Part shown: positions 1 through 64,000 of the stretch, one piece after another
How the letters are laid out: each line of letters begins with the position of its first letter
Position numbering within the stretch: the first letter of the stretch is position 1
Origin: Marinobacter halotolerans
GTDB lineage: Bacteria > Pseudomonadota > Gammaproteobacteria > Pseudomonadales > Oleiphilaceae
Length of the DNA stretch: 64,000 bases
NCBI RefSeq assembly: GCF_008795985.1
Contig: NZ_VMHP01000001.1
Coordinates: 1,302,001-1,366,000, forward strand
Direction of reading: 5' to 3'
The notes under the pieces: model-generated
Database searches by the model: none
What the model was told of the DNA's origin: nothing
The model's input: only the letters and a program-made list of their open reading frames with translations
Position numbers and translations under genes: made by a program

Positions 1-154
1 TGTGTTTCTCCGGCGCGTCCGGCCACAGGCTGCGGGCGATATTGTCGGCATTCACCAGGGGAATCTTGCGGCGCGCCAGGAAGCGCTGGTAGAAAGTGGT
101 CTTTCCGGCACCGTTCCCGCCAATCAGCAGCCAGAGCTCAGGCTGCGTCGTCAC
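1..154 (-). CDS. Zeta-toxin-like P-loop kinase, N-terminal fragment cut by window edge
   Basis: The first 51 residues are visible and the rest lies beyond the window. A Walker A motif, GGNGAGKT, sits at residues 12-19, followed by a stretch (PLVNADNIA) like the start of zeta toxins, which phosphorylate UDP-N-acetylglucosamine or related substrates. The GTG start at 154 overlaps the 3' end of the antitoxin gene by 17 bases, so the two are translationally coupled in the usual antitoxin-first order. Toxicity and substrate cannot be judged from this fragment; a generic AAA/shikimate-kinase-like ATPase is the alternative. Confidence 0.75.
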   Translation of the reverse strand, partial: MTTQPELWLLIGGNGAGKTTFYQRFLARRKIPLVNADNIARSLWPDAPEKH

Positions 155-551
155 GACTGCTCAGTGCTTCAAAGCGCCCGTTGCGGAATTGCCCTACTTC
201 CCGGGAACCGTCTGGATAAACCGCCTCCAGATAGCCCGGCTTCGCTTCAGACGCCTGATACACCGTGCGCCCCCGGGCAATCGAGCGGCCCAGTTCACCG
301 CTTTCGCGGGCCCGATCCACTTCACTCCAGAGGTCTTCACTGGTAACAGACTCGGCCTGCACAGGCTCAACCCGGACCTGGCGAATCCCCTGAACAATCG
401 CAATCAGGTCCTCGGCGCTGACTTCACCGGCCACCGCCCGGCCAATCTCGGCCCAGTACTCGATCTGCTTGGGCGTTGAGCGCCGGTGAACGGCACCCTC
501 GGCTGCGGCATGGCGAACCAGAGTATCATCAAGACGGACAGCAGTTGTCAT
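138..551 (-). CDS. ParD-like antitoxin of a type II toxin-antitoxin pair
   Basis: This 137-residue protein begins MTTAVRLDDTLVRHAA, resembling the ParD-like antitoxin family: a short DNA-binding N-terminus followed by a regulatory and toxin-contacting C-terminus (YPDGSREVGQFRNGRFE near the end). I chose the ATG at 551 over an in-frame TTG 15 bases upstream because GGAGG lies about 6 bases before it. The gene overlaps the downstream zeta-like toxin gene by 17 bases. A perfect palindrome about 50 bases upstream is a likely autoregulatory operator. Family assignment rests on sequence resemblance only. Confidence 0.75.
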   Translation of the reverse strand: MTTAVRLDDTLVRHAAAEGAVHRRSTPKQIEYWAEIGRAVAGEVSAEDLIAIVQGIRQVRVEPVQAESVTSEDLWSEVDRARESGELGRSIARGRTVYQASEAKPGYLEAVYPDGSREVGQFRNGRFEALSSRDDAA

Positions 552-600
552 CGTAGCCTCCTGCAACAGGGCTCAGCATTTGCTACAGACTATCACGGGT

Positions 601-615
601 GTTGCAAATTGCAAC
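601..615. promoter_or_regulatory. Palindromic operator candidate upstream of the antitoxin gene
   Basis: GTTGCAAATTGCAAC is a perfect palindrome with 7-base arms around one central base, 50 bases upstream of the antitoxin ATG. On the minus strand TTGCAA inside it can serve as a -35 element, with TAGTCT 16 bases downstream as a -10. The antitoxin could therefore bind here and block its own promoter, as is usual for type II systems. Binding is inferred. Confidence 0.5.
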
Positions 616-631
616 GACGGATGGCAACCGC

Positions 632-1072
632 TTACCAGGTACCGGTATTTTCCATGCTCGCCCAGGGTTCCTGTGGCGGCAGCGATTCACCCTTCTGGAG
701 CAGCTCGATGGAAATGCCATCCGGCGACCGGATAAACGCCATATGGCCATCCCGGGGCGGTCGATTGATGGTAACGCCATTGGCCTGCAAGTGACTGCAC
801 AACTTGTAGATGTCATCCACCCGGTAGGCCAGATGCCCGAAATTGCGACCGCCGGTGTATTCCTCCGGGTCCCAGTTGTAGGTCAGTTCGATCATTGGAG
901 CCCGGTCTTCCCTGGCCCGGGCCTCGTCTTCCGAAGCGGCGAGGAAGACGAGGGTGAAACGGCCCTTGTCGCTGCTTTTGCGGCTAATCTCGACCATACC
1001 GAGCAGATCACAGAAGAAGTGGAGGGTTTCGTCGAGGTTGCTGACGCGGATCATGGTGTGGAGGTATTGCAT
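632..1072 (-). CDS. gloA: Glyoxalase I family protein (lactoylglutathione lyase)
   Basis: This 146-residue vicinal-oxygen-chelate fold protein carries all four metal ligands at the spacing expected for glyoxalase I: His5 (YLHTMIRV), Glu62 (MIELTYNW), His80 (FGHLAYRV) and Glu123 (SIELLQ). The family converts the hemithioacetal of methylglyoxal and glutathione to S-lactoylglutathione in the cytoplasm. I preferred the ATG at 1072 over the one at 1081 because GGGA sits 8 bases upstream of the former. The gene is monocistronic between the toxin pair and the T6SS module. The short C-terminal tail after residue 130 is slightly longer than in the E. coli enzyme. Confidence 0.85.
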
Positions 1073-1150
1073 CGTATTCATCCCGTTGAGCGTTGAATTA
1101 TTTCAGTCTGAGACTAAAAACCATAACTCATATATGATGGGATAACCTTG

Positions 1151-1651
1151 TCAGCCGCTCTTCCCGACAACATTATCTTGTATTTTCTCACCTTGGATTA
1201 CCTGAAATTCAGACTGCCTCGTCTCACTCCAAAACAGCCCAACCGAACTACCTGGGTAAATATGAACGTGAAGATAAGAGTCATCCTCACTACGCCCTGG
1301 GATAAGAACTTCCTTTTTCAGATCCTCCGCCCTAATCCCGGCCTCATATTGATTCTGGGTAACACTAAGCTTCCATCTAACATCGACCCTTTCTTTTTCC
1401 AACTGAGCGCAGCATATAACGCCGCTTCCGGTCGAATACCCATTAAACGCAGGTGCATTCCCAACCCAAATCTCACCTACAATCACCTCGGAAATAGGCC
1501 GCACCGTGTGATTGTGCAATACAAAAGCGGTTTCCTCGACGGCAAAAAAATAGTCCCACACAACCGGGCTCCAAATCACCAAAACAATTGCCACTTGCAG
1601 CCAAACAGGCAGTGGATCCAGAACCTTGTTCATTAACCAGCGGCCAATCAT
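1151..1651 (-). CDS. DUF3304 membrane-anchored protein of the T6SS effector module
   Basis: The 166-residue product has one N-terminal hydrophobic segment (about residues 16-35) and a soluble part with a Cys80-Cys81 pair followed by a WKL strand, a pattern I recognise from DUF3304 proteins. These commonly sit at the end of VgrG effector islands and have no established reaction. Its ATG shares a base with the stop of the small ORF before it (TAATG), so it belongs to the same transcript as the effector. An immunity or accessory role is inferred from position only. An alternative ATG lies six codons downstream. Confidence 0.7.
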   Translation of the reverse strand: MIGRWLMNKVLDPLPVWLQVAIVLVIWSPVVWDYFFAVEETAFVLHNHTVRPISEVIVGEIWVGNAPAFNGYSTGSGVICCAQLEKERVDVRWKLSVTQNQYEAGIRAEDLKKEVLIPGRSEDDSYLHVHIYPGSSVGLFWSETRQSEFQVIQGEKIQDNVVGKSG

Positions 1652-1803
1652 TAAGTTTCCTGCTCTATCGAACCTTCGAGTAACTTGCCTAGCGGTTTCT
1701 GAATACTGACTGCGCGTACCCGGGCCCAGGGTTCTGGCAAGCTGGACACCAGCCCTTCGCCCAGGCTGGATCCTCCATGTGGCGGCGATTGGCTCCGGAT
1801 CAA
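1651..1803 (-). CDS. Possible 50-residue ORF between DUF6708 and DUF3304 genes
   Basis: This frame starts with TTG and exactly fills the space between two annotated genes. Its TTGA overlaps the stop of the DUF6708 gene and its TAA shares a base with the next ATG. GAGGGA lies about 13 bases upstream of the TTG, rather far. The peptide is coherent and polar (for example PEPWARVRAVSIQKPLGKLL). It could be a real coupled small protein, or the remains of a longer C-terminus of the DUF6708 protein separated by a frameshift. No family was recognised. Confidence 0.4.
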   Translation of the reverse strand: MIRSQSPPHGGSSLGEGLVSSLPEPWARVRAVSIQKPLGKLLEGSIEQET

Positions 1804-2930
1804 GCGATCATCGATCCCTCACCTGAAAACTCCTCACTGACCTGGGCAAAGATCTCGGTAATCGGCCTTTGCGGATCCGCTTTTTGCAGTTCCAGCACCC
1901 GCCTGCTTTGGCGCTTCAGTTCCTCGCTGGGTCTGGCCCGCTGGTCTTCCGGTAGCGGTTCGGACCACTCCGCCATGGCCCTGGGCAGCGTTTTGCGGCT
2001 CATGCGTTTGATCTTCCTGACCTCCCACTCCACCAGCCGGTTCGGGATGGTCCAGAAGGTCATCAGGTGGTAGAGGTACCAGCCGAGGGTATGGAACCAG
2101 CCCACCTCGCCGGCTTGGCGGCGCTGGTGCAGGCGTGCCTTGGTGTTGCGGAACACTTGTACGCCCTCCCAGGGCGGGTCGTCTGGGCCTTGCAGCTCCA
2201 GCGCGTCCTGTATTTCCTTCAGAGTATGCACCTCATACTCCATATAGGCCCGGATGGCCTCCCAGTTGCTGATAGCCTGAGGCAAGCCGTAAGTCTGGAA
2301 TTCCAGCGTATATTTCTTGCCAGTTTGCGGGTGGAGAAAACCCACTCCGAAGCCGTACTGATGCTGTACACCGTACTCGGTCACCCCTTGGGCCTCGGTC
2401 ACCCAGGCCACCAGTTCCTCCCAGGATACGAAGATTGGCTCCCGGTGACCCTTGGGCACGAAGCATACCTCGCGGCGCTGGCGGTTAAAGCGGGTGGGCA
2501 TAACGGTTTTGAACTTGAGGTGTTGGTGGTACCAAATACCCAGGCTGAGCAGGAGGAAAAATGCCCACGCCCATAAGCCAATCCAGAAACCGGCATCAAA
2601 AATTTGCCAGAACACACGGAAGGCATCGTCCTTGGTGCCAAAATGAAAACCGGCGGCCAAAGCAATCAATGGACCTACAACTGCAGACAACAAAAACAAC
2701 CCAAAAGGGCCGCCAAGAGTGATCTGCCAGCCAAACACCGGTGGTAGCCCCACCCCGAAGTCCAGGTAACGATCATTTATAGTCCCCACCGCACGGCCGT
2801 GGTCTGTAGGCGGCAGGCCGGTGGGCAGGGGCAGAGGGGCCAGGAAGGTGAGCCGACCGCTGGGGAAGCTCTCAACCTTGCCTGCCCTGGGGGCATTGGC
2901 TATATCTACCTCGGGCGTTTCCAGTGTCAT
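1800..2930 (-). CDS. DUF6708 membrane protein, candidate immunity protein
   Basis: This 376-residue protein has two membrane segments (about residues 72-94 and 113-134). After them comes a PTRFNRQRREV motif typical of DUF6708 proteins, and then a soluble domain. Its ATG overlaps the stop of the VasX-like effector gene by 4 bases (ATGA), so effector and DUF6708 protein are made together. A two-segment inner-membrane protein beside a pore-forming effector fits an immunity role, as for the membrane immunity protein TsiV2 with VasX, but that is inference from context. No signal peptide or catalytic motif is visible. Confidence 0.75.
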   Translation of the reverse strand: MTLETPEVDIANAPRAGKVESFPSGRLTFLAPLPLPTGLPPTDHGRAVGTINDRYLDFGVGLPPVFGWQITLGGPFGLFLLSAVVGPLIALAAGFHFGTKDDAFRVFWQIFDAGFWIGLWAWAFFLLLSLGIWYHQHLKFKTVMPTRFNRQRREVCFVPKGHREPIFVSWEELVAWVTEAQGVTEYGVQHQYGFGVGFLHPQTGKKYTLEFQTYGLPQAISNWEAIRAYMEYEVHTLKEIQDALELQGPDDPPWEGVQVFRNTKARLHQRRQAGEVGWFHTLGWYLYHLMTFWTIPNRLVEWEVRKIKRMSRKTLPRAMAEWSEPLPEDQRARPSEELKRQSRRVLELQKADPQRPITEIFAQVSEEFSGEGSMIA

Positions 2931-5900
2931 TGGAAGATATCCAGTTCCATAAAGGGATTGCGTACCTGGTACCAGAAGATCCTGCCCTCCTTATCCTGGG
3001 GAGGTTCCTGGACAGGCGTCACCGGCCAGTCACTGTCTGGCGTCACCTTGAGCATGTACACCTTCTGGGTGTATCGTTCTTTCGAATGCAGGGTATCCAA
3101 CCGAACCATCAGCGCCAGGTCCTGGGTTTCGGGATCCGTACCGCTCTTACTGTGATCCGGTGGCAAGAACGCCAGTTGCAGGTGCCCACTCCCTTCCCGG
3201 ATGTCCAGGTTCGTCAGGATATCATGGGAGCAGCGCACCCAGGTTTCCGGGGTGTCACGGAACCAGCCCGAGCGTTCCGGCCGGATGCGCCAGGCGCTCA
3301 GCCACACTCGCCGGGGTGCCGGCTGGCCCAGGGGCTCTATTAACCCCTCCGGCGTCAGGGCGTGGCAGTTCAGAACCAGTTGGTGCTTACCGTCTTCCTC
3401 TTGCGCCGGGACCTTCTCCAGGCACAGGCTGTTACCGAGCCGGGCGAAAGCCTGCTCGTACTCTGCCAGCGATCCATTGTGGACCTGGCCGGGCTCCCGG
3501 GACCAGGGGGTGGTTTGCAGCCACTGGTCGCGCTCGCTCAGATTGTAGCGGTTGTACAGCCAGGTTCCGCCCAGCTCGAACACGGTGAACACCAACCCGG
3601 CAATGTTCAGGCGGGCGAACAGGCTGGACAGCCGGGTGCCGGCGGTGGCCCAGGCAGCGGCCTTGGCGACATCGTCGCTGGCTCTCACCACGCCCAACCC
3701 CATCTGGACGGACCGGCCAAACCCGTACGCATTGGTCATGGCCAAACCGCCGCTGCCCAGCATACCGAGGGTCGCACCCAATTGCGCCTCAGCATTACCG
3801 GTTCGTACCGCTTCCAGCCAATTGTTGGCATGTTTGTATGTGCCAATGGCGGCACTGATAGCACCCGCGCCGTATGCAAATATTCCCAACCCAACATGCA
3901 GTCGGCCCATCTGGATATGGACCGACTGCACGGCACTGCGCTGCCAAGCCTTAGCCAGGGTTTGGGCCCTAGACACCAAGGCCGTGTCCGATAAGCTCTG
4001 CGCCGCTAGGAAACCGGCACCAGCAGTAGCGAACAGGCTTTCAAAAAACTTGTTAGCAGTCTTGCCACTATTCGTATCAGAGAACACTTCATCTAGAACA
4101 TTCCAGAAGTTCACCGCCTGCGCCACAAACACCAACACACCCAGCCCATCCCCCAGTAGGTTCACCCGTGGCGCCGAGGTCAGGCCCTGGCGGATGTGGC
4201 CCATCACCGTGCCCATCTGCTGCTGGCCTGCGGTGGGAAGTAGCAGGGAGATGCCTGCCCTGCCCGTGTCCGCCGGATCCAGCCTGAGGCCGGTATCGGT
4301 TTCATCCACCGGACTGAGAGCACCGGCAAGGCGCCGGCCCACGGCTCGCTGTTCCTCCCGGGTGGCCTTGAACTCGTCGACGATGCTTTGCGCCCGCTCG
4401 GATTTGTGGCCGTGGGTGGCCTTGGCCACGTCGTGGTCGTGGGTCAGGGTTTCCAACCGTTCGTTCAGCGCCAGAAGTTGTTCCAGGTTCTGGCGAAAGG
4501 TGGTCAGTTCCGGTTCCGAAGCAACGCGGAACTCTACCTCACCGGCCTGGATGGCCTTGAGCATCTTGCCCTTGAAGAAATACGGCAGATCCCGGAACAG
4601 GTCGTCCAGGGACGGTATCCGGTTTGACTCAATGCCTTGGTAAAGCTGTTCCATGGCTTGGGCGATACCTTTTGACACCGCCGGTGCCAGGGTGTCGCCA
4701 ATGGCGGCCGCCTTTGCCTGGATCTGCTGGGAGCGTAACTCAAGGTCCGGCAGGTGTACGGCCTCCACATCGGCTAGGCGACGCGCCCATTCGGCGGCCT
4801 TGGTCACCAGGCTGTAGCCGGCCCCTGCGATACCAAAGTAGGTGGTCGAGGGCTCTGCGTCCGGCGCCTGGGCGGTCTTGGGCAAGGTGTGGAACAGGGG
4901 ATGACTGTACTGGGGGTTCTCCTCCAACCAGGCCAGCACCTTTTCTGCCGCCTCGTCGGAGCGGCAAAGATCCTTCAGGCAGGCATAGTTTAGGTCCAGG
5001 GCCGCCTCCAGTTGCTTCTCGTCCGCCGGGTCGAAATACCAGGCGGCCTGGTGAATGCGGGAATCACACAACAGGTTGGTCCGGTCGTCGGTGATGTCCT
5101 CCAACAACCCTTGCCACCTTGCCAGCTTGGCCCTCTGCGCCGTCATGAAGGCGTCCATACGGGGGCGGTCGATCAGTTCGTTGATGCCACGCTGGCCCAG
5201 TTTGGCGCCGTTGAGCTGGTGATAGTTCTGCAGGTTGAGCTGATTGATGGTGTCGCGGTGCTGCTCGTAGGTTGCTTGCCCCAGGGCATCGATCATGGCC
5301 AATTGTGCCCGGACCAGGGGATTATCCCAGTGGTGATCGCGCAGGTAAGTTTCGGGCCCCATCGGCTGCGGGCCACGGTAATCCTTGCGTACCTCCAGGT
5401 AATCGTAGATGGCCTGGCGCTGTGCCTCGTTGGTGCTCTCGTACAGCTCCTGGAAAGGCTCGCCTCCCGGCCTTTCGCCAGCTGCCTCCAGGGAGTGATC
5501 GTTGATCAGCGTCATGGACTCTATCCATGCCCCCAGCATATAGTCCCGCTCGGTGTGCCCCGGCTCTTCACCACCTTGCGCCCAGTCGCCGATCCAACCC
5601 ACCACATCATCCTGATGCTGGGCCAGGTCCAGCATCACGCCCACGTCGTCCTGCAGCACCAGGCAAAGGCAATCGTCCGGGTCTTCCACGGCCTGCTGCT
5701 TGATCAACTTGCCGAATCGGGTCTTATGGTAGTAGGGCTGGTTCTCCCAATGGTAGGGCTCGCTTTCCTGGACGTGACCCTCTTCGGGGGCATCCGGCGT
5801 ATAGTCTTCGGCAAATTCAGCCACCCATTGTTTGGCCTGTTCGGGCGTCAACAAGTGCTTGCCGCCGCTAAGCGGCGAGGCGCTGGCCAGGTCAATTTCC

Positions 5901-6328
5901 TGCATGAAGTGCGCCCGCTCCTCCTGGCTGTCGAGTACCTGGGCTTTCTTGCGTTCAGTCAGGGGCACATCGGTGAAGCAAACATACAGGGTGTGCTGCT
6001 TCGGGTACTCCAGCTTGCCGTCGTTGTGGCCCGACAATTCACCGTTTTCATGGACGTACTCGTGGAGCTCCCCGGTATTCGCATCCAGCATGTAAAGGTA
6101 GCCATGCCTCAGTAGGCGGTAGCCAAGGGGGCGGGAGGTCAGTGAGTATGGGTAGCCGGGGTCCGTATCAGCTGGTGCAACTTCCACCCGGCCATATCGG
6201 ACGGGCAGCAGGTGCACAGTTTTCAACAGTGGACATGAAGCCGGCTCATCAATGGGGGTGCCTGGCTGTTCCCAGCACGAAAGATCGCTGCTTGCCCGCT
6301 CGTCAGCGGGACGCTGTATCCGTGTCAT
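2927..6328 (-). CDS. VasX-like (BTH_I2691-family) T6SS effector
   Basis: This 1133-residue protein opens with the VasX-type N-terminal region (CPLLKTVHLLPVRYG at about residues 32-46, then GYRLLRHGYLYM), which marks T6SS cargo in the VasX/BTH_I2691 group. A long helical middle follows. Between about residues 725 and 945 lie four or five hydrophobic, glycine-rich segments (e.g. GLGIFAYGAGAISAAIG), consistent with membrane insertion or pore formation in prey. The C-terminal 180 residues are soluble. The gene starts 3 bases after the DUF4123 chaperone gene and overlaps the DUF6708 gene. Membrane attack is inferred from the family and the hydrophobic segments; no enzymatic motif was seen. Confidence 0.85.
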   Translation of the reverse strand: MTRIQRPADERASSDLSCWEQPGTPIDEPASCPLLKTVHLLPVRYGRVEVAPADTDPGYPYSLTSRPLGYRLLRHGYLYMLDANTGELHEYVHENGELSGHNDGKLEYPKQHTLYVCFTDVPLTERKKAQVLDSQEERAHFMQEIDLASASPLSGGKHLLTPEQAKQWVAEFAEDYTPDAPEEGHVQESEPYHWENQPYYHKTRFGKLIKQQAVEDPDDCLCLVLQDDVGVMLDLAQHQDDVVGWIGDWAQGGEEPGHTERDYMLGAWIESMTLINDHSLEAAGERPGGEPFQELYESTNEAQRQAIYDYLEVRKDYRGPQPMGPETYLRDHHWDNPLVRAQLAMIDALGQATYEQHRDTINQLNLQNYHQLNGAKLGQRGINELIDRPRMDAFMTAQRAKLARWQGLLEDITDDRTNLLCDSRIHQAAWYFDPADEKQLEAALDLNYACLKDLCRSDEAAEKVLAWLEENPQYSHPLFHTLPKTAQAPDAEPSTTYFGIAGAGYSLVTKAAEWARRLADVEAVHLPDLELRSQQIQAKAAAIGDTLAPAVSKGIAQAMEQLYQGIESNRIPSLDDLFRDLPYFFKGKMLKAIQAGEVEFRVASEPELTTFRQNLEQLLALNERLETLTHDHDVAKATHGHKSERAQSIVDEFKATREEQRAVGRRLAGALSPVDETDTGLRLDPADTGRAGISLLLPTAGQQQMGTVMGHIRQGLTSAPRVNLLGDGLGVLVFVAQAVNFWNVLDEVFSDTNSGKTANKFFESLFATAGAGFLAAQSLSDTALVSRAQTLAKAWQRSAVQSVHIQMGRLHVGLGIFAYGAGAISAAIGTYKHANNWLEAVRTGNAEAQLGATLGMLGSGGLAMTNAYGFGRSVQMGLGVVRASDDVAKAAAWATAGTRLSSLFARLNIAGLVFTVFELGGTWLYNRYNLSERDQWLQTTPWSREPGQVHNGSLAEYEQAFARLGNSLCLEKVPAQEEDGKHQLVLNCHALTPEGLIEPLGQPAPRRVWLSAWRIRPERSGWFRDTPETWVRCSHDILTNLDIREGSGHLQLAFLPPDHSKSGTDPETQDLALMVRLDTLHSKERYTQKVYMLKVTPDSDWPVTPVQEPPQDKEGRIFWYQVRNPFMELDIFQ

Positions 6329-6331
6329 TGT

Positions 6332-7156
6332 TCATCCTTGATCCAATGGGAGTGTCGTTTCCATCACGGCATTTCTATCGGTTTGTCCTTGCAATGCACC
6401 GAACAGGAACTGCATGATTTCCCGCAAGCTGTTGCAACCGCTTCCAATTGCCTCTTCCATTATTCTCCAGAGTGCCGGGTAGGCATCCCTCAAATCCGGG
6501 CCACCCAACTGGTTGCGCACCGACTCTTCCAGGTTGCTCCATATCTGCAATGCGTCTTTGCGGCGATTGAAGCTTTCGAAAGCACACTTCAAATCAGGCG
6601 AAACCCTCATTTTTCCGGCCTGGTCACCAATGCTTCCTGGTTGAACAGCCGGAGGCTCGACAATATGCCACTGTCTGCTGACACGATCCGGGACAATCAG
6701 TTGATCCACAGCTCTGACTGAAAAACGGGCCAGATTGCCTCCTATCAGTGTCCGAGCCAGCGCCGGATGGGCAATGCGCACCAGTTCATCGTAGCCCGGC
6801 GCCATTTCTACCTGCAGGTGGGACCGCATCCAGCGAGTACAGGTAGCGTGGTCTTTAGCTGAAATCAGCAAGTACCCCTGCTCTTGCTCGGCCCCCTGCT
6901 CCAGAAACCCTTTCAGCACCGGATCTTCCGGCCCGCTGAGCCACACGAGCCAGGGGGACAGGTCTGAAACTGCCTCCCAACGGGTCGAAGCGTACAGGCA
7001 TTCCGCGACAGAGGGCTGACCACCAGCCCACTGGTATATCCTTTCGCCGAGCCCCGGGATAGCGACACCATCCAGCACAAGCCCAACAGGTTGATCGTCG
7101 GGCCAGAAAAGATGTGCAAACGGCGATTCAGAATTAGGCCCACATTCCTGGTTCAT
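6332..7156 (-). CDS. DUF4123 T6SS effector chaperone
   Basis: The 274-residue product matches DUF4123 adaptors (Tec or VasW type), which load a specific effector onto a cognate VgrG tip. Diagnostic stretches are LVLDGVAIPGLGERIYQW near the N-terminus and LSPWLVWLSG at about residues 65-75. The gene overlaps the vgrG stop by 4 bases and is followed 3 bases later by the VasX-like effector gene, the standard vgrG-chaperone-effector order. That order predicts that this protein couples the VgrG at 7153-9258 to the 1133-residue effector. Confidence 0.85.
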   Translation of the reverse strand: MNQECGPNSESPFAHLFWPDDQPVGLVLDGVAIPGLGERIYQWAGGQPSVAECLYASTRWEAVSDLSPWLVWLSGPEDPVLKGFLEQGAEQEQGYLLISAKDHATCTRWMRSHLQVEMAPGYDELVRIAHPALARTLIGGNLARFSVRAVDQLIVPDRVSRQWHIVEPPAVQPGSIGDQAGKMRVSPDLKCAFESFNRRKDALQIWSNLEESVRNQLGGPDLRDAYPALWRIMEEAIGSGCNSLREIMQFLFGALQGQTDRNAVMETTLPLDQG

Positions 7157-9258
7157 GAATGCTGCTCCTCACAAACCGGGCAGGTGGCATTGCCCTTCCT
7201 GAGTGCCGCAATCTGCGACTCTACATTGATGGCCGGGGCATTTTCCCTCTGCCCAACCTCCGCCAGTGCGCCCTGCTCTGGCTTTTGGGGCCGGTCACTC
7301 TCGATAACCAGCGGCATAGCCGGCATCACCAAAGCTTGTCCACTTCCACTCCCCGGCGCCCCACCAGAATTGATCTTGATCCCCGGCCCAGACAGCGTCA
7401 CCCCACTCGGATCCAGCTTCAGCAGGCTGCCACCGGCAGAAATGGTCAACTCGGCACCTGCGTCCAGAACCACTTTGGCGCCGGCTTTGTGGTGCACTTC
7501 GGTGCCGACTTCACTCAAGGTGCCCTGGCCGGATTTCTGTTGAAAGGTGCCGCCTATGTTCTGGCTGTAATCGCCGCCGATGGACTCCCGTTTCTCGCCA
7601 TCCACGGTGCTGTGCTGGTTGCCTTTGATATGGCTGAAGTCGTTGTTCTCTGTGGTGCGGTGGCTGTCGTTCCTGATAACTTCGGTGCGGTTGTTTTCCG
7701 TCAGCAGGTCCAGGTCTTTCTGGGCATGGATATAGATCTGTTCCTTGTCCGCCTCGTCCTCAAACCGCAGTTCGTTACTGCCCTCGCCCTTGTGGGTCTG
7801 GGTTTTGAGGGTGGTGCGGGTTTTGTGTTCCGGCAGCGCATAAGGCGGCGTGTTGGTGGCGTGGTAGGTTCTGCCCGTGATGATCGGCTGATCGGGATCG
7901 CCGTCCAGGAAAGACACGATGACTTCGTGGCCGATTCTGGGCAGAGCCATAAAGCCATACTGGCCGCCGGCCCAGCCCTGGCTGACTCTGAGCAAGGCGC
8001 TGCTGTGTTCATCGTTCTTTTCGCTCTCTACCTTGTTTTGCCGCAGGCGCCGATCCCACGGAAACCGGACTTTGACTCGGCCGTGTTCGTCGCAGTGAAT
8101 CTCTTCCCCTTCCGGACCGGTGACGATGGCGATCTGGGGGCCGTCCATGATGGGACGGTTAATGGTGTTTGGGTTTGGCCGCCAGGTTCTGTCGGCCGGA
8201 ATGGCCTGGAAGTCGTTGTGGTAAGTGGTGGGGCCGCTACCGCCCTCTTCTTCCAGGGCCTGGGGCTGTTGGCCCGTGTGGGTGACACGGGTGAACAGCC
8301 ATTCCCTGTTGAGAGTCTGGTTGTCGTGTTCGGTCAGTTCGGTTTTGGCGCCGACGGTGAAGTCCGGGCGGTTGCTTTTGCCGGTGGCGGTGCTCGCGTC
8401 GTTTCTTAGTCCGTCCAGTCTCGATTCGGTAAAGGGCTGGCCGCTGGCGTCGGCTTTGAAGCGGCCGGGGTAGTCGTAGTGCTGGTAGTCTTCCCGCTGG
8501 CTATCCAGTTTATCGGCCTGGTGTTCGTGCATCAGGGCGTAGGCGGGGTTTTTGAAGGTGTAGTCCTTCATGGCTACCGAAGCTGCGCGGACTCGTTCCT
8601 GATAGCTGAAACGGAAGATCGCTGGTTGTCTGGTGCTGCCGCCGGCTTTGGCGTTGTATTCGGAAGGCGCCAGTTTGGGGGCGTCGCCGTGGTGGTCGGC
8701 GATGATCAACTGGGGCTGTTCTTCGCCATTTACATCGCCGTGGCTGTAGCGATAGTGCCAGCCCTCTTCGGCAGAGAGGCGTTCGATAAAGGATAAGTCG
8801 CTTTCCCGATGCTGAACGCAGTATTCCCGCTCGATGGGGGGGCGTTTCAGGTCGAAGGTGGTGTCGATGATGCCCCGCTCTTCCAGCAGGGTGCGCACGA
8901 TGGCATCGGTCGCCTGGGTCTGGAAGATACGGCTGTTGTGCATCAGGCCCAGGCGCCACAAGGGCGGCTGGATGATGACTTCGTAGCGGGTGCGGCGGTG
9001 GCCGCTGTCGCCCCGGGCGAATTCGTTGATCACGCCGGTGAAGCGGCGAAGGGGCTCGCCGTTCTGCCACACCACCAGGTCGACCGGTTGTTCCAGCACG
9101 TCCGAGGCTGAAACGTCCGAGAAGGTGCTGGCCAGGTCCAGCCGGCCATGGAACAGGCTCGACAGGCTTTCGGTCAGCTCGAAGCCGACAACGGTGAAAA
9201 AATCCCGGGGGAGTCCGCCAATGGTGGCGGTGAACTGCAGTCCACTTGCCTGGGGCAT
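7153..9258 (-). CDS. vgrG: T6SS spike protein VgrG (TssI)
   Basis: A 701-residue VgrG. Its N-terminal gp27-like part begins ASGLQFTATIGGLPRDFF. The gp5-like OB domain is recognisable from GEEIHCDEHGRVKVRFPWD and GGQYGFMALPRIGHEV, and a beta-helical repeat region follows. No enzymatic C-terminal extension is present, so it should act by carrying separate cargo. The tail ends in CPVCEEQHS, a CxxC pair that may bind metal or help recruit the chaperone. I chose ATG 9258 because AAGGA lies about 9 bases upstream. It is separated from tssM by a strong hairpin and leads the effector module. Confidence 0.95.
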   Translation of the reverse strand: MPQASGLQFTATIGGLPRDFFTVVGFELTESLSSLFHGRLDLASTFSDVSASDVLEQPVDLVVWQNGEPLRRFTGVINEFARGDSGHRRTRYEVIIQPPLWRLGLMHNSRIFQTQATDAIVRTLLEERGIIDTTFDLKRPPIEREYCVQHRESDLSFIERLSAEEGWHYRYSHGDVNGEEQPQLIIADHHGDAPKLAPSEYNAKAGGSTRQPAIFRFSYQERVRAASVAMKDYTFKNPAYALMHEHQADKLDSQREDYQHYDYPGRFKADASGQPFTESRLDGLRNDASTATGKSNRPDFTVGAKTELTEHDNQTLNREWLFTRVTHTGQQPQALEEEGGSGPTTYHNDFQAIPADRTWRPNPNTINRPIMDGPQIAIVTGPEGEEIHCDEHGRVKVRFPWDRRLRQNKVESEKNDEHSSALLRVSQGWAGGQYGFMALPRIGHEVIVSFLDGDPDQPIITGRTYHATNTPPYALPEHKTRTTLKTQTHKGEGSNELRFEDEADKEQIYIHAQKDLDLLTENNRTEVIRNDSHRTTENNDFSHIKGNQHSTVDGEKRESIGGDYSQNIGGTFQQKSGQGTLSEVGTEVHHKAGAKVVLDAGAELTISAGGSLLKLDPSGVTLSGPGIKINSGGAPGSGSGQALVMPAMPLVIESDRPQKPEQGALAEVGQRENAPAINVESQIAALRKGNATCPVCEEQHS

Positions 9259-9307
9259 GTCTTCGGTCCTTGAAGAGTCCTTGGTAAAAAGGAAGCTGGA
9301 ATCTGAA

Positions 9308-9341
9308 GGTCGGCGAAGCAACGTCCTGTTGTTCGCCGACC
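9308..9341 (-). terminator. Strong hairpin between tssM and vgrG
   Basis: Arms GGTCGGCGAA and TTCGCCGACC pair perfectly, and the stem continues with CAAC/GTTG across a bulged C, giving about 14 pairs. No T-run follows directly; TTTTT appears about 20 bases later on the minus strand. It may be a weak terminator, an RNase end-point or a stabilising 3' structure, and it separates the structural genes from the effector module. Confidence 0.5.
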
Positions 9342-9351
9342 GGGCAGTAGT

Positions 9352-12300
9352 TTAATACAGACTGCGTGGTATCTGATACCCCGCCAATAGCTCCTGTGTG
9401 AACGGGTTGGTGTTACTGCCCGCATGTAGCCGGTACCGCATTTCACCGTCATCCAGTGCGAACCTCACATCCACGGCACTGCTGCTGACACCGGTAATGT
9501 CGGCCTCATCCAGCAGGCGGAACAGGGCCCAGGGGCCGTTCTCAGAAATGCTTCTAGGAGAGCGGTTCACTTCCGTTGGCACCAGGGTGATACGGCTTTC
9601 CACCGAATCCCGCAGGGTATTCGGCCACACCAGCGGAATGCTCTGACGCGGTCCGTGGCTGAATTCCACGAGCTGGCCATCCACGTTCATCACGCTGCGG
9701 CGCTTATTGGAGGACAGATGGAGAGGCTCCAGGGCAAATTCCACATCCAGTGAGCCGCTGCGGGTAAAGAAGGCCCGCCGGATCTCTTCCGCCTTTTCCA
9801 GGGAGCGCACCACATCCCGGCGGACCAGACTCGCACGCTGGGTCCCTGCAATATGTTCCGGATGATCTTCCAGGAAAAGCTTCAGGTTGTCGGTATAGAA
9901 GCGGTCGAGCAGGCCGTCGGGTGCAAAGAACCTTTCAAAATCCTGCAGCGCCGCGTCCCGGCCCGCACCCTGGTTGAACGGATAATGACGGGCAAGACTC
10001 TGCTGGAACGGCTGATAGACTTCCTGGTACCACTGACGCTCCAGTTGGGCCACGGCCTGATCCAGCACCACGCGCCAGCTTTGTGCGGCGAGTTTTTCAA
10101 GCATGCGGTCCAGGGGCGCAGGCTGATTGGCCGCTACCCGTTGCAGGGTGAAAATCGGGTCCGCGCCCTGCAGACCCATACGGGCCCTGGCGGCAGACAG
10201 CGCCGCCTTGCCCCTATCCGGCGATTCCTGAATGTTGCGCATGTAGATGTGCAGGCTTTCCACCACTTCCATCACCTGATCCAGGCCACTGGGCTGGTCG
10301 CCCTTCCGGGTCAGCAGTTCATTAAGTTCGGTAAACTGCCGCTCGATGTTCTGAACCATCTGGAAGTGCGCGGATTGTTCAAGCACCTTTCTGGCTGCGT
10401 CGGCTGTTTCGGAACCGCCCGGAATCAGCCGGGTATTGGCCGTGACATTGGCCAGCATCTGCCTCATTGGCTCGTGCCCGCTGGTAAGGCTTTCCAGTAC
10501 CCGTACACCGTGGTTGATATCGCTGAATTCCCGGATATCCAGTCGGCTGAGAGCCTCGCGCCAGCGAGCCGCGTACTTTTCCGCGTAGATCAGTTGCAGT
10601 TCTGTGCGAAGACGGGCCTCGTCGGTTTCACTGAAATTCACATCATTGCGTCGGCCAAGCACCCAGGCGTCGATCAACGCCAGTTCGGTGACAGAATCCG
10701 ACTTTCTCAGGAACCAGGAATCCATCCCCTCCCGCGTCAGCAGGGATGGGATCCGGATGGGATCTTCCGTCGCCGCAAGCTCGTCGCCAAGCGGCTCGCC
10801 GTGTTCGTCCAGCCGCACAAACACCGTGCTGAAAGCCGGCCCGGATTCACGGGCAAGGTCCAGGGGCGAGCGGAAATTCTGGGCGGCCTCAACTTCCAGG
10901 TCGCGATAGACACGCTCCGGCGTGGCAATGCTGCCCAGCTCCTGCTGGGCCCACTGAACGCTACTGCGGAACGGGGCAAGTGCCATCTCCGCAGTAGCGT
11001 CGCCGTTCTGCGCCCGGGCATTCAGATCCGTATGGGCCAGGGCATAGTCCAGATGGCTGACCAGCCGCTGCTGAACATTCCGCTGGGCCGGAAACGCTTG
11101 CTGCCAGTAGTCACGCATATAGCGGCGAACAATATCCGCCCGGCGCCCGCTGGCATCGTAGAGCATACGAAGCACCCGCAGATGATCCAGACGTTCAGAG
11201 CTCAGATCCGGCGCATCGCCCATTTCTTCCATCACACCCAGCATCAGCGCGGGAACAAACTGGTAGGCCAGAATATCCAGATAGGATTTCTCCACCTCCG
11301 GGCCCACTTTATGGCCCTGATAAAGCCCCATATCGGCAATTACCGCAGGTTCGCTGCGATAGTCACCGAATGCCAGGGTCGCCTCCCGGAGCTGGTCCAG
11401 TGGTTCAAGAAGGCTGCGCCCGGTGGTATCCGGCTCATACCCGGCCGGGCGCCAGTTCCGGATGAAACTTTCCACGCCGTTTTCCACCGCCATGGCGGCA
11501 TCGGCATTCTGGATAAAGTAGTGCTGCCAGCCCGCAGTCATGCCGATACCGGAGGCAATGGCCACCACTGCTGCCACCGCGAAACCACGACGGCGGCGGG
11601 CGGTCACCCGGTGGTTGTCCCCTGCCAGGCCCGCTTCCCGGTAGATCACTTTCGGGAATAGGGATTCGGTGAACAGGCTGACGGACTGCCCGCCGCGCTG
11701 GGCCGGCTGGATCGGCTCGGCCAGGCCATAACTGTCAGCGGCGGCAGACACAAACGCATCCTCCGGAACTCCTTCCTGTAACACAGAGGTGAAGTAGGCG
11801 CCCCGTACCAGAGCCGGTGTGGAGAAGGCGTCAGCGGACAGCAGGTCCGCCAGGAATCTTTCCAGCGCGGGCTTCAGGCCAGCCATCTGGCGGGTAAAGG
11901 AATAGGCCGCCGCGCGCTCTTCGGAATCACGCGTGGCCGCCAGCACATCCGGAAGCCGATCATTCAGACGCTCCACCATGGCGGTAAAGCTCTGCTCGAA
12001 TTCCACCAGCCAGTCGTCGGGGTCCTGCTGACCTTCCATCCGGAAGGTGCAGCCAAGCGGCAACTGCTTCTCTGCCTTACTGAGGGTTTTGGCAAATGGC
12101 GCAAAGCCGTACATCAGGTCCAGCTTGGTAAAGGTGATGTACACCGGCAAGCGCGACCCCAGCTGCTCCATCAGCTCCCGCAGACGGGTGCGAAGCAGAA
12201 TGGCCTGGGCCTGGCGCTGGGCGCCGTTACCCTTGCAGAATCGGGCAAGGTCCACGGTCAGCACGACGCCATTCAGCGGGCGCTGAGGCCGGTTCTGTTC

Positions 12301-12939
12301 CAGCCAGGACAGAAAATGATTCCACAGGCGCTGCTGGATCTCACTGCCGGCACTGCCCTGCCCGGCGTCCTGGCTCAGCAGTTCGCCGTCCGGGTCGATC
12401 AATACGCCGTTATCCCCAACCCACCACTCGAACCCGTAAGGATTGCGCTCGGTGCGGGCGTTGCGGGTGACGTTTGTAAGCGTGTAGGTCTGGCCGGAAC
12501 GCTGGATCAGGCTGCTTTTACCGGCGTCTTCCAGGCCCATCACCAGATACCAAGGCAGTTGATAGACCCCCTTGCGACCCGGCAGATTGCGTTTCAGCTC
12601 CGCCAGCCGCTTGTCCAGCATGCGCAGCTGACGGCGCTCCAGTGGCAGGATGGGATCTTCCTCTTCCCGCTTTTCTTCCACTTTCTCGGCATTGACCTTG
12701 CCGAGCCGCCTGGCCAGAACCACGCCCCAGACCATGGCCACCAGCAGCACCACACCGAGGGTAACCAGCGCCCGCATCTGCCAGGCGGCAAACGGGTATT
12801 CCCCACCGATTTCCAGCCGCGGGCCCAGCCACCAGGTGGCAACCAGCAAGGCAACCACCCCCATGACCAGAACGATAGGCGCGGCAGTGCGCAGATAGGG
12901 CAGAACCCGGCGTCCGATGAGTAAGGCGTGTCTCCACAT
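9352..12939 (-). CDS. tssM: T6SS membrane complex protein TssM (IcmF/VasK)
   Basis: This protein has about 1195 residues. It has two N-terminal membrane segments (about residues 14-37 and 54-78) and a cytoplasmic GTPase-like domain with an intact Walker A, GLEDAGKSS, near residue 135. A third membrane segment lies near 455-475, followed by a large periplasmic region that contacts TssJ. With TssJ and TssL it forms the trans-envelope channel. Two starts are possible: ATG 12939 has AGGA 9 bases upstream, while ATG 12948 directly abuts that AGGA, so I favour 12939. The gene follows tssA. Confidence 0.95.
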   Translation of the reverse strand: MWRHALLIGRRVLPYLRTAAPIVLVMGVVALLVATWWLGPRLEIGGEYPFAAWQMRALVTLGVVLLVAMVWGVVLARRLGKVNAEKVEEKREEEDPILPLERRQLRMLDKRLAELKRNLPGRKGVYQLPWYLVMGLEDAGKSSLIQRSGQTYTLTNVTRNARTERNPYGFEWWVGDNGVLIDPDGELLSQDAGQGSAGSEIQQRLWNHFLSWLEQNRPQRPLNGVVLTVDLARFCKGNGAQRQAQAILLRTRLRELMEQLGSRLPVYITFTKLDLMYGFAPFAKTLSKAEKQLPLGCTFRMEGQQDPDDWLVEFEQSFTAMVERLNDRLPDVLAATRDSEERAAAYSFTRQMAGLKPALERFLADLLSADAFSTPALVRGAYFTSVLQEGVPEDAFVSAAADSYGLAEPIQPAQRGGQSVSLFTESLFPKVIYREAGLAGDNHRVTARRRRGFAVAAVVAIASGIGMTAGWQHYFIQNADAAMAVENGVESFIRNWRPAGYEPDTTGRSLLEPLDQLREATLAFGDYRSEPAVIADMGLYQGHKVGPEVEKSYLDILAYQFVPALMLGVMEEMGDAPDLSSERLDHLRVLRMLYDASGRRADIVRRYMRDYWQQAFPAQRNVQQRLVSHLDYALAHTDLNARAQNGDATAEMALAPFRSSVQWAQQELGSIATPERVYRDLEVEAAQNFRSPLDLARESGPAFSTVFVRLDEHGEPLGDELAATEDPIRIPSLLTREGMDSWFLRKSDSVTELALIDAWVLGRRNDVNFSETDEARLRTELQLIYAEKYAARWREALSRLDIREFSDINHGVRVLESLTSGHEPMRQMLANVTANTRLIPGGSETADAARKVLEQSAHFQMVQNIERQFTELNELLTRKGDQPSGLDQVMEVVESLHIYMRNIQESPDRGKAALSAARARMGLQGADPIFTLQRVAANQPAPLDRMLEKLAAQSWRVVLDQAVAQLERQWYQEVYQPFQQSLARHYPFNQGAGRDAALQDFERFFAPDGLLDRFYTDNLKLFLEDHPEHIAGTQRASLVRRDVVRSLEKAEEIRRAFFTRSGSLDVEFALEPLHLSSNKRRSVMNVDGQLVEFSHGPRQSIPLVWPNTLRDSVESRITLVPTEVNRSPRSISENGPWALFRLLDEADITGVSSSAVDVRFALDDGEMRYRLHAGSNTNPFTQELLAGYQIPRSLY

Positions 12940-13010
12940 GGTGTCCATTCCTGTCAGGTAATTCGTGTCATTCTTCCGTGCCAGCCGGGGCAAACCCGCT
13001 GGACTGTGTT

Positions 13011-14450
13011 TTATGCAAGCCGGTCAAGACGGGCCATCAGCCCGGGTTCCCAATCCGCCAGGCTCAGGCCCTGCGTCTGATCCCTCAGATCCTGAACCTG
13101 CTGACGGGCCAGGCCCTTCATACCGCTGTCTTTCATCAACTGGCTGCTCATCAGGCGCCAGTAGAAACGGTCTCTCGGCTCCCTTGCGCCTTCCAGTCCT
13201 TCCTCGAGGATCTGCATGGCCGGTGCCAGGCCTTTCTGTTCCAGCGTGTCCCGGGCGTCTTCGTAGGCGCTTTCCCAGGCACTGGCCCCAACACCGGTCC
13301 CGCCTTTCGCCGGACCACTGTAGAGCCAGTCAGCGGCAGGTTTGGGCAGGAAAGGCGTACCATCGTTAAAGGTGGTATCAGCCAGTTCCGGCAGCCGATC
13401 CACGAAGGCCTTGGCCGCTTGCCGAATGCCTTCCGCGCACTCGTGATGGCCCAGCGAACCTGCGACCTGAGCACTGAGCCAGTGCCCTTCCAGCCAGAAA
13501 GGGCTGACCGACAGGCTCTGCTCAATCCGCTGCCAGAGCGCCTGGTCGGGCGACTTGCCCAATGCTTCGCGATAATCCGCTACCCGATCAGCACTGACCG
13601 CCGCCAGATCAGTTTTTACACCGTCACGGGTCGGCGGCACCGAGGTGATGCTGTGCCACAAGGCGTAGCGCCTTAGCCGGTAACCCAGTGGTTCCGAGGG
13701 CGTCAGTTCGGTGAGCAGGTCGGCGACTTTCAACAGGCTCTGGCGCATCGCCCTTTCATTGGACGAATCCAGCGTCAGCCCGCCGAGGGATGCCGTTCCC
13801 GCGCTGGCGGCCTGAGGTCGGCTATCCTCCTTCTGACTGCCTGTTGCCGGCGCGGCGTTCCCGGCCGGTTCCTGGGCCGTTTGCGAAGCCTCCGTCGGGG
13901 AGGGCAGTTTCTCTATGGCGCGACGCAGGCCGAGCAGGTCTTCATCGGGTAATTCTCGATCTCTGGCCTGCTCCTGCAGCTGGGCCAGCACGGTCAGGCA
14001 ATAGTCCCGGCCATCACCGACACCCGGATTGAAAGACACGGCATCGACTTCTTTCCGGGCACGCTGAAGCATCTGGGTGAACAGCATCCTGCGAGCACGT
14101 TTGCCTTGGGTCCCGGGATAGGGCCAGGCGTCTTCCCACCAGCTGCCCAGCACTTGCTGGAGCAGAAAGAGGGACAGCGCGAAGCGCTCGCCATCCCCGC
14201 CGCGCTGGAGACAGACCAGAAGAAACCCGAGCACTTTGATATCCTTACTGGTATCCGACAGCAAGCGTAGCGACTCGCTTTCCACCTTCGACCATTCCAC
14301 GCCGGTATGGGCCAGCGACCCCACCTTCATGATTTCGTTTTCCAGGTATTCCATGGTGGCGTCTTCCGCCAGGCTCTCACCGGCCGGATTGTCACCGGCA
14401 ATGACGGCGACCACCGGCTCCACATAGGGATGCTGCTCTACTGCCTGCAT
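13011..14450 (-). CDS. tssA: T6SS baseplate/cap protein TssA (VasJ-like)
   Basis: The 479-residue protein has the ImpA_N domain at its N-terminus, recognisable from NPAGESLAEDATMEYLENEI and the KDIKVLGFL and WWEDAWPYPG strings. After a Pro/Ala-rich linker (about residues 195-235) comes a helical VasL/VasJ-type C-terminal domain. TssA proteins recruit the baseplate and prime or cap tail polymerisation. The ATG at 14450 has TAGGAGA about 6 bases upstream and follows the tagO stop by 10 bases; an in-frame upstream start would overlap tagO. The position between tagO and tssM is the V. cholerae vas order. Confidence 0.92.
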   Translation of the reverse strand: MQAVEQHPYVEPVVAVIAGDNPAGESLAEDATMEYLENEIMKVGSLAHTGVEWSKVESESLRLLSDTSKDIKVLGFLLVCLQRGGDGERFALSLFLLQQVLGSWWEDAWPYPGTQGKRARRMLFTQMLQRARKEVDAVSFNPGVGDGRDYCLTVLAQLQEQARDRELPDEDLLGLRRAIEKLPSPTEASQTAQEPAGNAAPATGSQKEDSRPQAASAGTASLGGLTLDSSNERAMRQSLLKVADLLTELTPSEPLGYRLRRYALWHSITSVPPTRDGVKTDLAAVSADRVADYREALGKSPDQALWQRIEQSLSVSPFWLEGHWLSAQVAGSLGHHECAEGIRQAAKAFVDRLPELADTTFNDGTPFLPKPAADWLYSGPAKGGTGVGASAWESAYEDARDTLEQKGLAPAMQILEEGLEGAREPRDRFYWRLMSSQLMKDSGMKGLARQQVQDLRDQTQGLSLADWEPGLMARLDRLA

Positions 14451-14460
14451 GATCTGTCTC

Positions 14461-15117
14461 CTACCAGCCGCAGGCTTCGCGCAGCGGTCTGAGTGTTTTG
14501 CCAAAGTCGGTCAGGTCAAACATCAGCCCATCGATACGGCTACTGGAAGAAGCCACGGTGACATCGCTGGAACCGGACATGTCCAGAATGGTCCGGATAG
14601 CGGGCAGGCCCCGCCCGCCGCTGACCACGTAGCCGCCATCACGCACCCGCCAGACCTGCTGGCCTTGGCCAAAATCCATGGTCAGCCGTTCGTCCGAAAT
14701 CACCTCCGGCAGCATCAGCGACAGTTCTGTTATGTTGTTCTGGCACTGAATGGCCAGCAGTGGCCTGGGCGGCGCGGAGCCCAGGGCGCTCAGGGTCATC
14801 AGATGGCCGGAGATATGGCCGGTATCGCGGTAAATCGGGCCGTCCCCGGGCCGCCTGCGCTGCTCCTGGGCAAACGCCTGGCGCCAGTTCTCCGGCTGTT
14901 GCCCGGTCATGTCCTCAGGCAGGGTGAAGGAAATCGGTGTACCGAACACGTCATCGAAACAGGCCAGTCGATCCAGCCGCTTCACTTCACCGGTGCATTG
15001 CCGTGCAGCGGCCAGTTGCTGGCTGATTTCCGCCTGGCTGGGGCCGGCGATTGCAGCAGAAAGAAGGGCGACACCGGCCACCAGGCCTGGATAAAAACTT
15101 CGAATGATCCTGTTCAT
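14461..15117 (-). CDS. vasI: T6SS-associated periplasmic protein TagO/VasI
   Basis: This protein of 218 residues has a signal peptide (about residues 1-29, cleavage after PSQA). It then shows the VasI/TagO hallmark, CTGEVKRLDRLACFDDV, with two cysteines likely to form a disulfide. The C-terminal half is beta-rich and ends at Trp218 after a third Cys (REACGW). The family is linked with T6SS clusters of the vas type; its exact job is not established. The ATG at 15117 overlaps the vasH stop (ATGA), which excludes the longer upstream frame. Confidence 0.88.
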   Translation of the reverse strand: MNRIIRSFYPGLVAGVALLSAAIAGPSQAEISQQLAAARQCTGEVKRLDRLACFDDVFGTPISFTLPEDMTGQQPENWRQAFAQEQRRRPGDGPIYRDTGHISGHLMTLSALGSAPPRPLLAIQCQNNITELSLMLPEVISDERLTMDFGQGQQVWRVRDGGYVVSGGRGLPAIRTILDMSGSSDVTVASSSSRIDGLMFDLTDFGKTLRPLREACGW

Positions 15118-16697
15118 ACTTCTGTTACCTGATACTTCAGACATTTATGGGCCAGGGTGCGTTTAGGCAGGCCAAGGCTGTCCGCGGCCTGAGCCCGGTT
15201 GCCGTTGTACTGACGCAGACGCTCCCGGATGATGGCTGCTTCGTAGGCCTGGGAGGCGGCCCGCAGATCAAACACTTCTTCAGCCGGGGGCAGGCCAACC
15301 AGGCCGGCCCCCGACGGCTGCTCGCCAAAGCAGCTTTCCTGGATCGGAAAGAGTTCATCCAGCCGCAGCACTTCCGGCTGGATATCGTCGCCCACCGGCG
15401 TTTGCAGGCAGGCGAACTCGATGATGTTTCTGAGTTCACGGGCATTGCCGGGAAAGCCGTATCCGGCCAGCAGTTTCAGCGCGTGGCTGCTGATGCCCAT
15501 GGGCCCTGCGCCCTCGCGGGCGGTGTATTCACGGATAAAGTGATGGCAGAGCGGGGCCAGGTCATCCGGGCGTTCCCGCAGGGGCAGAACCCGCAGCGGG
15601 AACTGGCTGAGGCGGAAAAACAGATCCCGGCGGAAGCGGCCGTCTTCAATGCATTCGTGCAATGGCTGATGGGTGGCTGCCACCAGGCGAAAATCGGAAT
15701 GTTGCTCCTGCTGGGCGCCCAGCGGCCGGAACCGACGGCTTTCCAGCACCCGCAGCAGTTTCGACTGCAGCGCCATGGGCATATCGCCGATTTCATCCAG
15801 GAACAGGGTGCCGCCATTGGCCTGGGCCAGCAGGCCTTCTTTTGCCCGGTCGGCGCCGGAAAACGCGCCCTTGGTGTGGCCAAAGAGTTCACTTTCCAGC
15901 AGGGAATCGGGAATGGCCGCGCAGTTGACGACCACCATTGGCCCCGCCGCCCGGTCCGAAAACTGATGAATGCCCTGGGCCACCAGATCCTTGCCGCAGC
16001 CGGTTTCCCCCTGTACCAGCACGGAAAGCTGGCTGCCAGCGGCGCGGACAATCTGTGATCTCAGCTCGGTCATGGCCAGGGAGTTTCCCACCAGGGTTCC
16101 GGCGAGCTGCTCGCAGCGCTGGCGCATGGTCTGGGCGTCGTGCAACGTGTCCAGTGAGCGTTTGAGCAGGCGGCGCTGCCAGACCTGGTCACTGTTTCTG
16201 AGCTGGCTGACCCATTGATGAGACAGCAGGGTCAGCAGGCCACGGTATAGCGGTTGGGCGGTGATGCCTTCCCACTCCGGTTCTTCGTTGCAGAGCACGA
16301 GGATGCCGAGGGTTCGGCCATCTTCGCCTTTGATGGGTTCCAGCCAGAGGGAGCGGGGGCGGTTGCTGGCTTCGAACATGGCCTGGAAGCCGGGGTGGTC
16401 GAGCCGGTAGCAGGCGGCCCGGGACAACTCCCGGGCTTTGCCCTGCTGGATCAGGTGGGCGAAAGGGTGGCTGAAGTCGCCGCAGTCGAATTCGCCCTGC
16501 TCTGCTGAGTCGGCCAGGGCCGCGCAGTGAAGCATGCGACCGCTGAGGTCGAGTTCCAGTGACCAGCAGCGGGTCAGGCCGAAGGTGTTTTGCAGTTGCC
16601 GTGAGGCGACTTTTAGCAGTTGTGGCAGGCTGTCCTGCCGGAGCAGTTCAACCGCCAGGTCTATGCCGGTGTGCAACTCCGTCTGCATCCGTCCCAT
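15114..16697 (-). CDS. vasH: Sigma-54-dependent T6SS activator VasH
   Basis: The 527-residue protein is a bacterial enhancer-binding protein: a GAF-like N-terminal sensory region, a central AAA+ domain and a C-terminal Fis-type helix-turn-helix (residues about 488-525). Walker A GETGCGKD lies near residue 236 and the sigma-54 contact loop reads GAFSGA near 276, a tolerated variant of GAFTGA. In V. cholerae VasH drives hcp and vgrG operons. I chose ATG 16697 because AGGGA sits 8 bases upstream; the frame stays open further upstream only because it runs through a repeated hairpin element, which is not coding. Confidence 0.93.
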   Translation of the reverse strand: MGRMQTELHTGIDLAVELLRQDSLPQLLKVASRQLQNTFGLTRCWSLELDLSGRMLHCAALADSAEQGEFDCGDFSHPFAHLIQQGKARELSRAACYRLDHPGFQAMFEASNRPRSLWLEPIKGEDGRTLGILVLCNEEPEWEGITAQPLYRGLLTLLSHQWVSQLRNSDQVWQRRLLKRSLDTLHDAQTMRQRCEQLAGTLVGNSLAMTELRSQIVRAAGSQLSVLVQGETGCGKDLVAQGIHQFSDRAAGPMVVVNCAAIPDSLLESELFGHTKGAFSGADRAKEGLLAQANGGTLFLDEIGDMPMALQSKLLRVLESRRFRPLGAQQEQHSDFRLVAATHQPLHECIEDGRFRRDLFFRLSQFPLRVLPLRERPDDLAPLCHHFIREYTAREGAGPMGISSHALKLLAGYGFPGNARELRNIIEFACLQTPVGDDIQPEVLRLDELFPIQESCFGEQPSGAGLVGLPPAEEVFDLRAASQAYEAAIIRERLRQYNGNRAQAADSLGLPKRTLAHKCLKYQVTEV

Positions 16698-16731
16698 TCT
16701 TTTTGTCCCTTTTCCCTGATGCCTCTGGACC

Positions 16732-16843
16732 GCGGTCCATGCGGCTTTCTTTCCGGAAAATCGCTGTAAATACGTCCCTGTACGCTCGGGCTCCGCCATC
16801 CATGGCTCCGCACGTTTTCCGGAAAGAAAGCCGCACGGACCGC
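16732..16843. repeat. Hairpin repeat element, copy A (between clpV and vasH)
   Basis: Two 29-base arms (16732-16760 and 16815-16843) are inverted repeats with one mismatch. They enclose a 54-base core that reads, on the minus strand, GTGCGGAGCCATGGATGGC, GGAGCCCGAGCG, then TACAGGGACGTATTTACAGC. The core matches copy C at 49 of 54 positions, but the arms (GCGGCTTTCTTTCCGGAAAA and flanks) match no other copy. It begins 16 bases after the clpV stop and fills most of the gap before vasH. No T-run follows, so it is not a standard intrinsic terminator. Confidence 0.9.
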
Positions 16844-16858
16844 TACGTACAAGTTGGC

Positions 16859-19480
16859 CTAAGCAACCGTTCCCGTGAACTTGTTTTCAGATACGCCCAA
16901 GGTGACTTTCGTCACCGGCTCCCGCGTCGCGAGTTTCTCCAACAACGCCAGGGAAACCGGTGGCAACAACTCACCCTCGATAATCGACTCCAGCATTCGC
17001 GCACCGTTTTCGCTGCGGGTGGCGCGGCTGCGGATGGCGTCTACCAGGCCGTCTTCCAGCTCCACTTCGGTCTGATAGCGCTCGCCGATCTGTTTGGCCA
17101 GGCGGTCAAGTTTGTCGCCAACGATTCTGTTGAGCGTGTCTTCGCCCAGTGGCAGGTAAGGCACCACTTCCATTCGGGCCAGCAGGGCCGGTTTGAAGAA
17201 GTCGGCCAGTTCCGGGTAGAGCGCTTCTTCGATTTTCTCGGGCTCGTCAGCGTGCTTGACGATGGTCTGGTAGCCCAGGTTGGAGGTGAGGAAGAACACC
17301 ACGTTCTTGCAGTCGATCAACCGGCCTTCGCCGTCGGCCAGTTCGCCTTTGTCGAAGGCCTGGTAGAAGAGGTTGAGCACTTCCGGGTGGGCTTTCTCGA
17401 CTTCGTCCAGCAGCACGACCGAGTAGGGTTTCTGGCGGATGGCTTCGGTTAGGATGCCGCCTTCGCCGAATCCCACGTAGCCTGGCGGTGAGCCGATCAG
17501 GCGGGAGACGGTGTGCTTTTCCTGGTACTCGGACATGTTGATGGTGGTGAGGAACTGGCGGCCGCCGTAGAGCAGTTCGGCCAGTTGCACCACGGTTTCG
17601 GTTTTGCCGACGCCGCTGGGGCCTGCCAGCAGGAACGCGCCCATGGGGCGGCCGGGGCGTCGAAGGTCGGCGCGGGCTGTCAGCAGGTGCTGGTGCAATG
17701 CCTTGATGGCGGTGTCCTGGCCCTTGATGTGGGCCTGCAGGTACTCCGGCAGGTGGGTGACTTTTTCCAGTTCGTCGGCGGTCATGCGGTTGACCGGGAT
17801 GCCGGTCCAGTCGGCGATGACTTCGGCGATCTGGCGGGCATCCACGCGGGCGTGAACCAGGGGTTCGTCAGCCTGCATTTCAGCCAGTTCCTGTTCGATG
17901 GCACCGGCTTCGCTTTTCAGGTCGGGGGTTTCTTCAACGGTTCCAGGCGTCTGGTCTTCAACCGTCTCGTCGTCGGCCAACAATTGCTGACGGATTTCCA
18001 CCAGCCGGGCGACCAGCTGGCGCTGGTCTTCCCAGCGTTGTTCCAGGTTACTGGCTTCGCTGCGCAGATGTTCCAGCTTTTCCACCAGCTCGGCTTCGCG
18101 GGTCAGGTCGACGCTCTGGCCCAGGGTCTGTTCGCGGTTCAGCAGTTCCTGCTCCATGCCAAGCTGGTGCAGTTCGCTGCGCACGTGGCTCAGGCGGCGT
18201 GGTGGCGTGCTGAGGTTCAGGCTGACCCGGGCGCAGGCGGTGTCCAGCACGTCGATGGCCTTATCCGGCAGTTGTCGGCCGGCCAGGTAGCGGGCCGACA
18301 TTTCGGCCGCGGCCTTGAGCGCGCTGTCGGCAATCAGGACCTGATGCGATTGCTCATAGACATTGCGCAAGCCCCGCAGGATATGAACAGCCTGCTGCGG
18401 GCTAGGTTCGTCCAGGGCCACCGGCTGGAACCGGCGACTGAGGGCCGGGTCTTTTTCGAAGTATTTCTTGTATTCGCGCCAGGTGGTGGCGGCAATGGTG
18501 CGCAGTTCGCCCCTGGCCAGCGCTGGCTTCAGCAGGTTGGCTGCGTCGGAGCCGCCTTCACTGTTGCCCGCACCGATCAGGGTGTGGGCTTCGTCGATAA
18601 ACAGGATGATTGGCGTGGGTGAGGTTTTCACCGCTTCAATCACGCCTTTCAGTCGCTTCTCGAACTCGCCCTTGACCGAGGCACCGGCCTGAAGCGCGCC
18701 CATATCCAGGGTCCACAGCTCTACATTGGCCAGGCGCTCCGGCACATCACCGTTGACGATGCGCAGGGCCAAGCCTTCCACTACAGCGCTTTTGCCAACG
18801 CCGGCATCACCCACCACGATTGGGTTGTTCTTGCGGCGGCGGCAGAGGATGTCGATCATCTGGTCGATTTCAACATCCCGGCACACCACCGGGTCCAGCG
18901 CTTTGTCCCGGGCACGCTGGGTGAAATCGGTGGCATAACGCTTGAGCGGGTCCATATCCGTCTGGGCCTGAGCCGCAGCAGAAGGGCCACTGTCGGCTTT
19001 CGGCTGTTCCACGGAGCCTTTGGTCATGCGGTCAAACTGACGGCGAAGCTGCTCGCGGTTGATGTCTTTCAGGCGCTGACTGACCTGGGGCATCAGATAG
19101 CGGTCGGCATTCATCAGCAGCGCCAGCATAACGGCGCCGGAGCGCAATTCAGTGTGGCCCAGCTCAGTGGAGGCAATCAGCCAGGCGTCCTGTAGCAGCT
19201 CGATCAGCAGTGGCGAGAAGGATGGATACTGTTCGGCCGTTTGAGGTTCGCCATTCAGGCTGTCACCCACAACCGGCTGCAGAGTATGCGGGTCGATATC
19301 GTTGGTTTCCAGAATCTGACGCACGTCTGAAAAGGGCGTGTCCAGCAGTTTGAACAGCAGGTGGGCCGGGGTGATTTCCGCGCCCTGACGGCTGATGCAC
19401 AGTGCCGCAGAGGATTCCATTCCCTGACGGCAAATCTCGTTGAGGCGCCCGATAAGCGCCGGTAGTTCTACCCGAATCAC
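16859..19480 (-). CDS. clpV: T6SS AAA+ sheath-disassembly ATPase ClpV (TssH)
   Basis: This ATPase of 873 residues has a Clp N-domain, two AAA+ modules and a middle coiled-coil domain. The Walker A motifs are GDAGVGKS near residue 226 and GPSGVGKT near 618, and an arginine- and glutamate-rich coiled coil lies between about 410 and 540. ClpV hexamers extract contracted TssB/TssC sheath for recycling. The first codon is GTG at 19480, with GGAG 7 bases upstream. Translation from it gives MIRVELPALIGRLNEI, the typical ClpV start, whereas the longer frame overlaps tssL. A hairpin repeat follows its stop. Confidence 0.95.
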   Translation of the reverse strand: MIRVELPALIGRLNEICRQGMESSAALCISRQGAEITPAHLLFKLLDTPFSDVRQILETNDIDPHTLQPVVGDSLNGEPQTAEQYPSFSPLLIELLQDAWLIASTELGHTELRSGAVMLALLMNADRYLMPQVSQRLKDINREQLRRQFDRMTKGSVEQPKADSGPSAAAQAQTDMDPLKRYATDFTQRARDKALDPVVCRDVEIDQMIDILCRRRKNNPIVVGDAGVGKSAVVEGLALRIVNGDVPERLANVELWTLDMGALQAGASVKGEFEKRLKGVIEAVKTSPTPIILFIDEAHTLIGAGNSEGGSDAANLLKPALARGELRTIAATTWREYKKYFEKDPALSRRFQPVALDEPSPQQAVHILRGLRNVYEQSHQVLIADSALKAAAEMSARYLAGRQLPDKAIDVLDTACARVSLNLSTPPRRLSHVRSELHQLGMEQELLNREQTLGQSVDLTREAELVEKLEHLRSEASNLEQRWEDQRQLVARLVEIRQQLLADDETVEDQTPGTVEETPDLKSEAGAIEQELAEMQADEPLVHARVDARQIAEVIADWTGIPVNRMTADELEKVTHLPEYLQAHIKGQDTAIKALHQHLLTARADLRRPGRPMGAFLLAGPSGVGKTETVVQLAELLYGGRQFLTTINMSEYQEKHTVSRLIGSPPGYVGFGEGGILTEAIRQKPYSVVLLDEVEKAHPEVLNLFYQAFDKGELADGEGRLIDCKNVVFFLTSNLGYQTIVKHADEPEKIEEALYPELADFFKPALLARMEVVPYLPLGEDTLNRIVGDKLDRLAKQIGERYQTEVELEDGLVDAIRSRATRSENGARMLESIIEGELLPPVSLALLEKLATREPVTKVTLGVSENKFTGTVA

Positions 19481-19490
19481 AGTGATCTCC

Positions 19491-20294
19491 TTATTTCGGG
19501 AGTTGTTCCAGTACGCTGAGCACATCCCTGATGCGTTCATTCAGCGCTGTGTTGTAGAGCGAAAAAACACCGGCCATCGCCACCAGGAAAAGGCCACCTA
19601 TGCTCCATAACGGAAGGCCGCTTCTCAGACGGTTGCGCGCCGGGGTGACGTTGTCCAGAGCACTGGCCAGCGGCTGTGGTTCCTGATCGGAACGCAGTGT
19701 CCGTATCTGTTCGTTGAGGCCGCGAATGATCTGCTCGTATTCATCCCGGCCGTTGACCATAACCTTGTAGCGGCCCTCAAAACCCAGGCACAGGCACAGG
19801 TGAATGAACTCCAGCATGTCGCGGTAGCGTTCCGGCTCCTGCTCCATGCGGGAGGTAATGGCGAAGACTTTTTCGCCGCCCCAGGTCTCGTTGTGAAACC
19901 GAGACAGCAGCGAATGCTGGGACCAGACACTGTGAGCCCCCCAGTCGGTGCCCAGCACGGCTTCGTCGATGAAGGCGCAGAGCACGTAGCGATAGGCCAC
20001 CACGGTGGGGCGCTCGTAACCCTGCTCCACCAGTTCCCGGTCGATGGCCGCTACCTCGTCCACAACCTGCTGGTAGAGGCGATCCACCCCCTGAAAGTCC
20101 GCCAGCCGGCGCACACGGATGACCAGCCCCAGCAGCGGTGTGGCCGCATCGATCAGCCGGTTGTCCTCCAGCCCCCGAAGCTGGAACTGATCTTCTCCCG
20201 GGCCGGCGTCGTCCCGTCCATTGGGGTTATCCGCATCGGCGAACAACAGATCATGAAACGCGCTATTTGAGTCCATCACCGGTGCATCGGCCAT
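19491..20294 (-). CDS. tssL: T6SS membrane complex protein TssL (DotU/IcmH)
   Basis: This protein of 267 residues has the cytoplasmic helical DotU domain (for example YVLCAFIDEAVLGTDWG and LCLCLGFEGRYKV) and one C-terminal membrane segment at about 229-250. There is no peptidoglycan-binding OmpA extension, so anchoring to the wall must come from another protein. It lies 3 bases after tssK and 10 before clpV. TssL bridges the TssJM complex to the baseplate through TssK. Confidence 0.95.
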   Translation of the reverse strand: MADAPVMDSNSAFHDLLFADADNPNGRDDAGPGEDQFQLRGLEDNRLIDAATPLLGLVIRVRRLADFQGVDRLYQQVVDEVAAIDRELVEQGYERPTVVAYRYVLCAFIDEAVLGTDWGAHSVWSQHSLLSRFHNETWGGEKVFAITSRMEQEPERYRDMLEFIHLCLCLGFEGRYKVMVNGRDEYEQIIRGLNEQIRTLRSDQEPQPLASALDNVTPARNRLRSGLPLWSIGGLFLVAMAGVFSLYNTALNERIRDVLSVLEQLPK

Positions 20295-20297
20295 GAT

Positions 20298-21632
20298 TTA
20301 GCTCCTGATTGCCCAGAACTGCATTTCCATTCCCGGGAAGCTGCCGGCCACGTGGAAGGCGAAACCACTTGCGTTGTCCAGCATCTGCCAGGCCTGGCTC
20401 TGATCGTCCAGCCGGAAATACACGAACCCGGCATGGTAAGGCAGCTGGCGGGGCGCCACCGGCAGGGGCGTCAGTGGAACGCCCGGCAACTGCAGGCTGA
20501 TGAGATCGCGGATCTTCTCGGTCGACGCCACCTTGCACTGCTGGGTGAATTGCTTACGAAGGTCGTCCAGTGGCATATCGGCCTTCACCGCCAGGATGAA
20601 TTCGGCGTTGCCGATCAGCTGCGCATCCTGAATCGGCGCAACAGTCAGCCCGTACTGGCGCTGCTGCAGCTGGATGGCCAGCGCCCGCGGCTCCAGCACG
20701 GTACTAAGTGACTGTCTCAGCACCTGCATCAGCGGCGTAAAGCTGTCTTCAGGCAGATCGTGATCGTAGGGGGTGAACTCCTGAGGCAGGCGGTTCTCGT
20801 CGGTAAAGGTGACCAGTTCACCACACAGCTCCAGCAGGGCCTCATAAAGGCGTTCCGGATGCAGCTGACGCAACCTGGCCAGATGCATGAACTTGGGGTG
20901 TGCCCGATTCAGCATCTGCAGCAGCATGAAATCGGCAACGTCTGCAACACCGCCCTGACCCGGCGCACCTACACGTTCGGCGATATTTTTCGCACGTTCA
21001 CGCATCAGACCTGCCATTTCGCCGACGAACCGCTGCAAACGCGGGGCGGCGCGAACGCTGAGCATGGTGGGCACGAAATTCGGGTCCATCACCAGGCTGC
21101 CATCGGGGCGTTTCTCCAGAATCCGGCCGACAGCCAGTGCCGCGTATGCGCTGCGGTCTTCCCGCTCCAGCATCAACCGCGGAGCCACCCGGGCCACGTC
21201 AATGGCGTGGGAGTCACCGTCAATAGAATGCAGGTCCCGCACTTCCGCGCTCTGTGCACGAAAGCGCCCGGCAATCGCCGCTTCCGGCCATTCCACTTCC
21301 GCCAGGCTCTCGCTGCCCAGGGGCAGGGCCAGATACACCACCTGATTGGCCACCGACGCGTCGGTAATTTCCATCGGCTCCGGCATCACGTCATCTTCCG
21401 GCAGACAGAAGCGCGTACCGTCCGGAAACAGGCCGCTGGCGCGGACCAGCCCTACCCGGCCGAAGCTCAGGTATTCGGCGTTCAGCTGCAGGTCACTGAA
21501 GCCATAGAGATAATCCGATACCGCCAGGGCACGTTCGTTGATCTGGTGTTCCAGGTATCGCTGTTGCTGCTGAAAATGCTGCGGCTTGATAAACAGGCCG
21601 TCACTCCAGACTACTCTATTGGTTGCAGACAT
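20298..21632 (-). CDS. tssK: T6SS baseplate protein TssK
   Basis: This 444-residue protein is full length for TssK, with the characteristic N-terminus VVWSDGLFIKPQHFQQQQRYLE and a C-terminal neck/head domain ending MEMQFWAIRS. TssK trimers link the TssFG wedges of the baseplate to TssL and TssM in the inner membrane. The start codon overlaps the tssJ stop as TGATG, indicating translational coupling. Confidence 0.95.
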   Translation of the reverse strand: MSATNRVVWSDGLFIKPQHFQQQQRYLEHQINERALAVSDYLYGFSDLQLNAEYLSFGRVGLVRASGLFPDGTRFCLPEDDVMPEPMEITDASVANQVVYLALPLGSESLAEVEWPEAAIAGRFRAQSAEVRDLHSIDGDSHAIDVARVAPRLMLEREDRSAYAALAVGRILEKRPDGSLVMDPNFVPTMLSVRAAPRLQRFVGEMAGLMRERAKNIAERVGAPGQGGVADVADFMLLQMLNRAHPKFMHLARLRQLHPERLYEALLELCGELVTFTDENRLPQEFTPYDHDLPEDSFTPLMQVLRQSLSTVLEPRALAIQLQQRQYGLTVAPIQDAQLIGNAEFILAVKADMPLDDLRKQFTQQCKVASTEKIRDLISLQLPGVPLTPLPVAPRQLPYHAGFVYFRLDDQSQAWQMLDNASGFAFHVAGSFPGMEMQFWAIRS

Positions 21633-22165
21633 CAGGATTCATCCGACCTTCTGAGTTGAACTTCACGGTCGCGCAGATTGACCAACAGGTGGTACTGCCC
21701 GCCGATTGGATCTACCTTCACCACCTTCTTCCACTGGGACAGGTTGGGGTAGGCGTAAAAGGCAATCACGCCAATGAACCGGGTCTCGTTGGAGATTTCA
21801 AAAGGCTCGATAAACTTGAACTGCCCCGGCACCAGAGTGTAATCACTGTGATCGATGTAGTTGCGGCCCAGTGAAGGTTCCAGCTCGCCCAGCAGCTGAT
21901 CAAAGTCCGCCGCCATCAGGCGCGAGCTGTCCCGCATCTCGATGATCTGGAAGGCGATGGGCGTGGGAGCCAGCGACTCGTTCGGGTTCACATCCGGCTC
22001 GGCCACCATGGTCAGGTCCACCCGGCTCGGCAGGTCTTCCGGATAGCCAACGGGGATGTCCGGGTCCCACATCACTTTCGCGGTTTTGGTTACCGCGTTA
22101 TAGGGTGTGCTGCACCCCACGATGAAGAGAATGACAACCAGCAAACTCCATTTGCAGTACTTCAT
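21632..22165 (-). CDS. tssJ: T6SS outer-membrane lipoprotein TssJ
   Basis: A 177-residue protein with a lipoprotein signal peptide ending LFIVGC, making Cys18 the lipidated residue. It is followed by the transthyretin-like TssJ fold (PTPIAFQIIEMRDSSRLMAADF and GVIAFYAYPNLSQW). TssJ anchors TssM to the outer membrane. The residue after Cys18 is Ser, so outer-membrane sorting is expected. The ATG overlaps the tagH stop by 4 bases. Confidence 0.94.
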   Translation of the reverse strand: MKYCKWSLLVVILFIVGCSTPYNAVTKTAKVMWDPDIPVGYPEDLPSRVDLTMVAEPDVNPNESLAPTPIAFQIIEMRDSSRLMAADFDQLLGELEPSLGRNYIDHSDYTLVPGQFKFIEPFEISNETRFIGVIAFYAYPNLSQWKKVVKVDPIGGQYHLLVNLRDREVQLRRSDES

Positions 22166-23454
22166 GACAGATCTTCCCTCTGTAATTGGCGCAGTTGTTG
22201 GTCGTAGGCCTGCTCAAAGACCTCCTGAAAAAGGCGTTCGAATCCCTGCTGTCGGCTGGAACTCAACTCCTGGTAATAGTGCTGGTACATTTCCCAGGCC
22301 CAGCTACCCTCGGGCTCGCTGGTTTTCAGCCCGCGGCGATAACCGTGAAAGCGGCGCAGCAGCGCCTGGGGCGAAAACGCGTGAAGAATGGCGTCAAGCC
22401 CTTCACTGATGGCGGCCCGGGTGGCCAGCTGGTGATGGTGAAGGCCGCGCAGACTTTCACTGACTGCGGCCGGCGCCGACAGGTGCACCGGGCTGCGCTG
22501 ACTGGCGAACAGGGTCTGGACCGTATCGCTGTAATCACCTCCCAGGCGCAGTGGGTTATCCTCAATGGGCTGCAGGCGGGTGCGAAGGGCCTGATGACGG
22601 CTGTCCTCACCCTGGTGCAATTCCAGCAGGCCTTCTACAGTCGCCTTGAGTGTCTGCCCCGCTTCCTCCAGGAACAGTCTGAGATCGTCGCTGTCCTCAA
22701 AGGACAGGTGGCTTTCCATACCTCGCATCAACGGCGCACCGCTGATGTGATTGCGGCTCTGGTCCGGCGAGTCTGTCTCCCCCGCCCTGCTTCTGTTATC
22801 CGACATCCTGTTTTTACCTCCCTGGCGGATGGGCAGCCCGATGGCCACATCCCGGTTTTCCCTGTATTCGTCGGTGACCACGGCGGTGCTGGTCGCCTGC
22901 TGGCTTTGGGCCGACTCTTCCCCTTTAACGACTGTGCGCCAGGCCTGCATCGGGTCCTCACTGATCGCTTCGCCCGGTGCGGCTTTCAGTTCCTGCATGG
23001 GCTCATCTCCGACCACCCGGGCCTGCCGGTTTTCTGCCCGCACCAGATCCCCTTCTTCGACATCCACCAGAGACAGATCCTCGCGCTCTTCGTCCAGTCC
23101 GGCCGCTGCCTGGGGCCGGTCAAACACCTCGGCCCGGAGCTGATAGCGGCCAACCGTGATCACATCACCGCTTTTCAGGCGCGCCCGCCGACCCCGGCCT
23201 ACCGGCTGGGTTGCGCTGTTGATGTAGGTGCGGCCGCTGCGGTCGATCAGGCAGAAAACACCATCCACAAATCGCACCTCGGCGTGGCCGTGAGCAGCAC
23301 CGGTGCGGTGGGACGACAGCCGCCAGGTATCGCTTTCGGCACTGCCGATGGAGCCGCCGGCCACGCCGAATATGTGCTCCCGGGTTGAACCGCTGGCAAC
23401 CTGGGTGGGGTTACTGACCACCAGCTTCAGATTGTGGTTCGCTTGATGTTCCAT
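22162..23454 (-). CDS. tagH: FHA-domain T6SS protein TagH (VasC)
   Basis: This protein of 430 residues has an N-terminal forkhead-associated domain (about residues 25-110, with IGSAESDTWRL, SSHRTGAAHGHAEV and RTYINS) and a C-terminal TagH domain (about 230-430, ending YDQQLRQLQREDLS). FHA domains bind phosphothreonine peptides and in some systems report PpkA phosphorylation. No PpkA/PppA pair is visible here, so the phospho-signal, if any, would come from elsewhere. It lies between tssG and tssJ, as vasC does. Confidence 0.9.
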   Translation of the reverse strand: MEHQANHNLKLVVSNPTQVASGSTREHIFGVAGGSIGSAESDTWRLSSHRTGAAHGHAEVRFVDGVFCLIDRSGRTYINSATQPVGRGRRARLKSGDVITVGRYQLRAEVFDRPQAAAGLDEEREDLSLVDVEEGDLVRAENRQARVVGDEPMQELKAAPGEAISEDPMQAWRTVVKGEESAQSQQATSTAVVTDEYRENRDVAIGLPIRQGGKNRMSDNRSRAGETDSPDQSRNHISGAPLMRGMESHLSFEDSDDLRLFLEEAGQTLKATVEGLLELHQGEDSRHQALRTRLQPIEDNPLRLGGDYSDTVQTLFASQRSPVHLSAPAAVSESLRGLHHHQLATRAAISEGLDAILHAFSPQALLRRFHGYRRGLKTSEPEGSWAWEMYQHYYQELSSSRQQGFERLFQEVFEQAYDQQLRQLQREDLS

Positions 23455-23469
23455 GTCCTTTAATCCTTG

Positions 23470-24486
23470 TTAGCGGCGAATCTGCAGGCTTACAACCGGA
23501 AGCTCGCTGGCCTTTTCCGGCGTCACGAAGGAGTTCCAGCCGAGCCGCACATCCTTGCCCAGCTCCATGGGCCGGACGTCCTTTTCCCGCATCTGAAGTT
23601 CCAGGTCATAGGCCAGTTGCTCGCGGGTCACGAATTCCACCAGTTTCACCAGCCGCTCGTGCTCCTGACCATCGGGCAGAAAATCAGCAAAGCGGTGACG
23701 GTCGAGATTGCGAATCCGCAGAACAAACTTTCCGCTGCGATCGCGAATGGCAGAGCCCACCAGGGTATCGTTGCCCAGAGAAGCGTTGGCTCGGCCCAAA
23801 CGGGTCTGCTGGTCCCCGGGGATTTCCACCTGCCGCAGCACCCACTGCTCGATTTCCACACTGTCCAGATCGAAGCAGTGACCGATAATCCCGCTAACCA
23901 CTTCCGGCGACCGGCTGCGACCGGCCATCAGTCCGGCATAGGCCAGCATTTTTGACCAGTTGACCGGCGTGGCCTGGCGCAATTTCGGATCGCTGAGGCC
24001 GACCAGGGCAAAAATATGATCGGAGAAGCCATCAGACGCTTCCGGCCGGAACCTCACGTAATAGCGATATTTGCGCCAGGCCCGATGAAACAGCGTCACC
24101 AGCCGGTGATTGAAGAAATCCAGGAAATGCCGGCGAATCCCCAGGTTCTGCCCGGCTTCCCAGGCCAGATCTTCCAGGTAGTAACCGGGCAGTGGGGACT
24201 GTGAACCGTGCAGTCCCAGAAAGCTGACTTCCAGCTGGTAAGGCGCGTGCTCATGCTCCGGCGACGCCGCCGAGACCACGTCGCTACCGGGAAAGCCCAG
24301 CCCGGCAGAGGCGGAAAAGCGGATGCGCTCCTGTTGCGGCTGTTGGTCCTGGGACCGCTCCAGATCATCACCGTGGTGCCGGTGAATCAGGTCCACCAAC
24401 TGGAAAAAGTTGTAGCGCCGTGCATTGCCCAAAACGGGCTGCAGTTCGGCTACATCAGGGGCTGTTGCCCTTGCTGTAACGTCCAT
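23470..24486 (-). CDS. tssG: T6SS baseplate protein TssG
   Basis: The 338-residue product begins with a variable lead and then ARRYNFFQLVDLIHRH, a typical TssG start. Further family strings are YYLEDLAWEAGQN and RTRLGRANASLGNDTLVGSA-like sequence. TssG pairs with two TssF to form the baseplate wedge. The gene overlaps the tssF stop by 37 bases, so its ribosome-binding site lies within tssF. Confidence 0.93.
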   Translation of the reverse strand: MDVTARATAPDVAELQPVLGNARRYNFFQLVDLIHRHHGDDLERSQDQQPQQERIRFSASAGLGFPGSDVVSAASPEHEHAPYQLEVSFLGLHGSQSPLPGYYLEDLAWEAGQNLGIRRHFLDFFNHRLVTLFHRAWRKYRYYVRFRPEASDGFSDHIFALVGLSDPKLRQATPVNWSKMLAYAGLMAGRSRSPEVVSGIIGHCFDLDSVEIEQWVLRQVEIPGDQQTRLGRANASLGNDTLVGSAIRDRSGKFVLRIRNLDRHRFADFLPDGQEHERLVKLVEFVTREQLAYDLELQMREKDVRPMELGKDVRLGWNSFVTPEKASELPVVSLQIRR

Positions 24487-26222
24487 GTGTACCGTTCCTG
24501 GTTGTCTTCGTTCACCACTTCCAGGTGGTGAAATGCGTTGATACTGGCGTAGAGCGCAAAGAACTGGCTGAGCACCGTGCCAAACATGTACAGGTCGCCT
24601 TCCGAGGCAAACGACTGTTGGTCCAGCTTCATCACCGAGCGAATCCCGCGCACCGGCAGCCCCTTGATCATCCGGTCCACCGGGTTGGTTTCAATATTCA
24701 GGATACCCGCTAGCCGCTTCTGGGAAATCCGCTCCGCCTGGCGATCCACCAGTGCGCGGAAGTCATAGACCCGCAGAACGGTGCGCAAGGCATCCACGTC
24801 CAACAGCGACAGATAATTCAGTGACAGGTTCGAGATCAGCGTCCACAACAGACTGCCGTCCAGCGTTGGCCGCAGTGTGTGAGTCGGTCGCGTAATGTTG
24901 CTGAAGGACGCAAACGCCGGCGTGCTTTCCGTGGCCATGGAGATCTCCCCCACCGCCAACTGGTGGGGCAGCTGCCGGTTGGTGCAGGTCAGGGTGAGCG
25001 ACACCGCCTCCTGGCGGTTCATGCACTCGGACTCATCGCCCCGCACAAACGAGATGTAGTGATCAAAACCGTCACCACGAACGCTGTCCCGGGCCTTAAC
25101 CCGGTAATACAGCGCCTTGCGACCACGCTCCCGCTCGACTTCATGCTGAAAACTCTCGAACGCAGTGTAGATCCGCGGTTCCCCCAGCCCGGAGCGGCCT
25201 TCCAGCCAGCCTTCCACCTGCTCGATATTGAACACTTCATAGTGCTCCGGCGAACGGCTGGAAGGCGTGATGCGATATTCGGTCTGGCGGCCATTCAGGT
25301 CCACCGGGTCCGCCTCATGGGTGAACAGATTGATCGCTGGCGTGCAGTACAGCTGGAAATTCTCTGCCCGGATTTTCACATCTGGCGGCAGAATGCGGCT
25401 GAAATGGAATCGCAGGCTGATTTCGTCCGCCTGAATCGCTGGCAGTCTTGGCGCCAGGCCCTGCAGATCAACGAACCGGAACGCCTCGGGAAAGCTCAGG
25501 TATTCCTGCAGTATCCGGTAGCCCGGGTAGGCGTTCTTGGGATAGGGCAGGAGCGTTTCGTCGTTGGCGAAACCGACGGGTTGCAACAGGCTGGAGGGAA
25601 TGGAATAAGTCGAATCCCCAACCGTAAGCTCCACTTTCTGCAGGTAGTGGTTCAGCCACAGGTAGAGCGTCTCGCCGATGTGATTCTCGCCACCCAGGTA
25701 GAAGCGCAGCGATTCCAGTCCAATAGAGGACAGCGGCTGGTCTGTATGCAAGGCTAAATCCACGGTCACTGAAGACACTTCCCGGGAGTGCTCGGCGTGG
25801 GCATCCGCAACCGTCAATGGGAACACATCCACCGCCCGGCAGGTGCGAAACCGGCACTGGGTCTGGCGGCTGGCGTCGCCTAGTGGGCGGCTTTTGATTT
25901 CAGTATGGCGCTCGACCCGCTGGCGCTCGCTGATCGCATGAAGCTGGGGATCAAAACGCATGATGGTGCAACTGGGAACCGGACGCAGATAGTTGGGCCA
26001 GAGCATGTTCAGCAATGAATGGGTCAGTTCCGGAAACTCGTCCTCGACCTTCTCGCGGAGTTTGCCAGTCAGAAAGGCAAAGCCTTCCAGCAGTCGTTCA
26101 ACGTCCGGATCGGTGCTCTGCTCAGACAGAAAACGGGTCAGCTGAGGATGCGCATCGGCAAACTCCCGGCCCTGCAATCTGAGAAAACTGAGTTCGTCCC
26201 TGTAAAACCGATTCAACTTCAT
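24450..26222 (-). CDS. tssF: T6SS baseplate protein TssF
   Basis: A 590-residue TssF starting MKLNRFYRDELSFLRLQGRE, the conserved family N-terminus; the open frame upstream of this ATG runs through a hairpin and is not coding. Interior landmarks include DPDVERLLEGFAFL and MLWPNYLRPVPSC. It forms the baseplate wedge with TssG. Unlike most genes of the cluster it is separated from its upstream neighbour tssE by 284 bases, filled by two hairpin elements. Confidence 0.95.
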   Translation of the reverse strand: MKLNRFYRDELSFLRLQGREFADAHPQLTRFLSEQSTDPDVERLLEGFAFLTGKLREKVEDEFPELTHSLLNMLWPNYLRPVPSCTIMRFDPQLHAISERQRVERHTEIKSRPLGDASRQTQCRFRTCRAVDVFPLTVADAHAEHSREVSSVTVDLALHTDQPLSSIGLESLRFYLGGENHIGETLYLWLNHYLQKVELTVGDSTYSIPSSLLQPVGFANDETLLPYPKNAYPGYRILQEYLSFPEAFRFVDLQGLAPRLPAIQADEISLRFHFSRILPPDVKIRAENFQLYCTPAINLFTHEADPVDLNGRQTEYRITPSSRSPEHYEVFNIEQVEGWLEGRSGLGEPRIYTAFESFQHEVERERGRKALYYRVKARDSVRGDGFDHYISFVRGDESECMNRQEAVSLTLTCTNRQLPHQLAVGEISMATESTPAFASFSNITRPTHTLRPTLDGSLLWTLISNLSLNYLSLLDVDALRTVLRVYDFRALVDRQAERISQKRLAGILNIETNPVDRMIKGLPVRGIRSVMKLDQQSFASEGDLYMFGTVLSQFFALYASINAFHHLEVVNEDNQERYTWTLQQGQQPLM

Positions 26223-26249
26223 AAAGACTACTGCACCAATGTCTGATGA

Positions 26250-26338
26250 GGGGAATGGCGATACCTTTTCTGTAGGGAACAAAGGTGTCTGAGCGAAGCG
26301 AGTTCTTTTTCCCGTAAGAAAAGGTATCGCCGTTCCCC
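26250..26338. repeat. Hairpin element with a second core type, directly upstream of tssF
   Basis: Arms of 22 bases (26250-26271, GGGGAATGGCGATACCTTTT and on; 26317-26338) pair with one mismatch around a 45-base core containing GTGTCTGAGCGAAGCGAGTT. The core is unrelated to that of the other three hairpins, yet the design is the same. It starts 28 bases upstream of the tssF ATG, so in the mRNA its arm lies close to the ribosome-binding region. Confidence 0.75.
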
Positions 26339-26347
26339 GCTGACTCC

Positions 26348-26462
26348 GAGCGGCGGTGCAGTCGGGCTTCCAAAAGACGCTCCTTCGGCCCATCCTTGGG
26401 GCGCTTGGGCTCCGCCATCCATGGCTCCGCACACTTTTGGAAGCCCGACTGCACCACCGCTC
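26348..26462. repeat. Hairpin repeat element, copy B (between tssE and tssF)
   Basis: Arms of 29 bases (26348-26376 and 26434-26462, GCAGTCGGGCTTCCAAAAG and flank) pair with one mismatch. The 57-base core read on the minus strand is identical to copy C over its first 32 bases (through GGAGCCCAAGCG). It then switches to CCCCAAGGATGGGCCGAAGG instead of TACAGGGACGTATT, so it is a subfamily variant. The arms are unrelated to those of copies A and C. Confidence 0.88.
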
Positions 26463-26506
26463 TCATCCGTGTCTTCAAGCTACTTCAGTTGACGCAAAAT
26501 CCCTCT

Positions 26507-26944
26507 TCACATCACCCGGTAGTAGCGCTTGTCATCCAATAACAAATCAATGGTCGTTTTATCGTCTTCCGAACCCACCCTCAGGTAGACCGTCACCTGG
26601 AACCGAAGCTGCAACGGGTCCGGCCCCTGGGGCATCGCCATTACATCCACCCGGCTCACGCGGGGTTCGAACTTTTCAATACATTGCCGAATGGCGCCGC
26701 GAATACGAATGTTCAGGTCATGGGTACCCAGCGTGGCGTCGTTGAAATCCACCAGTCCAAGATCCGGCACGCTCTGGCTGTTGCCCGGATGGGCGTTCAG
26801 CAACCGAACCAGATGGCGCTTGATGGAATCCACCACATGGGTCACTTCCCCCATGCTCTGCCCCGCCGGGTCGGCAGCCTTTTCCAGTCGTTCGAACAGA
26901 CTGCCGCCCGAGGCCCGAACACCGTCATCGGCGTTCCCGAACAC
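26507..26944 (-). CDS. tssE: T6SS baseplate protein TssE (gp25-like)
   Basis: The 145-residue protein shows the gp25 fold: SLFERLEKA near the start, VVDSIKRHLVRLLNAHPG, a YG-like DLGLVDF element and IRQCIEKFEPRVSRVDV. TssE initiates sheath polymerisation on the baseplate. It starts 3 bases after tssC. Its stop is followed by two tandem hairpin elements before tssF. Confidence 0.93.
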   Translation of the reverse strand: MFGNADDGVRASGGSLFERLEKAADPAGQSMGEVTHVVDSIKRHLVRLLNAHPGNSQSVPDLGLVDFNDATLGTHDLNIRIRGAIRQCIEKFEPRVSRVDVMAMPQGPDPLQLRFQVTVYLRVGSEDDKTTIDLLLDDKRYYRVM

Positions 26945-26947
26945 GGA

Positions 26948-28429
26948 TTAATCCTTGTCCAGTCGGCCAACCAGTGACAGCTCGAAGTTCGCACCCATGT
27001 ACTTGAAGTGCGGACGAACCGCCAGCGACACCTGATACCAGCCCGGATCGCCCTCAACGTCAGACACCGTGACCTGCGCAGCCCGGAGGGGGCGGCGGCT
27101 GCGGACGTCTGCCGGGGGGTTTTCCTGATCGGCCACGTACTGGCGAATCCAGGTGTTGAGCTCGCGCTCAAGGTCCTGGCGCTCTTTCCAGGAGCCGATC
27201 TGCTCGCGCTGCAGCACTTTGATGTAGTGCGCCAGGCGGTTCACGATCATCATGTAAGGCAGTTGGGTACCCAGCTTGTAGTTGGTTTCCGCTTCCTTGC
27301 CTTCCTTGGTGTTCGGGAACTGCTTGGGCTTCTGCACCGAGTTGGCGGAGAAGAACGCGGCGTTGTCGCTGCCCTTGCGCATGGTCAGGGAGATGAAGCC
27401 CTCGTCGGCCATTTCGTATTCGCGGCGGTCGGTGATCAGCACCTCGGTGGGAATCTTGGATTCCAGCTGGCCGAAAGATTCAAAGGTATGAACCGGCAGG
27501 TCTTCCACCGCGCCACCGCTTTGCGGGCCGATGATGTTCGGGCACCAGCGGTATTTGGCGAAGCTCTCGGTCAGGCGTGTGGCCAGCAGGTAGGCGGTGT
27601 TACCCCACAGGTAATGCTCGTGGTCACCGGACACGTCTTCCTTGTAGCTAAAGCTGCGCACCGGGTTTTCTGTGGGGTCGTAGGGGACTCGCAGCAGGAA
27701 GCGCGGTGACGTCAGGCCCAGGTAGCGGGCGTCTTCCGACTCACGCAGGGAGCGCCACTTGGCGTACTTTGGGCCTTCGAAAACGGCTTTCAGTTCCTTG
27801 ATGGCCGGCAGTTCCTGGTAGCTGTCGACGCCGAAGAACGACGGTGCAACCGAGGACAGGAAGGGCGCGTGGGCCATCGCCCCGACAGACGATACATACT
27901 GCAGCAGCTTCATGTCCGGTGTAGACGGGGTAAACGCGTAGTTACCCACTACCGCGCCAACCGGCTCACCGCCGAACTGGCCGTATTCCGTGGAATAGAT
28001 GTGCTGGTAGAAACCGGTCTGGGTGACGTCCGGTGCGAACTCGAAGTCTTCCAGCAGTTCGGTCTTGGTGGCGTGAAGAATGTCCACCTTGATGTTTTCG
28101 CGGAAATCCGTGCGGTCGACCATCAGTTTCAGGCCGCGCCAGGAGGATTCCAGTTCCTGCAGCTTGGGCGCGTGCAGGATTTCATCCATCTGGGCGCTGA
28201 TCTTGCGATCCAGCTCGACCACCATCTGGTCGACCAGTGCCTTGTTGACCGGCTGGCCTTTCTCGTCGCTTTTCAGCAGGTTGGAGATAAACGTTGCGAC
28301 GCCACGGCGGGCAACATCGTAGCCTTCATCAGCGGGAGCCATGCGGCTGTTGGCCATTACCTGGTCCAGCAGAGAGCCTTCCGCGACGGATTCAGAAGCA
28401 GCAGATTGCTGCTCAGCAGTATCAGACAT
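26948..28429 (-). CDS. tssC: T6SS sheath large subunit TssC (VipB)
   Basis: This protein of 493 residues has the TssC/EvpB core: WRGLKLMVDRTDF, AHAPFLSSVAPSFFG, LTSPRFLLRVPYDP and a conserved C-terminus ending NFELSLVGRLDKD. It assembles with TssB into the contractile sheath that ClpV later disassembles. The tssB-tssC gap is 77 bases, with no obvious promoter or terminator. Confidence 0.97.
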   Translation of the reverse strand: MSDTAEQQSAASESVAEGSLLDQVMANSRMAPADEGYDVARRGVATFISNLLKSDEKGQPVNKALVDQMVVELDRKISAQMDEILHAPKLQELESSWRGLKLMVDRTDFRENIKVDILHATKTELLEDFEFAPDVTQTGFYQHIYSTEYGQFGGEPVGAVVGNYAFTPSTPDMKLLQYVSSVGAMAHAPFLSSVAPSFFGVDSYQELPAIKELKAVFEGPKYAKWRSLRESEDARYLGLTSPRFLLRVPYDPTENPVRSFSYKEDVSGDHEHYLWGNTAYLLATRLTESFAKYRWCPNIIGPQSGGAVEDLPVHTFESFGQLESKIPTEVLITDRREYEMADEGFISLTMRKGSDNAAFFSANSVQKPKQFPNTKEGKEAETNYKLGTQLPYMMIVNRLAHYIKVLQREQIGSWKERQDLERELNTWIRQYVADQENPPADVRSRRPLRAAQVTVSDVEGDPGWYQVSLAVRPHFKYMGANFELSLVGRLDKD

Positions 28430-28506
28430 ACCACATCCCTTCAGTACGTTTTAAACACAAAGTGAAAATCTGCCGTCAATGGCAGAGTCTGGACAAAGAG
28501 CCCGTT

Positions 28507-29007
28507 TTATTCGCCGCTTTCGTCCGTGGCCAGCTCAAGCTCCTGGAGGAGTTTGTCGCGAGCATCGTCGTTGTCCAGCAGTTCCTGCAGCTTGGACCGG
28601 AACGACGGGACGTTACCCAGCGGGCCCTTCAGGGCAACCAGCGCTTCGCGAAGCTCGATCAGCTTCTTCAGCTCAGGCACCTGGCGGGAAATGCTGTCCG
28701 GGGAAAAGTCATCCAGAGTCTGGAATTCAAGGTTGACCGACAGTTCGTCAGCTTCTTCTTCCAGCTTGTTGGTGACCGTGGTTGAGAGGGTCAGACCGGC
28801 TTCCGACATCACAGAACGGAAATTGTTCTTGTCGACAGAAATGGCCTTACGTTCTTCGATGGGGGTTTCTTCGGGTTGTCCCTTGAAATCGCCGACAACA
28901 AACATCTTCAGAGGCAGTTCAGTTTCTGCCTGCTGATCACCTGTGGCGGGGACATACTTGATATTGATGCGCTCTTTAGGCGCGACGGAACCGTCTTTTG
29001 AAGACAT
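28507..29007 (-). CDS. tssB: T6SS sheath small subunit TssB (VipA)
   Basis: The 166-residue product starts MSSKDGSVAPKERINIKY, a typical VipA N-terminus, and carries PLKMFVVGDFKG and RVRP-like strands plus the helical region that ClpV binds. I chose ATG 29007, with GGGAG about 9 bases upstream, over a longer frame. It is the first gene of the T6SS row, facing the acyl-CoA-binding protein gene across 273 bases. I found no convincing sigma-54 site there. Confidence 0.95.
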   Translation of the reverse strand: MSSKDGSVAPKERINIKYVPATGDQQAETELPLKMFVVGDFKGQPEETPIEERKAISVDKNNFRSVMSEAGLTLSTTVTNKLEEEADELSVNLEFQTLDDFSPDSISRQVPELKKLIELREALVALKGPLGNVPSFRSKLQELLDNDDARDKLLQELELATDESGE

Positions 29008-29202
29008 GCGCTTGCTCCCTGTGCTCCATTGGCAAGTCCTGATACGACCTGCGTTCATACATTCCTTTGTACGCACCGTCCTGGCACGTTACGGACGAAA
29101 CTTTACACAGGAATCTATTGGCACTCAAGCAAAGAATGGCCAGCACCGGGCAAAAAAAGACCCGAGGCAAGAAATTGCCAACCTATCGACATTCTGGCCA
29201 TT

Positions 29203-29231
29203 TTGGCGTCCAGGGCGAGTCTCGCTATACT
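29203..29231 (+). promoter_or_regulatory. Sigma-70 promoter of the acyl-CoA-binding protein gene
   Basis: TTGGCG and TATACT are separated by exactly 17 bases, and the ATG of the downstream gene follows about 50 bases later. No other gene reads in this direction here. Confidence 0.65.
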
Positions 29232-29280
29232 CCATAACCACCGTACACTACGGATCCAATGTCACCACAAGGAACCCGAC

Positions 29281-29541
29281 ATGAGCGACCTGAAGACCCA
29301 ATTCGAAGAAGCCGTAAACTACATCCAGAACGCTGAAGGCGACTTTCAGCCATCCAATGAAACCAAGCTGGAATTCTATGCTCTTTACAAGCAGGCGACC
29401 GAAGGTGATGTCAGTGGAAAGCGGCCCGGCATGATGGATTTCGTCAACCGCGCCAAGTTCGATGCCTGGGAAAAACTCAAGGGCACTTCATCCGAAGAAG
29501 CCATGCAGAAGTACATCGAAAAACTCAACGCCCTGAAGTAA
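29281..29541 (+). CDS. Acyl-CoA-binding protein
   Basis: This 86-residue protein is the size of a bare ACBP domain. It contains the family pattern LEFYALYKQATEGD, followed by GMMDFVNRAKFDAWEKLKG, including the Tyr, Lys and Trp residues that contact the acyl-CoA. Such proteins buffer long-chain acyl-CoA esters in the cytoplasm; bacterial examples are comparatively rare. The gene has its own promoter and a strong terminator, so it is monocistronic. Confidence 0.92.
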   Translation: MSDLKTQFEEAVNYIQNAEGDFQPSNETKLEFYALYKQATEGDVSGKRPGMMDFVNRAKFDAWEKLKGTSSEEAMQKYIEKLNALK

Positions 29542-29562
29542 ATCCCCATCCGAATTACCCAG

Positions 29563-29587
29563 AACAGCCCGGCTGGCCGGGCTGTTT
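29563..29587 (+). terminator. Intrinsic terminator after the acyl-CoA-binding protein gene
   Basis: AACAGCCCGGC and GCCGGGCTGTT form a GC-rich stem with a very small loop, ending in TTT, 21 bases after the stop codon. Confidence 0.75.
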
Positions 29588-29608
29588 ACAATTTCCATGA
29601 AAGAAATT

Positions 29609-29637
29609 TTGCGGACGTAAAATCCTTGTCATAAGAT
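29609..29637 (+). promoter_or_regulatory. Sigma-70 promoter of the integrase-domain gene
   Basis: TTGCGG and TAAGAT are separated by 17 bases, 44 bases upstream of the ATG of the stand-alone SAM-like integrase domain gene. Confidence 0.55.
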
Positions 29638-29680
29638 GCGCGCATCATAACAACAACAATCGACATGGACGCTTTCTCCG

Positions 29681-30007
29681 ATGGAAATCTCCCAGGCACT
29701 GGAACACTCCCAGCCCGGCCTTGTGGCGCGAGTAACCACCGCCATCCGCCGGCACAAGCTTAACTACCGTTGTGAACAAACCTATCTGCACTGGATTTCA
29801 AGATTCGTGCTCTTCCACGATCTGAAAGACCCGTCACTGCTGGAGGCCGGGGATCGCCAAAGGTATCTGGAGTACCTGACCGCTCGGGTTAAAGTGTCCC
29901 GGGCGAGACTTAATCAGGCCACTCAAGCCCTTTCGTTCCTGTATTCGGACGTTCTGAACACAGCCGACCCAGAGCATCAGACGGCAAAGCCCGTAGCCGC
30001 AGCCTGA
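29681..30007 (+). CDS. Stand-alone integrase N-terminal SAM-like domain protein
   Basis: The 108-residue product resembles the core-binding (SAM-like) N-terminal domain of integron- and XerCD-type tyrosine recombinases: VTTAIRRHKLNYRCEQTYL, HWISRFVLFH, then LEYLTARVKVSRARLNQATQ and LSFLYSDVL. The catalytic domain with its Arg, His and Tyr residues is absent. The frame stops after a PVAAA tail, and the next gene runs the other way. It has its own promoter and an intact start, so it may be a maintained DNA-binding protein rather than fresh debris. A truncated integrase relic is the alternative. Confidence 0.75.
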   Translation: MEISQALEHSQPGLVARVTTAIRRHKLNYRCEQTYLHWISRFVLFHDLKDPSLLEAGDRQRYLEYLTARVKVSRARLNQATQALSFLYSDVLNTADPEHQTAKPVAAA

Positions 30008-30013
30008 ACCGGC

Positions 30014-30463
30014 TCAGCGCGGCGTTGTCGTATAGTTGTAAGAGTCGTAGTAGCGATTGGACTGCGGCTGGGGCACGATCTGGTACTGGTTGCTGTGGGT
30101 CTGCCCCGGAATCACCTTCGGGTTACTGAAGTTGAATTCCACCGGGATTTCACTTCGTCCAAGATCCGTGCGGTCGTCCCGCGGCTGCAGAGCCAGGGGA
30201 TCGAGGTAGAAGTCGTCGTCGGTTAGCGGGCGAACCGGAACACCCGCAGCGGGTGCTTCCAGACCACCCTCAATCACTGTATCCGCCAACGAGTCTTCTT
30301 CCAGAGACCGGAAGGGAATGGTCTCAATGGTGGAGCGCTCTTCATAGCTGAACGCACCACCCTCGACCCTGTTTTCACCGGTTTGTGCGTCGACCAGTGG
30401 CGATAGCGCCACCACGACGGCTGCCACACCGATCGTTATTCTTGCTGTTTCGAATCCGCCCAT
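30014..30463 (-). CDS. Secreted hypothetical protein
   Basis: This 149-residue protein has an N-terminal signal peptide (hydrophobic stretch about residues 9-22, cleavage likely after VDA). The mature part is acidic to polar and ends in a Tyr/Asn/Gln-rich tail (QYQIVPQPQSNRYYDSYNY). I recognise no family. ATG 30463 was chosen because the signal peptide begins there. It faces the integrase-domain gene tail to tail, 6 bases apart. Confidence 0.6.
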   Translation of the reverse strand: MGGFETARITIGVAAVVVALSPLVDAQTGENRVEGGAFSYEERSTIETIPFRSLEEDSLADTVIEGGLEAPAAGVPVRPLTDDDFYLDPLALQPRDDRTDLGRSEIPVEFNFSNPKVIPGQTHSNQYQIVPQPQSNRYYDSYNYTTTPR

Positions 30464-30638
30464 GACACTTGCCTTGTTATAATCCCTGTCCTGCCTGAAC
30501 GTCCGCGAATGCCCTATGCACGGTTTCGCGTCAGGTTGACAATTTTTGATCAGTCTAGCGTCAATCATTACCAAAAACCTGATCGACCGTCAGATTTGTG
30601 ACATTCCTCACTTGTCGGATTGCAAGGGTTCGGCGGTC

Positions 30639-31130
30639 TTACCGGACCGGCGGCAGGGGGTCGTAGTGGATGCGTGTTATGACGGTCTGGGTCCATCCGT
30701 CTGGTGTGCGAACACTGACTTCATCCTCGACCCGCTTGCCCAGCAGTGCCCTGGCCATGGGTGCGTCGATACTCAGATAACCACGGGACAGATCGAATTC
30801 ATCCGGCCCCACCAGGCGATAGGTGTGCATGGAACCATCGTCGTTCTCGATGGTCACCCAGGCGCCGAAAAATACACGACCCCGGTCTTCCGGCAAACGG
30901 TCAACCACCGTGAGTTCGTCCAGGCGTTTGCTCAGAAACCGAATCCGCCGGTCTATTTCACGCAGCTGTTTCTTGCCATAGATATACTCTGCGTTTTCCG
31001 AGCGATCGCCCAGCGCCGCGGCTTCACGTACGGCCTGTGTGACCTCCGGCCGCTTTTCTTTCCAGAGAAAACGAAGTTCCTCCCGAAGCGCCTGCTCGCC
31101 CTCTGCGGTGATATAGCGTGTTCTGGCCAT
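30639..31130 (-). CDS. greB: Transcription elongation factor GreB
   Basis: A 163-residue Gre factor. The N-terminal coiled coil (LREELRFLWKEKRPEVTQAV, then AALGDRSENAEYIYGKKQLR) carries the acidic tip residues that stimulate RNA cleavage in backtracked RNA polymerase, and the C-terminal FKBP-like domain follows. The YGKKQLREIDRRIRFL string is characteristic of GreB rather than GreA. The leader contains an intrinsic terminator ending about 23 bases upstream of the ATG, suggesting attenuation. Confidence 0.92.
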   Translation of the reverse strand: MARTRYITAEGEQALREELRFLWKEKRPEVTQAVREAAALGDRSENAEYIYGKKQLREIDRRIRFLSKRLDELTVVDRLPEDRGRVFFGAWVTIENDDGSMHTYRLVGPDEFDLSRGYLSIDAPMARALLGKRVEDEVSVRTPDGWTQTVITRIHYDPLPPVR

Positions 31131-31152
31131 AATCTGCTCTTTCTTCGGACAT

Positions 31153-31176
31153 AAAAAAACCCCGTAAACACGGGGT
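31153..31176 (-). terminator. Intrinsic terminator inside the greB leader
   Basis: On the minus strand ACCCCGT, a 4-base loop and ACGGGGT are followed directly by seven T residues, a textbook terminator. It lies about 23 bases upstream of the greB ATG and no other minus-strand gene ends before it. It should cut most leader transcripts short, giving a small RNA and making greB expression depend on read-through. E. coli greA has a comparable leader RNA, GraL; the analogy is inference. Confidence 0.8.
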
Positions 31177-31385
31177 AAAACTAGCGCTGTGCTGGAGGAA
31201 GACGCAAGAGCCAATTACCCTCTCGACGTCTAAGTCTCTCATTATGCACAGGCCACCTTACCGCCGGGTGGCTCTGGGGTTACGGTTTGGACAGAGTCGG
31301 TATTAGGTTGCGCAGCCTAGAGTCGCGCAGTATCTTCCCGCCAAATAAGCCAGAACCAATGTGTCACTCTTTGATGGGGATTACG

Positions 31386-31673
31386 ATGAACACAAAACAA
31401 CTGCTTGATACCGCCCTGAACGGCCTTGATCGTATCGGTTACCAGCTGGACCAGTATGGCGTCACCGGCAAACTGAACCGGCACAACGTGGCAGCCTTTA
31501 TTATGCTGGAGCAGAAACACCTGGAAGGCGAGTGGGACAGCCTGCAGGCGAAATTTGACCGTCGCCGCTCACAGATCGAAGGCGTCCTGACCGCCATTGA
31601 GACTCGCACTGACCCGCTGATCAAGCCTCTGGTGAGCCGGTTCAATCAGTTCCGTGGCGTGTCCGCCAGCTGA
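31386..31673 (+). CDS. Small helical hypothetical protein
   Basis: A 95-residue product beginning MNTKQLLDTALNGLDRIGYQ, predicted to be mostly helical, with no signal peptide, membrane segment or cysteine. GGGG lies about 6 bases before the ATG. Its composition (LDRRRSQ-like and TDPLIKPLVSRFNQF segments) hints at a coiled-coil or phasin-like association, but that is a guess. No family was recognised. It stands alone between greB and the two-component operon and ends 19 bases from the kinase stop. Confidence 0.65.
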   Translation: MNTKQLLDTALNGLDRIGYQLDQYGVTGKLNRHNVAAFIMLEQKHLEGEWDSLQAKFDRRRSQIEGVLTAIETRTDPLIKPLVSRFNQFRGVSAS

Positions 31674-31692
31674 TCCAGCGCCAATTTATCGA

Positions 31693-33168
31693 TCAAAGGC
31701 TTCTAGCCTCCGCTGACGAAGACGGGTCTCCGGCTTCGGCTGACGAAAGTGTCTGGGTATCCCTCAGACGCTTCCGGCTGGCGGAGTAGGACGGCATACT
31801 GATGGTGACTTTCAGGCCCGGGAACTCCGCATCATCCAGGTGATCACTGAGCCGGATGGTGCCCTGATGAATTTCCGCCACTGCGCTTACCAGGCTCAGC
31901 CCCAAGCCATTTCCCGGCAAGGACCGGCTTTTGCCCACCCGGTAGAAACGCTGGAAGACCTGATCCTTTTCGCTGTCCGGAATGCCTATACCGCTATCCC
32001 CCACCTCGAACACGGCGTTGTCGCCTTCCTTGCGTACCTCGACCCGGATCAAGCCATGCTCGGGAGTGTACTTGATGGCATTATCGATCAGGTTGCTGAC
32101 CATCTGGAACAGCAAGTCACGGTCGCCCTCGATGGACACATCACTATCGACGGACTGCTCGAAACGCTGGTCCTTGTCCTCCGCCACCGCCTCGTAGAGC
32201 TCGCAGGCGTCGGTCACCAGGGCACCGAGAGACACCGGCTTCATATCAGCGCTGTTGCCGCGGGTTTCCAGCCGGGCAATACGCAGCAGCGCGTTGAAGG
32301 TTGCTAGCAGCTGATCCGCTTCCGCCACGGCCCTGGCCGCCTGGTCCCGGGCCTCGTCGTTATCCACCGACATCAAGGTGTTCTCCAGCTGATTACGCAG
32401 CCGGGTCAGCGGTGTTCTCAGGTCATGGGCGATACTGTCGGACACGTGCCGGATACCTTCCATCAGGTACACAATCCGGTCCAGCATCTGGTTCAGGTTT
32501 TCCGCCAGCTGGTCAAAATCGTCGTCGGTGCCTCGGGTGGGAATCCTTAGCGAGAGATGCCCGTTCATGATGCGTCGAGAGGTGTTGTTGATAACCTCGA
32601 TTCTGCGGGTCGTACTGCGACTCATCAGAAAGCCGCCCAGCAGCGCAAGGGCGAGCGTAATGCCCATACCCCAGTTGATGGCACCCTCGATCAGCCGCTT
32701 GAGATTCGTCAGCTCGTCCACATCCCGACCCACCAGCAGCCTCAGACCGCCTTGCACTTCAAAGATGCGGGCACGGGCAAGCCGTTCCGGGCCGCTCCAG
32801 CCAACGGATTCGTCCAGCGTGAAGTTGATCCATCCACTTTCCGACCGCGAGCCCTTGGGCCAGGTATCGATATTGCCGGCGAGCTTGAGAAAATCTTCGG
32901 TGGTCAGTAGATAGATGGACTTGGCGTTGGGATCCCGGGCCACGCGTTCGCGGATAATCGAGATCAGCCCATTCACCCCGCTGCCACGGTACTGCTCTGC
33001 CAACCCGGCGATCTCCGCCTCGATGGTTTCATCGGTCTGAGCCGTCATGAACCCCGCTGTACGCCAGTAGATAAAGGCGAGCAACAGGAACACAGAGGTG
33101 GCAAACACCACCATGTAAAGCAGAGCGAGCTGGAAGGAGGAAGTTCTGAGCTGACTAAGCAGTTTCAC
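31693..33168 (-). CDS. HAMP-domain sensor histidine kinase (QseC/PfeS-like)
   Basis: The kinase of about 491 residues has a membrane segment at about 13-35, a periplasmic domain of about 130 residues, a second segment at about 165-188 and a HAMP domain. The phospho-acceptor box SIAHDLRTPLTRLRNQLE has His near residue 247. The ATP-binding domain shows NLIDNAIKYTPEHG, GDSGIGIP and GNGLGLSLV. I chose GTG 33168, which overlaps the regulator stop by 14 bases, over a longer frame that runs deeper into the regulator. The periplasmic signal is unknown. Confidence 0.88.
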   Translation of the reverse strand: MKLLSQLRTSSFQLALLYMVVFATSVFLLLAFIYWRTAGFMTAQTDETIEAEIAGLAEQYRGSGVNGLISIIRERVARDPNAKSIYLLTTEDFLKLAGNIDTWPKGSRSESGWINFTLDESVGWSGPERLARARIFEVQGGLRLLVGRDVDELTNLKRLIEGAINWGMGITLALALLGGFLMSRSTTRRIEVINNTSRRIMNGHLSLRIPTRGTDDDFDQLAENLNQMLDRIVYLMEGIRHVSDSIAHDLRTPLTRLRNQLENTLMSVDNDEARDQAARAVAEADQLLATFNALLRIARLETRGNSADMKPVSLGALVTDACELYEAVAEDKDQRFEQSVDSDVSIEGDRDLLFQMVSNLIDNAIKYTPEHGLIRVEVRKEGDNAVFEVGDSGIGIPDSEKDQVFQRFYRVGKSRSLPGNGLGLSLVSAVAEIHQGTIRLSDHLDDAEFPGLKVTISMPSYSASRKRLRDTQTLSSAEAGDPSSSAEARSL

Positions 33169-33835
33169 GAAGCATGTACCCGGCACCACGAATGGTCTGT
33201 AGCAGGGGTGTCTCGAATTCCTTGTCTATCTTGGCCCGCAGACGGCTGATGTGAACATCAATCACATTGGTCTGCGGATCGAAATGATAGTCCCATACTT
33301 TTTCCAGCAGCATGGTACGGGTGACCACCTGCCCGGCGTTACGCATCAGGTACTCCAACAGCCGGAATTCCCGGGGCTGGACATCAATGTTCTGGCCGGC
33401 GCGCTTGACCGTGCGGGCCAGCAGGTCCATCTCCAGGTCTGCCACGTGCAGCACGGTTTCCGTCTCCGTTGACTGGCGGTTGCGGCGCACCAGGGATTCA
33501 ATCCGGGCGAGCAGCTCGGTAAACGAAAAGGGCTTGGTCAGGTAGTCATCACCACCGCCACGCAGGCCTTCGACTCGATCGTCCACGTCTCCCAGTGCGC
33601 TGAGAATCAGCACGGGCACCTGATTGCCGGTGGCACGCACGGTTTTGACGATGGCCAGCCCGTCCATCCCCGGCAGCATCCTGTCAACAATCATGATGTC
33701 GTAGTCTTCGCTGGCGGCCATCATCATGCCGTCTTTCCCGTCCGCCGCGTGATCCACGACAAAATCGGATTCCTTTAACCCTTTGACGAGGTAATTCGCC
33801 ACATCTTGATCGTCTTCAATGACAAGCGCTTTCAC
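33155..33835 (-). CDS. OmpR-family response regulator
   Basis: A 226-residue regulator. Its receiver domain carries Asp8/Asp9, phospho-acceptor Asp51 (MIVDRMLPGMDG) and Lys101 (YLTKPFS). The C-terminal winged helix ends VWDYHFDPQTNVIDVHISRL and IRGAGYML. It resembles QseB/PfeR/CopR-type regulators; targets cannot be named from the sequence. It is first in an operon with the kinase. Confidence 0.92.
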   Translation of the reverse strand: MKALVIEDDQDVANYLVKGLKESDFVVDHAADGKDGMMMAASEDYDIMIVDRMLPGMDGLAIVKTVRATGNQVPVLILSALGDVDDRVEGLRGGGDDYLTKPFSFTELLARIESLVRRNRQSTETETVLHVADLEMDLLARTVKRAGQNIDVQPREFRLLEYLMRNAGQVVTRTMLLEKVWDYHFDPQTNVIDVHISRLRAKIDKEFETPLLQTIRGAGYMLRETA

Positions 33836-33938
33836 CGGAAGTCCTCCTGATAGCGGATTACATTAACAGCTAGGGTACGAGTATGGCTGATTGGCGGCCA
33901 GTTACGATCTTGTAAGAGGGTGTCGCCATTTACGACGG

Positions 33939-34718
33939 TCACGCTCGTGCGCGAAACCATTCAAGACTGTCAGTGGTTGTTCCGGCCGGCCGATACTCGG
34001 CACCCACCCAGCCTTTGTACCCCATACGATCCAGTGCCTCAAACACCCTCGGAAAATGGATCTCTCCCGTGCCGGGCTCGTGACGCCCAGGGTTGTCCGC
34101 GATCTGGATATGGGCGATCCACGGCAGCAGACACTCCATTGTGCGAATCAGGTCCCCTTCCATGATCTGCATGTGGTAGATGTCGTATTGCAACTTCACA
34201 TTGTCAGCGTCTACTGCCTCAATCACCTGTATAACCCGGGATGAGGTATCCAGGAAGAACCCGGGCATATCCACCCGCGAATTGATGGCTTCCAGGCAAA
34301 GGGTAATGCCAGCCTGCCCCAGTTTCTCAGCCGCATATTCCACATTGGCAACCAGCGTGTTCCAGGCTTCGGCCTCATCCAGGTTGGACGGGCAGAGCCC
34401 CGCCAGGCAGTTCAACTGGGAGCAGCCCAGAATACGGGCGTAGTGAATAGCCTTGTCAACGCCAGCCTGAAACTCCTCAACCCGATCCGGCAGGCAGGCA
34501 ATGCCTCGCTCACCGGCATCCCAGTCTCCCGGCGGCAGGTTGAACAGAACCTGAGTCAGACCATTGGCGTCCAGCGCCTGCTTCAGCTCTTCAGCGGGCC
34601 AGGCATAGGGAAACAGATACTCCACACCCTTGAAACCCGCTTCGGCCGCCAGAAGGAACCGATCCTGAAACTCCGCTTCGTTGAACAGCATCGACAGGTT
34701 TGCTGCAAAGGCTGGCAT
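33939..34718 (-). CDS. hyi: Hydroxypyruvate isomerase
   Basis: This 259-residue TIM-barrel protein of the sugar isomerase/epimerase family has the paired catalytic glutamates expected for Hyi, Glu143 (LCLEAINSRVDMPGF) and Glu241 (WVGAEYRP), plus QYDIYHMQIMEGDL. Hyi interconverts hydroxypyruvate and tartronate semialdehyde. It starts 3 bases after glxR, so together they cover the last steps of the glyoxylate carboligase route; gcl is not in the window. A 2-oxo-tetronate isomerase (OtnI) is the closest alternative. Confidence 0.85.
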   Translation of the reverse strand: MPAFAANLSMLFNEAEFQDRFLLAAEAGFKGVEYLFPYAWPAEELKQALDANGLTQVLFNLPPGDWDAGERGIACLPDRVEEFQAGVDKAIHYARILGCSQLNCLAGLCPSNLDEAEAWNTLVANVEYAAEKLGQAGITLCLEAINSRVDMPGFFLDTSSRVIQVIEAVDADNVKLQYDIYHMQIMEGDLIRTMECLLPWIAHIQIADNPGRHEPGTGEIHFPRVFEALDRMGYKGWVGAEYRPAGTTTDSLEWFRARA

Positions 34719-34721
34719 GGG

Positions 34722-35636
34722 TTATCCCTCTTTTGGTTTTTTGATGGATGTGCCCATCAGCACACCATTCTGGTGTTCCAGTTCCAGCAACAGGCCACTG
34801 TGGTCCACCTCGCTGTGACCGTTGGCAATCAGGCCGAGATAGCCATTGTGAACCTGCTGGGCCAGGGGCAACGTCAGCCCCTCTGCGCGGGCCTCATCCA
34901 GAATCATGCGCAAGTCTTTCAACTGAATCCGCGCCGGGGCACCGGGAGCAAAATCCCGGTCAATCATCCGCTGACCGTGCAGCTCCAGGATTCGACTACC
35001 GGCAAAGCCACCCATCAGCGCTTCCCGCACCGCCGCCGGATCCGCCCCGCCCTCAGCAGCCAGCAGCAATGCCTCAGACACCGCCCCGATGGTAATTCCC
35101 ACTATGGCCTGATTCGCCAGCTTCGCCAACTGCCCACTCCCCACCGGCCCGATTCGCGTGCATTTGCCCAATGCCTCAAAAACCGGCCGGACCCGGGCAA
35201 TATCCTCCTCGGAACCGCCCGCCATAATGCTCAAGGTCGCCTGTTCGGCTCCGACCGTGCCACCGGAAACCGGCGCGTCCACATAGCCAGCGCCTCGTTG
35301 CCCGGCTAACTCGGCGTGGTGACGGGCAAGCGATGGCTGGACTGAACTCATGTCCACATAGACCGCTCCAGTTTTCAGCGCTCCGATACCGCCTTGCTCC
35401 ACCATCACATTGTCCACCACGTCTCCGTTCTCCAGCATGGTGATCACAATGTCGGCCTCACGAACAGCGGCTTCCGGTGAGTCCGCCACGGTTGCTTCAC
35501 GGCTGAACGAATCGCACTTACTGGCGGTGCGGTTCCAGAGCGTCAGGTTGTATCCAGCGTCCAGGAGGTTCCGAACCATGGGCCCGCCCATTAACCCGAC
35601 GCCAAGAAAGGCAATAAGAGTGTTTTTGTTGGTCAT
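34722..35636 (-). CDS. glxR: Tartronate semialdehyde reductase (2-hydroxy-3-oxopropionate reductase)
   Basis: The 304-residue protein belongs to the beta-hydroxyacid dehydrogenases. It has the NAD(P) motif GVGLMGGPM at residues 12-20, the substrate loop DAPVSGGTVGA at 120-130 and catalytic Lys172 with Asn175 (KLANQ). The family reduces tartronate semialdehyde to D-glycerate. Pairing with hyi supports this over 3-hydroxyisobutyrate dehydrogenase. Upstream lies hairpin repeat copy C and then rpoH. Confidence 0.85.
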   Translation of the reverse strand: MTNKNTLIAFLGVGLMGGPMVRNLLDAGYNLTLWNRTASKCDSFSREATVADSPEAAVREADIVITMLENGDVVDNVMVEQGGIGALKTGAVYVDMSSVQPSLARHHAELAGQRGAGYVDAPVSGGTVGAEQATLSIMAGGSEEDIARVRPVFEALGKCTRIGPVGSGQLAKLANQAIVGITIGAVSEALLLAAEGGADPAAVREALMGGFAGSRILELHGQRMIDRDFAPGAPARIQLKDLRMILDEARAEGLTLPLAQQVHNGYLGLIANGHSEVDHSGLLLELEHQNGVLMGTSIKKPKEG

Positions 35637-35662
35637 AATTTCTACTCGTCTACTCCACAGCT

Positions 35663-35780
35663 GGAAGAAGCGATTGGGCAGGGGTTTTCAAAACTGTGCG
35701 GAGCCATGGATGGCGGAGCCCAAGCGTACAGGGACGTATTCACAGCATGTTTTGAAAACCCCTGCCCAATCGCTTCCTCC
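35663..35780. repeat. Hairpin repeat element, copy C (between rpoH and glxR)
   Basis: Arms of 32 bases (35663-35694 and 35749-35780, containing GCGATTGGGCAGGGGTTTTC) pair with one mismatch around a 54-base core at 35695-35748 that reads on the plus strand GTGCGGAGCCATGGATGGC and ends TTCACAGC. The core is 49/54 identical to copy A in the opposite orientation. The arms match no other copy. It starts 27 bases upstream of the glxR ATG, whereas rpoH has its own terminator further upstream. Confidence 0.9.
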
Positions 35781-35802
35781 CCCAAGACTAAAGAAAGAGT
35801 AT

Positions 35803-35845
35803 ACAAACAAAAACGCCACCAGCCCGCGAGGGTGGTGGCGTTTCA
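35803..35845 (-). terminator. rpoH intrinsic terminator
   Basis: On the minus strand AAACGCCACC and GGTGGCGTTT enclose a 13-base loop and are followed by TTTTGTTTGT. It ends the rpoH transcript about 25 bases after the stop. Confidence 0.85.
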
Positions 35846-35867
35846 TTACGTCCTTCTCAGACGTCAA

Positions 35868-36737
35868 TCAGGCAGCTTCGGTATCCGCCGTCATTTGCAT
35901 CCGAATTTTCTTCATGGCGTTCTTTTCAAGCTGACGAATCCGCTCGGCAGAAACACCATACCTGTCAGCCAGATCGTGCAGCGTCGACTTGCTGTCAGAC
36001 AACCAGCGCTCGCGGAGAATATCCTGGCTGCGCTCATCCAACTCGCCCAGAGCGGCCATCAGCCGACCGTTGGAATCATCCGTCCAGTCCGCCTGCTCCA
36101 ACTGGGTAGCCGGATTGCTGCGCTGATCTTCCAGGAAATACGCGGGTGCCTGATAGGCATTGTCGTCGTCATCATCCTGGGGACCGTCAAACGCCGTGTC
36201 GTGGGAGGCCAATCGGCCTTCCATCTCGCGGACAACCTTCGGCTCAACCCCCAGATCCGCCGCCACAGCGTTCACCTCGTCGTGGCTGAGCCACGCCAGG
36301 CGCTTCTTCTGGCTGCGCAGATTAAAGAACAACTTACGCTGGGCCTTGGTAGTGGCCACTTTCACGATGCGCCAGTTGCGCAGGATGAACTCGTGAATTT
36401 CAGCCTTGATCCAGTGCACCGCAAAGGAGACCAGACGAACACCGTATTCCGGATTAAATCGCTTCACCGCCTTCATCAGGCCAACGTTGCCTTCCTGAAT
36501 CAGATCTGCCTGGTTCAGGCCATAACCGGCATAGCTGCGCGCAATGTGGATCACAAACCGGAGGTGAGACAGCACCAACTCCCTCGCTGCGTCAACATCA
36601 CCTTCGTAATGCAGCCGCTCTGAAAGCTTACGCTCCTCTTCGACAGAAAGTACCGGAATCCGCGCTGCCGCCTGAATATAGGATTCAAGGTTGGCGCCGG
36701 GAACCAGTCTGTCGAGAACCTGTAAGTTCGTGCTCAT
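35868..36737 (-). CDS. rpoH: Heat-shock sigma factor RpoH (sigma-32)
   Basis: This 289-residue sigma-70 family protein has region 2 ([32 protein letters not shown]), the RpoH box [12 protein letters not shown] and region 4 with the recognition helix ([19 protein letters not shown]). It directs transcription of chaperone and protease genes after heat or misfolding stress. GGAGGG lies 5-6 bases upstream of the ATG. It is set apart from ftsX by 194 bases with its own promoter and terminator. Confidence 0.97.
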
Positions 36738-36765
36738 ACTATCCCTCCGGATATGACGGCCGATA

Positions 36766-36794
36766 AATATATCAACTTAATCTAGGACCGCCAA
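36766..36794 (-). promoter_or_regulatory. Sigma-70 promoter of rpoH
   Basis: On the minus strand TTGGCG and TATATT are separated by exactly 17 bases, and the implied transcript starts about 22 bases before the rpoH ATG. The short leader leaves little room for the extended RNA thermometer seen in E. coli, where the structure reaches into the coding region. Confidence 0.65.
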
Positions 36795-36931
36795 GATCTG
36801 AAAAAGTTCCTCAAATTCCCTATAAACGCTTTAGAATCAACTGCCTGACGCGTTTAAACATTTACTACCTCTCCATCTAAACTACGCCGCAACTGATGAA
36901 CATTGCAATACGGCATTCCCGAGACCCGGGA

Positions 36932-37936
36932 TCACCCACCTGCAATCTCGCCCGGCTCAATGTCATCCAGGTGGCGCTTGACTGCAACCCAGGCGCCCAA
37001 CCAGCCTAACAACATCGCTGCGATTATCAACGCCAGCACACCATCAAAGGTCAGGCCGCTTAGTGAAAAATCACTGCGGTAAAGCCCCGCAAGACGCTCT
37101 ACCGGGCCACTGAGCCACCATAACGATACCTGCAGAAGCAACCAGGCAACCACGCCACCACCCAGCCCGAACCAGGCGCCGGTATAAAGAAAGGGACGGC
37201 GCACAAACGCATCGGTACCGCCCACCAGCTTGGCCACCAGAATCTCGTCCCGCCGGTTCTCGATCGACAGACGGACCGTGTTGCCAATCACCAGCACCAC
37301 GGCCGCCGCCAACAGAATGGCCAGAGCCCAGACCGCTCGCTCAAGCAGTTCGGTCATGGCGTTAAGGCGTTGCAGCCAGCCCAGATCCACCTGCACCTGA
37401 TCCACGCCTTCCATGCCCTCGACGACCGCAAGCAGTGTCTGGATGCCGTCAGCCGTTCGGGAACCGTCACTGGGGGTCACCAGGAGCGTGTGAGGCAGGG
37501 GATTTTCATTGAGATAATCCAGTGCATCCTCGAGGCCGGACGACGCGCGGAATTCCTTCAGCGCAGTATCCCGGTCAATCAGCTCAACTCCGGCGACCCG
37601 GCTATCGTTGCCGACATTTTTCCTGAGAGCCTCGGCCTGATCCAGGGTAACGTCCTGTGCCAGATAGGCCGTTACCCGTGCCGAACTCTCCCAGCCGGCG
37701 CTAACTCCCTGAAGACTGGCAAGCAGCAACATCAGGGCCACCGGCAGGGCAAGCGCCACCCCCATCACCGTCCAGGTCATGGTACTGGCCACCGGCGCCT
37801 GCCAGAGCCTGCGGGCGCTGTCCCGCGCCACCTTGCGATGGTGGCTAAAGTAACTGGAGGCCTGTTGTGCCAGCGGCGACTTTGATGCCCGGGCACCCCG
37901 GGATGGTTCTTTGCGGCGGTTACCAGACTCAGCCAT
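36932..37936 (-). CDS. ftsX: Cell division protein FtsX
   Basis: The 334-residue permease-like protein has a cytoplasmic lead, a first membrane segment (about 52-75), an extracytoplasmic domain with SSARVTAYLAQDVTLDQAEA, and three further C-terminal segments, the FtsX arrangement. With FtsE it controls peptidoglycan hydrolase activation at the septum. The start overlaps the ftsE stop by 8 bases. Confidence 0.95.
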   Translation of the reverse strand: MAESGNRRKEPSRGARASKSPLAQQASSYFSHHRKVARDSARRLWQAPVASTMTWTVMGVALALPVALMLLLASLQGVSAGWESSARVTAYLAQDVTLDQAEALRKNVGNDSRVAGVELIDRDTALKEFRASSGLEDALDYLNENPLPHTLLVTPSDGSRTADGIQTLLAVVEGMEGVDQVQVDLGWLQRLNAMTELLERAVWALAILLAAAVVLVIGNTVRLSIENRRDEILVAKLVGGTDAFVRRPFLYTGAWFGLGGGVVAWLLLQVSLWWLSGPVERLAGLYRSDFSLSGLTFDGVLALIIAAMLLGWLGAWVAVKRHLDDIEPGEIAGG

Positions 37937-38603
37937 TCAGCCCCCTGCCCCCGGACACCAGGCGGCCCTGATCCAGGGTCAGCGTACGCCGCCCAAGTTC
38001 ATTGATCAGAGCGATATCGTGAGTCGCGATCAGCACCGTCACCCCGACCTGGCTGAACTCGGCAAACAATCCCATGATGTCGGAGGAAAGCTGCGGGTCC
38101 AGGTTACCGGTGGGCTCATCCGCCAGCAGAACCGGGGGCTTGTTCACCACGGCGCGGGCAATACCGACGCGCTGCTGCTCGCCCCCGGACAGCTGCAACG
38201 GGTTCATCTTTTCCTTGCTCAGCAAACCGACCTTGTCCAGCGCTGCCCGCACCCGCCGGCCAATATCCCGCGCGGGTACGCCCATCACTTCCAGGGGCAT
38301 GGCCACGTTATCGAACACCGTGCGATCAAACAGCAGCTGGTGGTTCTGAAACACCACGCCGATGTGGCGTCGGATATAGGGCACCTGGCGACGGGGAAGC
38401 CGGCTCAACACCTGTCCGCCCACCACAACCTCGCCCGCGCTGGGGCGCTCCATTACCATAATGAGTTTGAGCAGGGTACTCTTACCGGCGCCGGAATGGC
38501 CGGTGAGAAACGCCAGCTCACCGCGATCGAGGCCAAAATTAACCTGCCGCAGCGCGGTGTGATCGCTGTCGTAACGCTTGGTGACCTGGCGGAACTCAAT
38601 CAT
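37929..38603 (-). CDS. ftsE: Cell division ATP-binding protein FtsE
   Basis: A 224-residue ABC ATPase with Walker [10 protein letters not shown] near residue 36, signature [14 protein letters not shown] and Walker [13 protein letters not shown]. FtsE energises FtsX at the divisome. The gene starts 6 bases after ftsY, in the order ftsY-ftsE-ftsX that is conserved in gammaproteobacteria. Confidence 0.96.
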
Positions 38604-38609
38604 TCAGAG

Positions 38610-39812
38610 CTATGCCTCCGGGGCACGTTCCGGGGTTTCATCAAACAGGGCTTCAACAAAAGTCTGCGCATCGAAACTGCGCAAATCATCCACCTGCTCC
38701 CCGACCCCGATATACCGAATGGGTAACTGCAACTGGCGGGCAATGGCGAATACGATGCCGCCCTTGGCAGTACCGTCCAGCTTGGTCAGAGTGATACCGC
38801 TGACGCCAACCGCCTGCTGGAACACCTGGGCCTGGCTAAGGGCATTCTGCCCGGTGCCGGCATCCAGCACCAGCATGACCTCGTGGGGCGCCGTCTCGTC
38901 AATTTTCTTCATCACGCGAACGACCTTTTCCAGCTCGCTCATCAGGTTGTCCTTGTTCTGCAGGCGCCCGGCCGTGTCGGCAATCACCACGTCAACACCA
39001 CGGGACTTGGCTGATTGCACCGCATCGTAAATCACCGACGCGCTGTCTGCCCCGGTATGCTGGGCAATCACCGGTACATTGTTGCGCTCACCCCAAACCT
39101 GAAGCTGTTCCACGGCAGCAGCCCGGAAGGTATCGCCGGCTGCCAGCATCACCGACTTGCCGTCACGCTGGAACAGCTTAGTGAGTTTGCCGATGGTGGT
39201 GGTTTTACCAACGCCATTCACGCCTACCATCAGGATCACGTAGGGCTTCTTGCTGTCATCAATTTCCAGGGGCCGGGTTACGTTGGCCAGCAGACCGTGA
39301 AGCTCATCTCTCAGCGCTTTACGCAGTGCTTCGCCGTCCTTGAGCTGGTTGCGTTCAAGCTTGTCCGTCAGCGAGTCGATGATTTCGGTGGTGGCGGTTA
39401 CCCCCACATCGGCCATCAACAGGGTGGTTTCAATCTCTTCCAGCAGATCGCTGTCAATCTTCTTGCCCAGAGAGAATAATCCGGAAAAGCCACCGGTCAG
39501 ATTTTCCCGGGTTTTACCAAGGCCGCGACGAACCCGCTCGAATACGCTGACCTGCGGCGCTTCCGGCTCAGGCTTCGCAGCCGGAGCTTCAGGTTCTGGC
39601 GGAATCCCGGCAGGCTCTGGAGCTTCAGCTTCGGCAGAGGGCTCGAGCCCTGCTTCTTTTTTTGGGGCTGCCCCGGGCTGTGGTTCCGGCTTTTTCTGCG
39701 GTACCGCCCTGGCGCGGGGCTTTGGCGGTCGCCGGGCAAACAGGTCCGAGACAAAGACAAGAACAAGAAAGGCCAGTAGCCCGATGGAAATCCACTCTGC
39801 CATCATAGTCAT
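38610..39812 (-). CDS. ftsY: Signal recognition particle receptor FtsY
   Basis: This protein has 400 residues. A short hydrophobic N-terminus is followed by an acidic Pro/Ala/Glu-rich A domain (about 28-90) and the NG GTPase domain with GVNGVGKTTTIGKL, DTFRAAAVEQL, DTAGRLQNK and TKLDGTAKGG. It receives SRP-ribosome complexes at the inner membrane. No clear Shine-Dalgarno precedes either the ATG at 39812 or the in-frame one at 39803; I kept the first. Confidence 0.96.
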   Translation of the reverse strand: MTMMAEWISIGLLAFLVLVFVSDLFARRPPKPRARAVPQKKPEPQPGAAPKKEAGLEPSAEAEAPEPAGIPPEPEAPAAKPEPEAPQVSVFERVRRGLGKTRENLTGGFSGLFSLGKKIDSDLLEEIETTLLMADVGVTATTEIIDSLTDKLERNQLKDGEALRKALRDELHGLLANVTRPLEIDDSKKPYVILMVGVNGVGKTTTIGKLTKLFQRDGKSVMLAAGDTFRAAAVEQLQVWGERNNVPVIAQHTGADSASVIYDAVQSAKSRGVDVVIADTAGRLQNKDNLMSELEKVVRVMKKIDETAPHEVMLVLDAGTGQNALSQAQVFQQAVGVSGITLTKLDGTAKGGIVFAIARQLQLPIRYIGVGEQVDDLRSFDAQTFVEALFDETPERAPEA

Positions 39813-39955
39813 ACCATTGATCGTAGGATTCGCGGGATAAAAGAAAGCCGGTATTCTAACAGACTGTCCGTGGGAAGTGATTGATCATCCGAACCGTCGT
39901 ACCATGATCTTCACCCGCACCACCAATGCATTCGCAGGATCAGATAAACACAGTC

Positions 39956-40546
39956 ATGGCCCGAAAAACCCCAAAGCGACCGTCAGCAGGCGGAGAACTG
40001 AGCATCATCGGCGGCGACTGGCGCAGCCGCAAACTGCGCTTCCCCGATGCCGGAGGTGTTCGCCCCACCCCGGCACGCACCCGTGAGACCCTTTTCAACT
40101 GGCTGTCTTTTCACCTGGCCGGCAGCCACTGCCTGGATCTGTTCGCCGGCTCCGGCGCCCTGGGGCTGGAAGCCCTGTCCCGGGGCGCGAGCACAGCCGT
40201 ATTTGTTGACCATACGCCGGCACTGGCCCAGGCCCTGCGCAGCAACCTGCGGCTGCTGAACTCAGAAAGCGGGGAGGTCGCCTGCCAGAGTATCGACAGC
40301 TTTCTGGGCAAATCACCGGCCAGACCGTTCGACATTGTGTTCATGGATCCGCCGTTCAGGCAGGGCTGGCTGGAGAAGCTGTTTCCCATGATCGCGGATA
40401 ATCAGTGGGTGAAGCCGGGTAGCTGGATATACGTGGAGCATGAAAGCGGTCTGCCAATGCCAACCGCTCCGCAAGGATGGAACCTGCTGAAACAGAAAAC
40501 AGCAGGCCAGGTGGCCTACTGTCTGTTAAGGGTAGAAGGCTTCTAG
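39956..40546 (+). CDS. rsmD: 16S rRNA (guanine966-N2)-methyltransferase RsmD
   Basis: A 196-residue class I methyltransferase with the SAM motif DLFAGSGALGLEALSRGA, the catalytic motif DPPF and the N-terminal RsmD signature IIGGDWRSRKLRFPD, then GVRPTPARTRETLFNWL. It methylates G966 of 16S rRNA in the assembling small subunit. I chose ATG 39956 because conserved sequence begins shortly after it. It is divergent from ftsY and its stop lies only 4 bases from that of the convergent desaturase gene. Confidence 0.93.
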   Translation: MARKTPKRPSAGGELSIIGGDWRSRKLRFPDAGGVRPTPARTRETLFNWLSFHLAGSHCLDLFAGSGALGLEALSRGASTAVFVDHTPALAQALRSNLRLLNSESGEVACQSIDSFLGKSPARPFDIVFMDPPFRQGWLEKLFPMIADNQWVKPGSWIYVEHESGLPMPTAPQGWNLLKQKTAGQVAYCLLRVEGF

Positions 40547-40550
40547 TCGT

Positions 40551-41729
40551 TCAGGCCGCAGGGCGCAACGAATAGGCCCGCAAATGAGTGGCAAAATCTT
40601 CCAGGTAGCGAATGCCACTGGCCTCTGCCTCACGGCACCATTGCATCAGTGCCTGCAGCTTTTCCTGGGGCTTCACGCCACGACGACGCCAGAGTGCCTG
40701 CAGTTCGTGACTCATCTCGTAGATCTGGCGCAGCGCCTGATTGCTCTCCAGCGCCGATTCCAGATGCTCCTTCTCCGCGGGCTTGATCAGAGTAATCTCG
40801 CGGGACAGCAGCCGACGGATCTTGCGATAACGCGGACGGATCTCATCGTCCATCAGTGACTTCTGTTGGCGAAGCACCGGCTCCATCACCCGCTTGCGAT
40901 ACTGGCGCATGATGTCAAAGCGGTTGTTGGCAATCGCCTGCACCGTTTCCACATCTACATCCTGCTTACCGGGAACATGGTGGGCAATCGGACGGTAGCC
41001 CTTGGGCGTGGCCAGACGAAGCGCCTGGAAAAGGCGGATATAGCCCCAACCGATATCCACTTCGTACCAGCGGCGGGAAAGCTTGGAAGAGTTCGGGTAG
41101 GTATGGTGGTTGTTGTGAAGCTCTTCACCACCAATCAGGAGACCCAGCGGCGAAATGTTCCGGGCGTTGTCGGCACACTCGAAATTGCGATAACCCATAA
41201 AATGGCCAATACCGTTAACCACGCCGGCGGCCCAGACCGGAATCCACATCATCTGCAGCGCCCAGATCCAGATGCCGTTCACGCCGAACAACATCAGGTC
41301 AATAACCGCCATCAACTGGATGCCCAGCATCTTGTGACGGCTGTATAGATTGCGTTCAATCCAGTCCTCGGGCGTGCGTTGGCCGTATTTCTGGAGGGTT
41401 TCTTCGGTGCCTGCCTCGTCATAGAGCTCGGCCCCCTGCAAAAGCACCTTGCGAATACCCAGCACAACCGGGCTGTGGGGGTCGTCTTCGGTTTCGCACT
41501 TGGCGTGGTGCTTGCGGTGGATTGCGGTCCACTGCTTGGTGTTGGTTGCTGTGGTCAGCCACAGCCAGAACCGGAAGAAGTGCGCCAGAACCGGGTGCAG
41601 ATCCAGGGAATTGTGGGCAGAGTGACGATGCAGGTAGAGCGTAACGCTGATGATGGTGACGTGTGTTAATCCCAGCGCAACCAGAATAAGCTGCATCACC
41701 GACAGGTCCAGAAGACCGTTATACCACAT
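40551..41729 (-). CDS. Membrane fatty acid desaturase (delta-9 type)
   Basis: The 392-residue protein has the three histidine boxes of acyl desaturases: HRHSAH (about 34-39), HRKHHA (about 71-76) and ELHNNHHTYP (about 204-213). Four hydrophobic stretches surround them. It should introduce a cis double bond into saturated acyl chains in the membrane to adjust fluidity. A long charged helical C-terminal region follows the third box. An 18-base palindrome about 95 bases upstream may be an operator. Confidence 0.9.
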   Translation of the reverse strand: MWYNGLLDLSVMQLILVALGLTHVTIISVTLYLHRHSAHNSLDLHPVLAHFFRFWLWLTTATNTKQWTAIHRKHHAKCETEDDPHSPVVLGIRKVLLQGAELYDEAGTEETLQKYGQRTPEDWIERNLYSRHKMLGIQLMAVIDLMLFGVNGIWIWALQMMWIPVWAAGVVNGIGHFMGYRNFECADNARNISPLGLLIGGEELHNNHHTYPNSSKLSRRWYEVDIGWGYIRLFQALRLATPKGYRPIAHHVPGKQDVDVETVQAIANNRFDIMRQYRKRVMEPVLRQQKSLMDDEIRPRYRKIRRLLSREITLIKPAEKEHLESALESNQALRQIYEMSHELQALWRRRGVKPQEKLQALMQWCREAEASGIRYLEDFATHLRAYSLRPAA

Positions 41730-41821
41730 GGACTATTCCTCTTTCGAAATCACGGGGTCCGGCAACATGTCCCTTCAGAACGAAGGCAGGCCCGGACCCA
41801 ACCCTGATACTCTAGCGTACA

Positions 41822-41839
41822 GTTGTTCACCATAACAAC
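41822..41839. promoter_or_regulatory. Palindromic operator candidate between desaturase gene and mutM
   Basis: GTTGTT, six bases (CACCAT) and AACAAC form a perfect dyad. It lies about 95 bases upstream of the desaturase ATG and about 70 bases upstream of mutM. Its spacing suits a dimeric TetR-type lipid regulator, but no such regulator gene is adjacent. Confidence 0.35.
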
Positions 41840-41907
41840 AGGGTTTCTATACGCTTTTGTGACTGATTACATTAACGTGTATCCACCATCAGCCCGGAGC
41901 CACTGAA

Positions 41908-42732
41908 TTGCCTGAGTTACCCGAAGTTGAGACCACCCGTCGCGGCATTGCCCCACACTGCGAAGGCCAGGTAATTGCCGGAATTGTCGTGAGAGACAGC
42001 CGGCTGCGGTGGCCCGTGCCGGCAAATCTGCCCGACCTTCTCGCAGGCGCCACCATTACGGAGGTTGACCGGCGGGCCAAATATCTGTTGATACGGGTCA
42101 CAAAAAACGACCTGGCCGGCAGCCTGATTGTCCATCTGGGCATGTCCGGCAGCCTTCGGGTCATCACCGATGACAGTGAGCCTCTGAAGCACGATCACAT
42201 CGAGCTAAGGTTACAGAGCGGTATCAGGTTGCGCTTCAATGACCCGCGACGGTTCGGCTGCTGGCTCTGGTCGGAAACACCGGACACTCACCAGCTTCTG
42301 GCCAGTCTTGGACCGGAACCCCTGGCACCGGAGTTCAATGGCCCGATGCTCCACCGGCTCGCCGGGGGTAAACAGACCCCGGTGAAATCATTCATCATGG
42401 ACAACCGAGTGGTGGTGGGCGTGGGCAACATCTACGCCAACGAGGCACTGTTCAAGGCCGGCATACACCCGAAGCGGGCGGCAGGGCGTATCAGCCTGAG
42501 CCGCTACCATCGCCTGACCGAAGCCATCCGGGAAACCCTGTCTGCGGCCATCCTGATGGGCGGGACCACCCTGCGGGATTTTGTGAACAGCGATGGAAAG
42601 CCTGGATATTTCGCCCAGTCCCTTCTGGTTTATGGCCGCGGCGGAGAACCCTGCCGGGAATGCGGCCAGCTCCTGAAAGAAATCCGAATGAACCAGCGTT
42701 CCACGGTTTATTGCGGCAGATGCCAGCGCTGA
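41908..42732 (+). CDS. mutM: Formamidopyrimidine-DNA glycosylase MutM (Fpg)
   Basis: A 274-residue base-excision repair enzyme. The start codon is TTG, with GGAG about 8 bases upstream, and it gives MPELPEVETTRRGI with the catalytic Pro2 and Glu3. Further features are the RRAKYLLI lysine loop, NDPRRFG, VGNIYANEALF and a C-terminal zinc finger (CRECG near residue 249, then YCGRC). It removes 8-oxoguanine and ring-opened purines from DNA. The TTG start suggests low translation. Confidence 0.96.
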   Translation: MPELPEVETTRRGIAPHCEGQVIAGIVVRDSRLRWPVPANLPDLLAGATITEVDRRAKYLLIRVTKNDLAGSLIVHLGMSGSLRVITDDSEPLKHDHIELRLQSGIRLRFNDPRRFGCWLWSETPDTHQLLASLGPEPLAPEFNGPMLHRLAGGKQTPVKSFIMDNRVVVGVGNIYANEALFKAGIHPKRAAGRISLSRYHRLTEAIRETLSAAILMGGTTLRDFVNSDGKPGYFAQSLLVYGRGGEPCRECGQLLKEIRMNQRSTVYCGRCQR

Positions 42733-42844
42733 AGAGGCCGTGCAACTGAAAAATCGTTTGAAAATACGCAAATATGATTCATAGTTAACAGAGTATTTAT
42801 CGTCCTGGGCTACCATGGGGCGAACTGTTTAGGAGAAACGAGAC

Positions 42845-43180
42845 ATGAGCGGTAAGATTTCCCACATAGTGATCACAGCCCTGACCGTCTGCCTGCTGGC
42901 CTTTTCTTCAGCCGGACATGCCCAGGCCATTGATGAAAGCCCCTCTGCACTGGCCATGACCGGAGACGCCCTGTTCGCGCGGCCCGTTCTGTTTGCAACG
43001 ACCGTTGTCGGTAGCGTTGTGTATGTTGTGTCACTGCCTTTCTCACTGCTTGGCGGTAATGCGGAAGAGGCCGGGGAAACTTTGGTCCTCGGCCCTGCCA
43101 AGGCGACCTTTGTGCGCTGCCTGGGCTGCACCCGTAACGGACGGAAGCCGGAACAGGTCGAGCGCACCGCCAGCAACTGA
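42845..43180 (+). CDS. Small exported or inner-membrane conserved protein
   Basis: The 111-residue product has an N-terminal signal-like segment (cleavage likely after GHAQA) and a second hydrophobic stretch (VLFATTVVGSVVYVVSLPF), then LVLGPAKATFVRCLGC with two nearby cysteines. I have seen similar short proteins labelled multidrug transporter, without support. It has AGGAG close to its ATG and is followed by a terminator. Function is unknown. Confidence 0.7.
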   Translation: MSGKISHIVITALTVCLLAFSSAGHAQAIDESPSALAMTGDALFARPVLFATTVVGSVVYVVSLPFSLLGGNAEEAGETLVLGPAKATFVRCLGCTRNGRKPEQVERTASN

Positions 43181-43219
43181 TCCGTAAATTCCCCGGTTGC
43201 CATCCGGGCCGTTCTTCGG

Positions 43220-43251
43220 CAGCCTGAAGCCATATCAACTTCAGGCTGTTT
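43220..43251 (+). terminator. Intrinsic terminator directly before the nucleotidase gene
   Basis: CAGCCTGAAG and CTTCAGGCTG form a perfect 10-pair stem with a 9-base loop, then TTTGCATTT. The stem ends only 9 bases before the ATG of the next gene, so it may both end the upstream transcript and lie over the next gene's ribosome-binding region. Confidence 0.75.
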
Positions 43252-43257
43252 GCATTT

Positions 43258-43947
43258 ATGGTGGACTGGCATTCTCTCGACACGGTGTTCCTCGACATGG
43301 ATGGAACGCTGCTTGACCTGCATTTCGACAACCATTTCTGGCTGGAACACCTGCCCCGCCGCTACGCTGATCACAATGGTCTGAGCCCCGAGCAGGCCCG
43401 GGATCTTATTGTGCCGATGATCATGTCGGAGCGAGGCTCGCTAAACTGGTACTGCACGGATTACTGGAGCAACCGCCTGTCTCTCGACATAACCGGCCTG
43501 AAAGCCGAGGTGGGCGAACGGATCGGCTACCGCCCCCATGTGACGGGTTTCCTGGATGCGCTGCGACGAGCCGGCCTGCGGTCCGTCATCGTCACCAACT
43601 GCCACCCCGACCCCCTCGCTCTGAAACTGGAACGCACGGGCCTGGCTCGGCACGTCGACGCCATCGTTTCCAGCCATGAACTGGGCAAAGCCAAGGAAGA
43701 CCCCGCCTTCTGGCGGGATCTGGACAGCCTTCAGCCCTATCGGCCGTCAGCCACCCTGATGGTGGACGACAGCTTTCCGGTTCTGGAAAGCGCGCGCCAG
43801 GCAGGCATCGGCCAGTGTCTGGCCATACTGGCACCGGACAGCCAACGGGCAGCGAACGAGCCGCATCCGGAGATTCCCTCTATTCACCATTTCGACGAGA
43901 TCATTCCCGGGCTACAGAGCCTTTCGCCCCTGCCATCCGGAGCGTGA
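43258..43947 (+). CDS. yrfG: HAD-family GMP/IMP nucleotidase (YrfG-like)
   Basis: A 229-residue haloacid dehalogenase-like phosphatase with motif I FLDMDGTLLD (nucleophile Asp13, Asp15), motif II SVIVTNCHP, the Lys-containing HELGKAKEDPAFW and motif III LMVDDSFPVL. The family dephosphorylates purine mononucleotides. No Shine-Dalgarno lies between the upstream hairpin and the ATG at 43258; a GTG follows at the next-but-one codon. It precedes hslR and hslO, as in relatives. Confidence 0.88.
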   Translation: MVDWHSLDTVFLDMDGTLLDLHFDNHFWLEHLPRRYADHNGLSPEQARDLIVPMIMSERGSLNWYCTDYWSNRLSLDITGLKAEVGERIGYRPHVTGFLDALRRAGLRSVIVTNCHPDPLALKLERTGLARHVDAIVSSHELGKAKEDPAFWRDLDSLQPYRPSATLMVDDSFPVLESARQAGIGQCLAILAPDSQRAANEPHPEIPSIHHFDEIIPGLQSLSPLPSGA

Positions 43948-43988
43948 GGCCGTTATACTATGAGCAGACGTCCATCAGGCGGGGAGAC

Positions 43989-44396
43989 ATGACGGCAACC
44001 ACCACTGACGACAACCGTGTGCGACTGGACAAGTGGCTCTGGGCCGCCAGGTTTTACAAGACCCGTAACCTGGCAAAACAGGCCATCGAAGGTGGCAAGG
44101 TGCACTACAACAGCCAGCGAACCAAACCGGGCAAGCTGGTAGAAACCGGTGCAACCGTAACACTGCGGCTTGGCTGGCAGGAACGCATCGTGGTTGTCGA
44201 CGACATCAGTGATCGTCGAAGAAGCGCTCCCGAGGCGCAGACGCTTTACCACGAAACCGAAGACAGCGTGAAACGCCGTGAAGATCTGGCCTGGCAACGC
44301 AAAACCATGCAGGCCGCCCAGCTTCCCCCGGCCCGGCGCCCCTCCAAGAAGGACCGCCGGGACATCCAGCGTTTCCGCGAGCAGAACGGCCTCTGA
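43989..44396 (+). CDS. hslR: Heat-shock protein 15 (HslR)
   Basis: This 135-residue protein has an S4 RNA-binding domain (VRLDKWLWAARFYKTRNLAK, then AIEGGKVHYNSQRTKPG) and a basic helical tail rich in Arg/Lys. Hsp15 binds 50S subunits carrying stalled nascent chains. GGGGAG precedes the ATG. It lies between the nucleotidase and hslO, a combination seen in other gammaproteobacteria. Confidence 0.93.
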   Translation: MTATTTDDNRVRLDKWLWAARFYKTRNLAKQAIEGGKVHYNSQRTKPGKLVETGATVTLRLGWQERIVVVDDISDRRRSAPEAQTLYHETEDSVKRREDLAWQRKTMQAAQLPPARRPSKKDRRDIQRFREQNGL

Positions 44397-44479
44397 CGGG
44401 TCGTTCCGCGCCATCGCTTCCCGACTCAGACTTCCATTCAGATTTCAGTATCAGATTCTTATCTTCAGGAGACACAGTT

Positions 44480-45334
44480 ATGGCATCCGGGGACCAGTTC
44501 CAACGATTCCTGTTTGAGGACAGCCAGGTGCGGGGCGCCTGGGTCAAGCTCGAAAAGAGCTACAACGAGATCGGCAGCCAGGCGCCTTATCCGGATTCCG
44601 TCCGACGGGTGCTGGGAGAATCCCTGGCGGCCAGTGTGCTGATGAGTAGCACGCTGAAATTCGAAGGCACGCTGTCGATCCAGGCCCAGGGCGATGGCCC
44701 GGTCAGCACCCTGATGGCAGAGTGCAGCCATGATCGCTTTATCCGCGGCATAGCCCGCTACGATGAGCAGGCCGTCACCCGCGACAGTCTGGAGTCCTTG
44801 CTGGGCGAGGGCCGAATGGCTATCACCATTTCCCCGGACAAGGGCCAGCGCTATCAGGGGGTTGTGCCCAGGGAAGAGCCCGACCTGGCAGGCTGCCTGA
44901 AAGAGTATTTCGAGCGCTCGGAGCAGATCCCCACCAGCTTCTTCCTGTTCGCCGGCGAGCATGGCAGTGCCGGCCTTATGCTGCAGAAAATGCCGGGCGA
45001 CACGGAACAGGACGCCGACCTCTGGGACCGCCTCAACCACTTGGCCAGCACGGTCGAAGCCGAGGAACTGCTCAATCTTGATAGCGAAACCCTCCTGCAC
45101 CGGCTGTTCCATGAGGAAACCGTGCGGCTGTTCGACGCCGAGCCCGTGGCTTTCCGCTGCAGTTGCTCCCGCGAGCGCACGTTGAGCGCCCTGGAAGCCA
45201 TTGGCAAGGACGAGTGCTACGACATTCTTGAAGAACAGGGATCCATCGAAATGGACTGCCAGTTCTGCCACGCTCACTATCGCTTCGATAGAAACGACAT
45301 TGATCACCTTTTCACCGGACATACGTTACACTAA
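44480..45334 (+). CDS. hslO: Redox-regulated chaperone Hsp33 (HslO)
   Basis: A 284-residue Hsp33 with the zinc-binding redox switch at its C-terminus: CSC (in FRCSCSRERT) and CQFC (in MDCQFCHAHYRF). Under oxidation these cysteines release zinc and form disulfides, turning on holdase activity. The N-terminal domain begins MASGDQFQRFLFEDSQVRG. AGGAG lies 9 bases before the ATG. Confidence 0.96.
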   Translation: MASGDQFQRFLFEDSQVRGAWVKLEKSYNEIGSQAPYPDSVRRVLGESLAASVLMSSTLKFEGTLSIQAQGDGPVSTLMAECSHDRFIRGIARYDEQAVTRDSLESLLGEGRMAITISPDKGQRYQGVVPREEPDLAGCLKEYFERSEQIPTSFFLFAGEHGSAGLMLQKMPGDTEQDADLWDRLNHLASTVEAEELLNLDSETLLHRLFHEETVRLFDAEPVAFRCSCSRERTLSALEAIGKDECYDILEEQGSIEMDCQFCHAHYRFDRNDIDHLFTGHTLH

Positions 45335-45456
45335 GGCGCTTGAAAAGCCTGAAACCCAGTCATAGAGCGGCTTACAGAGCAGTCGTTTTTCACCGGCGCC
45401 TCTGGCATAATAGCGCGCCTGACTGATCACGAGCACACCCCGAGGGCGAGGTCGAA

Positions 45457-46989
45457 GTGAGTAATAGCTATCATGATCTGAGTGCAGCACCACTGGTTGA
45501 GCTGGCACTTGAACGAGGCGAAGGCAAACTGGCAGCAAACGGTTCACTGGTGGTTGAAACCGGTGAGCGTACCGGCCGGTCGCCCATGGACCGTTTCATC
45601 GTCAAGGAGCCCAGCACCTCTGACGATATTCACTGGGGGCCAATCAACCGCCCATTTGACGCCGACAAGTTCGATGCCCTCTGGGATCGTGTCGAGGCCT
45701 ACATTGCGGAACAGGAAAGCTTTGTCTCCCACGTTCACGTGGGCTCCGACCCTGAGCACTACCTGCCCGTCAAGATGACCACCGAGACTGCCTGGCAGAA
45801 CCTGTTCGGTCGCAACCTGTTTATTGTCCCGGAAAGCTACAACCCGGCAGACAAACAGGAATGGCAAATTCTCAACGCTGCCAATTTTGAATGCGAACCC
45901 GAGCGGGACGGCACCAACAGCAACGGCTGCGTGATCATCAACTTTGCCAAGCGTAAAGTACTTCTGGCCGGCATGCACTACGCCGGCGAGATGAAAAAGG
46001 CCATGTTCTCGGTTCAGAACTTCCTGCTGCCGGAAAAAGACGTGCTGCCCATGCATTGCTCTGCCAACGTGGGTGAAGACGGCGAGACCTGCCTGTTCTT
46101 TGGCCTGTCCGGTACCGGCAAAACCACCCTCTCGGCCGATCCGGATCGCTTCCTGATTGGTGACGACGAGCATGGTTGGGGCCCGGGCACGGTCTTCAAC
46201 ATTGAAGGTGGCTGCTACGCCAAGTGCATCGACCTGAGCCAGAAGAACGAGCCAATCATCTGGGACGCCATCCGTTTTGGTGCCATCGTTGAGAACGTCA
46301 GTGTCAATCCGGAGACTCGCGAACCGGACTACACCGACGTTTCCCTGACCGAAAACTCTCGCTGCGCCTACCCGCTGGAGCACGTCGAAAAACGGGTTCT
46401 GGAAAACCGTGCCGGCGAGCCGTCCCACATCGTTTTCCTGACCTGCGACATGACGGGCGTTCTGCCACCCGTATCGATTCTGAGCAAGGAAGCGGCGGCC
46501 TACCACTTCCTGAGCGGCTACACCGCGCTGGTGGGTTCTACCGAAATGGGATCTTCCTCCAAACTGAAAGCCACCTTCTCCACCTGCTTCGGGGCGCCCT
46601 TCTTCCCGCGCCCGGCCGGCGTTTACGCCGAGCTGTTGATGAAGCGCATGGATGAGTTCGGCAGCAAGGTCTTTCTGGTTAACACCGGCTGGACTGGTGG
46701 CCCCTTCGGCGTGGGCGAGCGCTTCAGCATCCCCACGACTCGTGCGGTTATCGCGGCGATTCAGAACGGCGATCTGGATGACACCGACACCGAGCACCTG
46801 CCCACCCTGAACCTGGATGTGCCGACATCGGTTCCCGGGGTTGACAGCAAACTGCTGAACCCGCGCAACACCTGGGCCAGCGAAGCCGACTACGACGCCA
46901 AAGCGGCCGAGCTGATCGGTCAGTTTGTGGAAAACTTCAAGAAGTTTGACGTCTCTGACGCCATCGTCGATGCAGGCCCCAAGGCCTGA
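45457..46989 (+). CDS. pckA: Phosphoenolpyruvate carboxykinase (ATP)
   Basis: This 510-residue enzyme converts oxaloacetate and ATP to phosphoenolpyruvate, the entry to gluconeogenesis. Visible motifs are [11 protein letters not shown] (oxaloacetate binding), the kinase P-loop [15 protein letters not shown], and [10 protein letters not shown]. It starts with GTG at 45457, preceded by GAGG 5 bases upstream. A strong terminator follows the stop. Confidence 0.97.
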
Positions 46990-47002
46990 CGTCGACCGAA
47001 TG

Positions 47003-47043
47003 AAAAAAGCGCCCTGTCGCAAACCGGCACGGCGCTTTTTTTA
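47003..47043. terminator. Bidirectional terminator between pckA and the C39-like peptidase gene
   Basis: AAAAAAGCGCC and GGCGCTTTTTTT flank a 17-base loop. The run of A on one side and T on the other lets it serve both convergent genes. Confidence 0.85.
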
Positions 47044-47055
47044 TGACCGCCGGAA

Positions 47056-48015
47056 TCAGTCAGTAAGCGGACAGCGGAGCGTCGGGCAACTGAATTTTCC
47101 GGCTGACGAGGCGGGTTCGGGTAAATCCGACGGGTAGTGGTCTTTGCGCAGACGATTAGCACAGGCAAGCGCTTCCGCTGCCTCGTTCTGGCATCCGACA
47201 CGGGCCAGCGCATGGGCCAGATTGTTCCATCCGGGTGCCAAGGTCGGGAACCTTTCCACAAGGTCGTCATAGAAACCCGCTGCCCTAGCCCAGTGCTCGC
47301 GGGCGAACGAAATATTGCCCATGCCGAGCACCGCCGCGGGCTGATCCGGCCAGCGCTGGAAGGCCGACCGATAAGCAGCAAAGGCAGCGTCCTGCTGGCC
47401 TGTTACCTCCAGATCCTGGGCCGCCTCCAGATAAGCCAAGGGCTCTGCCGTGGCGGGGAACTCACCGGGGGGCAGAATAACCGCAGCCCACTTCCCTGCA
47501 CGGTCCCAGGTGCGGTAAAACACACTGATGGGCTGCCGGTTGGCGCGACGGGTATCGGTGTGAAGGATCAGATCGCGGTTTTCAGTGTCGTACCCAACCA
47601 CCACGGCAAAGTGCCATTGGGGAAACCAGTCGAAACCGAGATTCTGCATCACCAGCACCGGGTGACCGGCATCAATCTCGGCGAACATAACCGCCAGCTC
47701 TGCCTCCAGCGGATACACCAGTCGCCCATACTGACGGGCAGCGGCAACCAGCTCCACTTTCAGACTGCCCTCGCGCTCCGGCAGATAGACTTTGGGCACC
47801 AGTTCCTCCGGCGTTACAGCCACGCCCTGGCTGGCCAGCATGGTTGCAAGGGCTGCTGGGCCGCACTGATAACGCTCTTGGGGAAAGAAAGGCACATTGA
47901 GCTGAACCGGCGCCTGACTGGCTCCGGCTGTTGTTTCCGGCCATGGCGGGACGCTGGCACAGCCAGCCACAAACAGGACAAGGGTGCCGGTCAGCACCCT
48001 GAGAAATCCTGTCAC
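47056..48015 (-). CDS. PA2778-family C39-like cysteine peptidase lipoprotein with TPR region
   Basis: The 319-residue protein has a lipobox (LVLFVAGC, Cys19), then a papain-like C39 domain with catalytic Cys51 (RYQCGPAALATML) and His135 (WHFAVVVGYD). The C-terminal half holds tetratricopeptide-like helices (about 200-290). It is therefore a membrane-anchored periplasmic peptidase. It starts 7 bases after the PA2779-type gene, its constant partner. The substrate is unknown; the small partner protein is a candidate. Confidence 0.85.
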   Translation of the reverse strand: MTGFLRVLTGTLVLFVAGCASVPPWPETTAGASQAPVQLNVPFFPQERYQCGPAALATMLASQGVAVTPEELVPKVYLPEREGSLKVELVAAARQYGRLVYPLEAELAVMFAEIDAGHPVLVMQNLGFDWFPQWHFAVVVGYDTENRDLILHTDTRRANRQPISVFYRTWDRAGKWAAVILPPGEFPATAEPLAYLEAAQDLEVTGQQDAAFAAYRSAFQRWPDQPAAVLGMGNISFAREHWARAAGFYDDLVERFPTLAPGWNNLAHALARVGCQNEAAEALACANRLRKDHYPSDLPEPASSAGKFSCPTLRCPLTD

Positions 48016-48022
48016 CGCCGTT

Positions 48023-48424
48023 CTAGCGAATACAGTTGATGAAGCTGAAGATGTTTGTGGCGCACAGCATGTCCGTCACAATGAACACCAACAGGAAGAG
48101 AACAATGATGCCCACCACATCCTGCCCGACGGGCGCTTCTGCCAATTGCTCGTTGAAGTCGGCAAGCTCCGCCGGCGTCAGACTCTGAATGCGGGATTCT
48201 ACCTCGGACTTGTCGACACCCATGGTGCCGAGCGCTTCCTGCACCTCCTGGCGTTCCAGCATGGTCATCAGGGACTGGCGATCCACCTCGGCCCGCTGCT
48301 CGGTCAACACGTCTCCGGTGCCAACAACACCGGCCGTAGCGGTTGCGGACCAGGTCGTCGCCAGACCCATGGCCAGGATCATGAACAGAGAAATCTGACG
48401 TAGATACACTCGGATAGACGACAT
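48023..48424 (-). CDS. PA2779-family small membrane protein
   Basis: A 133-residue protein with a signal-like N-terminus, a helical middle (QSLMTMLERQEVQEALGTMG, IQSLTPAELADFNEQLAEAP) and a C-terminal membrane segment (VVGIIVLFLLVFIVTDML). Proteins of this type accompany C39-like peptidases of the PA2778 family. Position suggests that it is processed or matured by that peptidase; this is inference. Confidence 0.82.
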   Translation of the reverse strand: MSSIRVYLRQISLFMILAMGLATTWSATATAGVVGTGDVLTEQRAEVDRQSLMTMLERQEVQEALGTMGVDKSEVESRIQSLTPAELADFNEQLAEAPVGQDVVGIIVLFLLVFIVTDMLCATNIFSFINCIR

Positions 48425-48497
48425 GGCATTACCTCCTGTTGATACAACGTTGCACTAAGGCTAGCAGACAACACGCTCATGAGAGGTTAAAGTTCCA

Positions 48498-49604
48498 TCA
48501 TCCGCCAAGCCGTACAATCAGCCCCTCGTCCGCCGGACGCTGGCCATTGCACACGGTGGGATAAACCTCCGCCAGACCCTCCAGGCCGTCGATTTCATGG
48601 AGCTTCAGCCACTGCCGGCTCTTGCGGGCGGTATCTCGAAGGAAATGCGCCGTCCGGTCAGCGAAGCCCTCCGGGCCCCAGTCTTTCATCCGCTTCTGGA
48701 TATGGCCCGGCGCAAAAAAGAACTCGGTGCGCTCTTTCGGCATACCGGCCGCCGGTTTGAATTCGTCCCAATGGGTCAGTCCCACGTTGATGCAATAGCG
48801 CATCCTGTCGCCCAGATGCGCCTGCAGCTGGCCCAGTAGATCGCCACTGCCCGACATGTCCACGATCACCGTCGGCCTTGACGCATCAAGCTCGGCCAGC
48901 GAACCATAGTCCAGGCACTGGTCATAAACGCCCAGTGAACGGACCAGTTCCAGATTGCGGGCGGACGTCAGCGCGATGGACCGGGGCGCGGAATCATCTG
49001 ACTCCAGGGCGTACGCCAGGCCAATACTGGTTTTGCTGGAGGCGCTCAGAATCACCACCTGTTCCGCGCCGTACCAGCCATTTTCCTGGAGCTGGTCCCA
49101 GAGGCAGAACGAGGTGATATGCAGAGGCCACAGCAGCATGCGCTCGGCGTCTGTGGCCGGGTCATAGCCCGGTTCGAAATCCACCCGACTGTAGCTGTTG
49201 TAGCCGGCCGGCAGTTTTGCCCGGTGCTCCGCACCGTCAAACAGACGCTGGGCAGAGACCCGGGTGGGCTTGAGGGTCAGAAAGGAAGCCGGGGGAAAAT
49301 AACCGAACAGGCGCTCTCCCACGGCAACCTCCGGATGGTCTGACTCCACGACTTCGGCAAAGCCCCAGACGGGAATGACACCCCAGCCCTCAGTGTCCTT
49401 GCCTTTCGGTGGAAAGAACTGCCAGTAACCCAGCTGATCACCGGCAGCCGCATAGGTAATGTTGTTGGCGGTAAAGGAAAACGACTGGATTTTCACCACA
49501 ATTTCGCCCGCGCCGGCTTCCGGCTGCCGGTCGGTCTGTTCATTCTGAACCAGCCTCGTCTCCGAGAACCGGTGTTTCTGAACCTGAAATTCCGCCATTG
49601 TCAT
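48498..49604 (-). CDS. DUF2855 family protein
   Basis: This 368-residue protein has a divergent medium-chain dehydrogenase layout: a GroES-like N-terminus (AGEIVVKIQSFSFTANNITYA, VIPVWGFAEV) and a Rossmann-like C-terminus (VVILSASSKTSIGLAYAL, then VIVDMSGSGDLL). No zinc ligands are evident. The family is named DUF2855, with no assigned reaction. Its ATG overlaps the oxidoreductase stop, so the two were made together before the upstream gene was truncated. An in-frame ATG two codons later is equally possible. Confidence 0.82.
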   Translation of the reverse strand: MTMAEFQVQKHRFSETRLVQNEQTDRQPEAGAGEIVVKIQSFSFTANNITYAAAGDQLGYWQFFPPKGKDTEGWGVIPVWGFAEVVESDHPEVAVGERLFGYFPPASFLTLKPTRVSAQRLFDGAEHRAKLPAGYNSYSRVDFEPGYDPATDAERMLLWPLHITSFCLWDQLQENGWYGAEQVVILSASSKTSIGLAYALESDDSAPRSIALTSARNLELVRSLGVYDQCLDYGSLAELDASRPTVIVDMSGSGDLLGQLQAHLGDRMRYCINVGLTHWDEFKPAAGMPKERTEFFFAPGHIQKRMKDWGPEGFADRTAHFLRDTARKSRQWLKLHEIDGLEGLAEVYPTVCNGQRPADEGLIVRLGG

Positions 49605-51001
49605 GCCTCCTGTGATGCCTGATTCTGTGATCTGATGTCGGCCGCATAGGCCTGAAGTTTTGCCATGGCGGGCATGGCGCTGTCTCGCACTCGTTTCAGG
49701 ATGTCCTGTTTTGCCAAGTCGCTCCGGTCAATGTCCCGGATCATCCGGCTCATGCCATCCAGGCGATTGTTCACCAGCCACTGCCGGATCTCTTTGTGCT
49801 GCGACCACTGATACTGGTTCATCATCATGCCGATCATCATCCGGATCCAGTCGGTGTCGTGATTGGGCAGCGGCACCACGCCACACAGCCGGTTTTTGTC
49901 TGATTCTTTCCCGTAGGCGGCCTCGATATGAGCGATGAACGCCGCGCTGAAAACCGGTTGGTAAGACCGCACGGTCTGCGGGGTGATCAGGTCACCTGCA
50001 AAGATCGGCCGCGTCTCCAGATTGCTGATGGCGCTGGCTGAACAGTCAATGTGCAGATGATCCGGGCTGGTGTCTAGCCTGCCCTGCTCCAGATGAATGC
50101 AGTCCGGCTCCAGGGCGGTCACCCGACCCAGACGCACCACTTGGCGGATGCGACGAAGCTGGGCCAGCTCGTCCTGGCTGACCGTTGCACCGTGGAACAT
50201 ACTGGGGCGCACCGTCGGATCAAGCCGCAACAACACGCCGACGGCTTCCAGCCGGTCGAACAGGTCCGGAATTGACTCCGAACGGGCAATGGCCTCGAAC
50301 TGATTGGCCATGGCTCCAATGGTGTATTCGAAGAATTCCTCGGTGGGCTGGGTATTGCGACGGTCCAGCAGCCAGGCGTCGCGGGACACAATCCATTGAA
50401 TCCGGTCCGGATCGACCCCGTTTTCCAACAGCCAGAGGCAGGCATCAATGCCGGTCTTGCCACCGCCGATGACGACAAATCCCACCGGTGGCTCGCTTAC
50501 TGTCGGCAGGTCGTTAAGGGGCATGGAGCGAACCCCCGGAGCAATACTGAAGCCCGGAGTGTGATTGGCCGGCACTGAGGTCTTCAGATAAGTGGCGTCC
50601 ACCGTTTTGCCAGCGCTCACCTGATAGGTCTCGCCGGTCAGACAGGACTGGAAGCGGCCATCACCCAGGTAGTCACACATGGGAAAATACTGAACCCGGC
50701 CCGTGGGCAAAAACCGGTGTCGCATCACGTCGTCAAAATAGGCGCTGATTTCCGCGCCCGTGGCCAGATCGTTCAGGCCTTTGTTCAGACCAACCTGATC
50801 CTTGCGCCCCTTACTCAGCTCACAGGAACTGACGCCGTAATAGGCCGACGGCTGGTGCAAAGTGACGAACGGATAGGCCAGGTTCCAGTGGCCGCCCGGC
50901 TTGTGATGCTTGTCCACCATGATGATATTGGCGTCGGTCTCTTCCAGAAGAACGTCGACAAAGGCGATTGCCAGCAAGGCGGGGGTGTCTACGATTGGCA
51001 T
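49601..51001 (-). pseudogene. Flavin-dependent oxidoreductase gene lacking its 5' end
   Basis: The reading frame gives 466 residues. From residue 13 on (AFVDVLLEETDANIIMVDKH, PGGHWNLAYPFVTLHQPS) it matches FAD/NAD(P)-binding monooxygenase-like proteins, including a second dinucleotide motif GFVVIGGGKTGIDA. The N-terminal beta strand and GxGxxG loop that hold FAD are missing: in relatives about 16 residues of DYLIIGAGAMGM type precede AFVD. Here residues 1-12 are instead antisense to the TetR gene. The ATG at 51001 is therefore accidental. The product is probably inactive unless another flavin contact compensates. Confidence 0.7.
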
Positions 51002-51485
51002 CTACAGCCATTTCAAGGGCAAGCAGGGGATACTGGACGCACTGTATATCGAAGGGTTCGAAGCCGTCTCAAGGGCACTAAACGTCGACACCCGGAACCA
51101 GACGCCCAGAGACGCCGTCTTGCAGGCATCGCGCAACTACCTGAACAATGCCGAGAAACTGGAAGCCCACTACAGCCTGATATTCGGCAAACTGGACGGC
51201 AGTTACGAACCGTCTGCCGATGCCAGAATGGCCGGGATTGAAGCCTTTGAACGCCTGACGGAACTGGTGGGCACGCTACTGCCGGGGACCGCCAGAAAAC
51301 CTGAAAAGCAGGATGCCGCCATCCGGGTCTGGTCGGTGATTCACGGGTTTGTCAGTCTGCGCAATCATGCCGTTGCGCAACTGGTGGACATGTCAGACTG
51401 GAAGGAGCGCACCATGAAAACAGCAGAGATGCTGGTAGATGACATTATCGAAGCGTCTGCGGCCCCGTGGTCAAGCCAGAGTTAA
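50910..51485 (+). pseudogene. TetR-family regulator gene lacking its 5' end
   Basis: From about 50952 the frame encodes a TetR helix-turn-helix (TSTKAIASKAGVSTIGIYSH, then FKGKQGILDAL) and a full ligand-binding domain to the stop at 51485. The first helix and about 30 residues that normally precede TSTKAIA are missing. The open frame upstream to an ATG at 50910 is antisense to the oxidoreductase gene. A fusion protein could still be made from that ATG, but DNA binding would be compromised. Its original target was probably the oxidoreductase-DUF2855 operon it faces. Confidence 0.7.
50952..50966. other. Deletion junction joining two head-to-head truncated genes
   Basis: Recognisable TetR coding sequence starts at 50952-50961 and recognisable oxidoreductase coding sequence starts at 50965 on the other strand. 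No intergenic DNA and neither true start codon remain. The overlapping bases (ACGTCGACAAAGGC) would be the microhomology or breakpoint. Confidence 0.6.
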
Positions 51486-51527
51486 CGGCAAAACCCGAGG
51501 CCCCGATCATTAGCATTGCACGCTTCC

Positions 51528-53591
51528 TCAGGTATAGAAAATCAGCGGTATGAACGCCACCACCACCAATGAAATGCCCATGGCTATCAGTGGCATGATG
51601 ATTCGTTCATGACGCTGATAGAAAGTACCCTGCTCATTCTGTGCCGCAAGCACCTCTTCCTCACCGACAACCTGCCGGGTCAACAGATGGTTCAGTGCCA
51701 CCGGTGGGCTTAGATACCCCAGCTCGAAAGCGACCAGCGTCACCATCCAGAAATGGACCGGATGAATGCCGCTGCCATAAGCGATGCTGGCAACCGTCGC
51801 GGAAACCAGAATCACGGCGCCAAAGGCATCCATTATCATGCCCAGAATGACCAGAATGACCACCATCAGCAGCATGGCCGCCCAGACGCTGTCGAAGGAC
51901 TGTGGAACACTGCCCATGATGTGGGAACGCTCGATCACGCCACCGATGCTGACGGACAACCCGAGCAGCAGCAGCAGCGCCCCGATCTCGGCCGTGGTAT
52001 CATTGGTGGCGGAGCGCACGCTACGTTCCAGGCCCTGGTGATTTACTTCAGGATTTGCGCGCTTCCTGGTCCTGCGCAAACTGAAATGCTCGTAGACCAG
52101 AATCGCCAGCATGATCACCGGCAGTAGCCTGGGTGCCGAGAACTCATCCATGGATACGTCCAGCGCCAGCCGATAGAAAAGCACCACCGCTGCAATCACC
52201 AGCACATAGGGAATCAGCTTTTTCAGCGCCACAAGTGTCGGGGCCGTGGCTTCAGAGGCGGGCGCCAGATTAAAACCGTTCTGGCGGTTCACGGTCAGCG
52301 CAACCGCAGAGAACATGATGGCGGTCAACACGAAGACCCAGATACCCCATCCGAACAACTCGTCGGTTGTTACCTCCCGATTGAGATAGGCAATCACCAC
52401 CACCAGCAGGCAGGGGCGCAGCACAACACCGAGAGAGCCGGACATGGCCGTGGCCGCAAGGGCCAGGTGCCGGCGGGCACCGGCGGCACGCAGTTCGCTG
52501 TAGATGACGGCGCCGGCCGCAATCACGAATATTCCGGATGCGCCGGTATAGGCAGTGGGCACGGCAGCAACCAGCACGGCAACCACCGCCAGCATTTCGG
52601 GGGGCATGCGCCAGGGACGGAAAACGTTGAAAACCAGGGTGGCGAGCCGGGTCTGTTTCAGCATCATGCCAACCCACACGTAAAGTCCGACATTCAGAAA
52701 CATGTCAGACAGCTCCATCATCTTGCCGAGGTAGATACCGATACCCGAGGCATGACCGATCATTGCAAAGTAGGTACCGGAAATCAGGCACATCACGGTA
52801 TAAAGCGGTACTGCCATGAACGCCTTGTTCGGGTCACCACCGGCCTGCAGATCCTTCGGAACCCGGAAAAGTCGATACAGGCTGGCCAGCGTCAGCGCCG
52901 CAAAGCCGGCAATCCAACAGTTGTGCAGCGCCAACTCGATGCTGGACACTGACGCGTCAGCGCCAAAACTCATCTGCCGGAAGATAACGCTTGAGCCCAG
53001 CAACATGACGTTGGCCACAGTCTGGAGCGCATGGGAGACCAGATAATCGAGCCGCGTTTCCATGGCACGCATGGCGATATGATGGCGAGTCAGCGTGGCG
53101 GTCACGGCGCAGAGCATTACCAGAATCACCAGAATGAAGCGCTGGGATTCCAGCCCCAGGGCAATCAGATCAGCAATGAAAAGCTCAACCGCACGATAGG
53201 CCTTTACCCCGGTGGTCAACTTCCCCTGCAGGTTTTCGAACGACTCGTGGCGCTGGCGGCAGTCCTCCAGTGAGCGCTCGACAGCCACGCGCAATTCCGC
53301 CGGATCTACTTGGCTTTCGCCCAGCAGGGCCGCCATGGGGTCCTGTGAGGTTTCGTTTTTGCGGATTTCTTCCGCAACCACAGTATCCACGTCCCGATCG
53401 GGATCACAGGTTGGCTTGACCGGGTCCATACGCAGCTTGTAATAGCCGCTCCACAGCTGCTCCCCACCACGCAGCATCTGATTGTGGATATCACTGCTGG
53501 TCGAGAAGAGGACCACCGACAGCAGTAAAAGACAGGCCGGGAAAGACGAGAACCATTCCAGCCAACTACGGCGAAAACCACCTTGGGACAT
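51528..53591 (-). CDS. TRAP transporter fused small and large permease (DctQ-DctM)
   Basis: This membrane protein of 687 residues has an unusual N-terminal section: one membrane segment (about 17-33), a periplasmic region to about 140 and four further segments that act as the DctQ part. Twelve or so segments of the DctM type follow (GIGIYLGKMMELSDMFLNVG, AAVPTAYTGASGIFVIAAG, LGMIMDAFGAVILVSATVA). It should drive sodium-coupled uptake of an unknown organic anion. The lipoprotein gene lies 25 bases upstream. A matching putative solute-binding gene lies at 55260-56279. Confidence 0.85.
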   Translation of the reverse strand: MSQGGFRRSWLEWFSSFPACLLLLSVVLFSTSSDIHNQMLRGGEQLWSGYYKLRMDPVKPTCDPDRDVDTVVAEEIRKNETSQDPMAALLGESQVDPAELRVAVERSLEDCRQRHESFENLQGKLTTGVKAYRAVELFIADLIALGLESQRFILVILVMLCAVTATLTRHHIAMRAMETRLDYLVSHALQTVANVMLLGSSVIFRQMSFGADASVSSIELALHNCWIAGFAALTLASLYRLFRVPKDLQAGGDPNKAFMAVPLYTVMCLISGTYFAMIGHASGIGIYLGKMMELSDMFLNVGLYVWVGMMLKQTRLATLVFNVFRPWRMPPEMLAVVAVLVAAVPTAYTGASGIFVIAAGAVIYSELRAAGARRHLALAATAMSGSLGVVLRPCLLVVVIAYLNREVTTDELFGWGIWVFVLTAIMFSAVALTVNRQNGFNLAPASEATAPTLVALKKLIPYVLVIAAVVLFYRLALDVSMDEFSAPRLLPVIMLAILVYEHFSLRRTRKRANPEVNHQGLERSVRSATNDTTAEIGALLLLLGLSVSIGGVIERSHIMGSVPQSFDSVWAAMLLMVVILVILGMIMDAFGAVILVSATVASIAYGSGIHPVHFWMVTLVAFELGYLSPPVALNHLLTRQVVGEEEVLAAQNEQGTFYQRHERIIMPLIAMGISLVVVAFIPLIFYT

Positions 53592-53616
53592 AACAACTCA
53601 CTCGGCAATATGGGGT

Positions 53617-54681
53617 TTACAGCAGACCTTCAAGATCCATGGTTTCCACCGGTTCCTTCTCGTCGTCCCAGAAGTTACCGAGCTGGCCCATGGGCGTTCG
53701 GTGCCCGGCATTCTCCATCCACAGGCGGTCGGAAATCGCGACAATCATCTGTGTCGCCATGGCATCCACAAACCGCCATTTCTCGTTGGACGGCGTTTGT
53801 TCAATTGACTCGGCATGGCTGCGGATGATCGAGCGCAGTCGCTCACGATCGCCCTTGTTCTGGGCGGCGATGGCGTGAAAAACATGGCTGATTCGCACGC
53901 CTTCTGCCTCTCCCTGCTTGTCGGCAATTTTCAGCCTCACAAAGGGATCCTCACCTTCCGGCAGCGCGCCTGGGATCATAGCCCAGACCGTCGCCCGGAG
54001 TGCCATAGGCGCACCCCACCACTTTTCGTTGTCCAGGCACTGGGTGGCACGGGCAACGGTTGACCCGATATTCTTGGGTACCCCGATTGCCGAGGTGGAC
54101 TGAATTTCCGCATTGAGTGCCTGAAGCCCGGACAGCAGACCAGCCAGATAGATGAATTCGCCCAGATCGTCATCGAAGGCCGGGCACTCACCTTCCACCG
54201 GCTTGCCGTAGAAGGAGTTGTGATACTTCCAGGCCGAGAAATATCGCTCCGCCGCCAGGGCAAGCGCGCGCTTCTGACGGATGATGGCATCCTGCGCCTG
54301 GTCGGCTTCCAGATTCCGCATGGCGGCAATTCCGGTCAGCTCGTATTCCCGGGCGTGTTCCTCGGCGCAACCGCCAGCAGACAGGTACAGCATAACGGCC
54401 AACTGATCCGGCTCGGTGGTGACACGCCCGAAAGACATCAGCAGCGGTGCCGTCGCCTCACTCATGGCACATCCCATGGCCAGGTCATTGCTTTCAAGCA
54501 GATAGGGAACGGTATGATCGCGGGAGAAGCCCTGCATGACGTCGCCAGTGGTTTTGTACATCATGTTGTTGATAGCACCGCAGCCGGACAGCAGGGTGAG
54601 GACCAGCGTCAGGGTCAACCACTTTGCAATGCCGTCGGCAGGGAGTCCCGACTGGCTCTGAGTTTGCAGATCGAACATCAT
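53617..54681 (-). CDS. Lipoprotein partner of the TRAP transporter
   Basis: A 354-residue protein with a long positively flanked N-terminus ending in a lipobox (LVLTLLSGC, Cys about 34), then a helical domain containing four or more scattered cysteines. ATG 54681 was chosen because AAGGTG lies about 9 bases upstream, whereas the longer frame has no ribosome site. I associate such proteins with TRAP permeases and AdeT-like solute-binding proteins in marine gammaproteobacteria; the role is not established, though a TatT-like periplasmic component is plausible. Confidence 0.65.
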   Translation of the reverse strand: MMFDLQTQSQSGLPADGIAKWLTLTLVLTLLSGCGAINNMMYKTTGDVMQGFSRDHTVPYLLESNDLAMGCAMSEATAPLLMSFGRVTTEPDQLAVMLYLSAGGCAEEHAREYELTGIAAMRNLEADQAQDAIIRQKRALALAAERYFSAWKYHNSFYGKPVEGECPAFDDDLGEFIYLAGLLSGLQALNAEIQSTSAIGVPKNIGSTVARATQCLDNEKWWGAPMALRATVWAMIPGALPEGEDPFVRLKIADKQGEAEGVRISHVFHAIAAQNKGDRERLRSIIRSHAESIEQTPSNEKWRFVDAMATQMIVAISDRLWMENAGHRTPMGQLGNFWDDEKEPVETMDLEGLL

Positions 54682-54838
54682 AATCTTGCACCTTCTACTT
54701 ATTTTGGCGTACGCGCGCTGCAGAGCCGCCCTGTAACTGTTTGTAACTTGAGCAGGCATTATCCCTGACAAGCATCTGTTTTTATGAGACCCGCGCCGCA
54801 AACACGGGCAGCGGGTTAAATTCCGTTAAGGTCTGTAT

Positions 54839-54867
54839 TTGCAGAATCGGGGACGAACCGCTATAGC
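54839..54867 (+). promoter_or_regulatory. Sigma-70 promoter candidate of the HU gene
   Basis: TTGCAG and TATAGC are separated by 17 bases, about 58 bases upstream of the HU ATG, in the only sizeable gap before that gene. Confidence 0.45.
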
Positions 54868-54925
54868 TTTGGGCAGCTGAAACGCGTACCGCGTCAGCCC
54901 CGCGAATCAACACAAGGAGCAACCT

Positions 54926-55198
54926 ATGCGCAAACCCGAGCTTGCCGCTGCCGTATCCGACGAGACCGGCCTCACTCGTGAAAAAGCCAACGAAGTCATT
55001 ACCGCCTTCACAGACCAGGTTTCCGCAGCCGCGGCCCGTGGCGAGGATATAACGCTGATCGGCTTCGGCACCTTCAACGTTCGCCACCGTGAAGCGAGGG
55101 AAGGTCGCAATCCCCAGACAGGCGCCAGCATCCGCATTCCGGCAAGCAAAACGGTCGGGTTTAAAGCAGGTAAAGCTTTGAAAGACGCTATTCGCTGA
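54926..55198 (+). CDS. hupB: HU-family nucleoid protein
   Basis: The 90-residue protein has the HU/IHF fold with the signature GFGTFNVRHREAREGRNPQT, followed by the DNA-intercalating arm region and KTVGFKAGKALKDAI. AAGGAG precedes the ATG. It sits between the two parts of the TRAP transport system, reading in the opposite direction, so it is not part of either operon. The hupB symbol is by resemblance; a second HU copy elsewhere is likely. Confidence 0.93.
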   Translation: MRKPELAAAVSDETGLTREKANEVITAFTDQVSAAAARGEDITLIGFGTFNVRHREAREGRNPQTGASIRIPASKTVGFKAGKALKDAIR

Positions 55199-55216
55199 GC
55201 TTCTCACTCAAAGGAA

Positions 55217-55240
55217 GCGGGGGCCGGCCCGGGCCCCCGC
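55217..55240 (+). terminator. GC-rich hairpin after the HU gene
   Basis: GCGGGGGCC and GGCCCCCGC form a 9-pair stem with a 6-base loop, 18 bases after the HU stop and 20 before the convergent gene's stop. No T-run follows, so termination strength is uncertain. Confidence 0.6.
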
Positions 55241-55259
55241 GGAACGCATCCGGTCAGAA

Positions 55260-56279
55260 TCAGGACGCGCACTCCGAGCGCGAGCCATTGACGCGGCAAC
55301 GGATTGCCTTCATCAGATTGATAGCGCGCTCGTCGAAAATGCCGTCCTCAGTCAGTGACAGCCGCACCTGTTTCAGCATCTTGTCGTATTCGGCACGTTT
55401 TTCCTGGGGCAGATGCAGCCAGACATCGGAAGGAATTTCGGACTCGGCCTTGGCGATGATCTGGTAAGCCTCATCCAGCTTGCTCATCGCCTGCTCGCGG
55501 ATGAAGCTGCTGGCCTCATCCGGAAAGCGTTCCCGGTGGATGACGATCTGGAAATTCATGTAACCCAGCGCGTACTTCACCACCGCCCCGTCCGGATTCA
55601 CCCCTTTGTAAAGCTCCATAGGCTGATAGGCCACAGCCGGAGCATAAGCAAGATCAACACTGCCGTTATTGAACTTGCCCGCAAAGTTGGCGGAGTTAGC
55701 CCCCACGACGGACGCCCCCACGTGGCGAACCATGCGCACGGACGCGGCATCGTAATCCAGCGTGGCAATCCGTTTGCCCTGCAGTTTCTCCACCGTATCG
55801 ATGCCTCTGTCGCGGGTGTGCAAGTATATGGCTCCGGCCGGCAAAACCCCCGCCACTTCGTAGGCACCATCAATCATCAGGGAACGGGCTTTGGGCTGGC
55901 TCAGCGTGTTGTAGAGCAGACGCATTTCCTCTTCACCGGGCACGGCTCCGATCGCTTCCAGGCTTCCGGTGAACTTGTTGAATTCACGGGCACGGGTGCC
56001 GGTAAGCAGAACACCATCGCACTGACCGGCCTTGAAATCCTCGGCGGCCACCTTTTCATCTGTATAGGCACGGAGGTTGAACTTGATGCCGTGTTTCAGG
56101 GCAACGGGCTCGAAGGTTTTGGCAATGGCAAACAGCGGGCCATTGGCGCCAACCGGGTCAAATACGCAGAAACTGCGTTCGATGAACTCAGACTCGGCTT
56201 GAGCGAACGGGGAAAGCACCAGGCCGGCGCAAAGCGCTGCGGTCGCGATGGCTTTTCGCGGTAGATTGAATGGTTTCAA
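55260..56279 (-). CDS. Putative solute-binding protein (DUF6091/AdeT-like)
   Basis: A 339-residue exported protein with a signal peptide cleaved after PFAQA. It has a periplasmic binding fold related to TRAP DctP proteins (SFCVFDPVGANGPLFAI, AGQCDGVLLTGTRAREFNKF, KLQGKRIATLDYDAASV). Two C-terminal cysteines (RCRVNGSRSECAS) may be bridged. The start is TTG at 56279, with GGAG 7 bases upstream. It probably feeds the TRAP permease at 51528-53591, although HU and a gap separate them. The ligand is unknown. Confidence 0.82.
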   Translation of the reverse strand: MKPFNLPRKAIATAALCAGLVLSPFAQAESEFIERSFCVFDPVGANGPLFAIAKTFEPVALKHGIKFNLRAYTDEKVAAEDFKAGQCDGVLLTGTRAREFNKFTGSLEAIGAVPGEEEMRLLYNTLSQPKARSLMIDGAYEVAGVLPAGAIYLHTRDRGIDTVEKLQGKRIATLDYDAASVRMVRHVGASVVGANSANFAGKFNNGSVDLAYAPAVAYQPMELYKGVNPDGAVVKYALGYMNFQIVIHRERFPDEASSFIREQAMSKLDEAYQIIAKAESEIPSDVWLHLPQEKRAEYDKMLKQVRLSLTEDGIFDERAINLMKAIRCRVNGSRSECAS

Positions 56280-56482
56280 GGGACAACTCCTGCATTATTT
56301 TTGTGGCATCGACACATCCGTGTGTGCGTCGATTACCGAGACGGGAAACTAGTTCGGATAATGCAAGAATACGTTGGCAGAGGTGCCCTTATTCAAGGGC
56401 TTAGCGGCAAAAAGTAACAAAATGTGACAGGCTCGACAGAGGTTGGGCCACTTCGGCCACACTTCTGGCCCGGGCTGACGTG

Positions 56483-57793
56483 CTAGTCAGTTTCAGAGGA
56501 CCAGACGGATTCACCGTTGCAGAGCGTCAGGCGAACGACGCCCGGCAGCGAAACCGCCGGCGCAGATCCGGAAGGAAACGGATGGTGAAGTCCGACAGAG
56601 CAGAGGGTACGGGCCGAGGGTGTCCAGGACGCGCCGGGGTCAAATACGCAGAGGTCGGCCGGCGCCCCCGGCTCAATGACCGCATGGCGCCCAATCACCG
56701 ACGCCGGTCCTTCGGTCAGCGCCCGACATAACTGTTGCCGGGACAGCTCACCGCGCTCCACCAGCATCAGGCCCATGGACAGGGTTGTCTCAATGGTGGA
56801 GAGGCCGGGTTCGGTAGCCGCCAGAGGCGCCTGTTTGGCAGCGGAATCATGGGGCAGATGCTGGCTGGTGATAGCGTCAATCACACCGTCGCGCACACCG
56901 GCTATCAGGGCCAGTCGGTCACTCTCGCCACGCAATGGCGGGCGCACATGATACCGACTGTCGAATCCAGCCAGTGCCAGGTCGGTGAACAGAAGCTGAT
57001 GCATTGCCACGTCGGCGGTCACGGCAATTCCGCGCTGGCGGGCATCGTTGAGCATGTCGACGCTGCGGGCGCAGGACAACTGACTCAGATGCAGGCGTAC
57101 GCCGGTTTCCTCTGCCAGTAGCAGCATCTCCATCACTGCCGCGGTTTCGGCAACCTCAGGAATACCCAGCAATCCCAGCCTTGAGGCCACCAGCCCGTCG
57201 TGTGCGTAGCCATCCGCCGCCAGCGCCCGGTTCTCCGGGCTGAACATAACGGTCAGGCCGAAGGTCTGGGCATAGGCCATACAGCGACGAAGTACCCGGG
57301 CATTGCTGACCGGCCGGCTACCGTTGCCCAGCGCAATACAGCCAGCACCGGACAGACCCGCCATATCGCTGAGCAGCTCACCTTCCAGGCCACGCGTAAT
57401 GGCGCCAATCGGCAGAATCCTTACCGAGGAACGCTTGGCCGACACATCAAGAATCAGGTTGGTGACCGCACCGGAATCGTTGACCGGGGAGGTCTCGGGG
57501 GAGGCACAGAGAGTCGTAAAACCGCCGTGGGCCGCTGCCCGGCTTTCAGAGGCTATGTTGCCTTTCTGGCCGTTTCCCGGCTCCCGCAGATTGCAGCACA
57601 GATCCACGAACCCGGGGCTGATCAGGCATCCACTGATATCGACGGTCTGCTTTGCCTGCTGGTCTGGCTCCGGCCGGCCCACGCTGGCAATCCGGCCGTC
57701 CCGAATAACCAGAGTCACCGCTTCATCGGTGGTTGCAAGACGACCGCCGACCAGGGCCAGGTCCGTTGATGACTGCTTGCTGGTAACACTCAC
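56483..57793 (-). CDS. pyrC': Dihydroorotase-like non-catalytic subunit PyrC'
   Basis: This 436-residue amidohydrolase-fold protein follows pyrB with a 4-base overlap. The metal motif of true dihydroorotase (D-x-H-x-H) is here Asp64-Leu-Cys66-Cys-Asn68 before LREPG, so both histidine ligands are gone and the enzyme should be inactive. In Pseudomonas the homologous PyrC' is required to assemble active aspartate transcarbamoylase as a PyrB-PyrC' dodecamer. A separate active dihydroorotase must exist elsewhere. Confidence 0.93.
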
Positions 57794-58803
57794 AGGGCGT
57801 TCCTTTCTGCTGACTGTCGGTTTCGATCGGCCATCTGTCCGCCCATGGCCATGGACATCACTGCCATGCGGATGGCGATGCCGTTGGTCACCTGGTCGAG
57901 AATGACGGACTGGGGGCCGTCCGCCACCGCGGACTCAATTTCCACCCCCCGGTTAATGGGTCCGGGGTGCATGACGATGCATTCCGGGTCGGCCAGCCCC
58001 AGCTTTTCCTGGTTGAGGCCATAAAGCCGGTAAAATTCTCGCTCGCTGGGCAGCAGGGCGCCTTCCATCCGTTCTTTCTGCAGGCGCAGCATGATCACCA
58101 CGTCCAGGTCCTTCATCCCCCGGGCCATATCGTATTCCACTCTGCACCCGAGCGCTTCAACGTCCCGTGGCAGGAGCGTGGCAGGGGCGATAACCCGAAC
58201 TTGGGCAACACCCAGCTCCTGCAACGCCCGGATCTGGGAGCGTGCCACTCTGGAATGAAGCACATCGCCAACGATCGCGACTTTAAGGCCTTCAAAACGC
58301 CCCTTGTGCTGGCGGATGGTGAGCATGTCCAGCATCGCCTGGGTCGGATGGGCATGGCGCCCGTCCCCGGCGTTAATGATGGCCACACCCGGGGTCACGC
58401 TTTCGGCAATAAAATGGGGCGCGCCACTCTGGGAATGGCGTACCACGAACATGTCGCTGGCCATGGCTTCCAGATTCAGCAGCGTGTCCGACAGGGACTC
58501 GCCCTTGGAGGTGGCGGAGGTGTTGATGTCCAGATTGAGCACATCCGCCGACAGGCGCTTAGCGGCCAGCTCAAAGGTGCTGCGGGTACGGGTGCTGGAT
58601 TCAAAAAACAGATTGACCACGGTGCGGCCGCGCAGCAGTGGCACTTTTTTGATGCTGCGCTCGCCAACTTCAATGAAGGAATCCGCTGTGTCGAGAATGT
58701 CCGTCAGCAGCGCCCGATTAAGACCGTCCAGGGTCAGAAAATGGCGCAGCTGCCCTTCTTCGGTCAGTTGCAGTGATCTGGTCGGAGAATCCTGTGCCGT
58801 CAT
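57790..58803 (-). CDS. pyrB: Aspartate carbamoyltransferase catalytic subunit
   Basis: A 337-residue enzyme with the carbamoyl-phosphate motif [15 protein letters not shown], the [10 protein letters not shown] loop and [14 protein letters not shown]. It joins carbamoyl phosphate and aspartate, the first committed pyrimidine step. I chose ATG 58803; it lies 22 bases after pyrR, while the longer frame overlaps pyrR. The N-terminal extension of about 30 residues before [12 protein letters not shown] is typical of the Pseudomonas-type subunit that binds PyrC'. Confidence 0.96.
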
Positions 58804-58825
58804 GGTTCGCCTGCTGGTGATCTGT

Positions 58826-59332
58826 TTATTGGAATTCCCGGAGTTCAATTGTCAGCGGATCCGGGCCGCGAAGCTTCACCCGCTGGTTGGGAGACAGCGA
58901 CAGGGTCTGCCCGGTCACATCCGGCTGAATGGGCAGCTCCCTTGCACCCAGATCCACCAGAGTGGCAAGGATGATACTGGCGGGGCGGCCATAGTCGAAG
59001 ATCTCGTTCATCGCCGCCCGGATGGTGCGGCCGCTCATCATGACGTCGTCGACCAGCACGATATGTCGGCCCTCGGTGTCAAAAGGCAGGCTGGACGGCG
59101 TCACTTTCGGATTGAGACCGATACGGCTGAAGTCATCCCGGTAGAAAGAGATGTCCAGCTCACCCAGAGGCGCGGACAGGCCAAGGCGCTGATTCAGCTG
59201 CTCGGCCAGCCAGACACCCCCCGTTCGGATCCCGATCACCACGGGCTCGGTGACTCCCCTGCGCTCAAGGACGCTGCGCAAGTCGGCTTCCATCTGCTTC
59301 AGAAGCTGTTCTACATCGGGCATTTGTGTCAT
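58826..59332 (-). CDS. pyrR: PyrR bifunctional regulator/uracil phosphoribosyltransferase
   Basis: The 168-residue phosphoribosyltransferase-fold protein has the PRPP motif [18 protein letters not shown] and [12 protein letters not shown]. In Gram-positive bacteria PyrR binds pyr mRNA to cause attenuation; in Pseudomonas-type bacteria its regulatory role is less clear. I saw no obvious PyrR-binding anti-antiterminator in the 22 bases before pyrB. The ATG overlaps the ruvX stop by 4 bases. Confidence 0.93.
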
Positions 59333-59769
59333 TGGTTCTCCCGGGGCTGCTGATTAAACCAGGTTTCAAGTATCAGCACGGCGGCCCGGTCGTCCACCCC
59401 GTGTTGACCATAGTCGCGACTGCCACCTTCCGCCATGACCTGCCCCTTGGCTTCAAAACTGGTCAGACGCTCGTCCACCATTTCCACCGGCAGATGAAAA
59501 CGGCCGTGAAGGCGCTTGCCGAATTTGCGCGCCCGGGCGCACATGTCATTTTCAGTATCGTCCATATTCAGCGGCAACCCCACCAGTACCAGGTCGGGCT
59601 GCCATTCTTCCAGCAAGGTGCCGATCCGGTCCCAGTCCGGCACCCCGTCTCTGGCGGACAGCATGGCAACGGACTGGCCCGCCCCCAGCATTTCCTGACC
59701 GCTGGCCACGCCGATCCTCCGGGTACCAAAGTCAAACGCCATGACCCGTCGGCTACCCGGCTCAGGCAT
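59329..59769 (-). CDS. ruvX: Holliday junction resolvase-like protein RuvX (YqgF)
   Basis: A 146-residue RNase H-fold nuclease with [12 protein letters not shown] at the N-terminus, [10 protein letters not shown] and [10 protein letters not shown], and acidic residues consistent with the active site (Asp in DFGT, Glu in DERL, Asp in VDDRAAV). It is linked to 16S pre-rRNA 5' processing and to Holliday junction resolution. ATG 59769 overlaps algH by 8 bases. Confidence 0.94.
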
Positions 59770-60328
59770 GGCCGATGGACTCACTGAGCTGATTGAGGTC
59801 GATGCCGATTGCCTTGAGCACCGCCCGATATCGCTCATCTGCCGGAGTATCGAAAAGCAGGCTTGCGGAGGCAGGGCAGTTGATCCAGCCATTGCTGGAC
59901 AACTCTTCCTCCAGTTGACCTTCACTCCAGCCGGAATAGCCCAGGCAAACCAGATACTGCTCGGGCCCGATGCCATAGCCGATATCAGACAGCACATCCC
60001 GGGAGGTAGTCAGCCAGATATCCGGAGTCACTTCCGCCGTGTTCTGCCAGCTCCGCTCCGGCGTATGCAGCACAAAGCCCCGTTCCTGCTCCACGGGCCC
60101 ACCGCTGAATACCGGCAGATCCAGTTCCCCCCCTTCCATATCGAGCTGCTCGAGAATCTCGCCCAGATGGATATCCAGAGGCTGGTTCACCATCAGGCCC
60201 AGGGCGCCCTCATCGGAATGCTCGCAGATATAGATCACCGCGCCATGAAACCGGGGATCCTGAAGATAGGGAGAGGCCACCAGAAAATGGTTGCGCAGAC
60301 TGTTGGGGGATTCCTTGGAAGCGCTCAT
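59762..60328 (-). CDS. algH: AlgH/YqgE (UPF0301) family protein
   Basis: This 188-residue protein is the usual size for AlgH, with NSLRNHFLVASPYLQDPRF, YICEHSDEGALGLMVNQPL and FSGGPVEQERGFVLH. It was first linked with alginate regulation in Pseudomonas; the molecular role is unknown. It lies between tonB and ruvX with overlaps on both sides, the conserved algH-ruvX pairing. Confidence 0.95.
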   Translation of the reverse strand: MSASKESPNSLRNHFLVASPYLQDPRFHGAVIYICEHSDEGALGLMVNQPLDIHLGEILEQLDMEGGELDLPVFSGGPVEQERGFVLHTPERSWQNTAEVTPDIWLTTSRDVLSDIGYGIGPEQYLVCLGYSGWSEGQLEEELSSNGWINCPASASLLFDTPADERYRAVLKAIGIDLNQLSESIGHA

Positions 60329-61191
60329 CCGGAAGTCAGCCCCTGTTTACCGAATACCCAGGTACGGATAATTTCCAGCTCATCGACATTCTCCTTTAGG
60401 GAATCAGGAAAAGGTGCAAACGGTGCCGCCATCCTGACAATCCGGATGGCCGCGTCATCCAATATGGTGCTGCCGGAGGACTCCAGAATCGCCAGTTCCT
60501 TTACCGTGCCATCCTCGCGCAGCGACACCAGAATCCTGGCATTGCCATAAAGATTCTCACGCCGCGCCTCCGAAGGGTAATTGATGTTACCAACCCGGAC
60601 GACCTTGTTAACCCAGCTGCGAACATAAGCCGCATTGGTGGACTTCAGGGTAGAAGCCGACGTCACACGCATCACTCTGGGCTTGCGGGCATAGGCCTGA
60701 CGCTGCTGGTCGAACCGGGCCTCCAGACTGGCAATTTCCAGGCTGCGCTCCATCAGGCTCTTTTTCTCTCGCACCGGCAGGGGCGTCTCGGGTTCCGGCT
60801 CGGCGGTTTCGGGCTTCGGAGCACTGCGCTTGGTTTCCGTTTCGGTCTGAACCACCGCCTGTTCCTGGCGTGCAACCGGCTCGGTCCGGGAGGGCGGTAC
60901 CGGCTGAACCGGTTGTATTCTGTTCTCGCTTGTCTCGGAAGGCTGAGGCGAGGTCATCTCCACCGGCTCTTCCTTGGTACCACTGCCTTTCTGGCTGGTC
61001 TCAGCCAGAAAGTCCGCTTTTTCCGGATCCTGCTCGTCATCGAACTGGGACAGGGTAATTTCCATGGTCTGGGCAGACGACCTGGGCGGCTCGGGCGCAA
61101 AGGTAATCCCCAGCACGATGATGGCATGAAGCGCCAACGCAATGAAAAGCGTGAACGAAAACCGATCGAAGTCGCTGACCTGAACTGCCAT
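60325..61191 (-). CDS. tonB: TonB-like energy transducer next to the pil-chp cluster
   Basis: A 288-residue protein with one N-terminal membrane anchor (FTLFIALALHAIIVLGITFA), a Pro/Glu-rich periplasmic spacer to about residue 160 and a C-terminal TonB domain (YPSEARRENLYGNARILVSL, ILESSGSTILDDAAIRIV). The neighbourhood equals that of P. aeruginosa tonB3, reported to be needed for twitching motility, so a pilus-related role is plausible. No ExbB/ExbD genes are adjacent. Confidence 0.88.
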   Translation of the reverse strand: MAVQVSDFDRFSFTLFIALALHAIIVLGITFAPEPPRSSAQTMEITLSQFDDEQDPEKADFLAETSQKGSGTKEEPVEMTSPQPSETSENRIQPVQPVPPSRTEPVARQEQAVVQTETETKRSAPKPETAEPEPETPLPVREKKSLMERSLEIASLEARFDQQRQAYARKPRVMRVTSASTLKSTNAAYVRSWVNKVVRVGNINYPSEARRENLYGNARILVSLREDGTVKELAILESSGSTILDDAAIRIVRMAAPFAPFPDSLKENVDELEIIRTWVFGKQGLTSG

Positions 61192-61200
61192 TCTTGCCTG

Positions 61201-62157
61201 TTACCCTCGTTGCAGAAGACGCCTCTCGATGGCATCCATCAGCAGGCCTGATATATCGATCCCGAAAGCGGCATCGAGTTCCCGGATGCAGGTTGGACTG
61301 GTGACGTTGATTTCCGTCAGGAAGTCGCCAATCACATCAATGCCTACAAAAATCAGCCCTTTCTTTTTTAACACCGGGGCCACGCGGTCACAAATCTCCC
61401 GGTCCCTGGCCGTCAGTTCCCTGCCTTCACCACGACCGCCAGCGGCGAGATTACCGCGATTCTCACCGTCTGAAGGAATCCGCGCAAGGGCATAGGGTAC
61501 AGGCTCGCCGTCAATTAACAGGATCCGCTTGTCCCCCTGCTTTATTTCCGGCACGTATTTCTGCGCCATCGCCTGATGGGCACCGTTGTTGGTCAGGGTT
61601 TCGATAATCACACCGAGGTTGGCATCGTTTTCTTTTATCCGGAATATAGAGCTGCCACCCATGCCATCAACGGGCTTCATAATCACATCTTTATGACGGG
61701 CATAGAATGCACGCAGCCGCTCGGATGACCGGGTCACAATCAGTGGCGGGGTCAAATCCTCAAACTGGGTGGCGAACAGTTTTTCATTACAGTCCCGCAG
61801 GGTGGACGCCGGGTTCACCACCAGAGCCCCCTGTTGCTCGGCCGATTCCAGTATGTAGGTGGCCATCAGAAACTCTCGGTCCACCGGCGGATCCTGGCGC
61901 ATCAGAATTACATCCAGATCACCCAATGCACGATCCCTGGATTCACCGAAGGTGAACCAGTCATCCGGATCCATCCGCACCACAATGTCTCTGGTGCGGG
62001 CCATGGCTGTACCGCCATCAAGGTAAAGATCGGAAAGCTCCATATACTCGATGGACCAGCCTCGCTTGGCGGCCGCAACAAGCATCGACAGAGAGCTGTC
62101 TTTCTTGTAGTGAATTTTCTCGATGGGATCCATCACGATGCCAAGCCGGACTGTCAT
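61201..62157 (-). CDS. gshB: Glutathione synthase
   Basis: The 318-residue ATP-grasp enzyme begins with LGIVMDPIEKIHYKKDSSL and contains LVNPASTLRDCNEKLFA, MKPVDGMGGSSIF and DVIGDFLTEINVTSPT, all typical of GshB. It adds glycine to gamma-glutamylcysteine. It is the first gene of the minus-strand operon that runs to pyrC'. The 243-base gap to pilG holds both divergent promoters; I could not identify a clear consensus pair for either. Confidence 0.97.
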   Translation of the reverse strand: MTVRLGIVMDPIEKIHYKKDSSLSMLVAAAKRGWSIEYMELSDLYLDGGTAMARTRDIVVRMDPDDWFTFGESRDRALGDLDVILMRQDPPVDREFLMATYILESAEQQGALVVNPASTLRDCNEKLFATQFEDLTPPLIVTRSSERLRAFYARHKDVIMKPVDGMGGSSIFRIKENDANLGVIIETLTNNGAHQAMAQKYVPEIKQGDKRILLIDGEPVPYALARIPSDGENRGNLAAGGRGEGRELTARDREICDRVAPVLKKKGLIFVGIDVIGDFLTEINVTSPTCIRELDAAFGIDISGLLMDAIERRLLQRG

Positions 62158-62400
62158 ATAACCCCTTCATATAAAGGTGCGAAAACCGGAACCGCTATGC
62201 AAAGCGACCGGTATAAAAAGTGCTATGCTGTGATCACTGGTGGTATTGTACCCGCGCAAGTACATTTGGTCACAAAGTTCTACTTTTTATCCGGGCAGCA
62301 ATACTCTATAAATAAGCGGGGCTTATAGATCAACCTTCACGATTGTGTTAAAAAGCCCGGTTGGAAAATAACGATACGCAGAGCGCAAGGCTGTTGGACA

Positions 62401-62793
62401 ATGGATGACAACTTCGAAAATCTGAAGATCATGGTGATCGACGACAGTAAAACCATCCGTCGCACCGCAGAAACCCTGTTGAAAAAAGTGGGTTGTGAAG
62501 TCATTACCGCAACCGACGGCTTTGACGCTCTGGCAAAGATTGCCGATTCCCAGCCCAACATCATCTTTGTTGACATCATGATGCCCCGGCTGGACGGCTA
62601 TCAGACCTGCGCGCTGATCAAGAACAACTCTTCCTTCAAGAAAACACCGGTCATCATGCTGTCCAGTAAGGATGGCCTGTTCGACAAGGCCAAGGGGCGC
62701 ATCGTCGGGTCTGACCAGTACCTGACCAAGCCGTTTAGCAAGGATGAGCTTCTGAACACCATTCGCCAGTACGTTCCCGCCGCGGAACAGTAA
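62401..62793 (+). CDS. pilG: Twitching motility response regulator PilG
   Basis: A 130-residue single-domain CheY-like regulator with Asp14/Asp15, phospho-acceptor Asp58 (IIFVDIMMPRLDG) and Lys110 (QYLTKPFS). In the Pil-Chp chemosensory system PilG promotes pilus extension and links to cyclic AMP control. It is followed by pilH, pilI and pilJ, in the Pseudomonas order. Confidence 0.95.
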   Translation: MDDNFENLKIMVIDDSKTIRRTAETLLKKVGCEVITATDGFDALAKIADSQPNIIFVDIMMPRLDGYQTCALIKNNSSFKKTPVIMLSSKDGLFDKAKGRIVGSDQYLTKPFSKDELLNTIRQYVPAAEQ

Positions 62794-62817
62794 CCCAGCA
62801 CAAGCATTGAGGACACC

Positions 62818-63180
62818 ATGGCCCGGATTCTGATTGTTGATGACTCACCGACCGAGGTTAAGAAAATCTCGACCATTCTGGAAAAGCACAAGCACGAAGT
62901 GCTGACCGCAGACAATGGTGCCGACGGCGTTGCCAAAGCCCGCGCAGAGACACCCGACCTTGTTCTGATGGATGTTGTCATGCCCGGCCTCAATGGCTTC
63001 CAGGCGACCCGCCAACTGACTCGTGCACCGGAAACAGCCGCTATTCCCGTTGTTATCGTCACTACCAAAGATCAGGAAACCGATCGCGTCTGGGGTACCC
63101 GTCAGGGCGCCAAAGGCTATCTGGTAAAGCCGGTCAACGAAGACGATCTGATCAAAACCATCAACAGCCTTATCGGCTGA
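62818..63180 (+). CDS. pilH: Twitching motility response regulator PilH
   Basis: The 120-residue CheY-like protein has Asp8/Asp9, phospho-acceptor Asp52 (LVLMDVVMPGLNG) and Lys104 (GYLVKPVN). The VWGTRQGAKGYLVKP string is typical of PilH, which counteracts PilG and favours retraction. GAGGA lies 7-8 bases before the ATG. Confidence 0.95.
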   Translation: MARILIVDDSPTEVKKISTILEKHKHEVLTADNGADGVAKARAETPDLVLMDVVMPGLNGFQATRQLTRAPETAAIPVVIVTTKDQETDRVWGTRQGAKGYLVKPVNEDDLIKTINSLIG

Positions 63181-63200
63181 TTCCCAACTGTGGAGTGAGC

Positions 63201-63746
63201 ATGTCCGCCCAGGCCGCCCCTTTTGCCGTTCTGACGGATATCGCCCGGCGCAGCCGTTCCCTCGCGGCCGGTCTGCCGGAGCAGCAGCAAGCCGTCGAAC
63301 TCTGGAACGGCATCGGCTTTGTTCTGGCCGGTGAACGCTATGTTGCACCCATGGGCGAGGTGGTCGAGATTCTCCACGTCCCCCGCTATACCCATATACC
63401 GGGGGTTCGTTCTTTTATGCTTGGCGCCGCCAATGTGCGGGGCCGGCTCCTGCCACTGATTGACCTTGCCGGATTTTTCGACGTCCCTCGTTCATCACGC
63501 AGCCATCGCGAGCGCCGCGTGCTGGTGGTTGAGCAGGGGGATGTGTTCAGCGGCCTGGTGGTCGACAGCGTATCAGGGATGCAGTATTTCGCCGTGGACA
63601 GCCATGTGGCATCGCCACAGGGAGTTCCGGCAAGTGTTCAGCCGTTCGTAAATGGCGGCTATGAACGTAATGAGGAAATCTGGAAAGTGTTTTCCGCCGC
63701 CGACCTGCTCGGCGACGAACGCTTCCTGGATGTCGCGCAATGGTAA
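63201..63746 (+). CDS. pilI: CheW-like coupling protein PilI
   Basis: A 181-residue CheW-domain protein (GIGFVLAGERYVAPMGEVVE, IPGVRSFMLGAANVRGRLLP, LIDLAGFF) that couples the receptor PilJ to the kinase ChpA. I chose ATG 63201, with GGAG 5 bases upstream, over GTG 63195, which overlaps that site. It lies 20 bases after pilH. Confidence 0.94.
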   Translation: MSAQAAPFAVLTDIARRSRSLAAGLPEQQQAVELWNGIGFVLAGERYVAPMGEVVEILHVPRYTHIPGVRSFMLGAANVRGRLLPLIDLAGFFDVPRSSRSHRERRVLVVEQGDVFSGLVVDSVSGMQYFAVDSHVASPQGVPASVQPFVNGGYERNEEIWKVFSAADLLGDERFLDVAQW

Positions 63747-63837
63747 GGGTGGTCACAGCAGCAGGTACTTCTTCCTACCTGCAGAGCGCCCGCAGACACA
63801 GACTTACCACTATTAAGAAGAGGCCGGGAGCCAGAAA

Positions 63838-64000
63838 ATGAAAAACAGAGCCGGAAAACTCAGTATGGGACAGGGAGGCAACAAACTCGTTGCCGGCCTG
63901 ATCGCCGTACTGATCGCATTGACCATCCTGCTCGTTGCAGTGCTGTTCATTATCAACCAGAACAGTCAGCACGATCAGCAATACATAGCCCACACCGCGG
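63838..64000 (+). CDS. pilJ: Methyl-accepting chemotaxis protein PilJ, N-terminal fragment cut by window edge
   Basis: The visible 54 residues start MKNRAGKLSMGQGGNK and contain the first membrane segment (LVAGLIAVLIALTILLVAVL), followed by the beginning of the periplasmic domain. Position after pilI identifies it as PilJ, the receptor of the Pil-Chp system. GGGAG precedes the ATG. The rest lies beyond the window. Confidence 0.85.
   Translation, partial: MKNRAGKLSMGQGGNKLVAGLIAVLIALTILLVAVLFIINQNSQHDQQYIAHTA

Follow-up and report, generated by a model that had tools for sequence, protein, structure and literature searches.

The window, a stretch of 64,000 nucleotides of Marinobacter halotolerans DNA, contains three hairpin elements, designated A, B and C, in each of which two long stem arms enclose a core (Table 1). 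The initial annotation described inverted repeats of 29-32 nt with one mismatch, and we recovered these as 29 nt in A and B and 32 nt in C, each 97% complementary; a recount likewise gave identity at 49 of 54 core positions between A and C. Three copies of the 21-mer GGAGCCATGGATGGCGGAGCC, all with 0 mismatches, lie in the window, whereas 100 shuffles gave none, and the folding z-scores of the three elements are -8.3, -8.0 and -7.9. In a mechanically derived ORF list, every copy is flanked on either side by a nearest long ORF of the minus strand, in line with the co-directional neighbours reported earlier. The strand of the core does vary: A and B carry it on the minus strand and C on the plus strand, so that C is antisense to both flanking ORFs. 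In their longest forms, the ORFs downstream of A (15114-16799) and B (24450-26432) extend into the element, the ORF starts being provisional. Minimum-energy folds of B and C fail to show both small hairpins; folded without the arms, A and C form both, and B forms P2 alone.

Table 1 Features of elements A, B and C, in positions of the 64,000-nt window
Feature	Position	Strand	Basis or remark
Element A, whole hairpin	16732..16843	- (GGA strand minus)	model R1 match, 116.6 bits; no RF01731 match up to E 10
A 3' stem arm (GGA-strand sense)	16732..16760	-	inverted-repeat detection
A 5' stem arm	16815..16843	-	sole mismatch is G-U in GGA strand
A hairpin P2, GCC-AUGGAU-GGC	16795..16806	-	motif search and covariation
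A hairpin P3, UAC-AGGGAC-GUA	16771..16782	-	read from sequence; covariation
Element B, whole hairpin	26348..26462	- (GGA strand minus)	R1 110.6 bits; RF01731 38.3 bits
B 3' stem arm	26348..26376	-	inverted-repeat detection
B 5' stem arm	26434..26462	-	sole mismatch is U-G in GGA strand
B hairpin P2, GCC-AUGGAU-GGC	26414..26425	-	motif search and covariation
B hairpin P3, CCC-AAGGAU-GGG	26389..26400	-	both stem sides altered, GGA retained; read from sequence, covariation
B third motif AAGGA, not in P2/P3	26381..26385	-	sequence
Element C, whole hairpin	35663..35780	+ (GGA strand plus)	R1 119.1 bits; RF01731 24.8 bits
C 5' stem arm	35663..35694	+	inner 28 bp perfect; one A-C mismatch farther out
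C 3' stem arm	35749..35780	+	inverted-repeat detection
C hairpin P2, GCC-AUGGAU-GGC	35703..35714	+	motif search and covariation
C hairpin P3, UAC-AGGGAC-GUA	35727..35738	+	read from sequence; covariation

A, B and C are members of a family dispersed in dozens of copies across Marinobacter genomes. A search with the core gave 38 matches in this genome, 35 of them at E<0.005, and about 31 copies bear a stem (31 among the loci retrieved, A, B and C included); the core was matched in 96 of 100 Marinobacter genomes, the source genome counted. Outside the genus, at least two ANGGA motifs were present in 17/18 and 16/18 of the matches read, with varying P2 and P3 stems. The core consists of two short hairpins whose loops, AUGGAU in P2 and ANGGAY in P3, carry the CsrA/RsmA-type motif, and some cores hold a third motif, AAGGA. 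This analysis found a single csrA gene (MLILTRRVGETLMVGDD...) in the genome. Among 29 copies of this genome the first 31 core nucleotides are 0.95 identical. The outer stem has a fixed length of 28-29 bp, complementarity falling from 0.78 at pair 28 to 0.46 at pair 29 and to about 0.25 farther out. The arms had been called unrelated, which is not entirely so: among the 29 copies their inner halves are 0.60 identical and their outer halves 0.41, against a composition expectation of 0.32, and the inner arms have in common a weak consensus, TTCCAAAA, adjoining the core.

Reading the pairs of 210 stems on the GGA strand, we counted 5481 Watson-Crick pairs, 79 G·U, 9 A·C and 42 other mismatches, with six Planctomycetota/Kuenenia loci excluded (three more such loci, L216, L226 and L238, were not excluded by name). 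In the non-redundant set of 69 stems, one per arm cluster, G·U exceeded A·C by 30 to 2 (binomial p=2.5e-7), and this excess on the GGA strand therefore indicates that selection acts on the RNA of that strand. The bias is weaker in copies antisense to both neighbours (11 G·U, 2 A·C; p=0.022), and the locus C set gave 6 against 2 (p=0.29). A non-template C-to-T mutation bias would favour G·U too, presumably by a smaller factor. Covariation was scored on 62 elements, the 69 cluster representatives less 7 with irregular loop lengths and with no Planctomycetota/Kuenenia locus among them: 97.5% of cells were paired, the score of 0.797 compared with at most 0.129 for slid partners and was reached in 0 of 500 shuffles, and changes on both sides were seen in 27 of the 28 outer pairs and in 2 of the 3 pairs of P3. 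One of the five covariation measures, further pair types, stood at shuffle level (96 vs 93.3; 122 of 500 shuffles reach the value). Strand-specific G·U tolerance, covariation and CsrA-type loops support an element that is selected at the RNA level, and they favour one of the two models first put forward, selection for a fixed protein- or RNA-binding core within a long stem.

The Marinobacter elements resemble TwoAYGGAY (RF01731), in which two hairpins with AYGGAY loops lie within a long external stem; AUGGAU of P2 fits this motif and ANGGAY of P3 is close, often inexact, the external stem encloses both hairpins, and copy B aligns to positions 1-168 of RF01731, the whole model, which many congeneric copies likewise match over its full length. 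PMC4333381 predicts CsrA binding for TwoAYGGAY and describes its external stem as poorly conserved, and the tandem GAs mentioned there may have their counterpart in the internal GGA/GGA loop of P2. At the Rfam gathering score, 0 matches were obtained in the window. When five copies were compared with RF01731 at E<=10, scores were 38.3 (B), 33.1 and 24.8 (C) bits and A and L023 were unmatched, so that the window copies fall below the cut-off of 43 bits, which at least one match reaches in 7 of 31 Marinobacter genomes. The elements also differ from TwoAYGGAY in their dozens of copies per genome, as counted here for Marinobacter, their 28-29 bp stem and the third motif of some cores.

CsrB/CsrC and RsmX/Y/Z are dedicated, promoter-driven sRNAs, few per genome, and they and Alteromonas Aln1 are like the present elements in carrying GGA motifs in hairpin loops, with presumed or known titration of CsrA. 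Aln1 is likewise presented as a dedicated, promoter-driven sRNA with few copies per genome in PMC5864184. In contrast, the Marinobacter elements occur in many copies, each with two or three sites and no recognisable promoter: for the sigma-70 type, 6.8% of 133 copies score at least 9 upstream compared with 7.5% of shuffled upstream sequences (copies from 100 of 110 Marinobacter loci, with 13 of 147 rows, incomplete or opposite-strand echoes, dropped). RF00166 has no match above its cut-off of 44 bits in this genome; the best one scores 24.3 bits, and 3 GGA occur in the 180-nt stretch read. In P. putida, an intergenic long palindromic region and ISPpu8-adjacent regions were recovered with Rsm proteins, according to PMC7937890, and the likeness to our elements is that of an intergenic palindrome as described there. 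Among the papers listed from the open PubMed Central library, none concerned these Marinobacter elements, and a search of viral contigs with one exact element pattern gave 0 matches.

We propose, with a probability of about 0.64, that the elements are a dispersed structured RNA, a high-copy variant of TwoAYGGAY that probably titrates CsrA. The architecture, the stem length, the covariation of the outer stem and P3, the selection on the GGA strand, the paired arm changes and the species differences are observed; the mechanism built upon them is conditional. RNA of the GGA strand would be made, often by read-through from neighbouring genes, a CsrA dimer would bind the paired GGA loops, and the copies would jointly pull CsrA off mRNAs. 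The core would be fixed by protein recognition together with an exchange of core types between copies, the latter suggested because different cores sit inside like arms, as in genomes G000 and G046 (arms identical at 25 of 28 positions) and also at locus C. The stem would need pairing alone and would drift through compensated changes; a core held by recognition and exchange and a stem that has only to pair would therefore produce a fixed core with a private stem. Several results weigh against the proposal: upstream sequence shows no sigma-70-like promoter, the near-random orientation to genes described below would require antisense transcription of many copies, the G·U bias is weaker in copies antisense to both neighbours and could partly reflect mutation bias, one covariation measure stays at shuffle level, the minimum-energy folds of B and C lack the full set of small hairpins, RF01731 does not match A, and few copies keep their place in G061 or, for locus C, in genomes with split flanks. 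More tentatively, and with less than even odds in our judgement, Marinobacter and many other gammaproteobacteria may possess a distributed CsrA buffer of dozens of interchangeable, exchange-homogenised two-loop cassettes in 28-29 bp stems. Such cassettes, possibly cut out by RNase III, would be spread across transcription units, and the level of free CsrA would then follow overall transcription instead of depending on one or two CsrB-type genes.

Alternatively, each copy may act in cis on its mRNA, with the stem protecting or ending the neighbouring transcript and loop-bound CsrA tuning it locally. The stable structure evident from the fold z-scores fits this, as does the proximity to gene ends, with medians of 29-49 nt except in the -/+ context, where the downstream gene lies at a median of 85.5 nt (contexts follow a crude longest-ORF rule), and the upstream gene has the same sense in 91 of 151 cases when paired elements are included. 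The 96 single elements, however, are oriented roughly at random relative to their neighbours (+/+ 28, +/- 23, -/+ 20, -/- 25; same-sense upstream gene in 51, p=0.61). No conserved T run, as in the U-tract of an intrinsic terminator, lies 3' of the 3' arm, and genome G061 yielded an element at the corresponding position for only 7 of the 31 copies, the remaining 24 not being found there. Moreover, TwoAYGGAY bears an 'n' under cis-regulatory in a table of PMC2864571, although Rfam gives RF01731 the type Cis-reg. We consider a cis-acting role unlikely.

A mobile repeat of the MITE or REPIN kind, whose spread would be the main point and whose CsrA binding would be secondary or parasitic, could account for the high copy number and for the presence or absence of the element differing between species. 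At locus C, for instance, many genomes beyond the relatives retrieved lack the element, and of 32 genomes whose flanks are split there, 21 leave no space for it. Wherever two elements lie less than 400 bp apart they stand back-to-back (14 of 14 such pairs, and a further 4 of 4 observed in this genome), an arrangement reminiscent of inverted REP pairs. REP/BIME, MITEs and integron attC sites are likewise small dispersed palindromic repeats, yet in these the stem or the ends are conserved, whereas the present elements conserve their loops and have private stems: the arms, in the place of terminal repeats, lack conservation from copy to copy, as the outer-arm identity given above illustrates. Target-site duplication was also absent, the flanks of one locus matching at 4.83 compared with 4.79 +/- 0.07 across loci (145 flank pairs), and strand-specific selection on RNA speaks against the mobile reading as well, to which we assign a low probability.

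The other model put forward in the initial annotation, in which the core inserts and then copies the adjacent strand into its own arms, finds some footing in four loci (L017, L018, L020 and L021) that combine an identical 58-nt core with differing arms, and in template switching, which PMC8794818 reports to make and mend RNA hairpins. As an origin of the arms we rejected it as very improbable: the stem length is fixed, the inner arms have a consensus in common, there is no target-site duplication, and 28 of the 29 relatives retrieved at locus C (a carrier-enriched set, the query having included the element) carry the hairpin with shared arms altered in pairs. Nor did the few empty sites read by eye contain one full pre-existing arm, as that model had anticipated. 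An inverted repeat without core, named beforehand as a refuting observation, was seen in two species, but there the core and the inner arms look to have been deleted (the direction being inferred); outer-arm remnants retained at some empty sites are probably the result of deletion.

Fully compensated changes were sorted in 59 independent close pairs of elements: pairs differing at no more than 4 places had 33 transitions and 10 transversions, compared with 72 and 84 in pairs with 5-8 differences; in the six flank comparisons listed, transitions were about equal to transversions in three and ahead in three. Compensated transitions are reachable through G·U intermediates and transversions are not, and since both occur, stem mending by template switching may act alongside G·U drift. 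Changed pairs cluster somewhat (66 adjacent vs 48.6 +/- 5.5 expected), which would also suit arms made by the element itself. A DNA-level cruciform or recombination signal would agree with near-perfect inverted repeats in intergenic DNA, but it is scarcely credible, as a double-stranded signal gives no reason for the excess of G·U on the GGA strand.

Collectively, these findings assign a large class of intergenic palindromes, which in the window fall below the Rfam cut-off, to an RNA family without known function, and they supply strand-specific comparative evidence that this family acts as RNA. With many copies that combine fixed loops and free stems, the family offers a natural data set on the upkeep of perfect long RNA stems. 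If CsrA binds the copies, the usual view, in which each genome has one to a few dedicated antagonist sRNAs, would have to be supplemented by a distributed counterpart.

Inverted-repeat and core searches of the window recovered the three hairpin copies with inverted repeats described in the initial annotation. R1, a covariance model built from an alignment (A1) of 62 elements with dissimilar arms, likewise found copies A, B and C, with no further match in the window at E ≤ 1. The hairpin feature is real and orderly. In the 3.78-Mb genome of M. halotolerans (G000), the core query gave 38 matches, 35 of them at E < 0.005, and 31 stem-bearing copies were extracted among the loci fetched. The core was matched in 96 of 100 genus genomes, this one included; the number of candidates at first look ranged from 0 to 84 per genome.

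Hairpin elements and associated features
Feature	Position	Strand	RF01731 (TwoAYGGAY) score, cut-off 43 bits
Copy A	window 16732-16843	-	no match
Copy B	window 26348-26462	-	38.3 bits, end-to-end alignment
Copy C	window 35663-35780	+	24.8 bits
Second long hairpin, directly adjoining copy B	window 26250-26338		
Close pairs in own genome	G000:C1 near 292.8, 369.9, 372.4 and 1428.6 kb		
GTAGGTCGGATTAGC repeat between paired elements	L276:3424-3438		

In A1, a 28-bp outer stem (P1) encloses the hairpins P2, GC(GGA)GCC-AUGGAU-GGC(GGA)GC, and P3, NNC-ANGGAY-GNN, with an extra AAGGA in some cores. P1 complementarity drops abruptly from 0.78 at pair 28 to 0.46 at pair 29 and about 0.25 further out (69 cluster representatives). 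Within the named structure, 97.5% of cells were paired and 30 of 38 pairs had both sides changed in at least one sequence. The covariation score was 0.797, compared with 0.098-0.129 for slid partners, and was reached in none of 500 shuffles; by one covariation measure, further pair types in A1 were no more numerous than in shuffles. P1 served in choosing the elements, a stem being present at 210 of 226 core hits, so that the level of P1 pairing is partly built in. P3 played no part in that choice, and its CG and UA pairs swap for each other with GGA retained. Among natural variants at the place of copy C (locus C), L066 lacks P2 and L064 has a core shortened around it, both retaining the outer stem.

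A stem mutation that reads as G·U on one strand reads as A·C on its complement. On the strand whose RNA bears the ANGGAY loops (the GGA strand), G·U pairs numbered 79 and A·C pairs 9 across 210 stems; when each arm cluster was represented once, the counts were 30 versus 2 (p = 2.5e-7). The excess held in every gene context, being weakest where both neighbours are antisense (11 versus 2), and was not significant in the locus C set (6 versus 2). These counts suggest a footprint of RNA-level selection; a strong transcription-linked mutation bias appears the less likely source. Whichever holds, the GGA strand would therefore be transcribed.

Orthologous loci with and without the element were compared, as put forward in the initial annotation for seeing whether one arm pre-exists: at locus C, arms have changed in pairs among relatives sharing the element and other relatives lack it, and some empty sites at other loci show outer-arm remnants. 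At locus C, the hairpin occupied the same place in 28 of the best 29 relatives by score, a set biased toward carriers because the query contained the element; their arms span 26-29 bp, apart from one case of 18 in which a mismatch splits the stem. Among the matches listed, the two flanks appear as distinct hits within a single contig in another 32 genomes, and in 21 of these, by our own count, fewer than 100 bases separate the flanks, leaving no space for the element, which at this locus is therefore common to part of the genus only. At locus B, the hairpin finder detected the element in 21 of 29 retrieved relatives, and the core was also seen by eye in L086; one genome (G067) lacks the element, with the apparent outer ends of both arms remaining. 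In a five-site cluster (one site with an irregular stem), two pairs are absent from G061, and G036 and G017 hold outer-arm remnants, in places short palindromes, with the core gone. Deletion would be the simpler reading of these remnants, a direction that we infer. G061, the best-scoring relative in both locus comparisons, holds 7 of the 31 copies at the same place (five via flank comparison, plus B and C), a count that may miss diverged cores.

Differences between arms of close copies are mostly whole-pair changes (15 of 27 in the closest class). Within one genome, the copies L017, L018, L020 and L021 have the same 58-nt core but arms that are clearly unlike. Different core types also occur inside similar arms: several relatives carry a longer core type at locus C, and at one locus the G000 and G046 copies match at 25 of 28 arm positions and differ in core. 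Different cores inside similar arms point to exchange of cores among copies, a new insertion precisely within old arms being a conceivable alternative.

Among 96 single elements, orientation relative to the neighbouring genes was random (51 had a same-sense upstream gene, p = 0.61); an earlier, partly overlapping set that included paired elements (91 of 151) leaves room for a mild same-sense preference. Singles lie at medians of 29-49 nt from gene ends, and 85.5 nt from the downstream gene in the -/+ context. Pairs less than 400 bp apart were all back-to-back with GGA strands outward, at 14 of 14 named loci (including L154, L165, L181 and L202) and in 4 of 4 close pairs of the own genome, and orientations were mixed in pairs further apart (8, 5, 6, 8). 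Eight of 12 close pairs with usable neighbours lay between convergent genes. The sigma-70 promoter consensus was not found upstream of elements and does not account for the pairing. Inverted copies accompany the GTAGGTCGGATTAGC repeats between paired elements in several species (also L282, L284, L289 and L290). The hairpin adjoining copy B has a different loop, containing AACTCGCTTCGCTCAGAC, and recurs at orthologous loci.

As background, CsrA has the finer consensus CANGGANG and a SELEX site. RF01731 matched 26 of 31 genus genomes at E ≤ 0.001 (7 of 31 over the cut-off) and none of 14 control genomes, and we file the elements as a variant of TwoAYGGAY. PMC2864571 lists this family as a probable RNA that is not cis-regulatory, with human gut, gammaproteobacteria and Clostridiales as its sources, and PMC4333381 predicts CsrA binding and calls the outer stem poorly conserved. 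The CsrA motif is given as A(N)GGA in single-stranded regions (PMC5864184). A long intergenic palindrome and regions adjoining ISPpu8 were recovered with the Rsm proteins of Pseudomonas putida (PMC7937890), an experimental parallel of possible homology to the Marinobacter elements.

Among 293 genomes of the order, from 118 genera, R1 matched 115 genomes, from 55 genera, at E ≤ 1e-4; Marinobacter accounts for 12 of the matched genomes. In a phylum-wide draw, 16 of 299 genomes matched at E ≤ 1e-6: four are Marinobacter, five more belong to the order, and seven come from elsewhere in its class. At least two ANGGA motifs were present in 17 of 18 non-genus matches of a first set (L274 has one) and 16 of 18 of a second (L319 and L335 have one), with P2 and P3 stems unlike those of Marinobacter. 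An exact core 22-mer, GCGGAGCCATGGATGGCGGAGC, occurred in at least 119 named stretches, at least 110 from Marinobacter and at least nine from Planctomycetota or Candidatus Kuenenia assemblies (L127, L141, L152, L170, L186, L194, L216, L226 and L238). At the Planctomycetota loci it sits within another GC-rich repeat with a weak R1 match (27.9 bits at best); the hairpin finder detected a clear long stem in one of six Planctomycetota or Kuenenia loci read (L186).

Sequence comparisons show the fixed architecture, RNA-strand selection, covariation, paired arm changes at shared loci, and presence or absence between species. In the mechanism proposed here, element RNA would be made by transcriptional read-through, its two loops would bind one CsrA dimer, and the summed copies would titrate CsrA, for which the own genome gave one csrA match; the 28-29 bp duplex may permit release by RNase III. 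The regulatory role is hypothetical. The puzzling private stems find an ordinary explanation in a structured RNA, where pairing is all that the stem requires, and the earlier reading of selection for any long stem holding a fixed core is supported by the strand-specific G·U excess, covariation and CsrA-type loops. The elements do stand out in their copy number, their constant stem length, the probable exchange of cores and the invariable back-to-back arrangement of close pairs.
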